Source: Candidatus Saccharimonadota bacterium (lineage in GTDB: Bacteria; Patescibacteriota; Saccharimonadia; Saccharimonadales; Saccharimonadaceae). Taken from it: a stretch of 64,000 bases of DNA. Position numbers and translations under genes: made by a program. Below are positions 1 to 64,000 of the stretch, piece after piece; the first letter of the stretch is position 1; the number at the start of each line of letters is the position of its first letter. The DNA lies in the NCBI GenBank assembly GCA_026395405.1, contig JAPLYU010000001.1:440696-504695 (forward strand), written 5' to 3'. The notes beneath the pieces are model-generated. The model did not search any database. It worked only from the letters and a program-made list of their open reading frames with translations, and had not been told where the DNA came from.

Positions 1-755
1 TTGGTGTGCCGTCACGTATGAATATCGGACAATTGTTCGAAACACACCTTGGAATGGCAGCTCGAGCACTTGGATACAAAGTTGCAACCCCACCATTTAA
101 CGGAGTTCCAAACGACACCATCAGCGACCAACTTGAAAAAGCCGGTTATGCCAGGGATGGAAAATTCCAACTGTATGATGGTCAAAACGGAAAAGCTTTC
201 GAAGAACGTACTACCGTAGGTGTTATGCACATGATTAAACTGCATCACATGGTCAGTGACAAGATTCACGCTCGTTCAACCGGACCATACACAATGGTCA
301 CCCAGCAACCACTTGGCGGTAAAGCGCAAAATGGTGGTCAGCGATTTGGAGAGATGGAAGTTTGGGCCCTTGAAGCTTACGGCGCTGCCGCAACCCTTCA
401 AGAGATGATAACTATTAAATCAGACGATGTTTATGGCCGAGCAAAGGCTTACGAATCAATTATTAAAAACGAACCAATTGTCGGACCAAAATTACCTGAA
501 TCATTTAACGTTCTAGTCAAAGAGCTTCAAGGATTGGGTCTGCGAGTTGATTTACTGGACGAAGCCGAAGATGCGGTTGCAATTGTTGACGCCGCCGCGG
601 TAGTCGGTACTTTACCCGGGGACGAGACGGTGCCCGACGAGGTATTAGATAGTATCGACGAAACCGTTGCCGATGAGTTTGACGATATCATGGATGAAAT
701 GGTTATCGACGATGCTGACGACGACGAAATTGTTGAAATTAAGGAGGAAGTGTAA
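1..755 (+). CDS. rpoB: RNA polymerase beta subunit, C-terminal part (truncated by window start)
   Basis: [16 protein letters not shown]...[25 protein letters not shown] is the RpoB C-terminal signature; directly upstream of rpoC. Confidence 0.96.
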
Positions 756-756
756 A

Positions 757-3700
757 ATGCCACGAGTAATCGCAACTAACGGAATCGCTGACTTTAACGC
801 TATCCGCCTGACCGTCGCTAGCCCAGAAGATATTCTTCGCTGGAGTAATGGTGAAGTCACAAAACCTGAAACAATTAACTATCGAACACAGAAACCTGAA
901 CGAGACGGTCTATTCTGCGAAAGAATTTTTGGACCAGTCAAAGATGTAAATCCACACGATAGCAAACTAAAAGGCGTACGTTCACGCGAAGCTGCAGTTG
1001 ATAAAAACGGTGAACTTATCACCAAATCAATCGTACGACGCGAACGTATGGCGCATATTTCACTGGCAACTCCGGTTGCACATATTTGGTTTATGCGCGG
1101 TACGCCAAGTGCAATGAGCTTATTGCTAGGCATTACTGTTCGTAATCTTGAGCGAATTGCATATTTTGCAACCTACGTTGTCCTAAAAGTTGACGAAGAA
1201 AAACGCGATCAATACATGTCAGATGCCGAAGCTGAAGCCGAAGCTGGCCGAGTTGCAATCAAAATGCGCTATGAACGCGAAGCTGGTGTAGAAAATGCCG
1301 ATATCAAAGCGTTGGCAGCCGAACAATCTCGCGAAATCGAAGAACTAGAAGAAACCTTTAATTTCAAAAAATCACAACTAGATACTTTGACAAAAAGCGC
1401 GTTAATCAACGAAATTGATTACCGCAATTTGCCTGATGAATATGTCGATTTGATTGAAGTTGGGATGGGCGGATCCGCTCTTAAAACCCTTCTTGATGAG
1501 ATTGATTTGCCTACACTTATCGCAAAACTTTCCGAAGAAGTTGCTGGAGCCAAAGGCCAACGCGAAAAGAAACTTCTAAAACGACTAAAAATGCTGGAAG
1601 GTATGTCAACCGCAGGTATTAATCCAAGTAGCCTGACGCTGACAGTTCTACCGGTCATTCCTCCGGATTTGCGACCTATGGTGCAACTTACTGGTGGACG
1701 ATTTGCAACTTCAGACTTAAACGATCTCTATAGGCGGGTTATTAATCGCAATAACCGCTTGAAAAAACTAATTAACCTGAATGCACCGGAAGTAATATGC
1801 CGAAATGAAATGCGCATGCTGCAAGAAGCAGTCGATGCTTTGATTGATAATAGTGCAGCCAAGGGCAACCGTGCAGTTAATGCTACTGGTGGCCGGCGCC
1901 GACTAAAATCAATTAGCGACATGCTAAAAGGTAAGCAGGGTCGTTTCCGCCAAAACCTACTAGGTAAACGCGTTGACTATTCTGGCCGCTCCGTTATTGT
2001 TGTCGGTCCGAAACTTCATATCAATCAATGTGGTCTACCAAAACAAATGGCGCTTGAACTGTTTAAGCCGTTCATTATCAGCTGGTTGATTCGAGGTGAA
2101 CACGCCTACAATATCCGTTCAGCAACACGTCTGATTGAATCGGGCGATGCACTTGTTTGGGACGCACTTGATGCTGTTATTGTTGAAAAATATGTACTTC
2201 TAAACCGTGCACCATCACTTCACAGATTGTCTATCCAAGCTTTCCAGCCGGTATTGGTTGATGGTAAAGCCATCCAACTACATCCACTAGTAGCTAATGG
2301 ATTTAATGCTGACTATGACGGTGACCAAATGGCAGTCCATTTGCCACTTTCCGACGCTGCTCAACGTGAAGCCAGGGAGTTAATGAGCGCTACTAATAAC
2401 TTGCTAAAACCTGCCGACGGCGCTCCTGTCCTTAGTATCGGTCAAGACGTAGTTTTGGGTAACTATTACCTTACATATGAAAAACCAAGTGCACAGACAA
2501 AGAAAGTTAAAGCGTACAGTTCAGTATACGAAGCCGAAATGGCCTATGATAATGGCAAATTGCAGTTGCAAAGCCCGATTCACGTATATTTCCGCGGCGA
2601 AGTCCGCAACACGACGCTTGGACGAGTTTTCTTTAACGATATTCTACCGATTGATTTTGAATACGATAATGCTACTCAGAATAAAAAACAATTGAAACGA
2701 GTTCTAGCAAAGATCTTTAACGATTATGGCGCGGAAATTACTGCAAAAACTGCTGACAAAATGAAAGGTCTAGCCTTTAGGTTTGCAACGACTGCCGCTG
2801 TTTCAACCGGTAAGGATGACTACACTCAATTTCCACAAACCCATGAGTTTGTTGCTGAGGGTGATGCCAAAACCGCATTGATCGCTGAACAGTTTGACCA
2901 AGGTTTAATTACCGAAGAAGAACGATACAACCTGACGATTTCAGCTTGGCGTTCAGTTGACCGCAAGATTGCAGATTTCCTAAAAGCCAAACTAAAAGAC
3001 ATGGATACCAGTATTTCTGTCATGGTTAACTCTGGTGCTCGTGGTGATATCAGTAACGTCAAGTGGGCATCGGCTATGATCGGCATCGTTGTGGATTCAA
3101 ATAACCGCGAAGTTGAGTTGGCTATTCGTTCAAACTATAAAGACGGCCTAAGTTCATTGGAACAATTCGTGGCTACACGTGGTGCACGTAAAGGTTTGAT
3201 TGACACGGCCCTCAAGACTGCCGACGCTGGATATTTGACCAGGCGCCTCGTAGACGTGTCACAGGACGTATTTACGGTTGATGACATCGACGAAAAAGAC
3301 GAGGGCTTTGCTATTTTCCGCAATGAATCAGATTTGACAATGATTAGCTTTAGTAACAGGCTAATTGGACGCTTTACAGCAGAAAACATTCCAGGTTATA
3401 TTGACGAAGATCAAATAATTACTAAGGATATTGCACAGGCTATCGAAGCAGACGAATCAATCGACAGCGTCAAGATTCAGTCTGTTCTATCTACTAAAAA
3501 TCTTCGTGGGATTCCACGCAAGAGCTATGGTATTGATATGGCAACTGGATATATCGTTGATGTAGCACAGCCTGTCGGTGTTATTGCTGCCCAATCTGTT
3601 GGTGAACCAGGCACTCAATTGACACTTAAAACCTTCCATAAAGGCGGTGAAGCCGGTGGTGATATTACCCAAGGTCTTCCTCGTGTTGAAGAGTTATTCG

Positions 3701-4596
3701 AAGCCCGCACACCAAAGGGCCAGGCTCATATTACCGAAGTTACAGGACTGGTTGATGTCTGGGAAGATGGCAAAAAGTATGTCGTCCAAGTTACCCCAGA
3801 GGCAGGACATGTTGAGAAAATTGAACTTGAAGGCCGAACTGCAGTTGTTAAATCCGGCAGCAACATCAAAGTTGGTGACGTATTGGCGACCGGTGAAAGC
3901 GAAACCAAACCGATTACGGCGCCATTTGACGGTGTTATCGAGGTTGCAGGTGAAACACTGGTTCTGGCTGCAAATGCCAGCTCTCCAGTCCGATATGACA
4001 TTCCAGGCAGTGCACAAATTGTTGTCGCTGCTGGTGATACTGTCGAAGCCGGTGACCGCTTGACATCAGGTTCATTGAATCTTCACGATTTGATGCGCTT
4101 AAAGGGTACCGAAGCCACTCAACGTTATATCATTAACGAAGTACTACGTATTTACTCTGCACAGGGTCAAGACGTAGCCGACAAGCATCTCGAGATTATC
4201 GTTCGACAGATGTTTAGTCGAGTTCAAATCGAAGATCCGGGTGACAGTACATTTGTATCTGGAGATATCGTCTCGAAAGCTTCAGTTGTAGAAGCAAATA
4301 TAGAACTGGCTGCAGATAAAAAAGAATTAGTCAGCTACACCCAGTTGTTACTAGGTATTACCAAAGTTTCAATCTGGTCAGACAGCTTCCTATCCGCCGC
4401 ATCATTCCAAGACACGACACGCGTTTTGATTAACGCCGCTATCAGTGGCCGAATCGATCGATTGCATGGTTTGAAAGAAAACGTCATCATAGGACGCAAG
4501 ATTCCAGTCGGAACCGGCGCCGAAGGTTACGATGCATCTGAAATTTCAGAAGACTTAGAACAAGAAATTGCCGAAAACATCGACTTAGCGATTTAA
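757..4596 (+). CDS. rpoC: RNA polymerase beta' subunit
   Basis: NADFDGDQ-equivalent motif [43 protein letters not shown]; internal ATG at 757 preceded by AAGGAGG and matching the RpoC N-terminus. Confidence 0.97.
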
Positions 4597-4599
4597 TTA

Positions 4600-4900
4600 G
4601 CTAGTTGTTACATGCGGGTCCTACCGCCCGGTTTACCCCTATAATTTTTTACGGATTACCATAAAACAATTATGGGGTTGCCCCACCGAACGTCACCCGT
4701 GATTTACTTTATCGCCAATAATATTCAAACCAAGAAAATTACGTTCAGTACCACCTGGTTCGCAACAAACGGATGTTGCCGGTAGGCCAGCCAAACGCCA
4801 CGTGCTGACCCCGAAAAGGGGTCACACGTAGAGTGGCCGTTTCGTGTGAACTTGGTGGTGGTGGACGGTTGAAAAAGAAATGCGATAGACCCACCACTTG
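4600..4900 (+). ncRNA. Candidate structured RNA in the rpoC-rpsL intergenic region, family unknown (strand assumed)
   Basis: Several nested inverted repeats: CCCC-t-ATAATT/AATTATGGGG, TGGGGttgCCCCA, GCAACA/TGTTGC, AAACGCCA-ACGTGcTGACCCC/GGGGTCACACGT-agag-TGGcCGTTT; no ORF. Confidence 0.45.
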
Positions 4901-4926
4901 TGTTTAATCGCTAATGTTGCTATAAT
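4899..4926 (+). promoter_or_regulatory. Putative promoter for rpsL-rpsG-fusA
   Basis: TTGTGT-16-TATAAT upstream of rpsL. Confidence 0.5.
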
Positions 4927-5097
4927 TACAATCGAGTTTACTCTTATTGGGATAACGATTTATTTTGAATGTGTACAGAATTGTTATTTGCCGATAAGTA
5001 CGACACAGAGAGAACATGCTGAGTTTAATCTGTAAATACATCGGATTCATCTGAATCCACCATATTTTATGTAATTTATCTCTTAAAAGGAGTATTA

Positions 5098-5511
5098 ATG
5101 CCAACAATTAATCAATTGGTGCGACATCCACGCAAGACTGCGGCTAAAAAGTCAAAGTCACCTGCGCTGGACAAGATTTATAACGCACTAAAGACCCATT
5201 ACTACGAGCAAAACAGCCCGCTAAAACGTGGTGTTTGTATTCGTGTAACGACAAAAACCCCTAAAAAGCCTAATTCAGCCCTTCGAAAAGTTGCTCGCGT
5301 TCGTTTAACGAATCAGCAAGAAGTCTGGGCTTATATTGGTGGTGAAGGTCATAACCTACAAGAGCACGCTGTTGTTTTGGTCCGCGGTGGTCGCGTTCCC
5401 GATCTTCCGGGTGTTCGATATCACATTGTTCGCGGTGCTTTGGACCTTCAGGGTGTTGAAAAACGCCAAAGAGGCCGATCAAAGTACGGTGCTAAAAAGG
5501 ATAATAAATAA
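5098..5511 (+). CDS. rpsL: 30S ribosomal protein S12
   Basis: [13 protein letters not shown]...[27 protein letters not shown]. Confidence 0.98.
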
Positions 5512-5512
5512 T

Positions 5513-5992
5513 ATGCCACGTAAAGTAACTGTCGCCCTACAACGAACCATACCTGCTGACCGAAAATACCAAAGTGTTTTGGTCCAGCGTTTGATTAACA
5601 AATCTATGTTAAACGGTAAAAAATTACTGGCTGAACGCTCGGTTTACGAAGCGCTTGAAATTGCAGCTAAAAAACTTAAAAACGAAAACCCACTAGAGGT
5701 ATTTGAGAAAGCGTTGAAAAACATTTCACCGAATTTTGAAGTCAAATCACGTCGAGTTGGCGGATCAAACTATCAGATTCCATTCCCAATTCAGGGACAC
5801 CGACAATTGCACTATGCATTTTCATGGTTGGTGCAATCTGCCCGTGGACGTCATGGCGCTTCATATCCTCAGTGCTTGGCGCTTGAAATTGTCGACGCTT
5901 ATAACGAAGCTGGCGGAGCATTCAAGAAAAAAGAAGACACCCACAAGATGGCCGAAGCAAACCGTGCTTTTGCACACTTCGCCCGCTCTTAA
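5513..5992 (+). CDS. rpsG: 30S ribosomal protein S7
   Basis: MPRKVTVALQRTIPADRKYQSVLVQRLINKSMLNGKK...; internal start chosen over ORF start 5336. Confidence 0.97.
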   Translation: MPRKVTVALQRTIPADRKYQSVLVQRLINKSMLNGKKLLAERSVYEALEIAAKKLKNENPLEVFEKALKNISPNFEVKSRRVGGSNYQIPFPIQGHRQLHYAFSWLVQSARGRHGASYPQCLALEIVDAYNEAGGAFKKKEDTHKMAEANRAFAHFARS

Positions 5993-6017
5993 TAATTAAC
6001 TACTAAAAAGGAACAAC

Positions 6018-8105
<2,088 letters not shown>

Positions 8106-8238
8106 ATAGAGAATACGCTTTACGAAGCACTAAAAAATCTGTATAATGTCAGATATACGTCGTGAAGTAATATTACTTGCGTCTAGAAAAATATAATCCG
8201 CTGTACGCAAGGTGCGATAGCGAAAAGGAGAAAAAATA

Positions 8239-9420
8239 ATGGCAGAATTTGATCGAACCAAACCTCACGTCAATGTTGGAACCATGGGCCATGTTGACCA
8301 CGGTAAAACAACTTTAACCGCAGCTATTACGAAAGTTTTGGCTAAAAGGCTACCAAGCCCAGTAAATAAAGAAGTCGCTTTCGACCAAATCGATAACGCA
8401 CCAGAGGAAAAAGCACGTGGGATCACGATTGCTACCTCTCACCAAGAATACGAATCTGAGAAACGTCATTATGCGCACGTTGATATGCCAGGTCACGCTG
8501 ACTACATCAAAAACATGATTACCGGCGCTGCTCAGATTGACGGAGCTATTTTGGTAGTTGCTGCCAATGACGGTCCATTGCCCCAGACACGCGAACACGT
8601 TCTGTTGGCTCACCAAGTCGGTGTGCCTAAAATCCTTGTTTATCTTAACAAGATGGACCTAGCTGACCCAGAACTAGTCGAACTTGTTGAAATGGATATT
8701 CGTGAACTGTTGGCTAAAAACGGATTTGACGAAAATGCACCAATCATCAAAGGTTCTGCAACCAAAGCGTTGGAAGGCAGTAAAGAAGACGAAGATTCAA
8801 TTATGGAACTTGTCCAAGCGCTTGATGACTATATTCCTGATCCTGTCCGCGATCTAGACAAACCATTCCTAATGCCAATTGAGGACGTTTTCTCAATCAA
8901 AGGCCGTGGAACAGTTGCTACCGGACGTATCGAACAAGGCGTTATCAAACTTAACGACCCAGTTGAAATCGTTGGTATCAAACCAACTCAAACATCTGTC
9001 GTTACTGGTATTGAAGCTTTTAAAAAGAATCTTAACCAAGGCCAAGCGGGCGACAACGCCGGCGTACTGCTTCGCGGTATTGAACGCGAACAAATCGAAC
9101 GCGGACAAGTTGTTGTCAAACCAGGCAGCCTAACTCCACACACCGAATTCGATGCAGAAGTTTATATCCTTAAAAAAGAAGAAGGCGGACGCCACACTCC
9201 TTTCAGCAAGGGTTATAAACCACAATTCTACTTCCGAACAACCGATGTAACTGGTGAAGTTGAACTTCCAGCTGACAAAGAACTTGTCATCCCTGGCGAC
9301 ACCGTAACTTTCAAAGTTACACTACTTGCACCGATTGCTATGGAAAAAGGCCTAACATTTGCTATTCGCGAAGGTGGCAAAACCGTTGGTGCCGGTGTAG
9401 TAACCAAAGTTATCAAATAA
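8239..9420 (+). CDS. tuf: Elongation factor Tu
   Basis: [24 protein letters not shown]... full length. Confidence 0.98.
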
Positions 9421-9439
9421 TTTAGATTTTTGATACATA

Positions 9440-9469
9440 AAATACCTCCTGAAATATGGAGGTATTTTT
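9440..9469 (+). terminator. Rho-independent terminator after tuf
   Basis: AAATACCTCC-tgaaatat-GGAGGTATTTTT. Confidence 0.9.
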
Positions 9470-9518
9470 GTATGATAATTTTGACATATTAACAAATTGA
9501 TGTAAAATAAGTCATCGA

Positions 9519-10346
9519 ATGAATGAAAAACCAAAAGGGGTGAACATTGCTGAATGTGTTGGCGTTTCTGTTGAAGCGGCGACTATTCTGGGGCTTGATA
9601 TAGCAAAGGATCCAGAACTATTAGCAGAAGTTCTTAAAAACGACTATACGCAATTAATTGAAGACCAGCCACGCCCCGGTGAGCCATTTATACATCTACC
9701 ACTAGAGAACGACTACCAGTTACGAAAAGTTCTAGATAAATTCGATGGACATATATACGGTGATGGGCAAAAATACCCTAATTTTTCAGTTTGGCATGAA
9801 ACCCATTGGACGCATGGCGCTCACGATATTAGCCATCTATTAAAGGGACTTGGACGGCGTAAAAAATACAAAGCTGATATATCTGGATTATCCGGCCAAT
9901 CTCGACTGGCGTTTAGTGACGGTGAAAATGCAATGTTTCCTTATGCCCACTTTGTTAATATGCCGTTTGATCATCACAATGTCAGCCCAGACGATTCAAT
10001 AAAAGATAGTGAGACGCAAAAAGATGCGTTCAAGATAAGCCGCGAGCAATATGAATCAGACAATCCTGACTTTGATATGTTCAGTTTTGATGTTGCTACA
10101 CTTGCAATGTTGTCGGCGCACCAGCGCATTAAGGGAGAAAAAATGCCTGAATTATTTGGAACAATAATAATTCCAGAACTTGGCAGAAAAAGAATACTGG
10201 GTGGATCGGCGCTAGCAATAGTTCATTTAACAGCAACGCGTCAATTCGAGATGGGTTGGACGCGTGGCGATCGGAGTGCTGGAACCGGCATTGGTATTTC
10301 AGTTGGCTACAATAAATATATTGAACATTTGAGATACGCTGCGTAA
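9519..10346 (+). CDS. Hypothetical protein (275 aa)
   Basis: Long ORF; TTGACA-16-TAAAAT ends 10 nt before the ATG (leaderless-like). Confidence 0.75.
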   Translation: MNEKPKGVNIAECVGVSVEAATILGLDIAKDPELLAEVLKNDYTQLIEDQPRPGEPFIHLPLENDYQLRKVLDKFDGHIYGDGQKYPNFSVWHETHWTHGAHDISHLLKGLGRRKKYKADISGLSGQSRLAFSDGENAMFPYAHFVNMPFDHHNVSPDDSIKDSETQKDAFKISREQYESDNPDFDMFSFDVATLAMLSAHQRIKGEKMPELFGTIIIPELGRKRILGGSALAIVHLTATRQFEMGWTRGDRSAGTGIGISVGYNKYIEHLRYAA

Positions 10347-10507
10347 ACTGATATACTTCAAACATATTACAGAGGGGTTGCGGGCTTTGTTGATACGCAC
10401 GGTTGTTTGTTTATGGCCAAAGATGAAGCCTTATGAGCGGAGCTTTTTCTTTGCCTAGAAGCAAGAGGGTAAAGAACCTATCAAAACTCAACAAACGGAG
10501 GCCCAAG

Positions 10508-10555
10508 ATGGTTTTGCGCATATACGCAGAAGTTCCAAGGGCAGTCGTGTCATGA
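10508..10555 (+). CDS. Candidate 15-aa leader peptide MVLRIYAEVPRAVVS
   Basis: GGAGG RBS 5' of ATG; stop overlaps the next start as ATGA. Confidence 0.4.
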   Translation: MVLRIYAEVPRAVVS

Positions 10556-10824
10556 CCGGTGAGTCGATGTCTGTCTTCTATGATTTGCTGAATAGGCATA
10601 TTGACTGGGACGATATCGAGTCCGAGATGGTCTGTATGCTGGTTGGCGGCGAAGACCGCTCTGAACAAGAGATTCTTGAAAGTGTAATGCCGGGTCTGGT
10701 GAACGCCGGGTTCTTCGATTCCGAAGACAACTACAGCTTCAAAAGAATAGGCAATGCTGTCATTATCGGAAAAGCCAGCGACTACATCGACATCAACGTC
10801 GGGCTCGACACGACAGTGCACTAA
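10552..10824 (+). CDS. Hypothetical protein (90 aa), GC-rich codon usage
   Basis: ORF coupled by ATGA overlap to the short upstream ORF. Confidence 0.65.
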   Translation: MTGESMSVFYDLLNRHIDWDDIESEMVCMLVGGEDRSEQEILESVMPGLVNAGFFDSEDNYSFKRIGNAVIIGKASDYIDINVGLDTTVH

Positions 10825-10833
10825 GGAGCAAAA

Positions 10834-11100
10834 GTGGCGAAATGTGCAATTTGCCATGAATCGCTAGACGCAGAGCCCTCGAACGATCACCACCTGCACT
10901 TTCCAAAAAAACCATTCAGACTGTCAGGAGGTATTAACAAAAAACTCCAAACTCACGTCAGATGCCACAGAGCACTACATGCCCACCACAAGGAGCACTG
11001 TAAGAACAAATGGTCCCGACGGTGCGAAGAGTGTATGTATGCCCAGGCGTGTGGAGACAGTCCCCGCAAGTTGAGACGCAGAGAATTGTCGATGGTTTAA
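10834..11100 (+). CDS. HNH-like / zinc-binding small protein
   Basis: GTG start after AAGGAG; CAICHESL...NDHHLHFPKK...HVRCHRALHAHHKE...CEECMYAQACG. Confidence 0.6.
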   Translation: MAKCAICHESLDAEPSNDHHLHFPKKPFRLSGGINKKLQTHVRCHRALHAHHKEHCKNKWSRRCEECMYAQACGDSPRKLRRRELSMV

Positions 11101-11263
11101 CCAGCATGCTTCGGCAACACGAGCTGGGCACTCGTTAAAATGCCCTCTTTCCTTGTATAGGATATGATGTTATAATTTTAGCATATTATTAATGATATCG
11201 AGAACTCGGCAGTAGCAGAACAAAACTGGTCTACAGCAGAGGTTACGGTATAAAGGAACGACA

Positions 11264-11593
11264 ATGGCAGAAAAAGCAACCAAAGAACAAAGTCCTCGTA
11301 TTCGTATACGGCTTAAGGCCTATGACTACAAAGTCATCGACCAGTCAGCAAAACAAATTATTGATACGGCAATCCGCACGGGCGCTAGCGTATCTGGTCC
11401 AGTACCACTTCCAACGCGTCGAAGTGTATTCACGGTCGTAAAATCACCCCACGTTTATAAAAAAGGCGGTGAAGCATTTGAAATGCGTGTTCACAAGCGT
11501 TTAATTGATATTACAAATGCAACACCAAAAACAATCGATAGTCTGCAAAACCTCAGTCTTCCAGCTGGAGTTGATGCCGAAATACGAATGTAA
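11264..11593 (+). CDS. rpsJ: 30S ribosomal protein S10
   Basis: [25 protein letters not shown]...[22 protein letters not shown]. Confidence 0.98.
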
Positions 11594-11610
11594 ACTATTT
11601 TAGGCAAATA

Positions 11611-11640
11611 AATAACCCCGTATTGACGGGGTTATTTTAA
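11611..11640. terminator. Bidirectional Rho-independent terminator
   Basis: AATAACCCCG-tattga-CGGGGTTATTTT. Confidence 0.85.
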
Positions 11641-11653
11641 TTTGATGTCAAAA

Positions 11654-11896
11654 CTATACGTTGACTTGGTTCAATACATCAGAAATGTTAATTTGAATTT
11701 GAAGAACCCAAAGTGCCAAAATAAGAATCAAAATCAAAAGGATTGACCAATAAACCGTTTGATCAGTAACTCGGAATGATACAAATGGCGTAGGCTCTTT
11801 TGCCAGCTTAAATGATTTTAGCGGAGCTACTTTCTTCACATGCTTGACATGTTTTGTTGCAGTTTTCTTTTTAGTAGCTTTTTTTGCAGTTGCCAT
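11654..11896 (-). CDS. Small Lys/Ala-rich protein with one C-terminal TM helix
   Basis: MATAKKATKKKTATKHVKH... TM VYWSILLILILILALWVLQ. Confidence 0.65.
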   Translation of the reverse strand: MATAKKATKKKTATKHVKHVKKVAPLKSFKLAKEPTPFVSFRVTDQTVYWSILLILILILALWVLQIQINISDVLNQVNV

Positions 11897-12039
11897 TTAA
11901 CTAGATCTCCTTTATCGCTTCACCGTACGGCGAATTGCGTATATACTTTATGACAACAGTATGACTTATTTTGCCGATAAACTCAAGCGTTATCGCACGC
12001 TTAAATGAAATAAGAATTTTTTTGATATACTTACAGAGG

Positions 12040-13254
12040 ATGAAGCTAAAAAAGAATCAAAAAAGAAAATCAAAGTTAGTTGTTGTTTTAGTACTAATTG
12101 TTTTGATTATTAGCACGTTAATAACTTTATATTTAATTTCTCATAACAAACTATCAAAAAATACCAATATTAATAAGGGTTCTCAATCACAATCTAAAAC
12201 CCAAAACCCTAATAGTTCGAATACACCAATTATTCACATGGCCGCTATGGGCGACATGTTGGCTCATGATACGATTATTGCAAATGCAAGGGTCGGGAAT
12301 AGTTACGATTTTGCGAAGTATTTTACAAATATCAAATCGGCTTACAAGAATGCAAACGTAGTATTTTGCAACCAGGAGGGCTTAAGTTCAGGCGAACAAT
12401 ACGGAATCAGTGGCTATCCGGCATTTAATGCCCCGACACAGTTTTCGGCGGATTTACGTAGCGGTGCCGGTTGTAATTTGATAAACCTAGCAAACAATCA
12501 TATGGGAGACAAGGGAGTTGCTGCCACTAACGCAACAATCGACGTTTGGTCCAAATTGCATCCACTAGCAGTTAGTGGCGCTAATAAAAGTGCTGATGAT
12601 CAAAACAAACCCGGGGTCTTTGAAATGAACGGAATAAAAGTCGGTTTTGTATCTTTTGCTGACTTTAATAATAATAATTCAACTCCGGGCTATAGCGTCA
12701 ACAACTATCATGACGAAGCACTTGTTAGGCGGCTGATAGCGCAACTGCGCACAAAAGCCGATGTCGTAATCGTGTCTATGCATTGGGGAATCGAAGATTC
12801 AAGTACGGTCGGCGTCGAACAACTGAATGAAGCAAACCTGCTAAGCTCACTTGGAGCTGATATCATTATAGGTACAGGCCCGCACGTGTTGCAGAAAGCT
12901 CAAATAATCAACAGAAGCGATGGTAGTAAAACCGTTGTTTGGTATTCGTTAGGTAATATGTTATCATCGCAGCTAAATCTTAAGGAATTAATAGGTGGAA
13001 TCGCCCAGTTTGATATCAGCAAAACAGGTGGCAAAATTTCTATCGGAAAACTGACATTTACACCAACTTATATGCATTACGATTGGATGGCTAGTGAAGC
13101 TGCTAGTAACAACTTGTTGGCACGTAAAAATGCTATGATTTATCTGTTAAATGACGCGGCAGTTCCTTTGTCTAAATCACTTTTTAACACCACCGTTGCG
13201 CAGCAAAAACAATACGTAGTTGATATTTTAGGCCCTGAAGTTACGGTTAAATAG
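12040..13254 (+). CDS. CapA-family (poly-gamma-glutamate synthesis-like) metallophosphatase-fold protein, membrane anchored
   Basis: AAMGDMLAHDTIIANA...NLANNHMGDKG...VSMHWGIE...GTGPHVLQKAQ; ATG 12040 after AGAGG preferred to 11971. Confidence 0.85.
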   Translation: MKLKKNQKRKSKLVVVLVLIVLIISTLITLYLISHNKLSKNTNINKGSQSQSKTQNPNSSNTPIIHMAAMGDMLAHDTIIANARVGNSYDFAKYFTNIKSAYKNANVVFCNQEGLSSGEQYGISGYPAFNAPTQFSADLRSGAGCNLINLANNHMGDKGVAATNATIDVWSKLHPLAVSGANKSADDQNKPGVFEMNGIKVGFVSFADFNNNNSTPGYSVNNYHDEALVRRLIAQLRTKADVVIVSMHWGIEDSSTVGVEQLNEANLLSSLGADIIIGTGPHVLQKAQIINRSDGSKTVVWYSLGNMLSSQLNLKELIGGIAQFDISKTGGKISIGKLTFTPTYMHYDWMASEAASNNLLARKNAMIYLLNDAAVPLSKSLFNTTVAQQKQYVVDILGPEVTVK

Positions 13255-14110
13255 CACCGTTTTTGCGCAAAGTCTTTTCAGCAGTTTGTAAATATGGCCA
13301 AGCGGCGTCGAGCGTTAGGTTGCTTTCGTGCAATGCCGTAGCCAAATCCACCCCAACATATCTAAAGTGCCAAGGTTCATATTGGTAGCCTGTAATTGCC
13401 TCGGAACCACGTGGGAATCGCAAGATAAAACCGTATTTATATGAGTTGTCCGCTAACCAAAGCCCGTCGGCCGTAGTCGCAAAACACTGGTCTAGGTAAC
13501 AGCTTCGGCTTAGTGTGCTAATGTCGACAGCCAGTCCTGTTTGATGTTCACTTTGTCCGGGCTTTGCAATCGCCTGGTTGGCGTCAACTTCACCAACCGA
13601 TCCAGCTAGGCTGTCAAAATACACCTTTTGCAGTGCGGCTGACCTATAGCCACTACCAATCATCAGATTGTGGCCAGCTTTGGCGGCGGCTTCAAACATC
13701 ATCTTAAGCGGTGTATTGGCGATAGCGCGAACCGATCGCTCGTCATCACTCTTATCGGTTCTGGTTGCAACGTCGGGAATCTTAAGGTCTGGCGGGATAT
13801 ATTCAGTAGAAATCGGATGAGTTTTGCCTACTATTGCCCAAATACTGTCGGGTTTTGTATAGTCGTCGACAATAGCTCGAATGGGTTTAGCGCCGGGCAA
13901 AGTAATATATACAGGTTTTTTTCGTAAGGCCTCAATTACTGCGGCCTTTTCTTTTATCAGTTGAATCTTAACGTTTTTCTCGTTTATATCGTGTTGATTA
14001 TTAATATATACGCAAGCTTGAAACGAGATAGTACCAACTAAAATTACTAAAGCACAAAAAGTCAGTGCCTTTAGTATGGGTTTATCGTGACGAGGACGCC
14101 TCTTCTTCAT
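13247..14110 (-). CDS. D-alanyl-D-alanine carboxypeptidase (VanY family)
   Basis: SGYRSAALQKVYF...KPGQSEHQTGLAVDIS...PWHFRYVG. Confidence 0.88.
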   Translation of the reverse strand: MKKRRPRHDKPILKALTFCALVILVGTISFQACVYINNQHDINEKNVKIQLIKEKAAVIEALRKKPVYITLPGAKPIRAIVDDYTKPDSIWAIVGKTHPISTEYIPPDLKIPDVATRTDKSDDERSVRAIANTPLKMMFEAAAKAGHNLMIGSGYRSAALQKVYFDSLAGSVGEVDANQAIAKPGQSEHQTGLAVDISTLSRSCYLDQCFATTADGLWLADNSYKYGFILRFPRGSEAITGYQYEPWHFRYVGVDLATALHESNLTLDAAWPYLQTAEKTLRKNGAI

Positions 14111-14182
14111 TGTCTATTTCATATTAACATGATTCTACAGATAAAAATAAACACAAAATTATTGTATTGCATATGATAAAAC

Positions 14183-15751
14183 ATGATGATAAACTTTATT
14201 AAATTCATGAAAAATTTGATAGATACTAATCTTAATAATCAAATAAGTCAAAATCAAGCTGAAAAAAAGTACTTAAATCAACGCGCCTTTACGATAGTCG
14301 AGTTAATTTTGGTTATTGTAGTCATTGGCATCCTATCCATAATTGCCCTGGTTTCATATATCGGAGTTAATAACAGGGCTGCAACTGCATCAATGCAGTC
14401 CGATCTGACAAACGGCTCTAACCAGCTGAAGCTATATTTTATACAGCATAGTTCATATCCAACATCCATGTCATTTGATGGTAAAAATACCTATTGCCCA
14501 AATCCAGTCGACTCTAACTTTTGTATAAAAACTAGTCCGGGTAATTCTCTTGTTTATACACCGGGCGGCGGCGGCACACCACAAACCTTTACGTTAGATG
14601 CTACGAACGTAAATACGGTCACTTACAGAATAACCGAAAACACCATTGCCGCTCTTTACGTTGCTGGGGGCGGAAAGACATGGTTGCAAATATCGGCCGG
14701 TTCCGATCATACATGTGGTATTTTGTCAGATCATAATGCTTATTGCTGGGGTGATAATGCCAGTGGACAGCTTGGTAATAATTCACTGATAAATAGCCCA
14801 GTTCCTGTACCGGTTAATACCAGCGGAGTTCTAAGTGGCAAGACAATTACCGCAATTTCGGCTGGTGCATACGTTACTTGTGCAATAGCATCAGACAGTA
14901 ATGCTTATTGCTGGGGGATGGGTACTGGCGGTGTACTCGGTAATGGCGCATCAAGCCAAAGTAAAGTTCCCGTTGCAGTTTCAACAGCTGGCGCATTAAG
15001 CGGAAAGACTGTAAAATCCATTTCTGTGGGCTCCGACTGGGCTGTTTGTGCAATCGCATCGGACAATAAGCCATATTGTTGGGGTCAGAACACTAGTGCT
15101 GGTGCTCTTGGGAATAACTCTGCAATTAGTAGCAACATTCCGGTTGCTGTATTAACTACTGGTGTATTAAGTGGTAAAACGGTTTCATCTATTTCAAGTG
15201 GTTTTGCTAGTGCCTGTGTCGTCGCCTCTGATACATATTTATATTGCTGGGGTGGAAGCTTTGGCGGTAGGGTTCCAATACTAACTGACGGTTCGGGTGA
15301 AAAAGCCGTATCAACCAGCCCTTACGGTGGTGCAGATGCGTGTTGGATTGGATTGGATGATTACCCATATTGTTATGGGTCCGATAGTCCGAGTGGGGGT
15401 GGAGCATTAGGCGGAAAGACGATAAAATCAATCACAGTTGGCTCTGATTTAACAAACCCAGATCATATTTGCGTAATTGCATCCGATAACAATGCCTATT
15501 GCTGGGGCGATAATACAAATGGTGATTTTGGAAATGGCACGGCCGGTAGCGGTTCACTCGCTCCTCACGCGGTCGACACTAACGGTGTTCTAAGTGGTAA
15601 AACTGTTTCATCTATATCTTCGGGGGGTGCGACATGTGTAATTGCCTCAGATGGTCAAGCTTACTGCTGGGGACTTGATGATATGGGAGAATTAGGCAAT
15701 AACACGACAGGTACAAATAGTAACGTGCCAGTTGCCGTAACTGTCCCATAA
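14183..15751 (+). CDS. Type IV pilin-like protein fused to RCC1-type beta-propeller repeats
   Basis: N-terminus AFTIVELILVIVVIGILSIIALVSY; repeated SAGSDHTCGILSDHNAYCWGDNASGQLGNNS units. Confidence 0.85.
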   Translation: MMINFIKFMKNLIDTNLNNQISQNQAEKKYLNQRAFTIVELILVIVVIGILSIIALVSYIGVNNRAATASMQSDLTNGSNQLKLYFIQHSSYPTSMSFDGKNTYCPNPVDSNFCIKTSPGNSLVYTPGGGGTPQTFTLDATNVNTVTYRITENTIAALYVAGGGKTWLQISAGSDHTCGILSDHNAYCWGDNASGQLGNNSLINSPVPVPVNTSGVLSGKTITAISAGAYVTCAIASDSNAYCWGMGTGGVLGNGASSQSKVPVAVSTAGALSGKTVKSISVGSDWAVCAIASDNKPYCWGQNTSAGALGNNSAISSNIPVAVLTTGVLSGKTVSSISSGFASACVVASDTYLYCWGGSFGGRVPILTDGSGEKAVSTSPYGGADACWIGLDDYPYCYGSDSPSGGGALGGKTIKSITVGSDLTNPDHICVIASDNNAYCWGDNTNGDFGNGTAGSGSLAPHAVDTNGVLSGKTVSSISSGGATCVIASDGQAYCWGLDDMGELGNNTTGTNSNVPVAVTVP

Positions 15752-15815
15752 TTTTATTGACGCGTAACAGATGGTGTGATAAAGTTAAACGGTAACTTAT
15801 ACGAATATATTAACT

Positions 15816-15870
15816 ATTCTTGGTGAATTGGTAAGTCTAACAGATAAAGATACTGCCTTCCACCAAGAAT
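15816..15870 (+). promoter_or_regulatory. Candidate leader hairpin upstream of rplC
   Basis: ATTCTTGGTG (15816-15825) complementary to CACCAAGAAT (15861-15870). Confidence 0.5.
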
Positions 15871-15892
15871 TTTAAGTGGGAGCAAAAGGGCT

Positions 15893-16507
15893 ATGAAGGC
15901 ACTTCTAGGTACCAAAATCGGTATGACCCAAATCATCAGCGAAGACGGCGTTGCAGTACCTGTAACGTTGATTCAAGCCGGCCCGATGACTGTTACCCAA
16001 CTTAAAACTGTTGACACCGACGGCTATACAGCTGTCCAAGTAGCCTTTGGTGAAGGTAAAAACCCAACCAAAGCCGTTGCCGGGCATACAAAACCAGCAA
16101 ACGTAACACCTAAACATATACGTGAAATTCGCGTACCAGATTTGCCTGAAGGTTTGTCTGTCGGTAATAAATTGGATGTCACAGCCTTTTCACTGGGTGA
16201 TATTGTCGACGCGACAGGAACTAGCAAAGGAAAAGGTTTCGCCGGAACTGTAAAACGACATAATTTCATGACTAGCCGTCATACACATGGTGGCCAGGGT
16301 GATGTTCGAAAAGTCGGATCAATTGGTTCGATGTATCCTCAACACGTCTTTAAGGGCAAGCGCATGGCAGGACGAATGGGCCACGACCGCGTTACTGTTA
16401 AAAACCTAGTAGTTGCTTATATCGATCAAGAAAACAACCTGATTGGGCTTCGCGGCGCAGTGCCGGGACCTAAAAAGGGTCTGATTATTATCGGAGGTAA
16501 ATCATAA
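15893..16507 (+). CDS. rplC: 50S ribosomal protein L3
   Basis: ALLGTKIGMTQI...HTHGGQGDVRKVGSIGSMYPQHVFKGKRMAGRMG. Confidence 0.98.
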   Translation: MKALLGTKIGMTQIISEDGVAVPVTLIQAGPMTVTQLKTVDTDGYTAVQVAFGEGKNPTKAVAGHTKPANVTPKHIREIRVPDLPEGLSVGNKLDVTAFSLGDIVDATGTSKGKGFAGTVKRHNFMTSRHTHGGQGDVRKVGSIGSMYPQHVFKGKRMAGRMGHDRVTVKNLVVAYIDQENNLIGLRGAVPGPKKGLIIIGGKS

Positions 16508-17127
16508 TGGCTGAAACAGTAAAAACACCAGTCGCAAAGACAACACTACCAAAAGATATATTTGATGTTGATGTAAATAATCACGAACTATTGAAATTGG
16601 CATATGACAGTTTCCTTGCAAATGCACGTTCTGCCCATGCAAATACTAAAAAACGCGGTCAAGTAAGTGGTGGCGGTATTAAACCATGGAAGCAAAAAGG
16701 CACAGGGCGTGCGCGTTTTGGTTCATCCCGTAACCCAATTTGGCGCGGTGGCGGTATCGCCTTCGGACCTAATGGCACCGAAAACCACTCGATTAAACTT
16801 TCGACTACCAGCAAGCGTGTTGCAATTCGCCAGGCCCTAACACTGGCAAACAAGGCTAAGAAAATCGTTATTTTAGACTTTAAAACTTCCGGAAAGACAT
16901 CAGACGCTGCTAAATTCTTGACAACTAACAAACTTGAACGCAAAGTTTTGCTAGTAGTTGACGAAAAAACCCCTCAAATCCTACGTTCTACTAATAATAT
17001 CCAGAACATTCTACTTATCCGTGCAAATTATCTAAGCGTATATCACATCCTAAATGCTGATAAAATCGTACTTACGCCAAAATCTGTCGAAGTTATCAAA
17101 ACTTGGCTGACAAAGGTAGGTAAATAA
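16507..17127 (+). CDS. rplD: 50S ribosomal protein L4
   Basis: KKRGQVSGGGIKPWKQKGTGRARFGSSRNPIWRGGG. Confidence 0.97.
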   Translation: MAETVKTPVAKTTLPKDIFDVDVNNHELLKLAYDSFLANARSAHANTKKRGQVSGGGIKPWKQKGTGRARFGSSRNPIWRGGGIAFGPNGTENHSIKLSTTSKRVAIRQALTLANKAKKIVILDFKTSGKTSDAAKFLTTNKLERKVLLVVDEKTPQILRSTNNIQNILLIRANYLSVYHILNADKIVLTPKSVEVIKTWLTKVGK

Positions 17128-17128
17128 C

Positions 17129-17467
17129 ATGAATACCTTGATTCCAGTATATCCACGAGCAACTGAAAAAGCCTACGGCATGGCCAAAGACAACGTCTAT
17201 GTATTCGATGTTCCAGTTACTGCTAACAAAAAGCAGATTACCGACGCGATTCAAGCTCAATTTGAAGTTAAAATTATCAGTATCAAGACGCTTGTCCAAT
17301 CAGGAAAAGCCATTCGTGCAAACCGAGGTAAACGATCCGCTCCAGGAATTGCGCTTCGTAAAGACAGCAAAAAGGCTTATGTAACGCTAGCCGAAGGTCA
17401 CAGTATTAAGGTTTTTGACGAGGCTACTGAACCTGATACCAAAACTGCCGCAAAGGAGAAGAAATAA
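17129..17467 (+). CDS. rplW: 50S ribosomal protein L23
   Basis: RATEKAYGMAKDNVYVFDVPVTANKKQI; position between L4 and L2. Confidence 0.95.
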   Translation: MNTLIPVYPRATEKAYGMAKDNVYVFDVPVTANKKQITDAIQAQFEVKIISIKTLVQSGKAIRANRGKRSAPGIALRKDSKKAYVTLAEGHSIKVFDEATEPDTKTAAKEKK

Positions 17468-18306
17468 TGCCGATTAAACAATATAACCCAACAACTCCTG
17501 CTAGGCGTGGTATGACTTCACAAGATACCAGTGAAATTACGACAAAGAAACCGCTAAAAAGCCTGCTTAAGAGTAAAAAGCAAAATGCCGGTCGCAACAA
17601 CACAGGCCGTATTACCGTACGTCACCGTGGCGGCGGCGTAAAGCGACATTATCGACTACTGAATCATAATATGGCTGCCGGTTTGAAAGTAACTGTTGAA
17701 GAAATTGAATATGATCCAAATCGCAGTGCCAGGATTGCTCGAGTAAAAGACCAATTCGGGCTTTCTCACTACATTTTAGCTGATACTTCAATGGAAAAAG
17801 GTAAAGTTATTAAAAGCGGACCAAAGGCACCGATTGAATCAAGTAATCGCATGCCACTATCCCGAATTCCTGTTGGAACCCAGATTTATGCAATCGAGAT
17901 TAACCCTGGTAAAGGCGCTCAGATGGTTCGTTCTGCCGGTACGAAGGCTCAGTTAATGGCCAAAGAAGGCGATTATGCTCAGGTACGTATGCCATCAGGT
18001 GAAGTTCGTCGTTTCCGACAGGAAGCAACCGCTGCTATCGGTGTAATTGGGAATGTCCAACACCAAAACATCAAAGTCGGTTCAGCCGGCCGAAACCGTC
18101 GAAAAGGTATTCGTCCAGGTGTACGTGGAGTTGTTATGAATGCTGCAGATCATCCGCACGGTGGTGGTGATGGCGGTAGGCACGGTACGGGTAAACCACC
18201 CCAGACTCCATGGGGCCAATTGACCTTGGGATATCGAACCAGGCGTCGTAAAGATGTCAGTAAACTTATTGTTAAAAGTCGCCATGAAGCGAAGAGGAAG
18301 AAGTAA
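17467..18306 (+). CDS. rplB: 50S ribosomal protein L2
   Basis: GRNNTGRITVRHRGGGVKRHYR...VVMNAADHPHGGGDGG. Confidence 0.98.
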   Translation: MPIKQYNPTTPARRGMTSQDTSEITTKKPLKSLLKSKKQNAGRNNTGRITVRHRGGGVKRHYRLLNHNMAAGLKVTVEEIEYDPNRSARIARVKDQFGLSHYILADTSMEKGKVIKSGPKAPIESSNRMPLSRIPVGTQIYAIEINPGKGAQMVRSAGTKAQLMAKEGDYAQVRMPSGEVRRFRQEATAAIGVIGNVQHQNIKVGSAGRNRRKGIRPGVRGVVMNAADHPHGGGDGGRHGTGKPPQTPWGQLTLGYRTRRRKDVSKLIVKSRHEAKRKK

Positions 18307-18309
18307 ATT

Positions 18310-18576
18310 ATGAGTCGTTCACTTAAAAAAGGACCATTCGTTGACTTCAAGCTAGCAAAGAAAGTTGCTGCACTTGGAGCTGATGACCGTACCGTTATTA
18401 AAACCTGGGCCCGTGCCAGTACAATCAGCCCTGAAATGGTTGGACGTACCATTGCTGTGCATAATGGCAAAGTGCATGTACCGGTGTTAGTTTCTGAAAA
18501 TATGGTTGGTCACAAACTTGGTGAATTCAGTCCTACTCGTAAATTCCGCAAACATGGTGGAAAGGACAGGAAATAA
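18310..18576 (+). CDS. rpsS: 30S ribosomal protein S19
   Basis: [15 protein letters not shown]...[23 protein letters not shown]. Confidence 0.98.
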
Positions 18577-18989
18577 TGGCTAATTTGCAAACAGTCCGAG
18601 CCTATGCTGAAAGTGTAGCCTTAACTCCAAGGAAAGTGTCATTGGTTGCTAGTTTAGTGCGTGGCCGAAGTGTCGATGATGCATTAGTCATCTTGTCGCA
18701 TACGCCAAAACGCGCAGCATTACCTGTTAAAAAGACGATTGAAAGTGCCAAAGCAAATGCCATTAATAATCATGGTCTTGACGGTAAAACCCTTTCAATT
18801 TCGACATTATCAGTAACATCTAGTGTCCGATTGAAACGATTCAAACCTGCAGCTATGGGCCGTCCGCGCCGTTTCCAAAAGAAAACAGCCAACATTTTAG
18901 TTGAAGTAACCGGTGATATTAAACCAGTAAAAACTCCTGTAAAAAAGGCTGAAAGTGCTAAATCTACAGATGAAAAGGAGAAAAAGTAA
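18576..18989 (+). CDS. rplV: 50S ribosomal protein L22
   Basis: TPRKVSLVASLVRGRSVDDAL...; operon position. Confidence 0.96.
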   Translation: MANLQTVRAYAESVALTPRKVSLVASLVRGRSVDDALVILSHTPKRAALPVKKTIESAKANAINNHGLDGKTLSISTLSVTSSVRLKRFKPAAMGRPRRFQKKTANILVEVTGDIKPVKTPVKKAESAKSTDEKEKK

Positions 18990-19618
18990 TGGGTAATAAA
19001 GTAAACCCAATTAGTTTCCGTCTTCAAGTCCATAAAAACTGGGAATCCCGTTGGTTTGCCCCTAAAAAGGATTTCGCCAAATGGTTACACGAAGATCATA
19101 AAATTCGCGAACTTATTGAAAAACGCTTTGAAAGCCGACCAACAATTAATCGAATCGAGATTGAGCGTTCAGCTAATTTGATTACAATTACGATTCATAC
19201 AGCCAAGGCTGGTGTTGTTATCGGTCGTGGTGGCGTTGGGGTCACCGAACTGAAAGATTTGATTGAAAAAATTGCAAGTCTGCCGGCACGTTTGAATATC
19301 GAAGAAGTAAAACGACCAGAACTAGCCGCTAAACTCGTTGCAGAAAATATCGCCAGACAATTAGAACGACGTGCAAATTTCCGACGAGTTATGAAAATGA
19401 CTGCTCAGAATACGATGGCCGCAGGTGCAAAAGGAGTTCGTCTTCAAGTTTCAGGACGTTTGAACAATGCTGAAATGGCCCGAACTGAAAAAATGATTGA
19501 GGGATCTGTTCCTCTTCACACACTTCGTGCTGATATTGATTACCACTATGCCCGCGCTAAAACCCCAGTTGGGATTCTTGGCGTCAAGGTATGGATTTAC
19601 AAGGGTGAAAGGGTCTAA
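18989..19618 (+). CDS. rpsC: 30S ribosomal protein S3
   Basis: [12 protein letters not shown]...[12 protein letters not shown]... C-terminus KVWIYKGE. Confidence 0.98.
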
Positions 19619-19620
19619 TC

Positions 19621-20037
19621 ATGGTATTACTTCCAAAAAAGACTAAACACCGAAAAGTCCGAAAAGGCAAAAACAACGGCGTCGCAACACGCGGTCAGTA
19701 CGTTGCTTTTGGTGACTACGGTTTGCAATCGCAGTCCAACGAACGAATTACCAGCCGCCAAATCGAGGCAGCCAGGCAGGCGATGACTCGTCATATTGCT
19801 CGTGGTGGCAAGATTTGGATTCGAGTTTTCCCGCACACACCTGTTACCAAAAAGCCACTTGATGTCAAGATGGGCAGTGGTAAGGGCAATCCTGAATTTT
19901 TCGTGGCCAAAGTCAAGGCCGGAACAATATTGTTCGAGATGAAGGGCGTAGAAGAATCTATGGCTCGTGAAGCCATGAGACTTGCTTCACATAAACTACC
20001 TGTTAAAACCAGGTTTGTAGTAAAGGAGCAAATCTAA
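19621..20037 (+). CDS. rplP: 50S ribosomal protein L16
   Basis: [16 protein letters not shown]...[25 protein letters not shown]. Confidence 0.98.
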
Positions 20038-20276
20038 TGGCTACTACAACCAAGAAAACTACCAAAGTTAAAAAGAACGTCGTGGAAGTCAAAACCTTGG
20101 CTCAACTTAGAAAAGATTTATTGGCAAAGCAAAATGAACTAGTTGAAAACCGTCGAGGTCATAAACTTGGCGAACTGACAAATCCACGAGTTATTACAAC
20201 TGTTAAAAAAGATATCGCTAGGCTACACACCGCAATTACCGCAGCCATTAGTGCTGATAACAAGGAGGATAAATAA
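20037..20276 (+). CDS. rpmC: 50S ribosomal protein L29
   Basis: LAQLRKDLLAKQNELVENRRGHKLGELTNPRVITTVKKDIARLHT. Confidence 0.92.
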   Translation: MATTTKKTTKVKKNVVEVKTLAQLRKDLLAKQNELVENRRGHKLGELTNPRVITTVKKDIARLHTAITAAISADNKEDK

Positions 20277-20277
20277 T

Positions 20278-20556
20278 ATGGCCAAGACACTTTCCGGAAT
20301 TGTCACATCAGACAAAGCCGATAAAACCATCACAGTCACTGTTACTAGCCGTCAAACCCATCCTATTTATGGAAAACTTTATTCTGTTAATCGTAAATAT
20401 ATGGCACATGACGAAAAGAACGTTGCAAAAAAAGGTGATAAAGTAACGATTTCAGAAATTCGACCAGTTTCCAAGCGAAAAGCTTTCACTCTGGTTGAAG
20501 TTATTGAAAAAACCCACGGCACGATTCAACTCAAAGAGGACGAGGTAGAGGCATAA
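20278..20556 (+). CDS. rpsQ: 30S ribosomal protein S17
   Basis: [29 protein letters not shown]. Confidence 0.96.
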
Positions 20557-20557
20557 T

Positions 20558-20926
20558 ATGATACAACAAGAAACCCGACTTAAGGTCACCGACAACTCAG
20601 GAGCAAAAGAAATTCTTTGCATCCGCGTTTTGGGTGGAACAAAACGTCGATATGCAAGAGTTGGCGATGTAATCGTAGCTACTGTCAAAGTTGCATCTGC
20701 TATTGGTGTTGTTAAACGAAAATCAGTTGTCAAAGCCGTAGTCGTTAGAACTCGTGATCAAATTCAACGTAAAGACGGCTCGACTATCGCCTTTGATGAT
20801 AATGCCGCAGTAATTATTGGTGATGACAAAAATCCCAAGGGAACACGCGTATTCGGACCAGTCCCACGTGAACTTCGTGACCAGGGTTATGCCAAGATTA
20901 TTAGCCTAGCACCGGAGGTACTATAA
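20558..20926 (+). CDS. rplN: 50S ribosomal protein L14
   Basis: [27 protein letters not shown]. Confidence 0.98.
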
Positions 20927-20927
20927 T

Positions 20928-21257
20928 ATGGCAACGATTAAACGAATTATAAAGGGTGATACTGTAAAAATCATTAGTGGATCTAATAAAGGCACTACGG
21001 GTAAAGTATTATCCGTTTTGACCAAGAAAAATGCCGTACTTGTTGAAGGAATCGGTAATATTCACCGTAAAGTTAAACCAACTCAGCAAAACCCACGCGG
21101 TGGCCACAAAGACATTCACGTACCAACACCAATTCACAAAGTTGCGTTGGTTATTGATGAAAAATCTGCTAAAACCAGCCGAGTAGGCCTAACAAAGAAT
21201 ACCGATGGCAAGAAAACACGTGTTGCTCGTCAACATAATAACAAGGAGATAAAGTAA
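20928..21257 (+). CDS. rplX: 50S ribosomal protein L24
   Basis: KGDTVKIISGSNKGTTGKVLSV. Confidence 0.97.
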   Translation: MATIKRIIKGDTVKIISGSNKGTTGKVLSVLTKKNAVLVEGIGNIHRKVKPTQQNPRGGHKDIHVPTPIHKVALVIDEKSAKTSRVGLTKNTDGKKTRVARQHNNKEIK

Positions 21258-21841
21258 TGGTAAAATCTACCCTAACTTCAACAGCTCCTCGCCTGAAAGC
21301 CTTGTACAAAGACATAATTGTCAAGGAACTACAAGCCGAACTAAACCTTAAAAACGTTCATCAAGTTCCAAAACTTGAAAAGATTGTAGTAAGCGTAGGA
21401 ACTGGAAAAAACAAAGACGACAAGCATTACTATGAGGTCGTAAACAATACGCTAACCAAGATTACCGGCCAACACCCAATCGACCGCATGGCTAAAAAAT
21501 CAATCGCAACCTTCAAGATACGCGCAGGATTAAACCGCGTTGGTATCAGTGTTGTCCTGCGAGGCGCACGAATGTATGAATTCCTAGACAGGTTTGTCAA
21601 CGTATCTTTACCACGAACTCGTGATTTTCACGGTGTTAGGGCCAAAGCATTCGACAAATCCGGTAATTACAACTTTGGTGTAGTCGAACAGTCAATTTTC
21701 CCAGAACTAACCTTCGAAGAAACCCAGGTGTCACACGGCCTACAAATCACATTTGTGATTTCCGGTGGCGATGCCACTCTCAGTCGAGCATTACTTGAAA
21801 AGTTTGGTGTACCGTTTGAAAAACAAGGAGGCAAAAACTAA
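21257..21841 (+). CDS. rplE: 50S ribosomal protein L5
   Basis: [20 protein letters not shown]...GRNYNFG-equivalent [16 protein letters not shown]. Confidence 0.97.
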
Positions 21842-22110
21842 TGGCTAAAAAATCTTCAGTCGCAAGGGACGAAAAGCGCAAGAAAATGATCCTAAAGTTT
21901 GCCGAAAAACGAGCTGAACTAAAAGAACTAGGCGACCAAGAAGGCTTGGCAAAACTGCCACTTAACAGTTCGCCAACCCGTTGGAAAAACCGCGACGTAC
22001 TAGAGGGCAGACCACACGCCTATATGCGCCGATTCGGATTAAATCGTATTAACTTCCGTGAAAAAGCCAGTAAAGGCGAAATTCCCGGTATAACAAAGAG
22101 TAGCTGGTAG
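21841..22110 (+). CDS. rpsN: 30S ribosomal protein S14, Cys-free form
   Basis: [36 protein letters not shown]; no CxxC. Confidence 0.97.
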
Positions 22111-22124
22111 GAAAGGAATAAAAT

Positions 22125-22526
22125 ATGTCATTACAATCAACTGACCCAATCGCCGACCTGCTAACTCGCATCCGAAATGCGGTTATGGTAGGTAAAAACG
22201 AGATACGTGTTCCTTCCAGCAAGCTGAAAGTTACTGTTGCAAAGGAGCTTAAGAAAGCTAATTATTTAAGTGAAGTAAAGGTTGAGTCCACTAAACCGCG
22301 CGATACGCTGGTTATAACAATTAACCAACCAGGCGAAAACCCAACAATCACAGAACTTACCAGGCTTTCTAAACCAGGCCGACGTGTTTACGCCAGTGCT
22401 GCTGACATCCCCCGAGTCAAAAATGGCCGTGGAATGGTTCTAGTCAGCACCAGCAAGGGTGTTATGCCAGGTCATACCGCAGTTAAACAACGCCTAGGTG
22501 GCGAATTACTACTAAAGATTTATTAA
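22125..22526 (+). CDS. rpsH: 30S ribosomal protein S8
   Basis: DPIADLLTRIRNAVMVGKNEIRVPSSKLK. Confidence 0.98.
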   Translation: MSLQSTDPIADLLTRIRNAVMVGKNEIRVPSSKLKVTVAKELKKANYLSEVKVESTKPRDTLVITINQPGENPTITELTRLSKPGRRVYASAADIPRVKNGRGMVLVSTSKGVMPGHTAVKQRLGGELLLKIY

Positions 22527-22550
22527 GGATATTAAGAAAAAGGATTGAAT

Positions 22551-23084
22551 ATGAGTCGAATCGGAAAACTACCAATTGACATCCCAGCCGGTGTGACAAT
22601 CACGGTTGACTCAGATATTGTCACTGTAAAAGGGCCAAAAGGCGAACTTACCGTACCACATCTGAGCGACGTAACTGTAACACTACAGGAAAATCAAGCA
22701 ATTGTAACGCGCAAGGACGACGAAAAAATCGCCAAGGCGCAACACGGTTTGCAAAGAGCACTACTGAACAATGCTGTTGTCGGTGTAACTAAGGGATACG
22801 AAAAGAAACTAGAGGTAAATGGTGTTGGCTTTCGCGTTAGCGGCGGTGGCAGCGAAATTGAAATGTTACTAGGTTTTTCTCACCCTGTTAAATACAAAGC
22901 GCCCGAGGGCATTTTACTGACCGTAGAAAAGATGAATATCATCGTTTCAGGTATCAGTAAACAAGCCGTCGGTCAAGCTGCTGCTGAAATTAGAAAAATT
23001 AAAAAACCTGAGCCATACAAGGGCAAAGGTATTAAATATAGCGATGAAGTCGTACGACGCAAGGCTGGAAAGGCTGGAAAATAA
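22551..23084 (+). CDS. rplF: 50S ribosomal protein L6
   Basis: MSRIGKLPIDIPAGVTI...PEPYKGKGIKYSDE. Confidence 0.98.
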   Translation: MSRIGKLPIDIPAGVTITVDSDIVTVKGPKGELTVPHLSDVTVTLQENQAIVTRKDDEKIAKAQHGLQRALLNNAVVGVTKGYEKKLEVNGVGFRVSGGGSEIEMLLGFSHPVKYKAPEGILLTVEKMNIIVSGISKQAVGQAAAEIRKIKKPEPYKGKGIKYSDEVVRRKAGKAGK

Positions 23085-23437
23085 TGAGTAATCTGGATAA
23101 GAAGACATTAAATAAAGGTCTTCGAAAAGGCCGAGTCCGATCAAAGATATCTGGGACAGCGCAGCGACCCCGCTTGACGGTCTCAATTAGCAACATGCAT
23201 ATCACTGTGCAATTAATTGATGACGTAAAACAACATACTCTTGCATCCAGCTCGACCGTTGGCAGCAAAATTACCGGTACAACTACAGAAAAAGCCGAGC
23301 AAATCGGTATTGATATTGCTAAAAAGGCTAAAAAAGCCAAGATTGAAACAGTTGTATTTGATAGAAATGGTCATAAATATGCTAAAAGATTACGTGCCCT
23401 GGCAGATGCCGCACGTAAGGAAGGACTAAGGTTTTAA
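23084..23437 (+). CDS. rplR: 50S ribosomal protein L18
   Basis: SGTAQRPRLTVSISNMHITVQLIDD...VVFDRNGHKYAKRLRALADAARKEGLRF. Confidence 0.97.
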   Translation: MSNLDKKTLNKGLRKGRVRSKISGTAQRPRLTVSISNMHITVQLIDDVKQHTLASSSTVGSKITGTTTEKAEQIGIDIAKKAKKAKIETVVFDRNGHKYAKRLRALADAARKEGLRF

Positions 23438-23439
23438 TT

Positions 23440-24057
23440 ATGGCCGAAACAGCCCCAAGACCACAGACAAACACACGCGGTCCCCGACAAGGCGGACGAC
23501 GTGATGCACCGGCTGAACCCAAAGAATATCAGGAACTAGTAATTAATATTGATCGTGTTGCCCGCGTAGTAAAAGGTGGACGACGTTTTCGATTCAAGGC
23601 GCTAGTTGTCGTAGGAAATGATAAGAACAAAGTCGGAATCGGAGTTGCAAAAGGCGCCGACGTTCAGGCAGCAATAGCCAAAGCAACCGACGTTGCCAAG
23701 AAACACATTATTAATATTGCAATTGAAAAAGACACAATTCCGCACGACTGCGAAATCCAATATTCTGGCGCTCGCGTCATGATGAAACCGGCTTCACCTG
23801 GTACCGGCATAATTGCCGGCGGTGTAGTACGTTCGATTATCGGAGTTACTGGAATTCGTGACGTTTTGACTAAATCACTTGGGTCAACCAATAAAGTTAA
23901 TATTGCGTATGCAACAATCGAAGCTCTACGAAACCAAGTTCCAAAGAGTGAATGGCTAAATGCAAAACCAGTAAAACCCGTTGTTGCTAAAACAGTTGAA
24001 AAAACACCTGCCGTAAAGAAAGTTGCCGATAAGGAGAAAACAAATGACAAAGTATAA
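23440..24057 (+). CDS. rpsE: 30S ribosomal protein S5
   Basis: RVARVVKGGRRFRFKALVVVGNDKNKVGIGVAKGADVQAAI. Confidence 0.98.
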   Translation: MAETAPRPQTNTRGPRQGGRRDAPAEPKEYQELVINIDRVARVVKGGRRFRFKALVVVGNDKNKVGIGVAKGADVQAAIAKATDVAKKHIINIAIEKDTIPHDCEIQYSGARVMMKPASPGTGIIAGGVVRSIIGVTGIRDVLTKSLGSTNKVNIAYATIEALRNQVPKSEWLNAKPVKPVVAKTVEKTPAVKKVADKEKTNDKV

Positions 24058-24526
24058 CGAACTAAAGGTATCTACTAACAAAGGCCCAAAACGGGTTGGG
24101 CGTGGTATTTCTGCCGGTCAAGGCATGACTGCTGGTCGTGGTACTAAGGGTCAAAACTCTCGTACTGGCAAAAAACAAGGACCAAACTTCGCTGGTGGCT
24201 CACGAACGCTTGTTACCGCTATTCCAAAAGCTCGTGGATTTAAGTCACTACGAACTCCGGCTCAGGTTGTTTATCTGGACCACTTGAACGCATTCAAGGG
24301 CAAAGTCGCAAATAACGAAACACTATTTGCTGCGGGCTATATTTCATCTCCACATCAATCAGTTAAAGTGATTAAACGTGGTGAACTTACCGAAAAGATT
24401 ACGTTGCAAGTATCGGGTGCTAGTAAAAGTGTCCGTGAAGCAGTTGAAAAGGCTGGTGGCACATTTGTAAAGACTGCTGTACCATTGAAAGAAAGCACGA
24501 AAAAGACCGAAAAATCCAGTAAATAA
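24044..24526 (+). CDS. rplO: 50S ribosomal protein L15
   Basis: NKGPKRVGRGISAGQGMTAGRGTKGQNSRTG; overlaps the rpsE end; no rpmD between. Confidence 0.95.
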   Translation: MTKYNELKVSTNKGPKRVGRGISAGQGMTAGRGTKGQNSRTGKKQGPNFAGGSRTLVTAIPKARGFKSLRTPAQVVYLDHLNAFKGKVANNETLFAAGYISSPHQSVKVIKRGELTEKITLQVSGASKSVREAVEKAGGTFVKTAVPLKESTKKTEKSSK

Positions 24527-24553
24527 TGTAAATTATAGGGGTAATAACGAGCA

Positions 24554-25966
24554 ATGAATTGGAAAACGATTCTAAAATCACTGAAAAACCGCGACATGTT
24601 AAAGCGTGTCCTGATTTTGTTGGGCATTATAGTTGCTTATCGTTTGTTGGCTCATATTCCTGTTCCATTGGCAGAGCCGACCCAACTTAAAGAGGTAATT
24701 AACAGCCTACTTAGTAAATCCGACTTTGGTGGATTTTTGAATCTGCTGACCGGTGGAGCGCTTACGAGCTTTTCAATTATTCTAGTCGGAATGAGCCCTT
24801 TTATTACCGCCTCAATTATCACTCAACTGCTGACCAAAGCCATTCCAAAACTTGAAGAACTTCACAAAGACGGCGAATCCGGACGACGTAAAATCAACCA
24901 ATGGACCCGTATGATTACCGTTCCGTTGGCTATTGTTCAATCTATTGCCTTTATCTTTATCTTGCGTCAAACAGTCTTAGCTGGAAACACGACAGTGCTA
25001 AACAACTCGTCGCCAATTGACTGGATAGTTGCCGTCACTGCAATGACAGCGGGTTCGGTTCTGTTGATGTGGCTGGGTGAACTTATCACTGAACAGGGTA
25101 TAGGTAACGGAATCAGCTTAATCATTTTTGCAGGTATCGTCAGTCAATTGCCAAAAACCCTGGCAACAATCAGCTCGTCGCTATTCAATACGACAAAGGG
25201 TTCACTGCACGTTTTCAATTGGTTCACCATCCCTGTTAACCCAGTGTCATTTTGGATAGCAATAGGACTAACGGTAGCGTCACTAATTGTATTGTACTTA
25301 TTGGTCAAAATTAACGAAGCCCAGCGCGTGATTACGATAAATTACGCTAAACGGGTACAGGGAAACAGTAGCTACGGAGGCATTAAAAGTATATTACCGG
25401 TCAAGCTGATTTCAGCTAATGTTATACCTATTATCTTTGCCGTATCATTCCTGTCGCTACCAGCCTTTCTGGGTCAAATATTAAAAGCAACCGGAAACCC
25501 GGCATTTGCACAGCTAGCAAACAACTTGATTGCCTGGTTCCAAGCGCCAAGTCCGGGTACTTTTACGGGCTCGACATTGCAGGCCCTAATTTATCCAACC
25601 GTATATTTTCTTCTAGTTATAGCATTTACATACTTCTATACAGGAATCGTTTTCAACTCAAACGAAATAGCTGAAAATCTGCAGAAACAGGGTGGTTTTA
25701 TCGAAGGAATTCGACCGGGTAAGCAGACGGAAGACTATCTTACACGTACTGTTAACAGGCTGACACTGTTCGGTTCATTAGCGCTTGGAACAATTGCAGT
25801 ACTTCCATTCTTTGGTCAGTATTTGATGTACGCCTTTGCTGGAGTCACCGGAAGTAATCTGTCAATTGGCGGTACCGGACTGTTAATCGTCGTTTCCGTT
25901 GCACTTGAGTCACTGCGTCAAATCAACTCCCGCGCACTAATGGTCACATACGACGACTACAAGTAG
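24554..25966 (+). CDS. secY: Preprotein translocase subunit SecY
   Basis: FGGFLNLLTGGALTSFSIILVGMSPFITASIITQLL...GIRPGKQTEDYL. Confidence 0.98.
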   Translation: MNWKTILKSLKNRDMLKRVLILLGIIVAYRLLAHIPVPLAEPTQLKEVINSLLSKSDFGGFLNLLTGGALTSFSIILVGMSPFITASIITQLLTKAIPKLEELHKDGESGRRKINQWTRMITVPLAIVQSIAFIFILRQTVLAGNTTVLNNSSPIDWIVAVTAMTAGSVLLMWLGELITEQGIGNGISLIIFAGIVSQLPKTLATISSSLFNTTKGSLHVFNWFTIPVNPVSFWIAIGLTVASLIVLYLLVKINEAQRVITINYAKRVQGNSSYGGIKSILPVKLISANVIPIIFAVSFLSLPAFLGQILKATGNPAFAQLANNLIAWFQAPSPGTFTGSTLQALIYPTVYFLLVIAFTYFYTGIVFNSNEIAENLQKQGGFIEGIRPGKQTEDYLTRTVNRLTLFGSLALGTIAVLPFFGQYLMYAFAGVTGSNLSIGGTGLLIVVSVALESLRQINSRALMVTYDDYK

Positions 25967-26123
25967 CAACCTTTGTTGATTATTTCGAATTTGACATACA
26001 ATAAAAGCTCAAATATAATGGAATTACGCATAAAGCGCGGGTACACAGTACACGAGCAATACTTTTTATTGATTATCTCTTTACGTCTGTTGACTTTTGG
26101 TGTATAATTACGAGCTGTAACTT

Positions 26124-26348
26124 ATGACAAGTCAAAAGGAAGTAATCAAATTGCAAGGGAAGGTGGTGGAATCACTGCCTAACACTCAATTTAAGGTTGA
26201 ACTTGAGAATGGTCATAGTATAATTGCCCACATTTCAGGTAAAATGCGCAAACATTATATCCGACTTGTGCCGGGCGATAAAGTGGAAGTCGAGTTGACT
26301 CCTTACGATCTTAGTAAGGGAAGAATCACTTTCCGCTTAAAAGATTAA
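26124..26348 (+). CDS. infA: Translation initiation factor IF-1
   Basis: [63 protein letters not shown]. Confidence 0.97.
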
Positions 26349-26378
26349 ATTTAATGGCAGCAGGAGTTTTGAAATCGC

Positions 26379-26495
26379 ATGAAAGTTCGTGCTAGCGTCA
26401 AAAAAATCAGTCCCGATGACAAATTAGTCCGTCGTAAAGGCATACTAAGGATCATCAACAAGAAAAAACCTAAGAACAAGCAAAGGCAGGGTTAA
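26379..26495 (+). CDS. rpmJ: 50S ribosomal protein L36, zinc-ligand-free
   Basis: Translated by eye: [38 protein letters not shown]; not in the ORF track (too short). Confidence 0.95.
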
Positions 26496-26497
26496 GT

Positions 26498-26884
26498 ATG
26501 GCTCGAATTGCTGGAATCACCATTCCATCAGAAAAGCAGATTGAAACCGCTTTGACGTATATTTACGGCATCGGTCCAAAATTTGCATCGTCCATCCTTG
26601 CGGCGGCGAAAATACAGCCGACCACTCGGGTGAAAGATCTCACCGAGGCTGAAGAACAACGATTACGTGAAGTAATCGATACAAATTATACCGTAGAGGG
26701 TGATTTGCAGCGTCTGGTAACAAATAATATTAAACGCTTAAAAGACATCAATTCATACCGTGGTTTGCGTCACAAAAATGGACTTCCGGTCCATGGACAA
26801 CGAACTCGAACAAATGCTAAGACTCGCAAGGGTAAAGGTATTGCTGTTGGTGGAACTCAAAAGAAAGCAGCGTCCAAGACGTAG
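26498..26884 (+). CDS. rpsM: 30S ribosomal protein S13
   Basis: [26 protein letters not shown]...[21 protein letters not shown]. Confidence 0.98.
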
Positions 26885-26898
26885 AAAGGAATTAGATT

Positions 26899-27288
26899 AT
26901 GGCAGAAGCAAAATCAACCAAGAAAAAGCAACGCCGATCAGTTCCAGCTGGTCAGTTTCACATTCAAGCAACGTTTAATAACACTATCGTAACTTTTTCA
27001 GACAAATCAGGTAACGCCTTGGCGGCATCAAGCGCCGGTGCGACTGGTTTCCGTGGCAGTAAAAAGGGCACTGCATATGCAGCCCAGATTGCAGCTGAAC
27101 AAGTTGCAGAAAAAGCCAAGACTCAATTTGGTGCTAAAACAGCTGATGTTTTCGTCAAAGGCGTAGGCCTAGGACGAGAAGCAGCCATCAGAGCGCTAAG
27201 TAGTTATGAAATTTCAGTCGACAGCATCAAAGACGTAACTGGTGTTCCACACGGTGGTGTGCGACCACGCAAAGCGAGAAGGGCATAG
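26899..27288 (+). CDS. rpsK: 30S ribosomal protein S11
   Basis: HIQATFNNTIVTFSDKSGNALAASSAGATGFRGSKKGT. Confidence 0.98.
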   Translation: MAEAKSTKKKQRRSVPAGQFHIQATFNNTIVTFSDKSGNALAASSAGATGFRGSKKGTAYAAQIAAEQVAEKAKTQFGAKTADVFVKGVGLGREAAIRALSSYEISVDSIKDVTGVPHGGVRPRKARRA

Positions 27289-27291
27289 ATT

Positions 27292-27921
27292 ATGGCACGA
27301 GATACTTCCCCAATTGTTAAACAAAGCCGACGTGAAGGCTATATTATGCACCCCAAAGCTGCCAAAGTTATGGCAAAAAAGACCGGTATTCCCGGGATGC
27401 ATGCCCACGGACGTCAAGGCAAACAAAGTTTGTATTCGACTCAGCTTCGTGAAAAGCAAAAAGTCAGGCGCACTTACGGCCTGCTTGAAAAGCAATTCGC
27501 TAAATTAATGGACGAGGCCGACCGATCTCAAAATCGTGGAGGACTACTACCGGGTGAATTCCTATTGCAACTACTAGAACTACGTCTTGATAATGCAGTT
27601 TACCGCGCAGGTTTTGCAACCAGTCGACGCAGCGCCAGACAATTAGTTGGTCACGGCCACTTCCTATTAAACGGTCATCGTGTTGATATCCCTTCAATCC
27701 GTTTAAAACCCGGTGATGAACTGACCGTCCGTCCAAAAAGTACTAAATCCGGTTATTTCAGCCAAATGGATGAAATAATTAAAAACACTTATCAGGGACC
27801 TCTTGGTTGGATCAAGAGTGACCCTAAAAAACTAACTATTTCCATAACCGGCTTGCCAACGCGCGAAGAAGCCGAACCAGATATCAAAGAACAGTTAATC
27901 GTAGAGTATTACTCACGTTAA
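27292..27921 (+). CDS. rpsD: 30S ribosomal protein S4
   Basis: YSTQLREKQKVRRTYGLLEKQF...LELRLDNAVYRAGFATSRRSARQLVGHGHFLLNG. Confidence 0.98.
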   Translation: MARDTSPIVKQSRREGYIMHPKAAKVMAKKTGIPGMHAHGRQGKQSLYSTQLREKQKVRRTYGLLEKQFAKLMDEADRSQNRGGLLPGEFLLQLLELRLDNAVYRAGFATSRRSARQLVGHGHFLLNGHRVDIPSIRLKPGDELTVRPKSTKSGYFSQMDEIIKNTYQGPLGWIKSDPKKLTISITGLPTREEAEPDIKEQLIVEYYSR

Positions 27922-27939
27922 GGGTAAGGAGCCTAAACA

Positions 27940-28863
27940 ATGACAAAAGTTATTTACAACCCAGCACTTGCAAATATTGACGAAATCAGCGCAACCAGCG
28001 CAACATTTGATATCGAACCGCTACATGCCGGATATGGCAACACCCTAGGCAACAGCCTACGACGTGTTCTATTATCCAGTATTCAAGGCGCAGCCGTAGT
28101 TGCCTTCCGCATCGAAGGTGCCACACATGAATTCACAACAATTCCAGGTGTGAAAGAAGATGTCATTGATATCATGCTAAATATCAAGAACGTTCGTTTC
28201 AAATCATTCAGCGACGAACCTGTCGAGCTACGCCTAGATAAAAAAGGTGCGGGTCCAGTTACTGCCGGTGATATTAAAACAACTGCCGATGTCGAACTTA
28301 TCAACCCCGAACAGATTATCTGTACGATTGATGATCCGAAAAAATCAGTTCAAATGGACTTGGTTGTTGAATCAGGCCGTGGTTACCAAACTATTGAAGA
28401 TTCAAGCACAAAGCGAGTTCATAGCGATATGATTGCCGTTGATGCGATTTTTAGCCCGGTACTGCGTGTACGCTATAAAGTTGAAAACACCCGTGTTGGC
28501 CAAGAATCAAACCTTGATAAACTCCTGGTTACTATTGAAACAGACGGTACATTGACTCCTGCAGAGGCTTTTGAAGAAGCTGCAGCTATTTTGGTCAATC
28601 AGTACACTGCTCTTGCCGGCTCAACTGTAGTTGAATTTGCCCCAGCACCAGGACAGGACAAAGAAGGTGAAAAGAACGAATTGAACACACCCGTCGAAGA
28701 ATTAAACCTGACTGCTCGAACCGCCAATGCATTGATTAACAACGAAATTCGCACGGTTCATGATCTTGTAACTTTAAGTGAACAAGATTTACGCGAACTA
28801 AAAGGTTTCGGATCAAAAGCACTAGACGAAGTTAATGAAAAATTGGCGGAATTGGAACTGTAA
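27940..28863 (+). CDS. rpoA: RNA polymerase alpha subunit
   Basis: FDIEPLHAGYGNTLGNSLRRVLLSSIQGAAV; C-terminal HhH domain ARTANALINNEIRTVHDLV. Confidence 0.98.
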   Translation: MTKVIYNPALANIDEISATSATFDIEPLHAGYGNTLGNSLRRVLLSSIQGAAVVAFRIEGATHEFTTIPGVKEDVIDIMLNIKNVRFKSFSDEPVELRLDKKGAGPVTAGDIKTTADVELINPEQIICTIDDPKKSVQMDLVVESGRGYQTIEDSSTKRVHSDMIAVDAIFSPVLRVRYKVENTRVGQESNLDKLLVTIETDGTLTPAEAFEEAAAILVNQYTALAGSTVVEFAPAPGQDKEGEKNELNTPVEELNLTARTANALINNEIRTVHDLVTLSEQDLRELKGFGSKALDEVNEKLAELEL

Positions 28864-28865
28864 CT

Positions 28866-29270
28866 ATGCATCGACACGGATATATTGGACGCAAATTTGG
28901 TCGCAAACGCGATGAACGACGCGCGCTTATGAAAGGCTTGGCGACAAGTTTGGTTATGCATGGCAAAATCGAAACTACACTCCCCAAAGCCAAAGAATCA
29001 GTACGTTATATTGAAAAACTCATCACCAAAGCCAAAAAAGGTGGCCTAGACAACCGACGCCGAGTAATCGCAGCTCTAAGCACGCAAGAGGCTGCAAATC
29101 GGCTATTCGACGTAATCGCTCCGCAGTTGACGGGCCGTTCAAGTGGTCATGTCCGCGTAAAACGAACTGCGCTTCGCGTAGGTGATGGTGCACAGATGGC
29201 TACAATTGCTTTTGTCGACCAAATTACTGATAAACCAGTTGAAACCAAGGCCGAGGAGGTAAAAGCGTAA
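28866..29270 (+). CDS. rplQ: 50S ribosomal protein L17
   Basis: GRKFGRKRDERRALMKGLATSLVMHGKIETTLPKAKE. Confidence 0.98.
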   Translation: MHRHGYIGRKFGRKRDERRALMKGLATSLVMHGKIETTLPKAKESVRYIEKLITKAKKGGLDNRRRVIAALSTQEAANRLFDVIAPQLTGRSSGHVRVKRTALRVGDGAQMATIAFVDQITDKPVETKAEEVKA

Positions 29271-29710
29271 TGGTTAATGCCAAGACTTACTCACAAAAAC
29301 AAGGCGACGTCAGTCCTAAATGGATTTTAATTGACGCTTCATCAGCGCCACTTGGACGTGTCGCCGGTGTTATTGCTAAATACCTAATTGGTAAATACAA
29401 ACCAACCTACACCCCGCATATTGATAATGGCGACTATGTCGTAGTCATTAATGCCAAAGACGTCGTTGTTACTGGTAACAAAGAAATCGATAAGAAATAT
29501 TATCGTCACTCTGGTTTTCCTGGTGGGATTACCGAACGAAGTCTTGGACAAATGCGCGAGAAATTCCCAGAACGAATTATCGAAGAAGCGGTCAAAGGCA
29601 TGTTGCCCCGCAATAAACTGGCTGCACAGCGCCTAAAACGATTGCGTGTATTTGCTGATGAAAATCACGATCACACTGCTCAAACACCAACGAAAGTCGA
29701 GGTTATGTAA
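29270..29710 (+). CDS. rplM: 50S ribosomal protein L13
   Basis: WILIDASSAPLGRVAGVIAKYLIGKYKPTYTPHIDNGDYVVVINA. Confidence 0.98.
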   Translation: MVNAKTYSQKQGDVSPKWILIDASSAPLGRVAGVIAKYLIGKYKPTYTPHIDNGDYVVVINAKDVVVTGNKEIDKKYYRHSGFPGGITERSLGQMREKFPERIIEEAVKGMLPRNKLAAQRLKRLRVFADENHDHTAQTPTKVEVM

Positions 29711-29711
29711 C

Positions 29712-30107
29712 ATGGCTGAATCAAAATATCTTTATGGTCTAGGGCGACGCAAAAGCGCCACGGCTCGTGCACGCCTGTACAAAGGCAAAGGTAAAATTAC
29801 GATTAATAACAAACCAGCAGACGTTTATTTGAATAATAAATCTCATCTGGCCGAGATTACCGACCCACTAGCACTAGTAAACAAGCAACAGGATTTTGAT
29901 ATTACTGTCGTTGTTAAGGGCGGTGGTGTGTCTGGTCAAGTCGATGCAATTAAACTAGCTATTGCCAAAGCAATAACTGTTGGTTTTTCAGACTTACGTA
30001 CCGTACTTAAAAAATCTGAGTTCCTAAAACGCGACTCACGCGAAAAAGAACGAAAAAAATACGGCTTACGCAGTGCCCGCAAACGCGAACAGTTCTCAAA
30101 GCGTTAA
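29712..30107 (+). CDS. rpsI: 30S ribosomal protein S9
   Basis: YGLGRRKSATARARLYKGKGKITINNK... C-terminus KYGLRSARKREQFSKR. Confidence 0.98.
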   Translation: MAESKYLYGLGRRKSATARARLYKGKGKITINNKPADVYLNNKSHLAEITDPLALVNKQQDFDITVVVKGGGVSGQVDAIKLAIAKAITVGFSDLRTVLKKSEFLKRDSREKERKKYGLRSARKREQFSKR

Positions 30108-30231
30108 TCAAATATACACGAATCATCATAAGACTCTGCCTGCAGGGTCTTATTAGTTGCAAATACATTGCGATTATGTTATAATGTTCAATTAGATACA
30201 TTCGTACCTCACATCTACGAAGGAGAAGGCA

Positions 30232-30789
30232 GTGAAGAAATACATCGCCGACGTACTTAGCGGAATGCGACTGATAATCGCTTTCGCAATAGCGCCGGCA
30301 ATCTTGCTTCACCTGTGGCCACTTGCTACCATGATGTTTCTCGTCGCTCTTGCGACAGACGCCATGGATGGAATCGCGGCCAGACGTTGGCCATACCCAG
30401 CCGACGAACACCACTGGTGGAGGAAAGACTCCCACCTGGTCGACAACATCCCAGACGGGGCGTTGACGTTCGCCGTCCTTCTGTGGCTGGCTATCGACTC
30501 ACCGATCTGGTGGTTGGTGATGGCTGGGTCAGTGATTGGGACCGGAGTAATCCTGTTCCTAATCGCGTACGTCGGTCGGTTCAGCCCCGCTGGGGCCGAA
30601 AAGATTGACGTCATCTATGGATGGACGTACGCGGCTTTGCTGGCTGCCATGCTGGTCACGATGACCATTCACGCCACAGACAGGTGGCCGGTGGTGGTCT
30701 TCATCTATCTAGCGGGCGGAGCCTGGATCTTGGTTACCAAATGGGACCGGGCGACCACTAGGCCAGAGACACGTGAGAGGTTCATGTAG
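30232..30789 (+). CDS. CDP-alcohol phosphatidyltransferase-like membrane protein (GC-rich codon usage)
   Basis: DAMDGIAARRW...DSHLVDNIPD resembles D-x2-DG-x2-AR-x8-G-x3-D-x3-D; GTG start, upstream TTGCAA-17-TATAAT. Confidence 0.7.
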   Translation: MKKYIADVLSGMRLIIAFAIAPAILLHLWPLATMMFLVALATDAMDGIAARRWPYPADEHHWWRKDSHLVDNIPDGALTFAVLLWLAIDSPIWWLVMAGSVIGTGVILFLIAYVGRFSPAGAEKIDVIYGWTYAALLAAMLVTMTIHATDRWPVVVFIYLAGGAWILVTKWDRATTRPETRERFM

Positions 30790-30793
30790 ACAA

Positions 30794-30835
30794 GGGGCGG
30801 CGGATGCGGAAGCATCCGGCCGCCCTGCTTTTTAT
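30794..30835 (+). terminator. Strong Rho-independent terminator
   Basis: GGGCGGCGGATGC-ggaa-GCATCCGGCCGCCC then T-rich. Confidence 0.85.
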
Positions 30836-30882
30836 TTGAACGATTTTTGTTAGTCGTTCACTAATGTATAATGGTAAACAAT

Positions 30883-31917
30883 ATGACAAAACCAGTAATT
30901 TTAACAGGAATCCGTGCGAACCAAGATTTAACAATTGGCAATTATTTTGGTGCCATTTTACCAATTATTGACATGGCAAAACAGCGCTCTGAAGAGTTTC
31001 AGATTAATATGTTTATTCCTGATTTGCACAGTTTTACTACACCAATTGACCATTCGCTTCTAAACAAGCAGATTCTGGACAACGCCAAGCTGTTTGCAGC
31101 AGCCGGTTTACCCTTGGATAATCCCAATATTTACATGTACCGCCAAAGTTACATCCCTGCCCACAGCGAACTAACAGTTATCCTTGATAGTTTTACTGGT
31201 TTTGGTGAAATGAGTCGTATGACTCAGTTTAAAGAGAAGTCAAAAGAACTTAACGATAATGTTAGCGTTGGATTATTTAATTACCCAGTATTAATGGCTT
31301 CAGATATCTTGCTTTACAATGCTAAATACGTTCCGGTTGGCGATGATCAGACGCAACATCTTGAAATAACGCGTGATATAGCTCAGCGTATGAATAAAAA
31401 ATTCGGTGATATCTTTATAGTTCCGGAATCGGTACCTAAACAACATGAATTTTTTGGTAACGACCAAGGTCTACGAATCAAAGATTTAATTGATCCGACA
31501 AAAAAGATGAGTAAAAGCGATGACTCTGGTCGTGGTGTCATTTTTCTTAATGACGATCCAGCAGTTGCAGCCAAAAAAATCATGGGTGCAACTACAGATA
31601 ATCTTGCAAAAATCGACTTCAATCGTGAAAAACAGCCTGGCATTAGCAACTTGATTGAAATATTGTCACTTATACGTGGAATTTCGCTGGACAAAGTAGT
31701 AAACGAATACAAGGGTCAGACTGGATATGGAAATTTCAAAGCAGTTGTTGCTAGCGAAGTCGAAGTGTTCCTTACGGATTTTCAAAACAGGTTATCAGAA
31801 GTCAACGAAAACGCAATTATTGATAAACTTCACCAATCTGAACGAGACATGATACCAGTTGCCAACGAAACACTCCTACGGGCTCAGCAGGCTGTCGGAT
31901 TGCGACCAAAGGGCTAA
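30883..31917 (+). CDS. trpS: Tryptophanyl-tRNA synthetase
   Basis: ILTGIRANQDLTIGNYFGAI (HIGH-like), KKMSKSDDSG; ATG 30883 preferred, 30871 possible. Confidence 0.95.
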   Translation: MTKPVILTGIRANQDLTIGNYFGAILPIIDMAKQRSEEFQINMFIPDLHSFTTPIDHSLLNKQILDNAKLFAAAGLPLDNPNIYMYRQSYIPAHSELTVILDSFTGFGEMSRMTQFKEKSKELNDNVSVGLFNYPVLMASDILLYNAKYVPVGDDQTQHLEITRDIAQRMNKKFGDIFIVPESVPKQHEFFGNDQGLRIKDLIDPTKKMSKSDDSGRGVIFLNDDPAVAAKKIMGATTDNLAKIDFNREKQPGISNLIEILSLIRGISLDKVVNEYKGQTGYGNFKAVVASEVEVFLTDFQNRLSEVNENAIIDKLHQSERDMIPVANETLLRAQQAVGLRPKG

Positions 31918-31918
31918 A

Positions 31919-33085
31919 GTGGTAAAAGTATCCAGTCGCGATATCCTTGACGTCCTACGCCGTTATGAACTGGCAGGGGACGATAATGTTCCGCGTAATA
32001 TTGAAAACGTCAAAATAACACACCCCAACCCTATAAATACATTGGTTTCCTTCCGTTTCTCGAATAATCAACTGTATTTACTACTGGATGATACGGCCGA
32101 AGACGATATTTTGTATGCGCTGGACCAAATAAAGACCAAAAATAGCAACGTTCAGGGTGAATTTATCAAAAATCCCCGCGATTCAAGCACGACCCATGCC
32201 ATGCCGTTTAAGGGCAAAGAGGTATATCTTTTCGAAGTTAATTCAGACAAGCATCGCCTGGACAGCGAACTGGCTAAACGTTATCCCGAAACCTCGCGCA
32301 GTACGTGGCAAAAGCATATTCATGCTGGAAATATCAGTGTAAATGGCAAAGTGATTACGTCATCTAAACATGAAATTACCGAGAACGACAAGATTTCGAT
32401 TCAGACTCCCGAAACTCCCGATTTCAAAGATAATCAATTGCCGATTATCTACATCGACGACAATGTAATTGTAATTAATAAACCCGCCGGCGTTTTGACG
32501 CACTCAAAAGGTGAGTTGAACGATGAATTTACGGTTGCCGACTTTTTCAGACGCTATTCATCGTATAATCTTGACTCTAACCGCCCCGGGATAATTCATC
32601 GCTTGGATCGTGACACTAGTGGAGTAATGATTGGGGCCAGAAACGCAGAAACCGCCGTATTGTTACAAAAACAATTTGCAGACAGAAAAACGAAAAAGAC
32701 ATATTATGCGGTTTTAGATGGTAAACCAAAACTTGACATCGCAAATATTGACCTGCCAATCGGTCGTAATCCTAAAAAACCCAGTATGTTTCGCGTTGAT
32801 GCCAACGGAAAATCAGCGGTAACCAGATACGAGATTGTTGATATGAATAACAAATACACCCTTGTAAAACTACAGCCTCAGACCGGCCGAACCCATCAAT
32901 TACGCGTTCATATGAAGTATATCGGAACTCCTATTTTGGGCGACAAATTATACGGAAAATCAGCCGACAGATTGTATCTGCACGCCTATAGTCTGGAAAT
33001 TACGATTCCAAGTGGGCAGCGGCAGACTTTTACAGCGCCACTGCCAGATGATTTAATAAAATTATTCCCAAAAGTTAAGGTATAA
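31919..33085 (+). CDS. RluA/RluD-family pseudouridine synthase with extra N-terminal region
   Basis: GIIHRLDRDTSGVMIGARNAE, LQPQTGRTHQLRVHM; GTG start; ~100 aa extension before the S4-like domain. Confidence 0.9.
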   Translation: MVKVSSRDILDVLRRYELAGDDNVPRNIENVKITHPNPINTLVSFRFSNNQLYLLLDDTAEDDILYALDQIKTKNSNVQGEFIKNPRDSSTTHAMPFKGKEVYLFEVNSDKHRLDSELAKRYPETSRSTWQKHIHAGNISVNGKVITSSKHEITENDKISIQTPETPDFKDNQLPIIYIDDNVIVINKPAGVLTHSKGELNDEFTVADFFRRYSSYNLDSNRPGIIHRLDRDTSGVMIGARNAETAVLLQKQFADRKTKKTYYAVLDGKPKLDIANIDLPIGRNPKKPSMFRVDANGKSAVTRYEIVDMNNKYTLVKLQPQTGRTHQLRVHMKYIGTPILGDKLYGKSADRLYLHAYSLEITIPSGQRQTFTAPLPDDLIKLFPKVKV

Positions 33086-33090
33086 GTGCA

Positions 33091-33921
33091 ATGGACAAGC
33101 CAATCCTACATCCAGCCAGCGAAAAACGTTTAAACTTGACAGTGAAAAATATGCCACAATCAATGTTATTAAGTGGTGAAAAACGTGTTGGATTGACCAC
33201 GATAGCCAAACACATTGCGTTTTTGCGTAAAGTAACCCCAATCGTCATTCTGCCTGAAAAAGATGAAAAAATAGATATCGAAAAAGGTGTAATTAGCGTC
33301 GATATAATGAGGCGGCTTTACGATGAAACCCGCACAAAAACAGCTGAGCAGCGCATAATCATTATCGATTACGCCGAAAGGATGACTACCCAGGCTCAAA
33401 ATGCCTTCCTAAAGCTATTAGAAGAGCCAGGAGACGACGTTTACTTTATTCTGGTATCAAATACAACCTCCAAACTTTTGCCGACTATCATCTCGCGAAC
33501 CGAGAATTTGGACATTAAACCAATAAATGACGAACAATCAAACGATTTATTGGATAAATTGGGTGTTAATGATAAAACTAAACGGACGCAAATACTATTT
33601 ATGGCTGCCGGATTACCAGCCGAACTAACAAATCTAGCTACAGACAATGATTATTTTGAAGAACGTAGTGCGATGGTTCGGGATGCGCGCGAGCTTTTAA
33701 GCGGTAATATGTATCAAAAACTGCTAATCGCACAAAAATATAAAGACGATAGGGTGGTCGCACTGCAACTACTGACAGATGCATCAAATATGCTGAAAAA
33801 AAGCATTATTTCAAAACCCCAAATTGACTCTATTACATATATAGAAAAATTATTAAAAGCTTATGGACGTATAGAGGCGAACGGCAACATCCGCCTCTGT
33901 TTAGCATCCATGGCTATTTAA
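33091..33921 (+). CDS. DNA polymerase III delta'-like clamp loader subunit
   Basis: RIIIIDYAERMTTQAQNAFLKLLEEPGDDVYFILVSNTTSKLLPTIISRTE. Confidence 0.85.
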   Translation: MDKPILHPASEKRLNLTVKNMPQSMLLSGEKRVGLTTIAKHIAFLRKVTPIVILPEKDEKIDIEKGVISVDIMRRLYDETRTKTAEQRIIIIDYAERMTTQAQNAFLKLLEEPGDDVYFILVSNTTSKLLPTIISRTENLDIKPINDEQSNDLLDKLGVNDKTKRTQILFMAAGLPAELTNLATDNDYFEERSAMVRDARELLSGNMYQKLLIAQKYKDDRVVALQLLTDASNMLKKSIISKPQIDSITYIEKLLKAYGRIEANGNIRLCLASMAI

Positions 33922-33957
33922 GGGTCTTTACACATTCTGGTATAATGGACTTTGTAC

Positions 33958-34611
33958 ATGTTGGGACTTTTTATAATATTGCTTTTGGGTGCTTGGGTTA
34001 TCTATCAACCTCAAACCGTCCGCGAGGTTACCGCTGATTTGCCTGTTCGAATCTCTGATAAATTAAGTCAACTTTGGACTATTGCCCAAGAATCAATTCA
34101 AACGAACAGATACTTGAGGGCTGAAAAGGCCTTACTTACGATTTTACGTATAGATGAACGAAACGCCAGTGCCTACAACAGACTAGGCATTTTATATGCC
34201 AAACAACACTCCCTAAATGACGCTATTGAGTGTTTTGAAATAGCGCAGTCTCTGGAACCAAGTGCCAGCAGTTTGCATAACGTAGGGCTTATTTATCTGG
34301 AAACTGAAAATTTTGAAAAGGCAGCCCTGGCGTTTGAACAAGCTTTGGCGATTGATAACAAACTGGCCTCGCGTCACATTGCCTATGCCAAAGTTCAAGA
34401 AAAACTGGGCCATGATAAAAAAATGATAGAATCACTGGAAAAAGCGGTCGAATTAGACCCAATACCCCAAACATTGAATATCCTAGCAGACGCTTACGAG
34501 CGTACCGAACGGATAGAGCTTGCTACAAATCTCCGCGAAAAAGCCGCCAAGATGATTATCCCACAGGGTCAGCCAAAGCGAGTTAAACAGCCACGTCGCG
34601 TAGTTATGTAA
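33958..34611 (+). CDS. TPR-repeat membrane-anchored protein
   Basis: N-terminal TM plus ASAYNRLGILYAKQHSLNDAIECFEIAQSLEP-type repeats. Confidence 0.8.
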   Translation: MLGLFIILLLGAWVIYQPQTVREVTADLPVRISDKLSQLWTIAQESIQTNRYLRAEKALLTILRIDERNASAYNRLGILYAKQHSLNDAIECFEIAQSLEPSASSLHNVGLIYLETENFEKAALAFEQALAIDNKLASRHIAYAKVQEKLGHDKKMIESLEKAVELDPIPQTLNILADAYERTERIELATNLREKAAKMIIPQGQPKRVKQPRRVVM

Positions 34612-34648
34612 ATTCTTAAGCTTGTAAAAATTTACTCTTTATTAGATA

Positions 34649-35089
34649 ATGTCTATTATCTTACCCAACCTTATTGCGAAGGGAGGCTACAAAGCAACTC
34701 ATGCGTTTGAGTTCGAGTCGTCAGATGGCTCGCTTGGACGCACATTCGTAAAAGACAAAGAGGCGGGAGAAGATTACATGACCGTACCGCAAGAAGGCGT
34801 CGTAACGCTTGACGACATCGTTGCAGAAGTACAACACCTGCAGAACAACGGGGGCGCCGAGGGCCTCTACGACGTCATCAACGTCAACGTCGCCACCTGT
34901 CGGTGGCAGAAGCCAGCGAAGGGCAGCAAGATGCGCACCCTCATCATGGCCTTCAAGGGCCGTGGCAACACGAAGCACACATGGTGCGTAAACGAAAGTG
35001 ATATTGGGCACAAAGTGCGCGATGGTCGCGCCCACCTCACCTCCGAGGGCATGCCCAGCGTGATGCTGCTCCTTCCCGCGTTCGCCTGA
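34649..35089 (+). CDS. Hypothetical protein (146 aa), GC-rich codon usage
   Basis: ORF with TTGTAA-17-GATAAT upstream and a strong hairpin downstream. Confidence 0.65.
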   Translation: MSIILPNLIAKGGYKATHAFEFESSDGSLGRTFVKDKEAGEDYMTVPQEGVVTLDDIVAEVQHLQNNGGAEGLYDVINVNVATCRWQKPAKGSKMRTLIMAFKGRGNTKHTWCVNESDIGHKVRDGRAHLTSEGMPSVMLLLPAFA

Positions 35090-35105
35090 GAGCACCCCCG
35101 CGTAC

Positions 35106-35144
35106 GGTCACACCCCTGGATATCTGACGTCCAGGGGAATGACC
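35106..35144 (+). terminator. Hairpin after GC-rich ORF
   Basis: GGTCA-ca-CCCCTGGA-tatctgacg-TCCAGGGG-aa-TGACC; weak T-tract. Confidence 0.55.
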
Positions 35145-35193
35145 CTTGAATCGTTTTGTAGTATAATATATACAGAAAGGTGAGGGTATAATT

Positions 35194-35622
35194 ATGGACT
35201 GGTCAATCTTTAAAAAGGGCGTGTTCTTGGTCAATTTGCTTGGTATTATCTATGATACATCGACCAAAAAAATCTTAATCGGCAAGCGTGTTGACGATCC
35301 TCATCTGAAGGATTTGTCTTGGGTTTTTCCGGGTGGCAGACCTGATTACAAAAAAGAAATGGATGAAAACCTTAAATACGAAGTAAAAGAGAACACAGGA
35401 CTTGATGTTGACGTTAAACATGTTGTTTTTGCCAAGACTTATCCAGAAAAACGCGAGTTTTTATCAATATATTATTATTGCGAACTGACCACGCCTAACC
35501 AAAAAGAACTTGCGCAGGGCAACTTAAAAGAGCTTAAATGGATAAAACCAACTGAAGTAGGCGAATACTTCACAACATCAATTCATCCAAAAATTTTGGA
35601 ATATTTGAAGAGTTTAGAATAA
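35194..35622 (+). CDS. NUDIX hydrolase
   Basis: GGRPDYKKEMDENLKYEVKENTGLDV approximates the Nudix box. Confidence 0.85.
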   Translation: MDWSIFKKGVFLVNLLGIIYDTSTKKILIGKRVDDPHLKDLSWVFPGGRPDYKKEMDENLKYEVKENTGLDVDVKHVVFAKTYPEKREFLSIYYYCELTTPNQKELAQGNLKELKWIKPTEVGEYFTTSIHPKILEYLKSLE

Positions 35623-35700
35623 CAAAATAAACTCATTAAAAGCGCCTCACTCACCGGTGGGGTGCTTTTAAAGCATAGGCAAGATAGCGCTACGCTTTTC

Positions 35701-35752
35701 CGCTCATTCGCGAAAAAATGTAAACACTTTTTCACTTCAATCGCTTCACCGA
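35701..35752. repeat. 52-bp dispersed repeat, copy A
   Basis: 47/52 identical (by eye) to the reverse complement of 50630-50681. Confidence 0.85.
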
Positions 35753-35850
35753 ACTCTGCGACTTTTCACTTTGTGAAAAGATTCGCAAGTACGGATCTGA
35801 CCTTCAGGTCAAAATTAAATATCCCACTACAAGAGTGGGGTATTTAATTT

Positions 35851-35936
35851 TGGTACTGGGGGCAAGATTCGAACTTGCGAAGGCATAAGCCGACAGATTT
35901 ACAGTCTGTTGTGTTTGACCGCTTCACTACCCCAGC
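35851..35936 (-). tRNA. tRNA-Tyr (GTA)
   Basis: Reverse strand GCTGGGGTAGTGAAG...ACTGTAAAT...GTTCGAATC...CCCCAGTACCA, encoded CCA, long variable arm. Confidence 0.93.
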
Positions 35937-35940
35937 AATT

Positions 35941-36017
35941 TGGAGCCGCCTTTCGGACTCGAACCGAAGACCTGCTGTTTACAAAACAGCTGCTCTAGCC
36001 AACTGAGCTAAGGCGGC
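35941..36017 (-). tRNA. tRNA-Thr (TGT)
   Basis: Reverse strand GCCGCCTTAGCTCAGTTGG...TTTGTAA loop...AGGCGGCTCCA. Confidence 0.93.
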
Positions 36018-36122
36018 GTGTAGTAAAGTACTAGACTATCTTATCTGATAAACATAACATTTTCAAGACTTGTACGGTGTGATTGAAGATAGACTAATTA
36101 CACGGTATAATTACCTAAGTGT

Positions 36123-36198
36123 GCCGTGATAGCTCAGTTGGTAGAGCGCATCCATGGTAAGGATGAGGTCTGGGGTTCAAATCCCCATCACGGCTCCA
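36123..36198 (+). tRNA. tRNA-Thr (GGT)
   Basis: GCCGTGATAGCTCAGTTGG...ATGGTAA loop...GGTTCAAATCC...ATCACGGCTCCA. Confidence 0.93.
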
Positions 36199-36205
36199 AA
36201 TTGAT

Positions 36206-36787
36206 TTAAACCAAAGGTACAAATATAAAACCCGGATGAGTAATTACTTCGTGCATTCCATTCGCTTTTTTCGTTACTTCTAAAATATTATTACGGACAG
36301 GGATAATCAACTTACCACCGACTGCCAGCTGGTTTATTAGTTCATTTGGTAGGTTGTTAGCCGATGCACTTACCAAAATACGATTAAAAGGTGACCTCTC
36401 AGGTAAGCCGATGATATTTTTTTTGCTCAAGTAAAACCTGGCATTTCTAACACCAAATCTCAAAACATTCAATTTACCGAACTTCATCAATTCTGGTATT
36501 CTTTCTACAGCATATACCTTTCCTTTTGGGCCAACAATATTAGACAATAGAGCAGTTGTCCAGCCTGATCCAAAGCCGACATCAAGAACTATATTACCTC
36601 TACGCACATCCAACCATTCAAGCATTTTTCGTACTGTATATGGTTGACTTATGGTTTGTCCATGGCCAATGGGCAGCGGAGCGTCTCTATGTGATTGATT
36701 TTTAAGTTCATCAGGCAGAAACTCCACCCTATCAACATCTTCAAAAGCTTTGGATATAGTGTCCATACTATTATTATAAAATTTCAA
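36206..36787 (-). CDS. Protein-L-isoaspartate O-methyltransferase-like protein
   Basis: ISQPYTVRKMLEWLDVRRGNIVLDVGFGSGWTTALLSNIVG...VYAVERIPEL. Confidence 0.85.
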   Translation of the reverse strand: MKFYNNSMDTISKAFEDVDRVEFLPDELKNQSHRDAPLPIGHGQTISQPYTVRKMLEWLDVRRGNIVLDVGFGSGWTTALLSNIVGPKGKVYAVERIPELMKFGKLNVLRFGVRNARFYLSKKNIIGLPERSPFNRILVSASANNLPNELINQLAVGGKLIIPVRNNILEVTKKANGMHEVITHPGFIFVPLV

Positions 36788-36812
36788 CCTTAGATTTTGC
36801 TATAATTAACGT

Positions 36813-37307
36813 ATGGCAACATTTAGTTTTGATATCGTTTCTGAGTATGACAAAGCCGAAATGAATAATGTTTTTGCGTTGACACAAAAAGAAATCAATA
36901 ACAGATACGATTTCAAGGGCACGCCTGCCGAAGTTGATTGGCTGGGTGACAAGACCGGTTTTAAGGTTATTGGATCAAACGAGTGGCAAATTGACAGCAT
37001 CATTGATATTATCCGTAAAAAGCTAGCCCAGCGCGAACAAAGTAGCAAGGTTCTGGACTTATCCAAGACCGTAGCAACCAGCAATATGAAAGCTACCAAA
37101 GAAATTTCATTTATCGCGGGCCTAGACCAAGAAAAAGCCAAACTAATAACTAAACTGATTCGCGAAGAGTTTCCGAAAATAAAACCGCAAATTCAAGGCG
37201 AATCCGTTCGAGTTGTCAGTAATAGTAAGGACGATTTGCAATCAGTTATGCAACTTATAAAACAACGTGATTTTGACTTTCCGGTGTCGTTTACGAATTA
37301 CAGATAG
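36813..37307 (+). CDS. yajQ: YajQ family nucleotide-binding protein
   Basis: FDIVSEYDKAEMNNVFALTQKEINNRYDFKGT. Confidence 0.93.
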   Translation: MATFSFDIVSEYDKAEMNNVFALTQKEINNRYDFKGTPAEVDWLGDKTGFKVIGSNEWQIDSIIDIIRKKLAQREQSSKVLDLSKTVATSNMKATKEISFIAGLDQEKAKLITKLIREEFPKIKPQIQGESVRVVSNSKDDLQSVMQLIKQRDFDFPVSFTNYR

Positions 37308-37377
37308 TCCTCTTGAACTTACACTAGTATTTTGATATAATTACCTCTAATAACGATACAAATTTGTAAGGAAAATT

Positions 37378-37584
37378 ATGGCAAAGAGTAATACGAAGCG
37401 AAAATTAGTTGGTTTAGTTAGCGAGGCAAGTGGCCATCGGACTTATTACACGACCAAAAATACCCAGAATACTACTGAAAAAATTTCAATTAAAAAATAT
37501 GATCCAACTATTCGGGCTCATGCATTATATACCGAAACTAAAAAAAGCCTCGGTCGAAACGAAGTAAAACAGAAAAAACACTAA
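37378..37584 (+). CDS. rpmG: 50S ribosomal protein L33-like, Cys-free
   Basis: KRKLVGLVSEASGHRTYYTTKNTQNTTEKISIKKYDPTIRAHALYTETK. Confidence 0.85.
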   Translation: MAKSNTKRKLVGLVSEASGHRTYYTTKNTQNTTEKISIKKYDPTIRAHALYTETKKSLGRNEVKQKKH

Positions 37585-38261
37585 TCTTCGGATTCAATTT
37601 GTTTATCTAAATGGCCTGCTAACCATAGGCCATTTTTTAACAGGCTATCTAATAACTGAGACGTAATGCTGACATTTGTAGAATATAAATACAAAACATT
37701 ATCATGCTGTTCAATACACATTGGCCAAAAATGCGCCGCTAAAACATTTGAAATCTTTGCATTTATTATAGTTTGGACATCTGTTGACTTTGCCGGTCTG
37801 GCGTATACTGAAAAACGACTGGTAAAATCAGCGCTATATTCCTCAAAAACACCCAAATCAACCTCTTTCATATTTGGATAAGTTGAAAACAATGAGTGGT
37901 ACGGTTGAACGTCGTGATTCTTTGCTTCAACAAAAAAATGTGGAATTGCGGTTTTAGCATGTAATTCAATCGCAAAAATTATCCAGCTGTTCAAGATGTC
38001 TTTGCCGTCAGGTTCAACTGTATAATCACTTCTGTCAACTACAGATACACTATAGTCATCAACAGTCCCAACACAGTAATTATTATCTCTAATCGTTGAC
38101 GATACCGTCAAACCACGTACTAATTTATGTTCGTCGTCGTGCTGATTTACATATCCGAAGTATACAATCCCAATTCGTTTAGCAAAATTAGAAAAAATTC
38201 GACTATTCGATCTGTTTTTTATTCGATGAGATAAGAACTTTGTATATTTTTTAATCGCCAT
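37581..38261 (-). CDS. Hypothetical protein
   Basis: Start MAIKKYTKFLSH chosen to avoid overlap with GH15. Confidence 0.65.
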   Translation of the reverse strand: MAIKKYTKFLSHRIKNRSNSRIFSNFAKRIGIVYFGYVNQHDDEHKLVRGLTVSSTIRDNNYCVGTVDDYSVSVVDRSDYTVEPDGKDILNSWIIFAIELHAKTAIPHFFVEAKNHDVQPYHSLFSTYPNMKEVDLGVFEEYSADFTSRFSVYARPAKSTDVQTIINAKISNVLAAHFWPMCIEQHDNVLYLYSTNVSITSQLLDSLLKNGLWLAGHLDKQIESED

Positions 38262-38278
38262 ACAAAAACCTTGCCATA

Positions 38279-40237
38279 TTATTTCTTTTCTTTTGCAATC
38301 AAATCCAGTAGTGTTGAGATATATTCGGCATGAGACCACGTCAGCGGTGCGGGGGATATAATTTCATTAGTAACCGGGTCAAGCTGTTCACCCATAACAC
38401 CCGTGCTCATAGCGTGACTCTTTGCCCAATCAAGTATTCTAATTGCCTTATCCGTTTGATTATTGTCAATATAGTACTGAGCCATCCAAAATGAAGTCAC
38501 AAACCAGAGGTTACCGGTAATACCTTGGCTTGAGCGGCGATAAGGATCATCTTCAAAGCGAGGTAATCCAACCGCTCCATTTCCTAGTCCAAATAACTGC
38601 TCGATGGTGCTGACTGACGATAGTATTTCGTCGCTGTCAGATGCGAATAGTCCAAAAATGTATGGCCCAAATACGCTGGAACAATCAATTACTTCATCAT
38701 AAATAACTTGACCATCTTTGACGTTTATACCTCTGTAAAAACACTTTCTTTTATCGTTATACAGGTACTTATGAGCAGCCAGTTGAATATCATTAGCTGC
38801 CGAGCGCCATTTTACGGCGTTATTTGGGTCTTTGGCGACAGACGCCAAATCTGATGCTGCGATTAAGGCTGCGTAAGTGACAGCAGTAGTATATGTACTT
38901 GTCAAAAATGTTTGTTCCCATAAGTCGTAGCTGGCTTTTGGCAATCCGGTCGTTTCATCAACATATTCCGTCATGAAATTAGCCATTGGCAGAATCATAT
39001 CTTTATAAAATTCAGTTAATAGTTTTTCTTCCGGATGCATAGAATAGAATTGAGCAAAAATGAATAGTGGAAGCGCTGTTTCGTCTTCTTGGATAGGCGG
39101 AGCAACAACACCATCATGCAAATACGGATGCCAACTGCTTCCCAGCGCGCCATCTGCACGATATTTATGCATCATATACCCATCAGGGTGTAATCCTCGT
39201 TTTGTAAATTCAAAAAATCTATAAGCCTCATCAACATACCCAATCCTGATAAGAGGCCATAGCGCATATGCGCCATCCCTAGGCCAACAATAGCTATAGG
39301 CATCGCGAGAATAGTGCAGCATTGAAGTGTCAGTACTAGCAATAATCGCCCCGCGTTTATCAATCTGAGATTTTAGGATAATCACGCTTTCCATAAAGGT
39401 TTTTTGATAGTTTTCACTAATATTATCTTTAACCGTCAGAGCTGGCTCTAGCCATTTATGCCACCACTCGGCAGTTCGTTCCATTAATGCCAACGCACCT
39501 TCTTTTTTAACCTGATTATGTATATATAAGGCATCGCGAGTCGAAGTTCCAACAGCAATCCAATATTGCACCCTGGCTGAACTATTTGCATCTATATTAG
39601 TTTTGAATCTGATTGTTGAATCAACTCGGCCGTGTTCGACGTTATTCATACCTAACTCGCCATCTTCGGCGTCACGATAAGTGCCTTCTTTGCCTTCTAT
39701 ACCAAAAAGACCGATAGTGTATTGGTCAAAAGGCCTATTGTCATAATCACCGCATATAATAAATGCTCGGCGGCCTCGGTAATGCAAGATTGCATGATTA
39801 TCCGGCAAATACTGGGCCGTGTCCGTATTACTGCGCGAATCACTGATTGCGAAGGCTTGATGCATAAACAATCGAACTTCACGGGCTTCGTCGCGAGTAT
39901 TTATTATGTGTATATTCCTGATAAACACACTTAAATGAGCATCGATAAAATCATCAAACTCCAAAATAATTCCCAGACGTTCGTTTTTCGCCTTGGTGTG
40001 TCCAATTAATGAGTCATGCGGATATTGAAACTCAAAAGTCCACTCGCCAGGGGGATTCTGGGGGTTATCAATCCAACTAAGGTCACCGTTAATCCATACG
40101 CCAACTTTATGACGCAAATTACTTCCAGCACTGTGGTTTTTAAACCCCACGTATGAATAATAGAAGTCGTGGACAGTCCCGAAACCGTTTAACCCGACAT
40201 GTAATTCACCATTACTAAGAACAATGGGTCTAGCCAT
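38279..40237 (-). CDS. Glycoside hydrolase family 15 (glucoamylase-like)
   Basis: ARPIVLSNGELHVGLNGFGTVHDFYY; YCWPRDGAYALWPLIRIGYVDEA. Confidence 0.9.
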   Translation of the reverse strand: MARPIVLSNGELHVGLNGFGTVHDFYYSYVGFKNHSAGSNLRHKVGVWINGDLSWIDNPQNPPGEWTFEFQYPHDSLIGHTKAKNERLGIILEFDDFIDAHLSVFIRNIHIINTRDEAREVRLFMHQAFAISDSRSNTDTAQYLPDNHAILHYRGRRAFIICGDYDNRPFDQYTIGLFGIEGKEGTYRDAEDGELGMNNVEHGRVDSTIRFKTNIDANSSARVQYWIAVGTSTRDALYIHNQVKKEGALALMERTAEWWHKWLEPALTVKDNISENYQKTFMESVIILKSQIDKRGAIIASTDTSMLHYSRDAYSYCWPRDGAYALWPLIRIGYVDEAYRFFEFTKRGLHPDGYMMHKYRADGALGSSWHPYLHDGVVAPPIQEDETALPLFIFAQFYSMHPEEKLLTEFYKDMILPMANFMTEYVDETTGLPKASYDLWEQTFLTSTYTTAVTYAALIAASDLASVAKDPNNAVKWRSAANDIQLAAHKYLYNDKRKCFYRGINVKDGQVIYDEVIDCSSVFGPYIFGLFASDSDEILSSVSTIEQLFGLGNGAVGLPRFEDDPYRRSSQGITGNLWFVTSFWMAQYYIDNNQTDKAIRILDWAKSHAMSTGVMGEQLDPVTNEIISPAPLTWSHAEYISTLLDLIAKEKK

Positions 40238-41459
40238 TCAGGCCTCCAGTTTTATGATGACAGTATAGACGCCAGCGGAGGTCGCGTACGACGTTGATGA
40301 AATATAAAAAGGCATCGTATGGCGATTCATAAGGGCTGAAGTAGGCATGTACGTCGCCATCATTAAACCATTTGGTACACATATAATAGACATGATCTGA
40401 TGTCTGTAGTTTCCGCCAATCAGCAATTAATTCCAGGTCGTTTGTGCGCATAATATCGTCTTCAAGGGAATAAATGTACCTAAGGGCTTCTTGTTGCATG
40501 GAATTACCCAGCCAAGCTGTCAAATCTCGTTCCGTATCAGCCCAGGTTACTGTATAGGGCATGCTAATCTCGCCAACAGGTTCGAAGGCATCAATAGCTT
40601 CGGACACCGTATAGCACGTATTAACAGGGTTTTCCAACCATTTACCAATAAATGCTTCGTAAAAGTTGAATATTCCGGTATCTTCCCACTGATGTTCACC
40701 AAAAGTCTCGTAGTCCATGAACAGGTTAACAATTTCATTATCTGTTATTGCCGCATTAACCCAGTCACAGTATGTATCGGCGTTAAGCGGCCAATCAGGC
40801 CAGTTTCTGTCGCCAAATCTGAAGGCAACGTCGTCACTCAGGCGATAGTTCTTCATCAAAAGCTTTATGTTGTCGGTTCCAGCTGGTTTATAGACATAAT
40901 TTGGACTGCGCCACTGTAAAATAGGGTCCCAACCCTCAGCCAATATACCCTTGAACCCGTATTCATCAGCCCATTTCGCCATAGAATCGTTATAAGAAAG
41001 TTCAGTATTTCTAAATACCTTAGTTTCAACACCGAATAAATCGCGAATTTTTTTACGGTGGGCTTCGACTTGGTGCTCGAATTCAACCATACTATAGAAA
41101 AAGGCAAGTGAGTGGTAATAAGTTTCAGCAACAATCTCGACTCTGCCGGTTGAAACAATGCGCTTAAAGCTGTCCAGAACATCTGGTGCCCATTTTTCGG
41201 CTTGTTCGATAAATACACCGGTAATACTTAGCGATACTTTAAATTCAGGATGAGTATTCAGTAGTCTTTCTAGCAGAGCATTCATTGGCCTATATGATTT
41301 GTCTGCAACTTTTTTAAATACTTGTTCGTTGTTTCGTTCAGTGTTGTAGTCCGGGTCGTTAAAATAATCGTGACTGGCCGCTGTGTCAAACACGCTATAT
41401 TTTCGCACACGATAAGGTTGGTGAGCGTGCAAATATAGTACTATTCCACGTTTGCTCAT
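40230..41459 (-). CDS. Glycoside hydrolase family 57 (alpha-amylase-like)
   Basis: GIVLYLHAHQPYRVRKYSVFD; MDYETFGEHQWEDTGIF. Confidence 0.9.
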   Translation of the reverse strand: MSKRGIVLYLHAHQPYRVRKYSVFDTAASHDYFNDPDYNTERNNEQVFKKVADKSYRPMNALLERLLNTHPEFKVSLSITGVFIEQAEKWAPDVLDSFKRIVSTGRVEIVAETYYHSLAFFYSMVEFEHQVEAHRKKIRDLFGVETKVFRNTELSYNDSMAKWADEYGFKGILAEGWDPILQWRSPNYVYKPAGTDNIKLLMKNYRLSDDVAFRFGDRNWPDWPLNADTYCDWVNAAITDNEIVNLFMDYETFGEHQWEDTGIFNFYEAFIGKWLENPVNTCYTVSEAIDAFEPVGEISMPYTVTWADTERDLTAWLGNSMQQEALRYIYSLEDDIMRTNDLELIADWRKLQTSDHVYYMCTKWFNDGDVHAYFSPYESPYDAFLYFINVVRDLRWRLYCHHKTGGLNG

Positions 41460-42679
41460 GCAGATACCATAGCTTTCATATCCGTATAGATACGCATTAG
41501 TGTTCGGGCGGCATCATGCCAAGACAATCTGGCATATTCTTTTTTAACATCCTCTTGCATAACTTTTTTAAGTACATGCGAAGTCGCGATTCCTATTAAT
41601 TGGTCTGCCAGCACGTCTTCATCCCAGAAATCATACCGAAACACGCTATTTAACACTTCACCAACGCCGGATTGTTTGGTCAAAATAATTGCATTGTCAT
41701 GATGAGCAGCCTCTAGAGCAGTCAAACCAAACGGTTCACTTAGTGAACTCATTACTAATACATCCGCAACGCTATAGGCGTCACGCCATTGTTTACCCCT
41801 AATAAAGCCGGTGATAAAGATTTTGTCGGATATACCCAAATCAGCCGCTAATCTGATTAATTCATCTCGCTGTTCACCGTCGCCAACGAGTAAAAAGACC
41901 AGCTTGTCGTATTTAGAGCAAGCTTTGGCAGCGCCTTTCACGAAGTTAACCAAGCCTTTTTGAATAGTGAACCTGGTCAGGTTCAAAACAATCGTGTAGC
42001 CCTCGCTTTTTAACGCTTCCAGGTATTTATAAGTGCTAAAATCATAATAATATCCGTCGTTCATACTGACTATATCGATGGCATTATGTACTACTTCAAC
42101 TTTGTCAGCCGGAATGCCGTATTTTTTAACAATAATATTTTTTGTGATATTACTGACGGCGACTATCCTGTCTGCCATCATTAAACCCTGGTATTCTATC
42201 TCGTGGATTAACGGATTGCCACTGTCACTACCGGAACGGTCGAATTCAGTTGCATGAACATGGACTATCAACGGCGCGTCACAAACTTGCTTTGCGCCCA
42301 TACCGGCCTCCATAGTCAGCCAATCATGAGCATGGATAACATCTGGTTGAGTTACTTTTGCTAGGCGCTTTACGTACTGAACGTAGCGTTTTTGGACGCC
42401 ACGCATATCTTTGAGGTTATTTATATCGGCTTTGGACAATGGTTTATCCAGGACAGTTTTGGTATCGTACGCCCCAAGCCCGTTTCTTTCTAGGGGTGAC
42501 AGTTTAGTTGCGCAGTGAACATCCATATAGTCAATAACCGAATGCTCGGCTGTGTAGGGGACAACGAAATCAATAGTGGCACCGGCAACTGCCAGCGCTT
42601 TGGACATGTGATAACATGCAACGCCCAAACCTCCGCTGTTGTTTGGCCAAAGTTCCCACCCTAACATCAGTATTTTCAT
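41456..42679 (-). CDS. Glycosyltransferase family 4 (glycogen synthase-like)
   Basis: MLGWELWPNNSGGLGVACYHMSKALA; VIHAHDWLT; SLSEPFGLTALEAAHHDNAIILTKQSGVGEVL. Confidence 0.9.
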   Translation of the reverse strand: MKILMLGWELWPNNSGGLGVACYHMSKALAVAGATIDFVVPYTAEHSVIDYMDVHCATKLSPLERNGLGAYDTKTVLDKPLSKADINNLKDMRGVQKRYVQYVKRLAKVTQPDVIHAHDWLTMEAGMGAKQVCDAPLIVHVHATEFDRSGSDSGNPLIHEIEYQGLMMADRIVAVSNITKNIIVKKYGIPADKVEVVHNAIDIVSMNDGYYYDFSTYKYLEALKSEGYTIVLNLTRFTIQKGLVNFVKGAAKACSKYDKLVFLLVGDGEQRDELIRLAADLGISDKIFITGFIRGKQWRDAYSVADVLVMSSLSEPFGLTALEAAHHDNAIILTKQSGVGEVLNSVFRYDFWDEDVLADQLIGIATSHVLKKVMQEDVKKEYARLSWHDAARTLMRIYTDMKAMVSA

Positions 42680-42830
42680 TTTATTTTATTTAGGTCAACC
42701 AAAGTTAACCAGACATTCCTTGTTTATTGTAGGCCGTTCTGCGTCAATTATAAAACGAAGCTTGTGCTTTTACAACACTTTAAATTCCGTAAATTATCTG
42801 TTACTATATTGAGGTTAATATCCTTAACAA

Positions 42831-42905
42831 AGGGGCATAGTACAACGGCTAGTATATGGGTCTCCAAAACCTAAGATCGAGGTTCGATTCCTCGTGCCCC
42901 TGCCA
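42831..42905 (+). tRNA. tRNA-Trp (CCA), encoded CCA end; start of cassette array (site S0)
   Basis: AGGGGCA...CTCCAAA anticodon loop...CGAGG-TTCGATT-CCTCG...TGCCCCT-G-CCA. Confidence 0.93.
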
Positions 42906-42963
42906 AGCTTAAGCACGATGGATTAAGGACTTCGTTTCGGAGTCTTTTTGTTATACTTAATTA

Positions 42964-44064
42964 ATGATTAGAAGCCAAGGGTTAACCAAGCCGATTATAG
43001 CTGTTGATATTGACGATGTTATTGCTGCTCACGCACCAGCGTTTATTGAATATAGTAATCAAAAGTTTGGGACTCACCTTACAATTGATGATAACCAAGA
43101 TCATTGGGGGAAAGTTTGGAAAGTAGAACACGACGAAGTTGAAAAACGGGCAACCGAATACCACGAATCGGGCTATATCGCTACTTATGGGATAATTGAT
43201 GGCGCATTTGAGGCACTAAAGTTGCTGAAGGAGCGCTTCAATTTAGTGATATTAACAACTCGTCGCAACTCAATCAACCATTTAACCCATGAATGGATTG
43301 ATAAATATTATCCAGATATTTTTGACGACATTGTCTTTGCTGGATTTTTTGATGTTCCCACAAAAGATAGTGTTAATATGACAAAAGCTGAACTCGCTAA
43401 ACAAATAGGGGTTGAATATTTGATTGATGACCAGTTTAAGCATTGTAAGGCAGCCTCAGATGTCGGGATAAAGACAATTCTTTTTGGCGATTATCCTTGG
43501 AACCGAGACGAAAAACTATCACCAAGTATAGTTCGAATTAAGGATTGGGCTGGTGTTCTTGATTTTTTCCTGAGAGTGAGTGTAAATATGGAAGATTTAT
43601 ACAAACAAGCCAATTTTTTTCTAGATAAAATTTTTAATAAACTTACAACAGATTGTATTAATGTAGAAAATTACAAACTTGACCATATTTGCTACCGAGC
43701 CGAATCTGAAGGCACATATATAAATATAAAAAAACTTCTGTTAGATAATGGAACTTTAAAGTCTGAGAATTTTATCCGTGAAAGAAGAATATCTGTATTC
43801 GAACTTTCTAAACCAATTGGATATAAAGACTACACAATAAATTGCATTGAATTATCATCACCTCGTAAAGATATGAGATTCATTGAAGGTTTTGAGCATG
43901 CTGAATTTGTAATTCTTGAAAACCTAGGGGATTTCTTGAAAATGCACCCAAACATAGAATTCAACAAAGAGGCTATGACGAAAGATGTCAATCCTGAGAT
44001 TATCAGGCAATACGAAAACTGTGCTGTTAAATTCCATCAAAAAGCCTTATTAGACGTTGTTTAG
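42964..44064 (+). CDS. HAD-type nucleotidase-like domain fused to YecM/VOC-like domain
   Basis: IAVDIDDVIAAHAPAF...VILTTRR...LIDDQFKHC; C-terminal KLDHICYRAESEGTY...HAEFVI. Confidence 0.7.
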   Translation: MIRSQGLTKPIIAVDIDDVIAAHAPAFIEYSNQKFGTHLTIDDNQDHWGKVWKVEHDEVEKRATEYHESGYIATYGIIDGAFEALKLLKERFNLVILTTRRNSINHLTHEWIDKYYPDIFDDIVFAGFFDVPTKDSVNMTKAELAKQIGVEYLIDDQFKHCKAASDVGIKTILFGDYPWNRDEKLSPSIVRIKDWAGVLDFFLRVSVNMEDLYKQANFFLDKIFNKLTTDCINVENYKLDHICYRAESEGTYINIKKLLLDNGTLKSENFIRERRISVFELSKPIGYKDYTINCIELSSPRKDMRFIEGFEHAEFVILENLGDFLKMHPNIEFNKEAMTKDVNPEIIRQYENCAVKFHQKALLDVV

Positions 44065-44083
44065 CGAAGATATTATCGAAATT

Positions 44084-44122
44084 AGTTCGAAAATCATCCA
44101 CGAGGGGCTGCCAAGCATAAGC
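44084..44122 (+). repeat. Boundary repeat S1
   Basis: AGTTCGAAAATCATCCACGAGGGGCTGCCAAGCATAAGC. Confidence 0.8.
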
Positions 44123-44238
44123 GCTATAATATTTTCCTCTGTTAATTCAGAACACATTTTAAAAATAATTTAATATGCAGAAATTAGGTAGATAGTTCTA
44201 GTGTCGTACAATATAATCTGCCAAGTTTATAATCAGAT

Positions 44239-44874
44239 CTAATTTTTTACGGCACCCATAAGCATTGTCTGTATTGAAGCCGTGTCTTGCGTTTGTGCAC
44301 TTAAATCAGCACCCGAACAATTATCTTGCGTCGATGAATAAACGTAGTAGTATCCGTCTATTTGTCCTATAAGAGTTGCGCTAGCATAGAAATCGGCTTT
44401 TGTAGTACTTCTGGAGACAATACCCAGGGGCATAAACCCTTCTGCGCTGGAGTTAGAGCAACGTTCACCCAAGGCCTCAACCCTTGTAGTAGAAAATGCA
44501 TAATATCCGCCGTCTGCCTGCTCCTTATAATAAGTTACTTTATTGCTACCAAGAGTGGTAGGAAGTTTAAATTTAACACCCCAATCACTTAGTACTAAGT
44601 ATCCAGCATTCGAGTTTGCAGGCGTTGCGGTAGTGGTTGATGTGCTTTTTGTTGTTGCAGTTGGAGTAGTGGTGTTGGTTGTCGTTGAAACTGTTCCGGT
44701 TGTTTTGCCATCTACGTTCTGTGAATTTGTGGAAGCATTACCGACAGTTGAATCCTTCTTCTGAATAAAGTTCTGATAAAACACAAAGCCGAGAGTTCCG
44801 ACTAAACCAACAGCTAAAATAATGGAAATAATCATTAAATGAGAGAAGCCTGATTGTTTTTGTTTTTTGTTCAC
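44239..44874 (-). CDS. Membrane-anchored extracellular hypothetical protein with Thr-rich linker
   Basis: N-terminal TM then TTGTVSTTTNTTTPTATTKSTSTTTATP. Confidence 0.65.
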   Translation of the reverse strand: MNKKQKQSGFSHLMIISIILAVGLVGTLGFVFYQNFIQKKDSTVGNASTNSQNVDGKTTGTVSTTTNTTTPTATTKSTSTTTATPANSNAGYLVLSDWGVKFKLPTTLGSNKVTYYKEQADGGYYAFSTTRVEALGERCSNSSAEGFMPLGIVSRSTTKADFYASATLIGQIDGYYYVYSSTQDNCSGADLSAQTQDTASIQTMLMGAVKN

Positions 44875-45003
44875 GAGATATCCTTTCGTAAAATATTGGT
44901 AGCCTCATTTAATCAGATATATATAATAACCACAAGTAGATTGAAGAAAAGTTTTATTATCTTCGCTTTATAGAATACTTTTGTTTGAAAGAATTATTTA
45001 ACT

Positions 45004-47499
45004 ATGCTTAGATACTATCATAAACATTTAAGGTCCAGCATGAACCCAAACGATTTAGACAAAGAAAATCTTACAAATAATAACAATGAACAAGCTAAAG
45101 ATAACACTTCAGTTATAACACCAGCTGTATTATTCCCTGAAACAAATCGAAAAAAGAATAATTATCTTAAAAAAACATCTTTAATATTATTTACTATATT
45201 ACTTTTAGTCATGGTCTTTATTGGAGGCAATTACTTAGCTGCAAGATTGGCCAGTAATGATTCAGTGGACAAGGTAAAAAGAGTGGCTGGAAACGGTTTT
45301 CTTGAGCTACCTAAAGATATAAGCGTTGATCAAGCAAAGAAGCCAACCGCCAAACAGGCGAGCAAAATTTTTAAGGAAATTCGTGACTTCGTAAACAAGA
45401 CTAGCTCATCTAACTCGGGAATTGCAGTTTCTCTAACGAAAAACGGGGAGACAATATCGTCCAATCCTTATCAGGTACAAAATGCATCATCAAGTACAGC
45501 ATATGCTGCTGAGGAAAATACAAATTCTTATATTTTAGCCGACCCTCCCGACAATACATTTCAAGCCTGGACCGATGCGCAAAAGATTCTGCTGAATGAA
45601 ACGATAAAAAGAGCATATGCTTTAAATGTAGAGCTTTATGGACCACCAGCATCTAATGATACTGTGAACATTTATCGTCAAGACAATCCGACAGTTGGAA
45701 ACGGATACTATGCGCCCTGGGGCACGAACGGAACGATGACAATAGTATTATCTTCAAACTGTACCGATGAATGCCTTACAACCAACTTGGCTCACGAAAT
45801 GTCACATAGCTTTCGCAGTAATTACATTTTTTCTAACAGGGGTTGGGAAGAGGGAATGGCGATGCTCTCCCAAAATTTATACGACAAGCAATACTTTAGT
45901 AAATATTTTCAAATCACATCCGATCAGTACATGAACCTGAACCAACCATCCTTATCGGTACCACTTTTTTATGACCAGACAGTAAATCAAGGCGCGTCTA
46001 ACTCCATTCAGGATCGTTATTTTGCAGCCGGCTATGCGATGGCAGACATATATGTTCAAAATAAGGACTATCTTAAGAATTTTGTTCAGAACTATTACCA
46101 AAAATCTAGATCTCAAACAGATTTAAGTGAATCGGATATCCGAAAAATCTTTATTGACACCGTCCCAAGCGTTGAGGGTGAAAATAGTACTTCCTGGCTT
46201 TATGATAATTATATATTGATAAATGACTATAATAAGTCGCAAAATTTAGTTTTGGCTGGTGGCAATATATATTATTTTGAAAATCCTATTACTGCATACG
46301 GCAACCGATTGCCTTATGTAAATGCTAAAATAACTGAAACTGTTTCGAAGTTGGACGATACTCAAGTTCTCAGCAATCAGTTAAACACTGATGATAAAGG
46401 ATTTGTTGAGAATAGCCTTATTGGTAAAGTACCTGAAAGTGGTTTCTATGGTATCCACTTGATCGCAGAGGCAAAGGAGGGCGCAGCTGCAAGTGAAGAT
46501 TATGTTCGCTATATCCCTAAAGACAAGCTTTTGGGTATTAATGGAAACGTGATTTTTGGCTACACAAATTCTGTTGATGACGTAATCGCCACCGCCACAG
46601 ATGGAACGAAACTGACATCCAAAGTTTCTGATGGAATATTTGTAATTAATGATGTGAAAGATATGCAGCAATATACACTTTCTCAAGGTGACAAAACACT
46701 GCTTGTTAACCTCGTTGGTGCCCCGTATGAAGAATTAGGTTTTATCAGTGGCACAAAAAATGGTTTAGTTGCCCCTAAAGATGCCACGATAGAATGGACT
46801 AATCCGAGTGAAGTAAACCCTGATCCGATCAAGGGGTCAATTCTGGTATTTAAAGATGGTCAAGTAAGCACCGATAAGCCCTATATTAACATTTGCGCTT
46901 CAATAAATGGCGGATATATAGCAGATTCAGTATCGATAAACAATTCTGGCGTAATCCTAAACAAGGGCTCATTTTGTAAATATTTCGATCTTAATAATGG
47001 TGTAAACAAATTCACAATTAAAGTTACTTCGAGTGACGGCAAAATTATAACAAGTGACCGCATCATAAATAGCACAAATACGACAAAAACGACCTATGAA
47101 AGCCTTGTTGACCTGACTGGTGGAGTCTATACCCAAAATGATACTGCTAATCAAAACAAAGTTTCTATATATGTTTATATTGAAGCTTCATCTACTGATG
47201 TAAGTACACTGAACGGTATTATATACGGGGTTTCGATTAATGGAAACCATTACAATCCAAATAGAAATCCCAATGATAGGTCTGTTACGGCCGCATTTTA
47301 TCAAATTAACGCTACAGATGTTACCAAAAGCAATCAAAGCACGGGCATATTATACTCGAACGAAATAAATGCTAATCTTTCACAATATCCTTTCAGAAGT
47401 GGTAATAATAAAATTTGCCTTACGATAGATCCACTTAACGGAGTAGAGGAGTCTGACGAAAACAATAATGACATATGTCAATATGTCACAGCACCATAA
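45004..47499 (+). CDS. Large membrane-anchored extracellular zincin-like metallopeptidase with C-terminal CARDB-like region
   Basis: N-terminal TM; TTNLAHEMSHSFRSNY (HExxH)...EEGMAML; C-terminal EESDENNNDICQ. Confidence 0.65.
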   Translation: MLRYYHKHLRSSMNPNDLDKENLTNNNNEQAKDNTSVITPAVLFPETNRKKNNYLKKTSLILFTILLLVMVFIGGNYLAARLASNDSVDKVKRVAGNGFLELPKDISVDQAKKPTAKQASKIFKEIRDFVNKTSSSNSGIAVSLTKNGETISSNPYQVQNASSSTAYAAEENTNSYILADPPDNTFQAWTDAQKILLNETIKRAYALNVELYGPPASNDTVNIYRQDNPTVGNGYYAPWGTNGTMTIVLSSNCTDECLTTNLAHEMSHSFRSNYIFSNRGWEEGMAMLSQNLYDKQYFSKYFQITSDQYMNLNQPSLSVPLFYDQTVNQGASNSIQDRYFAAGYAMADIYVQNKDYLKNFVQNYYQKSRSQTDLSESDIRKIFIDTVPSVEGENSTSWLYDNYILINDYNKSQNLVLAGGNIYYFENPITAYGNRLPYVNAKITETVSKLDDTQVLSNQLNTDDKGFVENSLIGKVPESGFYGIHLIAEAKEGAAASEDYVRYIPKDKLLGINGNVIFGYTNSVDDVIATATDGTKLTSKVSDGIFVINDVKDMQQYTLSQGDKTLLVNLVGAPYEELGFISGTKNGLVAPKDATIEWTNPSEVNPDPIKGSILVFKDGQVSTDKPYINICASINGGYIADSVSINNSGVILNKGSFCKYFDLNNGVNKFTIKVTSSDGKIITSDRIINSTNTTKTTYESLVDLTGGVYTQNDTANQNKVSIYVYIEASSTDVSTLNGIIYGVSINGNHYNPNRNPNDRSVTAAFYQINATDVTKSNQSTGILYSNEINANLSQYPFRSGNNKICLTIDPLNGVEESDENNNDICQYVTAP

Positions 47500-47582
47500 C
47501 ATTCTTAACACAGTAAAGTCGTGTTTTTTATACACGATTTTAGACACATCAACCCTAATGTTATTTAGATATTAAGCAGTAG

Positions 47583-47621
47583 GGTTCTAACTTCGTCTAG
47601 TATGCCCTGCCATGCATAATC
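47583..47621 (+). repeat. Boundary repeat S2
   Basis: GGTTCTAACTTCGTCTAGTATGCCCTGCCATGCATAATC. Confidence 0.8.
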
Positions 47622-47676
47622 ATAATGAATCTAAGGCTTCGTTTAGAAGCCTTTTTACTTATGCTAAACTAACGTT

Positions 47677-48900
47677 ATGAATGTCGCAACAAAGCGCAAA
47701 TCTTCCGGTTTTACGATAATCGAACTTTTGGTTGTTATAGTAATTATTGGCATATTAGCAACTGTAGCCATAGTATCCTACACCGGCATTTCTCAGAAGG
47801 CCACTATTGCCGGTTTGCAAACGGATTTAACAAACAGTGCGAACAAGCTTAAGATGTACTACACCGAGTACGGCACATACCCACAAACTCTTGATGGTTC
47901 TAATTGTCCAACTAGTCCATCGGATTCAAAATATTGTCTAAAGCCAACGCCGGGGAATACGTTTACATACAACTCTACAAATCCATATCAAACATTCACT
48001 TTGGACTGCACTAATACAGCGACTACGATTAATTACAGAATTACTAATAATTCAAGCCCGATTCTATCAACTATAGCTTTTTCGGCGTCGGGAGGCACAA
48101 TTACATACACTGATTCGTCTGGGTTAAATCCACGTTCAAACCCTTCATACCCAGGAGGATACACAGTACACACCTTTACATCCACCAGCACACTTACAAC
48201 AACAGGTTCAATCCAAGGTGACGTTTTGGTAATTGGTGGCGGTGGTGGAGCATCGTCGGCACCTGGCGGCGCTGGTGGCTACATAGCTACAACCTATACA
48301 CTGACAGGCAGTATTTCCGTAACTATTGGTCCTGGTGGTGTTGGTGTTGACCCAAACACAAATAGCAATAATGGAACGCCCACTATTTTTGGAACAATAA
48401 CGGCAGCGGGAGGTGGAGCTGGAGCAAGGTATGGAAACCTTAATGGAAACTCCGGAGGATCTGGTGGTGGAGGTGCATCAACGCCGAGTCTCCAAACATT
48501 CGGAGGTGCCGCAACTCCTGCTGGGCAGGGAAATATCGGAGGTGGAAACAGTACTTATTGGGGTACATCCAGGCCAAACGGAGGTGGCGGAGGAGCTGGA
48601 GCAGCTGGGCAAGATGCGCAATCACTTACACTTGCAGGGAATGGCGGAACTGGGCTATTTAACTCTATCACTGGCGTAAACGTATGTTATGCGGGTGGAG
48701 GTGGTGGAAGTACTTATATAAACACAGGTACTCCTGGAACTGCGACGTGTGGTGGTGGAAGCGGAAGTTCAGTTTATGCGGTCGCAGGAACCTCAGGTAC
48801 ACCAAATACGGGTGGAGGTGGAGGTGGAAGCAACGGCGGTAATCCACTTGGCGGGACTGGTGGCTCAGGTCTAGTAGTTGTTAGATATTTGTCTCCATAA
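47677..48900 (+). CDS. Type IV pilin-like protein with glycine-rich C-terminal domain
   Basis: SSGFTIIELLVVIVIIGILATVAIVSYTG; GGGGGASSAPGGAGGY...SGLVVVRYLSP. Confidence 0.85.
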   Translation: MNVATKRKSSGFTIIELLVVIVIIGILATVAIVSYTGISQKATIAGLQTDLTNSANKLKMYYTEYGTYPQTLDGSNCPTSPSDSKYCLKPTPGNTFTYNSTNPYQTFTLDCTNTATTINYRITNNSSPILSTIAFSASGGTITYTDSSGLNPRSNPSYPGGYTVHTFTSTSTLTTTGSIQGDVLVIGGGGGASSAPGGAGGYIATTYTLTGSISVTIGPGGVGVDPNTNSNNGTPTIFGTITAAGGGAGARYGNLNGNSGGSGGGGASTPSLQTFGGAATPAGQGNIGGGNSTYWGTSRPNGGGGGAGAAGQDAQSLTLAGNGGTGLFNSITGVNVCYAGGGGGSTYINTGTPGTATCGGGSGSSVYAVAGTSGTPNTGGGGGGSNGGNPLGGTGGSGLVVVRYLSP

Positions 48901-48901
48901 A

Positions 48902-48941
48902 AGTTCCAAAATCATCAACTAGTGGCTGCCAAACTCATGTT
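48902..48941 (+). repeat. Boundary repeat S3
   Basis: AGTTCCAAAATCATCAACTAGTGGCTGCCAAACTCATGTT. Confidence 0.75.
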
Positions 48942-48986
48942 TATCGAAAAAGACTTCGTTTAGGAGCTTTTTGTTATAATATACAC

Positions 48987-49382
48987 ATGAATGCGAACAA
49001 TAATTGTCCGTTTTGTCTAAAAAATAATGGCTTAAAGGAGCCAATTATCTTTGAAGATGACTTATGGTATTTTGCATCAATGAATGAAGAATCGGTAAGC
49101 AATGCCGGAATGGCTATTACGAAGAGGCACGTTAAGACACCGTTTGAAATCAATAAGAAAGAGTGGCTTAGACTACACGAGTTACTCCCAAAGTTCAAAG
49201 GGCTTTTAGATATAGATAAGCCACAAGGTTACAATATTGGGTGGAATGTCCATGAAACGGGCGGACAGCACGTAAGCCACGCTCATATGCACATAGTCGC
49301 ACGTTATAATGACGAACCGCTTGCAGGTAAGGGAATTAGATACGCATTTAAAGACAAAACAAATGCGAGAAAATCTATTTAA
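48987..49382 (+). CDS. HIT family hydrolase
   Basis: GYNIGWNVHETGGQHVSHAHMHIVARY. Confidence 0.9.
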   Translation: MNANNNCPFCLKNNGLKEPIIFEDDLWYFASMNEESVSNAGMAITKRHVKTPFEINKKEWLRLHELLPKFKGLLDIDKPQGYNIGWNVHETGGQHVSHAHMHIVARYNDEPLAGKGIRYAFKDKTNARKSI

Positions 49383-49428
49383 AGGTTGCGAATTGCGCCC
49401 ACTAGGGGTTGCCACGCATATGCTTATT
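49383..49428 (+). repeat. Boundary repeat S4
   Basis: GGTTGCGAATTGCGCCCACTAGGGGTTGCCACGCATATGCTTATT. Confidence 0.75.
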
Positions 49429-49584
49429 GACAAGCTTTGATAAACAATTGACTAAATTCGTAATATATCGTAGAATAACACTACTTTATTGAGTTTGAGG
49501 CACATCTGTTTGTCACGCTCTAAAGTACCTTGACAAGCAGACATTACACAAATGAGACGCAACCCTAAAGAAAGGCGAGGTCAA

Positions 49585-49803
49585 ATGAGTTCGCATGCAA
49601 GGCGTCAAGCGACAAGAGCACGTCTTAGGCAGCCAGAGGAGAGAATCTCTGTCAACCTGATGTGCGTCAACGCATCGAGACTCGGCGAGTGCCCCGGTGA
49701 CACTATCTGTGACTGCTGGGGTTGCCCGAGCCGCGGCCACGTCATCGTCGGCGGGTGCTGGGACCACAGAAGCTGCAAATGGTACGAAGCACCTACCACA
49801 TAG
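49585..49803 (+). CDS. Cys-rich small protein (GC-rich operon, gene 1)
   Basis: CVNASRLGECPGDTICDCWGCPSRGHVIVGGCWDHRSCKWYE; start uncertain (49552 or 49585). Confidence 0.5.
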   Translation: MSSHARRQATRARLRQPEERISVNLMCVNASRLGECPGDTICDCWGCPSRGHVIVGGCWDHRSCKWYEAPTT

Positions 49804-49816
49804 GAAGGTGACGACC

Positions 49817-50044
49817 GTGGCTGTTATAAAATCGGTGAGTGATTGGTGGCTCTTGCTTCCCATGGGCCTGATGGCAATGATTGCTGTACTCGTGTTCTTC
49901 GGAGTACAGGAAAACTCGTCAGACAAGACTGGGGAGCAGAGGGAGCCACATTCGTTTCTCAAAGCCACCGACGAACATGGTGGCCCATGTGACTGCGATA
50001 TATGCCGCGAGGCTGGTCGCTGGTATGGAGGAGGTGAAGCATGA
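49817..50044 (+). CDS. Small TM protein with CDCDIC motif (GC-rich operon, gene 2)
   Basis: GTG start; TM LLLPMGLMAMIAVLVFFGV; GGPCDCDICREAGRWY; stop overlaps next ATG. Confidence 0.55.
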   Translation: MAVIKSVSDWWLLLPMGLMAMIAVLVFFGVQENSSDKTGEQREPHSFLKATDEHGGPCDCDICREAGRWYGGGEA

Positions 50045-50280
50045 GCGCAGTTGAGGAATTCCGCTCATTCATGGATGACGCAGAAAGCCCCATTCTTAAC
50101 CTTGCCAAGGTGAGGGAAAGGGCTGAAGCAGCTTTCAGCGAGTTGAACGCCAAGGCGGAAAGAGAGATGAAGACCATCGTCCACGCCGCCGAGGGATACA
50201 TGGATAGGCGTGATCAAGCGTACTTTCGCACGATGCTGCGGAATCATTTCGGCCCAAGGGCCGACAAACTTCGCAGCTAG
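50041..50280 (+). CDS. Small helical hypothetical protein (GC-rich operon, gene 3)
   Basis: ATGA overlap with the upstream gene. Confidence 0.55.
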   Translation: MSAVEEFRSFMDDAESPILNLAKVRERAEAAFSELNAKAEREMKTIVHAAEGYMDRRDQAYFRTMLRNHFGPRADKLRS

Positions 50281-50505
50281 AGCAAGTTCTACTATGAAGG
50301 GCAGACCGGGTTTTCTAACCGGCTGCCTGGTGGCAACGCGCCTCTGTGCAAATATGTCTGTTTGTCATAATCACTTATTTGAATGTGTATTCAAACTGAT
50401 GAGTCCAAAAGGACGAAAAGCGACTTACATCCCCCCGACCGTCAAACTATATAGGAAACAGCCCTAGGACATTTTTGCTTATTTTTGTAACGTAGACATC
50501 AATAA

Positions 50506-50536
50506 AGTTCTAACTTCGTCTAGGATGCCCTGCCAA
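50506..50536 (+). repeat. Boundary repeat S5
   Basis: AGTTCTAACTTCGTCTAGGATGCCCTGCCAA, near-identical to S2. Confidence 0.8.
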
Positions 50537-50629
50537 ATAAAATAGGGCCGCGTGTACGTGGACCTTTTTTATTTGCAGAGATTCGAGTAATTGAATCACG
50601 ATACGCCACTTTACTGGCGGTAATCGTGG

Positions 50630-50681
50630 TCGGTGTAGCGATTGAAGCGAAAAGGTGTTAACATTTTTTCGTGAATGAGCG
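50630..50681. repeat. 52-bp dispersed repeat, copy B (inverted relative to 35701-35752)
   Basis: TCGGTGTAGCGATTGAAGCGAAAAGGTGTTAACATTTTTTCGTGAATGAGCG. Confidence 0.85.
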
Positions 50682-50697
50682 GAAGAGACTTGGCGCT

Positions 50698-50730
50698 TTC
50701 CTCGTGCCCCTGCCAAACTTTTATTTAAGC
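50698..50730 (+). repeat. Boundary repeat S6 (exact tRNA-Trp 3'-end duplicate)
   Basis: TTCCTCGTGCCCCTGCCAA identical to 42888-42906. Confidence 0.92.
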
Positions 50731-50869
50731 AACGACTCAGTTTCTGGGTCTTTTTGTTTATGCTTGCAAATAACTCATAAACGTAAATAATTATCTTCAG
50801 GCAACGCCGTTGCTTTTCCGATAAAGGATGCGTCCCTAAGGAAAGACCTTTCACAAAGGATGTGCGTCA

Positions 50870-51463
50870 ATGGACGACAACGAACAGCTTCGGATCATCA
50901 AGGGTTCGAGAGAATTGAAGTCGCCGGTTTCACCGATGGCTATGGCAAGACTCCTGTTCGAAGAGGGGAAAGAGCTGGCGCGGGACAGACTACTGCCGGC
51001 AGTCGTCAGCCACGGTTTCGATACTGGCTATGGCGTCTGCGGAGGCAGAAGAACGATTAGGTTCAACGAGCTCTGCCTCCCCGGCGAAATCTCTTCTGCC
51101 ATCGTCGTCGCTGAAACCAAACTGGCGACTGGAGAGATCTACGACCACAAAAGCCAAGAACGCCAGTTCCAACTAGGCATCCTCCTACTGGGGACAGTGG
51201 ATGGCAGCATGGCCCACTGGGTCTGGTCACAGGTGTGGATGCCATACCTCAACGATCAGTACTGCGAGGAACTCAATCTAGAAACCCTTGCGGACCTGAT
51301 GACGCCATCCGGCGAAGAAAACAAGCCAACCCTTTACGCTAAGGGAGTATACAGCGGCTACGAACGCATGCTGCGACGCAAGTACGACACCGCGTATCAG
51401 GTCAAGGAAGAGCTGTGGATGCAGGCGCATCAAGCGGGCGAACGGCTCTATCGAATCGGCTGA
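50870..51463 (+). CDS. Hypothetical protein (197 aa), GC-rich codon usage
   Basis: MDDNEQLRIIKGSRELKSPV...; followed by a strong hairpin. Confidence 0.65.
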   Translation: MDDNEQLRIIKGSRELKSPVSPMAMARLLFEEGKELARDRLLPAVVSHGFDTGYGVCGGRRTIRFNELCLPGEISSAIVVAETKLATGEIYDHKSQERQFQLGILLLGTVDGSMAHWVWSQVWMPYLNDQYCEELNLETLADLMTPSGEENKPTLYAKGVYSGYERMLRRKYDTAYQVKEELWMQAHQAGERLYRIG

Positions 51464-51499
51464 TCCGCCGAGATCACAGCTGAAAGTGGCGTTGCTGAA

Positions 51500-51530
51500 C
51501 CGCGGGACCCTCAAAAAAGGGTTCCCGCGG
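51500..51530 (+). terminator. Strong hairpin after 50870 ORF
   Basis: CCGCGGGACCCT-caaaaa-AGGGTTCCCGCGG, no U-tract. Confidence 0.5.
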
Positions 51531-51574
51531 AATCAGCACAATTCGACCTTAATGACTATCTCAAAAAATTAAAA

Positions 51575-51613
51575 AGTTCTAAAACAATCCACTAGGGACT
51601 GCCACGCATAAGC
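51575..51613 (+). repeat. Boundary repeat S7
   Basis: AGTTCTAAAACAATCCACTAGGGACTGCCACGCATAAGC. Confidence 0.85.
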
Positions 51614-51682
51614 ACTATTAATCATTGACTATCTTTTGGAGTCTTTTATATTCTAAGAATCCACTTATGTTAAACTAAACTT

Positions 51683-52870
51683 ATGAAAGTCGCTAGTTGG
51701 CGGAAAACTTCTGGTCCTGCCCGAACTGACGTTCAGACAGGCGGGTTTACTATCGTTGAACTTTTAGTTGTCATCGTGGTTATCGGCATTTTAGCTGCAA
51801 TTGCTATTGTTTCATACTCTGGTATATCTCAAAAAGCTATCATCGCGTCTTTGCAATCAGATTTAAGTAATGGAGCTAAAAAGCTAAAGCTTTATTACAC
51901 AGAGTATGGAGTTTATCCAGAATCACCACTAACTAACAATTGTCCAACTGGGACGATTAATCCGGCAAATCCCAACTACTGCATAAAACCAAGCCCAGGA
52001 AATACTTTTACTGCATATACTTCATTAACACCATATACATCATTTACGTTGGTTTCAACCAATACTGCTAGTGGATTATCGTATCAAATAACCGAAAATA
52101 GCGGGCCAATTGCAGTTGTTCCATTTACAGCCACCGGTGGGGCAACTTCGACTGACGGAGCCTATACTGTCAGAACATTTACAACAAACGCAACCCTTTC
52201 TACAACCGGAACGATTAATGCAAACGTATTGGTTGTAGGTGCGGGTGGAGGCGGTGGTCTTGCCGGAGGAGGTGGCGGAGAAGTACTGACAGGAAGCCAA
52301 GTCCTAACAGGTGATATGCCTATTGTAATTGGGGATGGTGGATTGGGTGTAAGGCCCGGTTGGGGTCCTGACGGTTTGGCAGGTGGCAACAGCACTTTTG
52401 GGACACGTACTGCTCGTGGTGGAGGTGGGGCGGCGGATTATGATCCTGCTACTGGTGGATCATCAGGAAATGGTTTTTCCGGTGGAGTAGAATCACTTTC
52501 ATACACATATTTTGGAGGTGGAGGTGGTGGGGCGAGTTCGATAGGAAACAATGCCAATCCAACTGGAGGAAACAGGGCGAATGGAGCTGGAGGTATCGGT
52601 GGTAATGGAGTAAATAGTGACATCATAACATCAGGGGTTTTTGTTGGCTATGGTGGTGGAGGTGGTGGTACGGGTTATGGGCCAAACTTTGCCGACACTT
52701 TATATGGGGCCTCAGCTACGCATGGTGGCGGTTACGGATCTGAATATGCTAGGCAAGACTATCCTCCCAGGGCAAATAGTGGGGGTGGGGGTGGGGGAAG
52801 CTTTTCGAATTCTATAAATGGACATACTGGTGCTAGTGGTATTGTGATAATTAGGTATCTTACACCGTAA
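51683..52870 (+). CDS. Type IV pilin-like protein with glycine-rich C-terminal domain
   Basis: GGFTIVELLVVIVVIGILAAIAIVSYSG; Gly-rich, ends SGIVIIRYLTP. Confidence 0.85.
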   Translation: MKVASWRKTSGPARTDVQTGGFTIVELLVVIVVIGILAAIAIVSYSGISQKAIIASLQSDLSNGAKKLKLYYTEYGVYPESPLTNNCPTGTINPANPNYCIKPSPGNTFTAYTSLTPYTSFTLVSTNTASGLSYQITENSGPIAVVPFTATGGATSTDGAYTVRTFTTNATLSTTGTINANVLVVGAGGGGGLAGGGGGEVLTGSQVLTGDMPIVIGDGGLGVRPGWGPDGLAGGNSTFGTRTARGGGGAADYDPATGGSSGNGFSGGVESLSYTYFGGGGGGASSIGNNANPTGGNRANGAGGIGGNGVNSDIITSGVFVGYGGGGGGTGYGPNFADTLYGASATHGGGYGSEYARQDYPPRANSGGGGGGSFSNSINGHTGASGIVIIRYLTP

Positions 52871-52908
52871 AGTTCTAAAATCATCCACCAGGGGCTGCCA
52901 AGCTTTAA
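52871..52908 (+). repeat. Boundary repeat S8
   Basis: AGTTCTAAAATCATCCACCAGGGGCTGCCAAGCTTTAA directly after the stop codon. Confidence 0.85.
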
Positions 52909-52960
52909 TTATCGAAAAGACTTCAGGATTGAAGTCCTTTACTTATGCTAAACTGGGCTT

Positions 52961-54193
52961 ATGAAAGTCGCTAGTTGGCGAAAAACTTATGGTCCTGCCC
53001 GAACTGACGTTCAGACAGGCGGGTTTACGATAGTTGAACTTTTGGTGGTTATCGTGGTTATTGGTATCCTGGCTGCCATTACCATTGTTTCCTACGCAGG
53101 GGTGTCTCAAAAAGCCGTCGCCACATCACTAACATCAGACCTTGATAATGCATCTAGACAATTAAAATTGTATCAAGTTGACCACGGCACTTTTCCAACT
53201 TCACCACTTACCGTTACGGGCAGCAAATACTGTCCGGCCGACGATAATAGATACTGCTTTAGGGCTAGTTCTGGTAACACAATTACTTATACTAACGTAT
53301 TACCCTCAACTTTTAGCCTTAAAGCAACCGATAATAGCAATACAACAGCTTATTCAATTACCAACAGTTCTATGCCGACCACAGCCGCCACCACCTGCCC
53401 AACTGGTTTCATTCCTGTTCCTGGCAGTTCTACTTATGGCACTAATGACTTTTGCGTAATGAAGTACGTTGCTAGCCATAGTGATGCCACTGCAGGAACT
53501 CAAGGCACCAGTACTACGCCGATAAGCGCACCTGGCGTTCAACAATGGGTCAACGTTTCCCAGACTGCTGCTATTGCTAATAGTCCCAACGTGGCTGGCT
53601 GTCCCACTTGTCACCTAATTACTGAAGCAGAGTGGCTTACTATTGCCCAGAATGTTCTAAGCGTACCCGGAAATTGGTCTGGAGCTGCTGTTGGTTCAGG
53701 CTATATTTCTTCGGGACATAACGACAATGCCCCAGCGAATGCTTTAGTGGCTGATCCAAGTGATGCCAATGGAAATGCCGGTGAAACTAACCAAACCTTC
53801 GCTCAGAAGCGCACCCTAACACTAACTAATGGTCAAGTGATTTGGGATATGGCGGGGAATGTTATGAAATGGACATCGGGCACAACTACAACAGTGCAAC
53901 CCGGAATAATCGGAGAACTTGGCTATGCCTATAAAGAATGGATATCTGTGACAACACAGGGTACGCTGACTCCCTATCCGTCGCCAGCATCAACTGGCAT
54001 AACGGGCGCCAGTAGTTGGACCACTAGTAATGGCGTCGGCATATTATATAGTTATGCTGGCGAAGTCTCGCCAAGTGGTTGCCTTCGTGGTGGCTACTGG
54101 AATGACGGCAGCTGGGCAGGTATTTTGGCACTTGGTTTGAGCTTTGCACCTAATACCACTAATACACTCATCGGTTTCCGTGTTTCCAGATGA
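52961..54193 (+). CDS. Type IV pilin-like protein with FGE-sulfatase/C-type-lectin-like C-terminus
   Basis: GGFTIVELLVVIVVIGILAAI; C-terminus GCLRGGYWNDGSWAGILALGLSFAPNTTNTLIGFRVSR. Confidence 0.8.
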   Translation: MKVASWRKTYGPARTDVQTGGFTIVELLVVIVVIGILAAITIVSYAGVSQKAVATSLTSDLDNASRQLKLYQVDHGTFPTSPLTVTGSKYCPADDNRYCFRASSGNTITYTNVLPSTFSLKATDNSNTTAYSITNSSMPTTAATTCPTGFIPVPGSSTYGTNDFCVMKYVASHSDATAGTQGTSTTPISAPGVQQWVNVSQTAAIANSPNVAGCPTCHLITEAEWLTIAQNVLSVPGNWSGAAVGSGYISSGHNDNAPANALVADPSDANGNAGETNQTFAQKRTLTLTNGQVIWDMAGNVMKWTSGTTTTVQPGIIGELGYAYKEWISVTTQGTLTPYPSPASTGITGASSWTTSNGVGILYSYAGEVSPSGCLRGGYWNDGSWAGILALGLSFAPNTTNTLIGFRVSR

Positions 54194-54263
54194 TATGACC
54201 TTAATTACTAATTTTTAAGTTGCGCCATAAACCATTGCCTCGAATCAATGGTTTATTTACAAA

Positions 54264-54300
54264 AGTTCTAAAATCATCCACTAGGGGTTGCCAAAATAAG
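54264..54300 (+). repeat. Boundary repeat S9
   Basis: AGTTCTAAAATCATCCACTAGGGGTTGCCAAAATAAG. Confidence 0.85.
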
Positions 54301-54340
54301 TCAATCGGCATTTTTTATCTTTGAATTTACTTAATTATTG

Positions 54341-54369
54341 TTGACAATTGAGTATCATTCTTTTATTAT
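54341..54369 (+). promoter_or_regulatory. Near-consensus promoter for radical SAM operon
   Basis: TTGACA-17-TATTAT. Confidence 0.75.
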
Positions 54370-54432
54370 ACTCAAGACAGTTCTCCTCCTTGGGAGTAGA
54401 AGAACTAAGCACCTTTAGAAGGAGTAACTAGT

Positions 54433-55488
54433 ATGGATAAGTTTGACTTCATCTGTCGACCCAAGATGTCATGGCTGACGGTCAACCGCCAGTGCAACTT
54501 CCGTTGTCCGTGGTGCTATGGTGAGGACACCCACTACGAGCCCAAGGACACGATGTCGCTGGCGATGGCCAAGGAGCTAACCAGGATCAACCTCGACGTC
54601 GGAGTCAGATACACCAACATCATCGGTGGTGAACCAACCCTCTGGCCAAGTCTGTTCGAGTTCAATGAGTACTGTAGGCAAGTCGGAATGAGCACCTGCC
54701 TGGTCACGAATGCCGCTCGATTTGGCGATGATTCGTTTTGGGACGCCTACAGGCAAAGTCCCAGCGATGAAGTCTCTGTGTCAGTGAAGACAGTCGACAG
54801 AGATGAGTTCAAGTTCATCACCAAGTCTCGTCTTTTCGACCAGACGATGAGGGGAATCGAACGCGCTATCGGTTTCCACAGTGCAGGCGCATCGACAGTC
54901 TACAACAGCCTTGTCGGTCTTGACGGGCTGAAGCGCATTGCGCTTCGCTGCAAAGAGCTTGGCGCGAGCTACTTCGTCGTTGACCTCTGTACACCTGTTG
55001 TCAGCAAGGACGGAGTTCTGCCGGGCTTCTCGATTGAGCCCACCCAGCTGGCGAAGGACATCATGGTCATCCAGCCGTATCTCGACGAGCTGTACGACGG
55101 AAAGGTCGAAATCGCCATTTACATCCCGCTGTGCCTCTTCCCGGAGGCATTCGTAGAGCTGATGATGGAGAAGCGTCAGCTGACTACCATCTGCCACGTC
55201 TACGATCGCAGCGGCCTCAACTTCGACGTCAATGGTGATGTCATGGTGTGTAACCAGCTGTTCGACTCTTACATCGCCAGAAAGGCGACGGACTACGAAG
55301 ACGGCACTGACCTGATGAAGCAAATCAACAGCAAGGCCGTTCGCAACGATTACAGGCAGTTGCTGCGCTATCCCGCAGACACATGCAGTGACTGCCGCTG
55401 GAACCTGGATTGCCGAGGCGGCTGCCTTCTCAATTGGGTTCTGTACGACTCGTCGATTTGCCACGCCGTCGCAAAGGCTAACGCCTAG
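54433..55488 (+). CDS. Radical SAM/SPASM-domain protein (putative RiPP maturase)
   Basis: CNFRCPWC (CX3CX2C); CHVYDRSGLNFDVNGDVMVC (C..GX4C); CSDCRWNLDCRGGC (CX2CX5CX3C); last Cys SICHA. Confidence 0.88.
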   Translation: MDKFDFICRPKMSWLTVNRQCNFRCPWCYGEDTHYEPKDTMSLAMAKELTRINLDVGVRYTNIIGGEPTLWPSLFEFNEYCRQVGMSTCLVTNAARFGDDSFWDAYRQSPSDEVSVSVKTVDRDEFKFITKSRLFDQTMRGIERAIGFHSAGASTVYNSLVGLDGLKRIALRCKELGASYFVVDLCTPVVSKDGVLPGFSIEPTQLAKDIMVIQPYLDELYDGKVEIAIYIPLCLFPEAFVELMMEKRQLTTICHVYDRSGLNFDVNGDVMVCNQLFDSYIARKATDYEDGTDLMKQINSKAVRNDYRQLLRYPADTCSDCRWNLDCRGGCLLNWVLYDSSICHAVAKANA

Positions 55489-55540
55489 TGACACCGTGTG
55501 GACACCGATGTATTGTTCTAAAACGGGAGGAGGTGACTCC

Positions 55541-55666
55541 ATGACCAAGCTTATCGACATGATGAAGAAGACCGGTACGACAATCGTTCCGGTACCGGCC
55601 CCTTCATCGTCTAGTTGCGGCAGCCAGGGCAGCAACCATCGCTGCAACCCGAGCAAGTGTCAGTAG
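55541..55666 (+). CDS. 41-aa Cys-containing peptide, candidate RiPP precursor
   Basis: MTKLIDMMKKTGTTIVPVPAPSSSSCGSQGSNHRCNPSKCQ; RBS GGGAGGAGG; directly follows the radical SAM gene. Confidence 0.65.
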   Translation: MTKLIDMMKKTGTTIVPVPAPSSSSCGSQGSNHRCNPSKCQ

Positions 55667-55707
55667 TGATCTGACCACGCTCGGCCTCCGCTGCAAACCC
55701 TCAACCG

Positions 55708-55745
55708 ATGCCAGCCGCACAACGCGGCTGGCATCTTTTCTTTTT
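55708..55745 (+). terminator. Rho-independent terminator of radical SAM operon
   Basis: GATGCCAGCCGC-acaac-GCGGCTGGCATC-TTTTCTTTTT. Confidence 0.93.
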
Positions 55746-55763
55746 ATCGATATACTTATTTAT

Positions 55764-56498
55764 ATGAAGCACAATTATAAAATTATTTATGACATCAATA
55801 AAGACATGTGGAATTGGCGCGGTGCGTTATCAGACTTTCGCATGGGATACGATTGGTTTAATAATATAGATAACGACCAAGATCGTAAAATCGCCAAACA
55901 AATTATAGGTTTAAAAAAGAATCAAGCCGAATTAACATTACGACCCCATCTTAAATCAAAAAAAGAAAATCCAAAAAGCAACTTAAATCAATTTATTTCT
56001 ATTGCCGAAAGCGAATTTAAGGCTAAGTTTAATAAAGCTTGTCTGATTTTAGAAAGCATTACTAAAAAACCGATGACGTCTGATAAATTTATCTTCTATG
56101 TCACGACTTTTCCTCGTATGACTTGTTTTTATGATAAACACATAATTTATCTATATAATTCTACCGAAGGCGTTTGGGGAATGCCAATCGACGGATTCTT
56201 GCACGAGGGCCTACATTTCCAATTCGAACATTATTGGCGAAACAATGCCGATTCGCCGGTTTCTAAATTAAGTGACGAGGACTATTTTAATCTAAAAGAG
56301 GCTCTGACGGTCATCCTAGACGAGAGCCTAAAGCCTACTATCACATTGCCCGATGAAAGTTACCCTGAACTAGCATATTTACGTAATCCGCTTCATGAAT
56401 TCTGGAAAAAATACCACAACTTTAATAAGTTAGTTGAATATGGTTTAAAAAACCTATCAAAAAATTCTAAATCTTCCAATAGGGACCGCCACGCCTAG
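55764..56498 (+). CDS. Hypothetical protein with HEGLH zincin-like motif
   Basis: GMPIDGFLHEGLHFQFEHYW; C-terminus encoded inside boundary repeat S10. Confidence 0.65.
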   Translation: MKHNYKIIYDINKDMWNWRGALSDFRMGYDWFNNIDNDQDRKIAKQIIGLKKNQAELTLRPHLKSKKENPKSNLNQFISIAESEFKAKFNKACLILESITKKPMTSDKFIFYVTTFPRMTCFYDKHIIYLYNSTEGVWGMPIDGFLHEGLHFQFEHYWRNNADSPVSKLSDEDYFNLKEALTVILDESLKPTITLPDESYPELAYLRNPLHEFWKKYHNFNKLVEYGLKNLSKNSKSSNRDRHA

Positions 56499-56506
56499 GC
56501 TTATCG
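56463..56506 (+). repeat. Boundary repeat S10
   Basis: AATTCTAAATCTTCCAATAGGGACCGCCACGCCTAGGCTTATCG. Confidence 0.75.
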
Positions 56507-56532
56507 GAAAAGACTTCGTTTTTAGATTTTTT

Positions 56533-57123
56533 TTAAAGTTTAAACACTGTCAAATTCTTCGGATTCTTTCTTTCCGCAGAGCTTTCGTCACGAACAATAG
56601 CCAAGATAATTTCACTAACTTCTGCCTCTATCCGAATTCCCTGTGGTAAATCTTGTAACGCCTTATCGAATCTTAGCTTCGATAAATCACGCCCGATTGT
56701 CAAATGTGGGATGAAATTATCTTCATAGGCCTTATGTTTGATATCACAAAAATCATTATTATTTTTAACAAAATCGCGCATCTTTAGCTGTAATTTCAAT
56801 AACTCGTCTATTTTTGATGCATTAACCATAATACAGCCATTATCGATTTCATCCTGTCGATCTAAGTACATACCGGCGAATTCTAATTTGATTTTTCCTA
56901 TTTTGTTATTCTTGAAATAATTACCCAATACTTTTTTGAGCTGAATAGCGTACTCGTCACCAACAAAGCGAGGTTGAGTTAGGGTTATATGCATATCGTA
57001 TGGCTCGTCTTCAAGCCTACACGTATCTTTGTTGTATTCTAGGTCATATTGATTCCTAAACTTATCTAGCCAAGCTGGTTTTTTGACTAAATGCACAGTA
57101 GTATATATTGCTGATATCTTCAT
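56533..57123 (-). CDS. 2H phosphoesterase / 2'-5' RNA ligase-like protein
   Basis: Two HxT motifs: MHITLTQP and HLTIGRD. Confidence 0.75.
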   Translation of the reverse strand: MKISAIYTTVHLVKKPAWLDKFRNQYDLEYNKDTCRLEDEPYDMHITLTQPRFVGDEYAIQLKKVLGNYFKNNKIGKIKLEFAGMYLDRQDEIDNGCIMVNASKIDELLKLQLKMRDFVKNNNDFCDIKHKAYEDNFIPHLTIGRDLSKLRFDKALQDLPQGIRIEAEVSEIILAIVRDESSAERKNPKNLTVFKL

Positions 57124-57149
57124 CTATAATACTAGTATAACATTTGAAA

Positions 57150-57192
57150 AATTCTAAAATCATCCCAGAGGGCTGTCACGCCCATGCTTATT
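57150..57192 (+). repeat. Boundary repeat S11
   Basis: AATTCTAAAATCATCCCAGAGGGCTGTCACGCCCATGCTTATT. Confidence 0.75.
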
Positions 57193-57222
57193 AAAAGTTA
57201 AGCAATTTGATATGATTACTAC

Positions 57223-57729
57223 ATGGATATAAGGTTGTTTTTACGTCCCCCAGAAATAATCGAAGTAGATAGCCCAGTAATTTTTCTAGCAGGTCCAATT
57301 CAGGGAGCTCCGGACTGGCAGTCAGAAGCAAGAAAAATTATTCATAAAATAGACGAGTCAATTGTCGTTGCTTCACCACGTGGCGATTTTAAGAAATCCA
57401 AGTCATTTGTTTATGAAAAACAAGTTGACTGGGAAACACATTATTTAAGAGAGGCTGGAAAAAATGGAGTGGTTTTGTTTTGGTTAGCTGGACAAACTAC
57501 AGACACTCCGGGACGTTCATTCGCACAAACCTCTCGATTTGAGTTGGCTGAATGGAAGGTACGACACGAACGTGATGGAGTTAAATTAACAATTGGAATT
57601 GATGAAAACTTTGGGAATGCACGATATATTAGACGTCGCTTTTCTCAGGACGCACCCGATGTTCAGATTGCCGATTCGCTGGTAGAAACATGTAAAAATG
57701 CAGTTAATTTATTGAATAAAAAGTTCTAA
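57223..57729 (+). CDS. Nucleoside 2-deoxyribosyltransferase-like protein
   Basis: VIFLAGPIQGAPDWQSEARKII...RSFAQTSRFELAEW. Confidence 0.75.
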   Translation: MDIRLFLRPPEIIEVDSPVIFLAGPIQGAPDWQSEARKIIHKIDESIVVASPRGDFKKSKSFVYEKQVDWETHYLREAGKNGVVLFWLAGQTTDTPGRSFAQTSRFELAEWKVRHERDGVKLTIGIDENFGNARYIRRRFSQDAPDVQIADSLVETCKNAVNLLNKKF

Positions 57730-57760
57730 AATCATCCACAACTATGTGCCAAAATGAATT
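57722..57760 (+). repeat. Boundary repeat S12 (diverged 3' half)
   Basis: AGTTCTAAAATCATCCACAACTATGTGCCAAAATGAATT. Confidence 0.7.
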
Positions 57761-57834
57761 GCTAAGTATTTATATTCGACTATTTATTTTGATATGATAG
57801 GTTTATGCATACTTTAGAAATAAAAAGGATCTGA

Positions 57835-58671
57835 ATGGAGCTTTCAATAAATACAGATTACGCTGGTGTTGATGTTGGGGATATCGAACATTATCTAAAA
57901 AACATCTCAGATTCGGGTTTCAAGACTATCCAATGGTTACAACATTGGGAGCATGATTTTATCTATACGAAACCGGAAATTGAGCATATTTCAAAAATTT
58001 TGCAAAAATATAAACTATTACTTTACGACATTCATGGCCCGGTCGGGTATGAGAAAAATTGGTTTTCAAACATTGAATATCAAAGGCTAGCAGGAGTTGA
58101 GTTAGTAAAAAACAGAATAGAAATGTGCAAGGCACTCGGCGGATCAGTCGTAGTTATGCACGTACCTAAATTGGATAGTCGTATCGATACCCAATGGATT
58201 CAAGTTAGAAAATCCCTTAATGAACTTCAAGAAACATCAGCTAAGAACAATGTTAGAATTGCACTTGAGAACATGGAATACGAAAGTTTTAATGGAATTA
58301 AAGAACTTTTTTCTGAATATAACTCAGACTTTATTGGCCTTTGTTACGATTCAGGGCACGGAAATATATGTGGAGACGGTCTTGACCAACTTGATTTAGT
58401 AAAGGAAAGATTAATATCTGTGCATCTTCATGATAATAATGGACTCGAAGACCAACACATGCCTATTTTTACAGGTACCGTTGATTGGGAAAAACTTGCA
58501 CAAATCATTGCTGAGTCTCCATATGGAAAATTTCTGACATTCGAAATAATGATGGAACACTCTGGCGCAAATGACGAAAAGCTTTTTCTTGAATCTGCAT
58601 ATAAGGATGGAATGAAACTCTTAAAGATGGTCCAATCCTATGCAGAAAATAAACTTCCCGCAAATGTATAG
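57835..58671 (+). CDS. Sugar phosphate isomerase/epimerase-like TIM-barrel protein
   Basis: GLCYDSGHGNICGDGLDQLDLVKERLISVHLHDNNGLEDQHMPIFTGTVDWEKL. Confidence 0.85.
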   Translation: MELSINTDYAGVDVGDIEHYLKNISDSGFKTIQWLQHWEHDFIYTKPEIEHISKILQKYKLLLYDIHGPVGYEKNWFSNIEYQRLAGVELVKNRIEMCKALGGSVVVMHVPKLDSRIDTQWIQVRKSLNELQETSAKNNVRIALENMEYESFNGIKELFSEYNSDFIGLCYDSGHGNICGDGLDQLDLVKERLISVHLHDNNGLEDQHMPIFTGTVDWEKLAQIIAESPYGKFLTFEIMMEHSGANDEKLFLESAYKDGMKLLKMVQSYAENKLPANV

Positions 58672-58673
58672 TA

Positions 58674-59201
58674 TCAGTCTATTTTTTTGACCCCCGGATA
58701 AGACGTAGAATTCTTTATTTTCCCGTATTCTCTCCAGATGAGCCAAATAATGAATACGTCGAAAACAGTTAATAGAACCATAGTAAATGAAACTTTAACA
58801 AAAATTATTTCATAAAGTTGATACACCGTAAAAATGCCAAGAGTAATCAAAGAGAATGGGTAAGCCCATAGTTTATTTCTAAGAATTCCAATTACGGCAA
58901 TCAATTTAACTGCAGCATGAACCCACAAGTATGCTACCAAAAAATAACGACCGCCGTTTGTATAATGTTGAGATGAATTTATTAGTAAATTTGCAAGGAA
59001 ATCATGTGGGTCACTACTTAATTCCTGATGAGTTGCAAAAACCACGAGGTTATTAAGTTTTTCGGGGCTCAGGAACAAGAACACGAATCCAAGTAATAAT
59101 TCTATTAAACCATCGATACCTTTAAATAGTATCCCTATAACAAATGACTTTTCAAAAAGCGATTTAGGATGTAACCAGTCGATATCTATTTTTTTATCCA
59201 C
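58674..59201 (-). CDS. DUF2127-like membrane protein
   Basis: FVIGILFKGIDGLIELLLGFVFLFLSPEKL; four TM helices. Confidence 0.65.
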   Translation of the reverse strand: MDKKIDIDWLHPKSLFEKSFVIGILFKGIDGLIELLLGFVFLFLSPEKLNNLVVFATHQELSSDPHDFLANLLINSSQHYTNGGRYFLVAYLWVHAAVKLIAVIGILRNKLWAYPFSLITLGIFTVYQLYEIIFVKVSFTMVLLTVFDVFIIWLIWREYGKIKNSTSYPGVKKID

Positions 59202-59232
59202 TATTCTATTTTATAGTAATGTGCTTAATTTT

Positions 59233-59272
59233 TGGTTGCGAACCTTATCCTCTAGGGGACTGCTAAGCTACG
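59233..59272 (+). repeat. Boundary repeat S13 (last recognised)
   Basis: GGTTGCGAACCTTATCCTCTAGGGGACTGCTAAGC. Confidence 0.6.
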
Positions 59273-59301
59273 ACCTAAGGTGTCTATGATATAATTGCCG
59301 C

Positions 59302-59754
59302 GTGGAGAATCATAATACAGACCGTATAGTCAAACGCCGTAAACAAAATATTCCCGAATCATTTATTATCATCAGAATACTATCGATCATACTTGTATTT
59401 ATTGTTCTGGAATATAATTTTATAAAAGTTTGGTCGTTAAGTATTATTTACTTATTAATATTACTGGCAGCGTATACCGTATTTATATTTTATCCCCGAA
59501 AAGTCCCGAACAAAACAATGGATATTGTGAAGTTTGGATTGGGGATTGTATCTTTGTTTGTTGGCCTAAGTTTGTTTTTTAATATTGTTATTAGCATCAT
59601 AAAACATGACTTTCCATTCAATGTCGGTGTTTTTATTACCGTTTATTCAATATTTTGGTTAGTAGTTGGATATATATTAATTATTAAATCTCGCCATATA
59701 AACATAGTTTTGAATTATGCCAAGAAACAATTTAATACAAAACACAATAATTAA
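59302..59754 (+). CDS. Hypothetical multi-pass membrane protein
   Basis: About 4 TM helices; GTG start. Confidence 0.65.
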   Translation: MENHNTDRIVKRRKQNIPESFIIIRILSIILVFIVLEYNFIKVWSLSIIYLLILLAAYTVFIFYPRKVPNKTMDIVKFGLGIVSLFVGLSLFFNIVISIIKHDFPFNVGVFITVYSIFWLVVGYILIIKSRHINIVLNYAKKQFNTKHNN

Positions 59755-59910
59755 CAGATAAAATGTATGAATTCTTACATTAAATGAAATCGTATTATTA
59801 TAAAATTCAAATGCAAGTTTAAGAAAAGAATTGAATAGATTCTTTTCTAATTCGATGATAGCGCGAGGGTCGATCTGTCATCCGATTAAACTCTTTTGAA
59901 GGGAGAAAGC

Positions 59911-60450
59911 ATGAAGAGATTAGCGTTGAGTCTAGTTTCTATTGCGTTTATATCGATTCTAGCAATAGGCGCCACGAGTGCCTATTTTTCAGATCAATCA
60001 ACCGCAGCAGGAAATACTTTTGCAGCAGGCAGAATAGATTTGGATCTTAATGGAAAAGATAGTCTAACTCATGCATATTCGGTCAATGGAATTGCACCGG
60101 GAGCGTGGGATTATGCTGGACAGGTTGTTTTGAAAAATGACGGTTCTGTTGATGGACGTGCATGGCTAGAGATAAAAAACGTAAAAACAAATGGGAACGG
60201 TGCTTTGGGAAATCTAGTTAAGGCAAGTTTTCAAGAAAACGTATCGCCCTGGACAAGATTTGGTGGCGATAATTCAGTCAAAGCCTCTCAGAATATTAAA
60301 GTCGACCTGTTTGACCTGAAAGCTGGAGCTTCAATGCCTTTAGTTGTTTATGCGGTATGGCCGAATGGTACTCCAGCAACAGATAATCCAGCTCAGGGTG
60401 AAATCACCACATTCGTTGTTGTTTTCCATCTTGATCAAAAAATGCATTAA
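59911..60450 (+). CDS. TasA/camelysin-like secreted protein
   Basis: MKRLALSLVSIAFISILAIGATSAYFSDQSTAAGNTFAAGRIDLDLN (SipW-type signal); ATG 59911 after GGGAG. Confidence 0.8.
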   Translation: MKRLALSLVSIAFISILAIGATSAYFSDQSTAAGNTFAAGRIDLDLNGKDSLTHAYSVNGIAPGAWDYAGQVVLKNDGSVDGRAWLEIKNVKTNGNGALGNLVKASFQENVSPWTRFGGDNSVKASQNIKVDLFDLKAGASMPLVVYAVWPNGTPATDNPAQGEITTFVVVFHLDQKMH

Positions 60451-60600
60451 AAGTATTTCAAAAACCTAAGTAGTTACATTTAAATAAAAACTAATATAGA
60501 AACGAATTTTTTAAAAGTATCTGAATGGGTTTACGGAAAAAACCGTTAAAAATTAATACGAGTATTTTACTTTAAATTTAAAAACTAAGGAGATAATCTA

Positions 60601-61173
60601 ATGAAAAGGATAGCTTTAAGTTTAATGACTATCGCAGTCGTTTTGACGATGTCGATAGCAGCAACTGGTGCGTATTTCAGTGATACTGCGGTCGTAAGGG
60701 GTAATACATTTTCGACTGGTTCAGTAAAAATCGGAAATGTTAGTGGAAATTCAATTTCTGTAACAAACCTAGTACCCGGGGATTGGACAGGATATTATCC
60801 GTTTAACGTTCCATACATAGGCTCGATTAACGCAGATATTTACACGGGTGTTACCGGTGCAAATCCTGGCACCCCATCAAACGAGTTTGCCGATAAACTA
60901 ACGGTCGATATATACAGCTATGATACTGGTACCGCAGTATGGAGTGGGCTAGCAAAAGATTTATCTGGAAACTGGCTTAAGGTTGCTTCAAACGTAGCTC
61001 CAAATGCTACAAAGCATTATGGGATCAGATTTATGCTTGATCCTAATGTTGATGACACATATCAAAATATAAATAATATTGACACTACTTTCTTAATATA
61101 CGCAGTCCAAGCAAACGGACCCGCCCCAGGTAGTATCGGAATTCCATATGGCTTCAAGGGTAATTACTACTAG
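60601..61173 (+). CDS. TasA/camelysin-like secreted protein, second paralogue
   Basis: MKRIALSLMTIAVVLTMSIAATGAYFSDTAVVRGNTFSTGSVKI; RBS AAGGAG. Confidence 0.8.
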   Translation: MKRIALSLMTIAVVLTMSIAATGAYFSDTAVVRGNTFSTGSVKIGNVSGNSISVTNLVPGDWTGYYPFNVPYIGSINADIYTGVTGANPGTPSNEFADKLTVDIYSYDTGTAVWSGLAKDLSGNWLKVASNVAPNATKHYGIRFMLDPNVDDTYQNINNIDTTFLIYAVQANGPAPGSIGIPYGFKGNYY

Positions 61174-61267
61174 TATGTAAATCTAGCTTCATCGGTTGCC
61201 CCGGCAAACCTAGGGGCAACTAAATGAGGCTAGATAAATTAATGACGAAAGGGTATAGAATAAAGCT

Positions 61268-61897
61268 ATGGCAAAAACTTGGAAGATAGTAAAAATATTT
61301 TTTTACATTGCAATTATAGTCAGCGCGATATTTATCATTATTACATCAATCAATATATTCGGTTTTCAATCATTTATTGTAAAATCGGGCTCTATGGAAC
61401 CTAAAATACATACAGGCAGTGTTGTTGTCGACCACTCAAGCACTAATTATCAGACAAGCGACGTAATTACCTTTAAAGTTACAGGTACCAAAGATACAGT
61501 AACCCACAGAATAGTCAAGGTAAATCAAAAATCAGGTATTACAAGTTATCGGGTTAAAGGCGATGCCAATGCAACTCCGGACCCGGACCCGGTACTGAAA
61601 ACGAATGTTGTTGGTAGGGTGTTGTTTTCTGTTCCTTTTTTGGGTTACTTGATTTCATTTATTCGATCCATTCCTGGTCTGATTATATTTATCGCGATTC
61701 CAACCCTCATTATCATCAGTGAAGAGATTGGTAATATCAAGACGGAAGTGAAAAAAATCGCGAATAGGAACAAAGACATTAATAAAAAAGTGGCAGAACT
61801 TGCAAAAAAAGAGTCCGAACTTGAGGCCAGAGAGCAAAAGATAAGAGAAGTAATTAAGAAAATTCAAGAAAAAACGAACAATAACCCCAAGCTATGA
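61268..61897 (+). CDS. Signal peptidase I, SipW/archaeal-like (Ser/His)
   Basis: VKSGSMEPKIHTGSVVVD...DTVTHRIVKV...YRVKGDANATPDPDPV. Confidence 0.85.
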   Translation: MAKTWKIVKIFFYIAIIVSAIFIIITSINIFGFQSFIVKSGSMEPKIHTGSVVVDHSSTNYQTSDVITFKVTGTKDTVTHRIVKVNQKSGITSYRVKGDANATPDPDPVLKTNVVGRVLFSVPFLGYLISFIRSIPGLIIFIAIPTLIIISEEIGNIKTEVKKIANRNKDINKKVAELAKKESELEAREQKIREVIKKIQEKTNNNPKL

Positions 61898-61923
61898 CTA
61901 ACGATATATGCTAAAGTAGTTAC

Positions 61924-62217
61924 ATGATGAAGAGGGTGTTGAATGTCATGCTGATAGTCTTGTCATTGACAGCCCCGGCTCTTGTTGGAGTGTTATTTAG
62001 CGACTATTTTCACACTCGTGCCGAAGACGATTACATTTTTATTTTTGCCGCCATTGTTGCGCCACTAGTAATTGCAATTATTGGGACAGTAATTGGTTTA
62101 ATCACTCGCAATGAGAAAAATGCATATAAGTGGCAAGTTGTCGGTTTTGCAATACCCTCCATAGTTGCGATTACATATTTGTTTTCATATCTTTTGCTGA
62201 TGAATGTGGCGGAGTAG
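61924..62217 (+). CDS. Small membrane protein
   Basis: Three predicted TM segments. Confidence 0.55.
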   Translation: MMKRVLNVMLIVLSLTAPALVGVLFSDYFHTRAEDDYIFIFAAIVAPLVIAIIGTVIGLITRNEKNAYKWQVVGFAIPSIVAITYLFSYLLLMNVAE

Positions 62218-62220
62218 GGC

Positions 62221-62415
62221 ATGCCAAGAAAAAATAGAATAAATAAACATCAACCACTTCAGCTGGAAAAACTGGTTTGTAATAAAAAACGCTATGACAG
62301 CGACCGGGAAGCCCAAAAAGCAGCTGAAACTCAAATGCTGGAAAATATGAACCTTGAGCTATCCGTATATAGGTGTGATACCTGCAGATACTGGCACTTA
62401 ACAAGAAAAAAATAA
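62221..62415 (+). CDS. Small protein with C-terminal CDTC motif
   Basis: LEKLVCNKKRYDSDREAQKAAE...YRCDTCRYWHLTRKK. Confidence 0.55.
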   Translation: MPRKNRINKHQPLQLEKLVCNKKRYDSDREAQKAAETQMLENMNLELSVYRCDTCRYWHLTRKK

Positions 62416-62442
62416 TTAATATCACTATGCTATAGTGACCTG

Positions 62443-62556
62443 GTGAGCATTAAAAGATGGCACGGAAAAGATAAAGTACTAATTTATGCGTTATTTGCAG
62501 TTGTATATTTTTCATTAATAGTTTTTATCTTTGCCATCGTATATCTTCAAAAATAA
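62443..62556 (+). CDS. 37-aa single-TM small protein
   Basis: GTG start; VSIKRWHGKDKVLIYALFAVVYFSLIVFIFAIVYLQK; not in ORF track. Confidence 0.4.
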   Translation: MSIKRWHGKDKVLIYALFAVVYFSLIVFIFAIVYLQK

Positions 62557-62580
62557 AATTATAAATTGAAATAAATATAG

Positions 62581-62602
62581 CCAGCAAAAATTGCTGGTTT
62601 TT
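62581..62602 (+). terminator. Rho-independent terminator
   Basis: CCAGCAA-aaa-TTGCTGG-TTTTTT. Confidence 0.85.
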
Positions 62603-62655
62603 TCGGGCATCAACTCTAACAGGACGAGTAATTAATTTTATTTGATTGGGTTTAC

Positions 62656-62952
62656 TTATGCAGCTGCGTGTCTTTTTGAAAATCGCTGTACTTTTGCTGG
62701 TTTTGTTGATTTGTAAAACGCCTTCTTTGGCTCTTTGGTAGAATATAACTTCCTCATCTTTTTGTTTTGCCTTTTAAATTCGCGCCTCATGTCATAAATA
62801 GTTTCGGCCATTTCGATTTCAATTTCTGCTGACATCTTGGCATCAATTTCACTATCAAATGGTTCAATGGTGGTCTCAATATAGTCGTCTTGGTTTATTT
62901 TTAAGTTTCCGTGTTGGTTATTGCTTTCGCCCTGAAAATCATAACGCACCAT
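62656..62952 (-). CDS. Hypothetical charged protein
   Basis: 98-aa ORF, acidic/basic segments. Confidence 0.5.
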   Translation of the reverse strand: MVRYDFQGESNNQHGNLKINQDDYIETTIEPFDSEIDAKMSAEIEIEMAETIYDMRREFKRQNKKMRKLYSTKEPKKAFYKSTKPAKVQRFSKRHAAA

Positions 62953-63152
62953 AACTGTCTCCCTAATTTGTTAAGAATTTATATTTACTCGAATAAACTC
63001 TATTCCCTATACACCTCCCTTCACTTACACCCTCGCATTTGTTCATAACATCACTATAACGAGTTATTAGCGCGATGTATGTGAAGATTATTACATTTTT
63101 ATAATGAATATTTGCTTAGAATAAAAGTGATAGATAAGTTAGGAGGAAAATG

Positions 63153-63491
63153 ATGTCAAAATATATGATTTTACACAACGCCCCCGAACCCTCGGGTGAG
63201 TTTATGGCACATTCAAGCCCGGAGGATATGAAGAGGGGGATGGACGATTGGATGAGGTGGAAGGACGAAGCCGAAAAAACTGTAAAATTCGAATTTGGAA
63301 TGCCCCTTCAGGCGGTAGCTCGAATTTACACAGATAAAGTCACCGACAGCGATAATCCAGCCGGTGGCTATTCGATGATAGAGGCTGACTCAAAACAGCA
63401 GGTAATTGATGTCTTGCGAAACCACCCACACCTAGGACGTATGGGCACAAGTATCGATGTCCTGGAAATAATCCCAATGCCTGGAATATGA
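63153..63491 (+). CDS. YCII-related domain protein
   Basis: KYMILHNAPE...GGYSMIEADSKQQVIDVLRNHPHL; RBS GGAGG. Confidence 0.7.
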   Translation: MSKYMILHNAPEPSGEFMAHSSPEDMKRGMDDWMRWKDEAEKTVKFEFGMPLQAVARIYTDKVTDSDNPAGGYSMIEADSKQQVIDVLRNHPHLGRMGTSIDVLEIIPMPGI

Positions 63492-63493
63492 AT

Positions 63494-63721
63494 CTAATAG
63501 CCTAAGAAAATCGAACCGGCAAAAAACATATGAATTATGGCGATTGAAAATGAAACGATAACCATTGTCGGGTGAAACTTGAAGGGTAGATGGTTCTTTG
63601 TATTCTTGTAATTGGTATAGCCTATGAAAGCAGTAAATGCGAACGAAAGAAGTGTCAAGAACCCTAAACATGCAGCAAAAGGAACATTAAACAACGTCGA
63701 AAGTGCAATTTGGTGAATCAT
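63494..63721 (-). CDS. Small membrane protein
   Basis: MIHQIALSTLFNVPFAACLGFLTLLSF...; ATG overlaps upstream stop (ATGA). Confidence 0.6.
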   Translation of the reverse strand: MIHQIALSTLFNVPFAACLGFLTLLSFAFTAFIGYTNYKNTKNHLPFKFHPTMVIVSFSIAIIHMFFAGSIFLGY

Positions 63722-64000
63722 TTTACGATAACCATTCCTTTCATAAATGTATGAATTGAACAATGATATTTAAACGTCCCAACCGTATCAAACGTACGTT
63801 GAACCTTGGCACCGCCCGCTATTGTCCCTAGATCGAATGAGCCATCGTCCGCTACGACAGTATGGTCAATTGAATCGTTGTTTTGCCATGTAACCGTTTC
63901 GCCTTTGTTGACAGTAATAGTACCAGGTTTAAACGTCTCTTGTGAGATTACAACCGTACCTGCCGGTACAGGGTTGTTGTTATTGCCGTTACTATTGCTA
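63718..64000 (-). CDS. Cupredoxin (plastocyanin-like), N-terminus beyond window
   Basis: Translated by eye: VVISQETFKPGTITVNKGETVTWQNNDSIDHTVVADDGSF...GTFKYHCSIHTFMKGMVIVK (His, CxxH, M ligands). Confidence 0.85.
   Translation of the reverse strand, partial: SNSNGNNNNPVPAGTVVISQETFKPGTITVNKGETVTWQNNDSIDHTVVADDGSFDLGTIAGGAKVQRTFDTVGTFKYHCSIHTFMKGMVIVK

Follow-up and report, generated by a model that had tools for sequence, protein, structure and literature searches.

The stretch between 42.9 and 59.3 kb is, with a probability of roughly 0.78, an integron-like array of non-autonomous cassettes that is seeded on a tRNA gene and was most likely mobilised in trans by large serine recombinases (LSRs), a step that we infer from relatives and from a second array in the same genome. 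It belongs to Candidatus Saccharimonadota bacterium (GCA_026395405.1, 855 kb). The window is the whole stretch analysed, 64,000 nt of contig JAPLYU010000001.1; coordinates are window positions, the sites are named S0 to S13 and S1′ is an extra site. The genomes of Patescibacteria are tiny, and the cells are presumed to live on the surface of hosts. A compact hot spot that takes up single genes and leaves an essential tRNA unharmed would explain part of how they acquire new genes. The features of the array are:

42831-42905, + strand: tRNA-Trp (ARAGORN; CCA anticodon, encoded CCA end), array head and attB-like target
42900-42914, +: S0, tRNA end plus right half-site of the first cassette, CTGCCA/AGCTTAAGC
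42906-44107, +: cassette 1, terminator-like hairpin, then ORF 42964-44064 (NT5C and YecM domains)
44083-44113, +: S1, left half-site and core (E 2.5e-10)
44194-44230, +: S1′, degenerate extra site (E 0.08)
44114-47606, +: cassettes 2a/2b, ORF 44239-44874 (- strand) and ORF 45004-47499 (831 aa, no confident family)
47582-47612, +: S2, class b left half (E 7.7e-7)
47613-48925, +: pilin-like cassette, N_methyl and Gly_rich_2 protein, ORF 47677-48900, stop codon adjoining S3
48901-48931, +: S3 (E 4.5e-8)
48932-49408, +: HIT-domain hydrolase cassette, ORF 48987-49382
49384-49414, +: S4 (E 1.4e-5)
49415-50529, +: GC-rich cassette (50% G+C), small ORFs and a candidate hammerhead ribozyme at 50370-50424
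50505-50535, +: S5, class b
50536-50715, +: non-coding mini-cassette of 180 bp, ending in S6 (50698-50715), an 18-nt copy of the tRNA-Trp 3′ end
50716-51598, +: GC-rich cassette (51% G+C), ORF 50870-51463 (no family)
51574-51604, +: S7 (E 4.2e-9)
51605-52894, +: pilin-like/Gly_rich_2 cassette, ORF 51683-52870, stop codon adjoining S8
52870-52900, +: S8 (E 4.8e-10)
52901-54287, +: pilin-like cassette, ORF 52961-54193
54263-54293, +: S9 (E 5e-9)
54294-56484, +: cassette with radical SAM protein (54433-55488), short Cys-rich ORF from 55541 and ORF 55764-56498
56462-56491, +: S10 (E 1e-5)
56492-57172, -: 2′-5′ RNA ligase/LigT-like cassette, ORF 56533-57123 (-)
57149-57178, +: S11 (E 6.5e-5)
57179-57745, +: nucleoside 2-deoxyribosyltransferase-like cassette, ORF 57223-57729, stop codon inside S12
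57721-57751, +: S12 (E 7.6e-6)
57752-59259, +: cassette with AP_endonuc_2 TIM barrel (57835-58671, +) and DUF2127 (58674-59201, -)
59234-59265, +: S13, last site (E 7.4e-5)

All 14 boundary sites listed in the earlier note are present on the + strand, displaced by about 2 nt at most. A site model made from sequence only gave 14 matches in this genome (E≤0.05), all on the + strand and all inside 42.8-59.3 kb of the window, so that the matches are confined to the array and not spread evenly over the genome. When both strands of the window were scored with leave-one-out matrices, 11 of the 12 sites S1-S5 and S7-S13 scored higher than any other place; the exception, S13, was equalled or bettered at 22 places, and the scores of S0 and S6 were matched by about 170 other places. 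Since the degenerate fifteenth site S1′, absent from the earlier list, lies between S1 and S2, this interval probably holds two cassettes.

Conservation of the sites is one-sided. The left half-site, roughly 26 bp (AAGTTCTAA..TCRTCCACKAGGGG) directly past the stop codon, is conserved, and the right half-site is much weaker, usually GCCA plus variable sequence, often A/C-GCATAAGC. The halves meet at a short core within CTGCCA, and the smallest core common to variant junctions is CT. It had been claimed that a tRNA segment aligns to the repeat ends; this holds mainly for CTGCCA and the sequence after it. Plain copies of the tRNA end the repeats are not: at S0 the tRNA is joined to the right end of the first cassette, S6 is the only genuine 18-nt copy among the sites, and the left half of the repeat comes from the end of the mobile element.

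The 108 cassettes measured have a median length of 744 bp. The longest ORF lies on the site strand in 87 of the 105 that bear an ORF, with a median of 35 bp from stop codon to core; as in integrons, cassettes of one orientation are arrayed with a site 3′ of each gene. A typical cassette consists of the right half-site, commonly a terminator-like hairpin and a promoter-like stretch, usually one gene, and the left half-site. Cargo is mostly unrelated between modules, as was first noted, except that three cassettes carry related type-IV-pilin-like genes, two of them with 175 bp in common at 86% identity. Padloc, run on the cargo, gave nothing beyond weak viperin-like matches for the radical SAM protein, which were judged generic. 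Decay of the sites with distance from the tRNA, tested as a clock of insertion order, showed no significant trend (pooled rho -0.10, p 0.40).

Comparison of related genomes, mostly metagenomic assemblies, locates gain and loss of cassettes at the tRNA-Trp locus exactly at the repeats. The alignment with the closest relative, G018, runs through tRNA-Trp, ends about 21 bases past it and resumes at 59416; between these conserved flanks only short stretches at sites match, and S5 shares 38 identical bp with a site in the G018 array. Between G002 and G004, homology stops exactly at the last base of tRNA-Trp, and a whole 331-bp cassette is common to both at 98.5% identity with different neighbours. 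At a second, non-tRNA locus of this pair the flanks are common (91% and 98.8%) and the contents differ, 14 sites in one and an LSR-bearing stretch in the other. Judged from these assemblies, the sites are shown to be boundaries of mobile cassettes, and one cassette is shown to have moved between genomes as a whole unit. Together with the array specificity of the sites, this supports the proposal of repeated site-specific capture at the tRNA end.

The site model matched 18 of 28 genomes of the genus, often in clusters, and most large arrays are headed by tRNA-Trp, whose 3′ end is shown, at the level of genome comparison, to be a genus-wide hot spot. A strict site pattern was found in 18 stretches among 84,980 species genomes, and all named lineages among them belong to the CPR; viral contigs gave no sites. 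By one short DNA motif, gene flow in Patescibacteria would become countable.

A search agreed with the earlier note that the window contains no recombinase. In the genus, 27 of the 41 LSR ORFs analysed overlap or abut the 3′ end of a tRNA gene, at a distance of 250 bp or less, and every one of the 27 is convergent. The proteins have PF00239, mostly with PF07508 and PF13408, match the phrog_95 integrase and comprise several specificities; their phage and plasmid relatives are all below 60% identical (23-27% among the matches listed), and none was confirmed in viral contigs. In relatives, the LSR gene sits at the element end beside its target, tRNA-Trp or tRNA-Gln. The Trp-LSR elements of G023, G017 and G001 start at the same CTGCCA as the cassettes. 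At its far end the G023 element has a class b site identical to S5 in 35 of 39 nt; for the G001 element no far end was found in about 42 kb downstream. The genome under study has two LSR loci, one at tRNA-Pro and the other beside a Gln-type site, neither inside the tRNA-Trp array, and no Trp-type LSR was found in it. It does have a second array, behind tRNA-Gln, whose site matches that of the Gln-type LSR element. The Gln-LSR elements of G014, G001 and this genome all end in the half-site of the tRNA-Gln array of this genome, and at up to 3 mismatches the sole copy of the Gln site in this genome outside the array is the end of the LSR element. One G004 cassette opens with the C-terminal ~50 codons of a Trp-LSR gene and has the same right end; LSR remnants occur in 2 of the 108 cassettes. 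The half-site common to LSR elements and cassettes is thus seen directly for the Gln type and for Trp class b, and for class a the link runs through a G002 element (L038 to L037, analysed on both sides of a 1-kb gap), the remnant cassette and right-half similarity. As far as the DNA can tell, autonomous LSR elements are shown to occupy the same tRNA end as the cassettes and to bear the same half-sites, and cutting and joining appear to be the work of a phage-type LSR that other mobile elements supply.

According to this model, a cassette circle would carry left half, core and right half as attP, and an LSR acting in trans would recombine it with the tRNA 3′ end (attB), with exchange probably at the 2-bp core (CT). 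Integration would restore the tRNA, and cassettes would pile up behind it. The enzyme acting at tRNA-Trp would have arrived and left again with mobile elements, because no Trp-type LSR was found in the genome now; for the tRNA-Gln array the presumed partner, a matching LSR element, is still present. Several points run against the LSR model: conservation is much lower in the right half-site than in the left one, whereas classical serine integrases recognise both sides of their attP; serial insertion at one tRNA needs re-use of an attL-like junction, which is disfavoured for classical LSRs without a directionality factor; G015 has an array but gave no LSR match (E≤0.001); and the sites do not decay significantly with distance from the tRNA.

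It is unlikely, though the strongest of the alternatives, that another or unknown enzyme moves the cassettes and that LSR elements coincide at tRNA sites or borrow cassette ends. The site is asymmetric, and G015 and G008 have arrays or sites without an LSR match (E≤0.001 for G015, which has an array); against this, LSR gene ends form part of a cassette's right end, and the stray Gln site lies only at an LSR element end. Less probable still is a chromosomal XerC/D-type tyrosine recombinase acting at the tRNA end, as on Acinetobacter pdif modules. Among the 28 genomes of the genus, 27 gave PF00589 matches, for the most part to a XerC/D-type protein, the only near-universal one and the sole PF00589 protein in array-rich G002, G004, G009, G015 and G018. 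Xer is, however, present with or without arrays, the conserved left half of ~26 bp with its weak partner does not resemble a pair of 11-bp arms separated by a 6-8-bp spacer, and the cassette ends are those of LSR elements. The evidence thus points to LSRs and away from the tyrosine recombinase that the earlier note would have sought. Of the two PF00589 proteins in the genome under study, L001 matches XerC/D models best, and both fall far below the cut-off of integron-integrase models.

It is very improbable that independent tRNA-targeting islands accumulated one after another, each having lost an integrase of its own, with no common cassette pool: islands classically target tRNA 3′ ends and several LSR specificities exist, but the units are mostly single-gene with one common half-site, can move between species whole, and rarely hold LSR remnants. 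That the repeats are conserved 3′-UTR, terminator or regulatory elements, as their place directly past stop codons and ahead of hairpins might suggest, can practically be dismissed, since synteny breaks and cassette swaps fall at them, they have no conserved fold and the rest of the genome lacks them.

Returning to LSR-mobilised cassettes, we consider it fairly probable that the CPR has an independent, integron-analogous gene capture based on a tRNA-targeting LSR family, with the enzyme in trans, pools for several tRNAs and protein-less units of 180 bp included. Pools are shown for Trp and Gln; mini-cassettes suggest further ones for Ser, Leu and other tRNAs. Like integrons and sedentary chromosomal integrons, the array is linear, of one orientation and made of small, mostly single-gene cassettes with the site past the stop codon, a fixed head and high turnover. 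Unlike in integrons, there is no IntI-level match, the head is tRNA-Trp and not an attI next to intI, the half-sites recur on LSR elements, and cassettes appear to bear their own promoters and terminators. The layout is also unlike attC, as first noted; consensus folding, over 44 aligned columns only, gave no pair. SCC/SCCmec elements, driven by Ccr serine recombinases, likewise form tandems at a single conserved site close to the 3′ end of a gene, including elements without a recombinase. SCC units measure tens of kb, whereas those here are single genes of about 0.7 kb that follow one another in runs of up to 14, and the target is a tRNA and not rlmH; matches of the LSRs to NCBIfam Ccr models are distant and far below the cut-offs. 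tRNA-targeting islands and tycheposons also use and restore a tRNA 3′ end and have cargo-only variants, but differ in recombinase class (tyrosine) and unit size and from the dense tandem array with a common half-site. Acinetobacter pdif modules are likewise small, recombinase-less and bounded by site-specific recombination sites, but these are dif-like and served by Xer, plasmid-borne and without a tRNA seed.

In the open-access literature searched (subscription journals and preprints lie outside it), no LSR or integron cassette arrays are reported in Saccharibacteria. tRNA-targeting LSRs appear unusual, since the serine integrases described in that literature do not use tRNAs, and they could serve as integration tools for Patescibacteria. 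Serine-integrase IMEs and ICEs resemble the LSR elements in having the LSR gene at the element end, a C-terminus changed by integration and a short common core; those of the streptococcal rumA type target protein genes (PMC4701971), and the tRNA-targeting systems described in mycobacteria are of the tyrosine type (PMC10654092).

All 14 of the related repeats (S0-S13) that the earlier note had described at the cassette boundaries behind tRNA-Trp are present, on direct reading as well as by alignment. R1, a sequence-only site model, recovers 14 of 14 in the window (E ≤ 0.0023), all on the + strand, and its scan of the window revealed an additional degenerate site at 44194-44230. In the 855-kb genome R1 has 14 matches at E ≤ 0.05, every one inside the Trp array, which contradicts an even spread of matches over the genome; three weaker matches elsewhere proved to be Gln-type sites of this kind. 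Leave-one-out scoring left 11 of 12 left half-sites unmatched by any equal elsewhere in the window. The proposed likeness of tRNA and repeats holds mainly in CTGCCA and the right end of the first cassette.

A profile of 138 non-tRNA sites, taken both within and outside the genus, shows conservation starting about 26 bp ahead of the core in the left half (AAAAGTTCTAA..TCGTCCACTAGGGG), peaking in CTGCCA and decaying within about 8 bp after the core (AGcAtAAgc). The cassettes (n = 108) have a median length of 744 bp. Their main ORF, in site orientation in 87 of 105, starts a median of 69 bp past the core and stops a median of 35 bp ahead of the next core; in the window, stop codons abut or lie inside the site at S3, S8 and S12. 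Between many sites and the ATG come a terminator-like hairpin and a promoter-like stretch; at any insertion point these would allow the gene to be expressed and transcription of the tRNA to be terminated.

Gain and loss of cassettes at the repeats, for which a comparison of strains had been suggested, is borne out by the tRNA-Trp locus of relatives. Across the genus the upstream genes are the same and the downstream side differs in almost every genome. With the closest relative, G018, a single unbroken 6.9-kb alignment (78.5%) runs through the tRNA and homology resumes only at 59416; the 16 kb versus about 12 kb between these flanks have in common only stretches of 29-62 bp at sites, and one 38-bp stretch at a site is identical. 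Homology between the relatives G002 and G004 breaks off at the tRNA's final base in each genome, and a common 331-bp cassette (98.5%) has different neighbours. At a second, non-tRNA locus they share both flanks (91% and 98.8%); the contents are a 14-site array in G004 and a large serine recombinase (LSR) element in G002.

A search for tyrosine recombinases (PF00589), as had been suggested, left nothing but Xer in G002, G004, G009, G015 and G018. The search for serine recombinases (PF00239) gave 42 matches, of which 41 loci were read, and in 27 of the 41 an LSR gene lies ≤250 bp from a tRNA 3′ end, convergent in all. The tRNAs concerned are Trp, Gln, Glu, Pro, Leu, Ser, Gly, Asn, Val, Arg, Lys and Phe, and the domain content of these LSRs is that of large serine integrases. 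Since the serine integrases covered in PMC4701971 and PMC10654092 have targets other than tRNAs, protein genes among them, a whole LSR family directed at tRNA ends is unusual. At LSR loci of the genus (for example the fetched stretches L095-L100) the genes overlap the tRNA genes, with C-terminal codons antisense to the tRNA, so that integration would alter the C-terminus of the LSR.

The following features lie in this genome (G000, stretches L003 and L086; the window) and in stretches fetched from it and its relatives:

L003 1835-6800 (G000:C4:545.8-550.8 kb): second array, behind tRNA-Gln(CTG), with a site type of its own
L086 6559-13223 (G000:C4:430.5-437.2 kb): LSR element, which also encodes a rolling-circle Rep (REP_ORF2-G2P) and a D12 adenine methyltransferase
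Window 50536-50715; L003 1905-2139; L162 11094-11278; L044 11745-11927; L045 11900-12086; L092; L110; L123: non-coding mini-cassettes of about 180-230 bp

The Trp-type LSRs form two clades that parallel the two classes of left half-site. The G023/G017 clade goes with class b: the far end, located at L049 9013, is identical to S5 in 35/39 nt. The G001/G002 clade goes with class a, as judged by the G002 element (L038 7310 to L037 8181) and by similarity in the right half. The Gln-LSR elements of G001, G014 and this genome have the terminal sequence CTGAAACRCRTCCACTAGCCCCAGCCA, which is the site of the tRNA-Gln array; the cargo of that array is pilin-like and related to the pilins of the Trp array. 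The element in L086 is inserted between trigger-factor-like and ClpP-like genes and is followed by one further cassette. A G004 cassette opens with a Trp-LSR tail about 50 codons long and has the matching right end; one in G003 carries a similar but weaker trace of another LSR. This is as one would expect of LSR-element derivatives that are non-autonomous. We infer an LSR reaction with a 2-bp core, acting in trans. The weak conservation of the right half is a difficulty for this model, as is the repeated use of the tRNA junction that it would require. Among the compared assemblies, mostly metagenomic, the PF00239 search found no LSR at E ≤ 0.001 in the array-bearing G015; thus, arrays can outlast the enzyme or a different enzyme is at work.

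Each mini-cassette terminates in a tRNA 3′-end copy (Trp, Gln, Ser or Leu), and they have an internal hairpin-like sequence in common, with 24 model matches in the fetched loci. They may represent a miniature element, or an RNA, of a new kind.

The strict site pattern occurs in 18 stretches among 84,980 species genomes, titled as Saccharibacteria, Roizmanbacteria, Parcubacteria, other Patescibacteria or without lineage ("bacterium", "uncultured bacterium"); several of the latter match genus contigs analysed here. In most stretches from outside the genus that include the tRNA, the site follows tRNA-Trp at a distance of 0.5-1.3 kb downstream. Broad samples, screened with stricter filters at the cost of weak matches, contained the site in 8 of 380 genomes from the phylum (E ≤ 1e-4) and in 18 of 198 from the order (E ≤ 1e-3), own genus included. 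The array, which had been called integron-like, resembles an integron in its way of working but does not qualify as one, having neither IntI nor attC and being headed by a tRNA. Nearest in mechanism are SCC elements, here reduced to single genes. No earlier description of such arrays was found in the open-access library searched.

The GC-rich cassette between S4 and S5 contains a candidate type III hammerhead ribozyme (50370-50424, + strand, core CTGATGAGTCCAAAAGGACGAAA), which is under the gathering score in Rfam (E 0.0019) and folds no better than shuffles. At 54433-55666 a radical SAM protein with a SPASM-like C-terminus precedes a short ORF rich in Cys (near 55541), possibly a peptide-modification (RiPP) cassette. 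The cassettes at 49415-50529 and 50716-51598 have 50-51% G+C, compared with a cassette median of 40%, and possibly hold genes captured from a GC-rich host.
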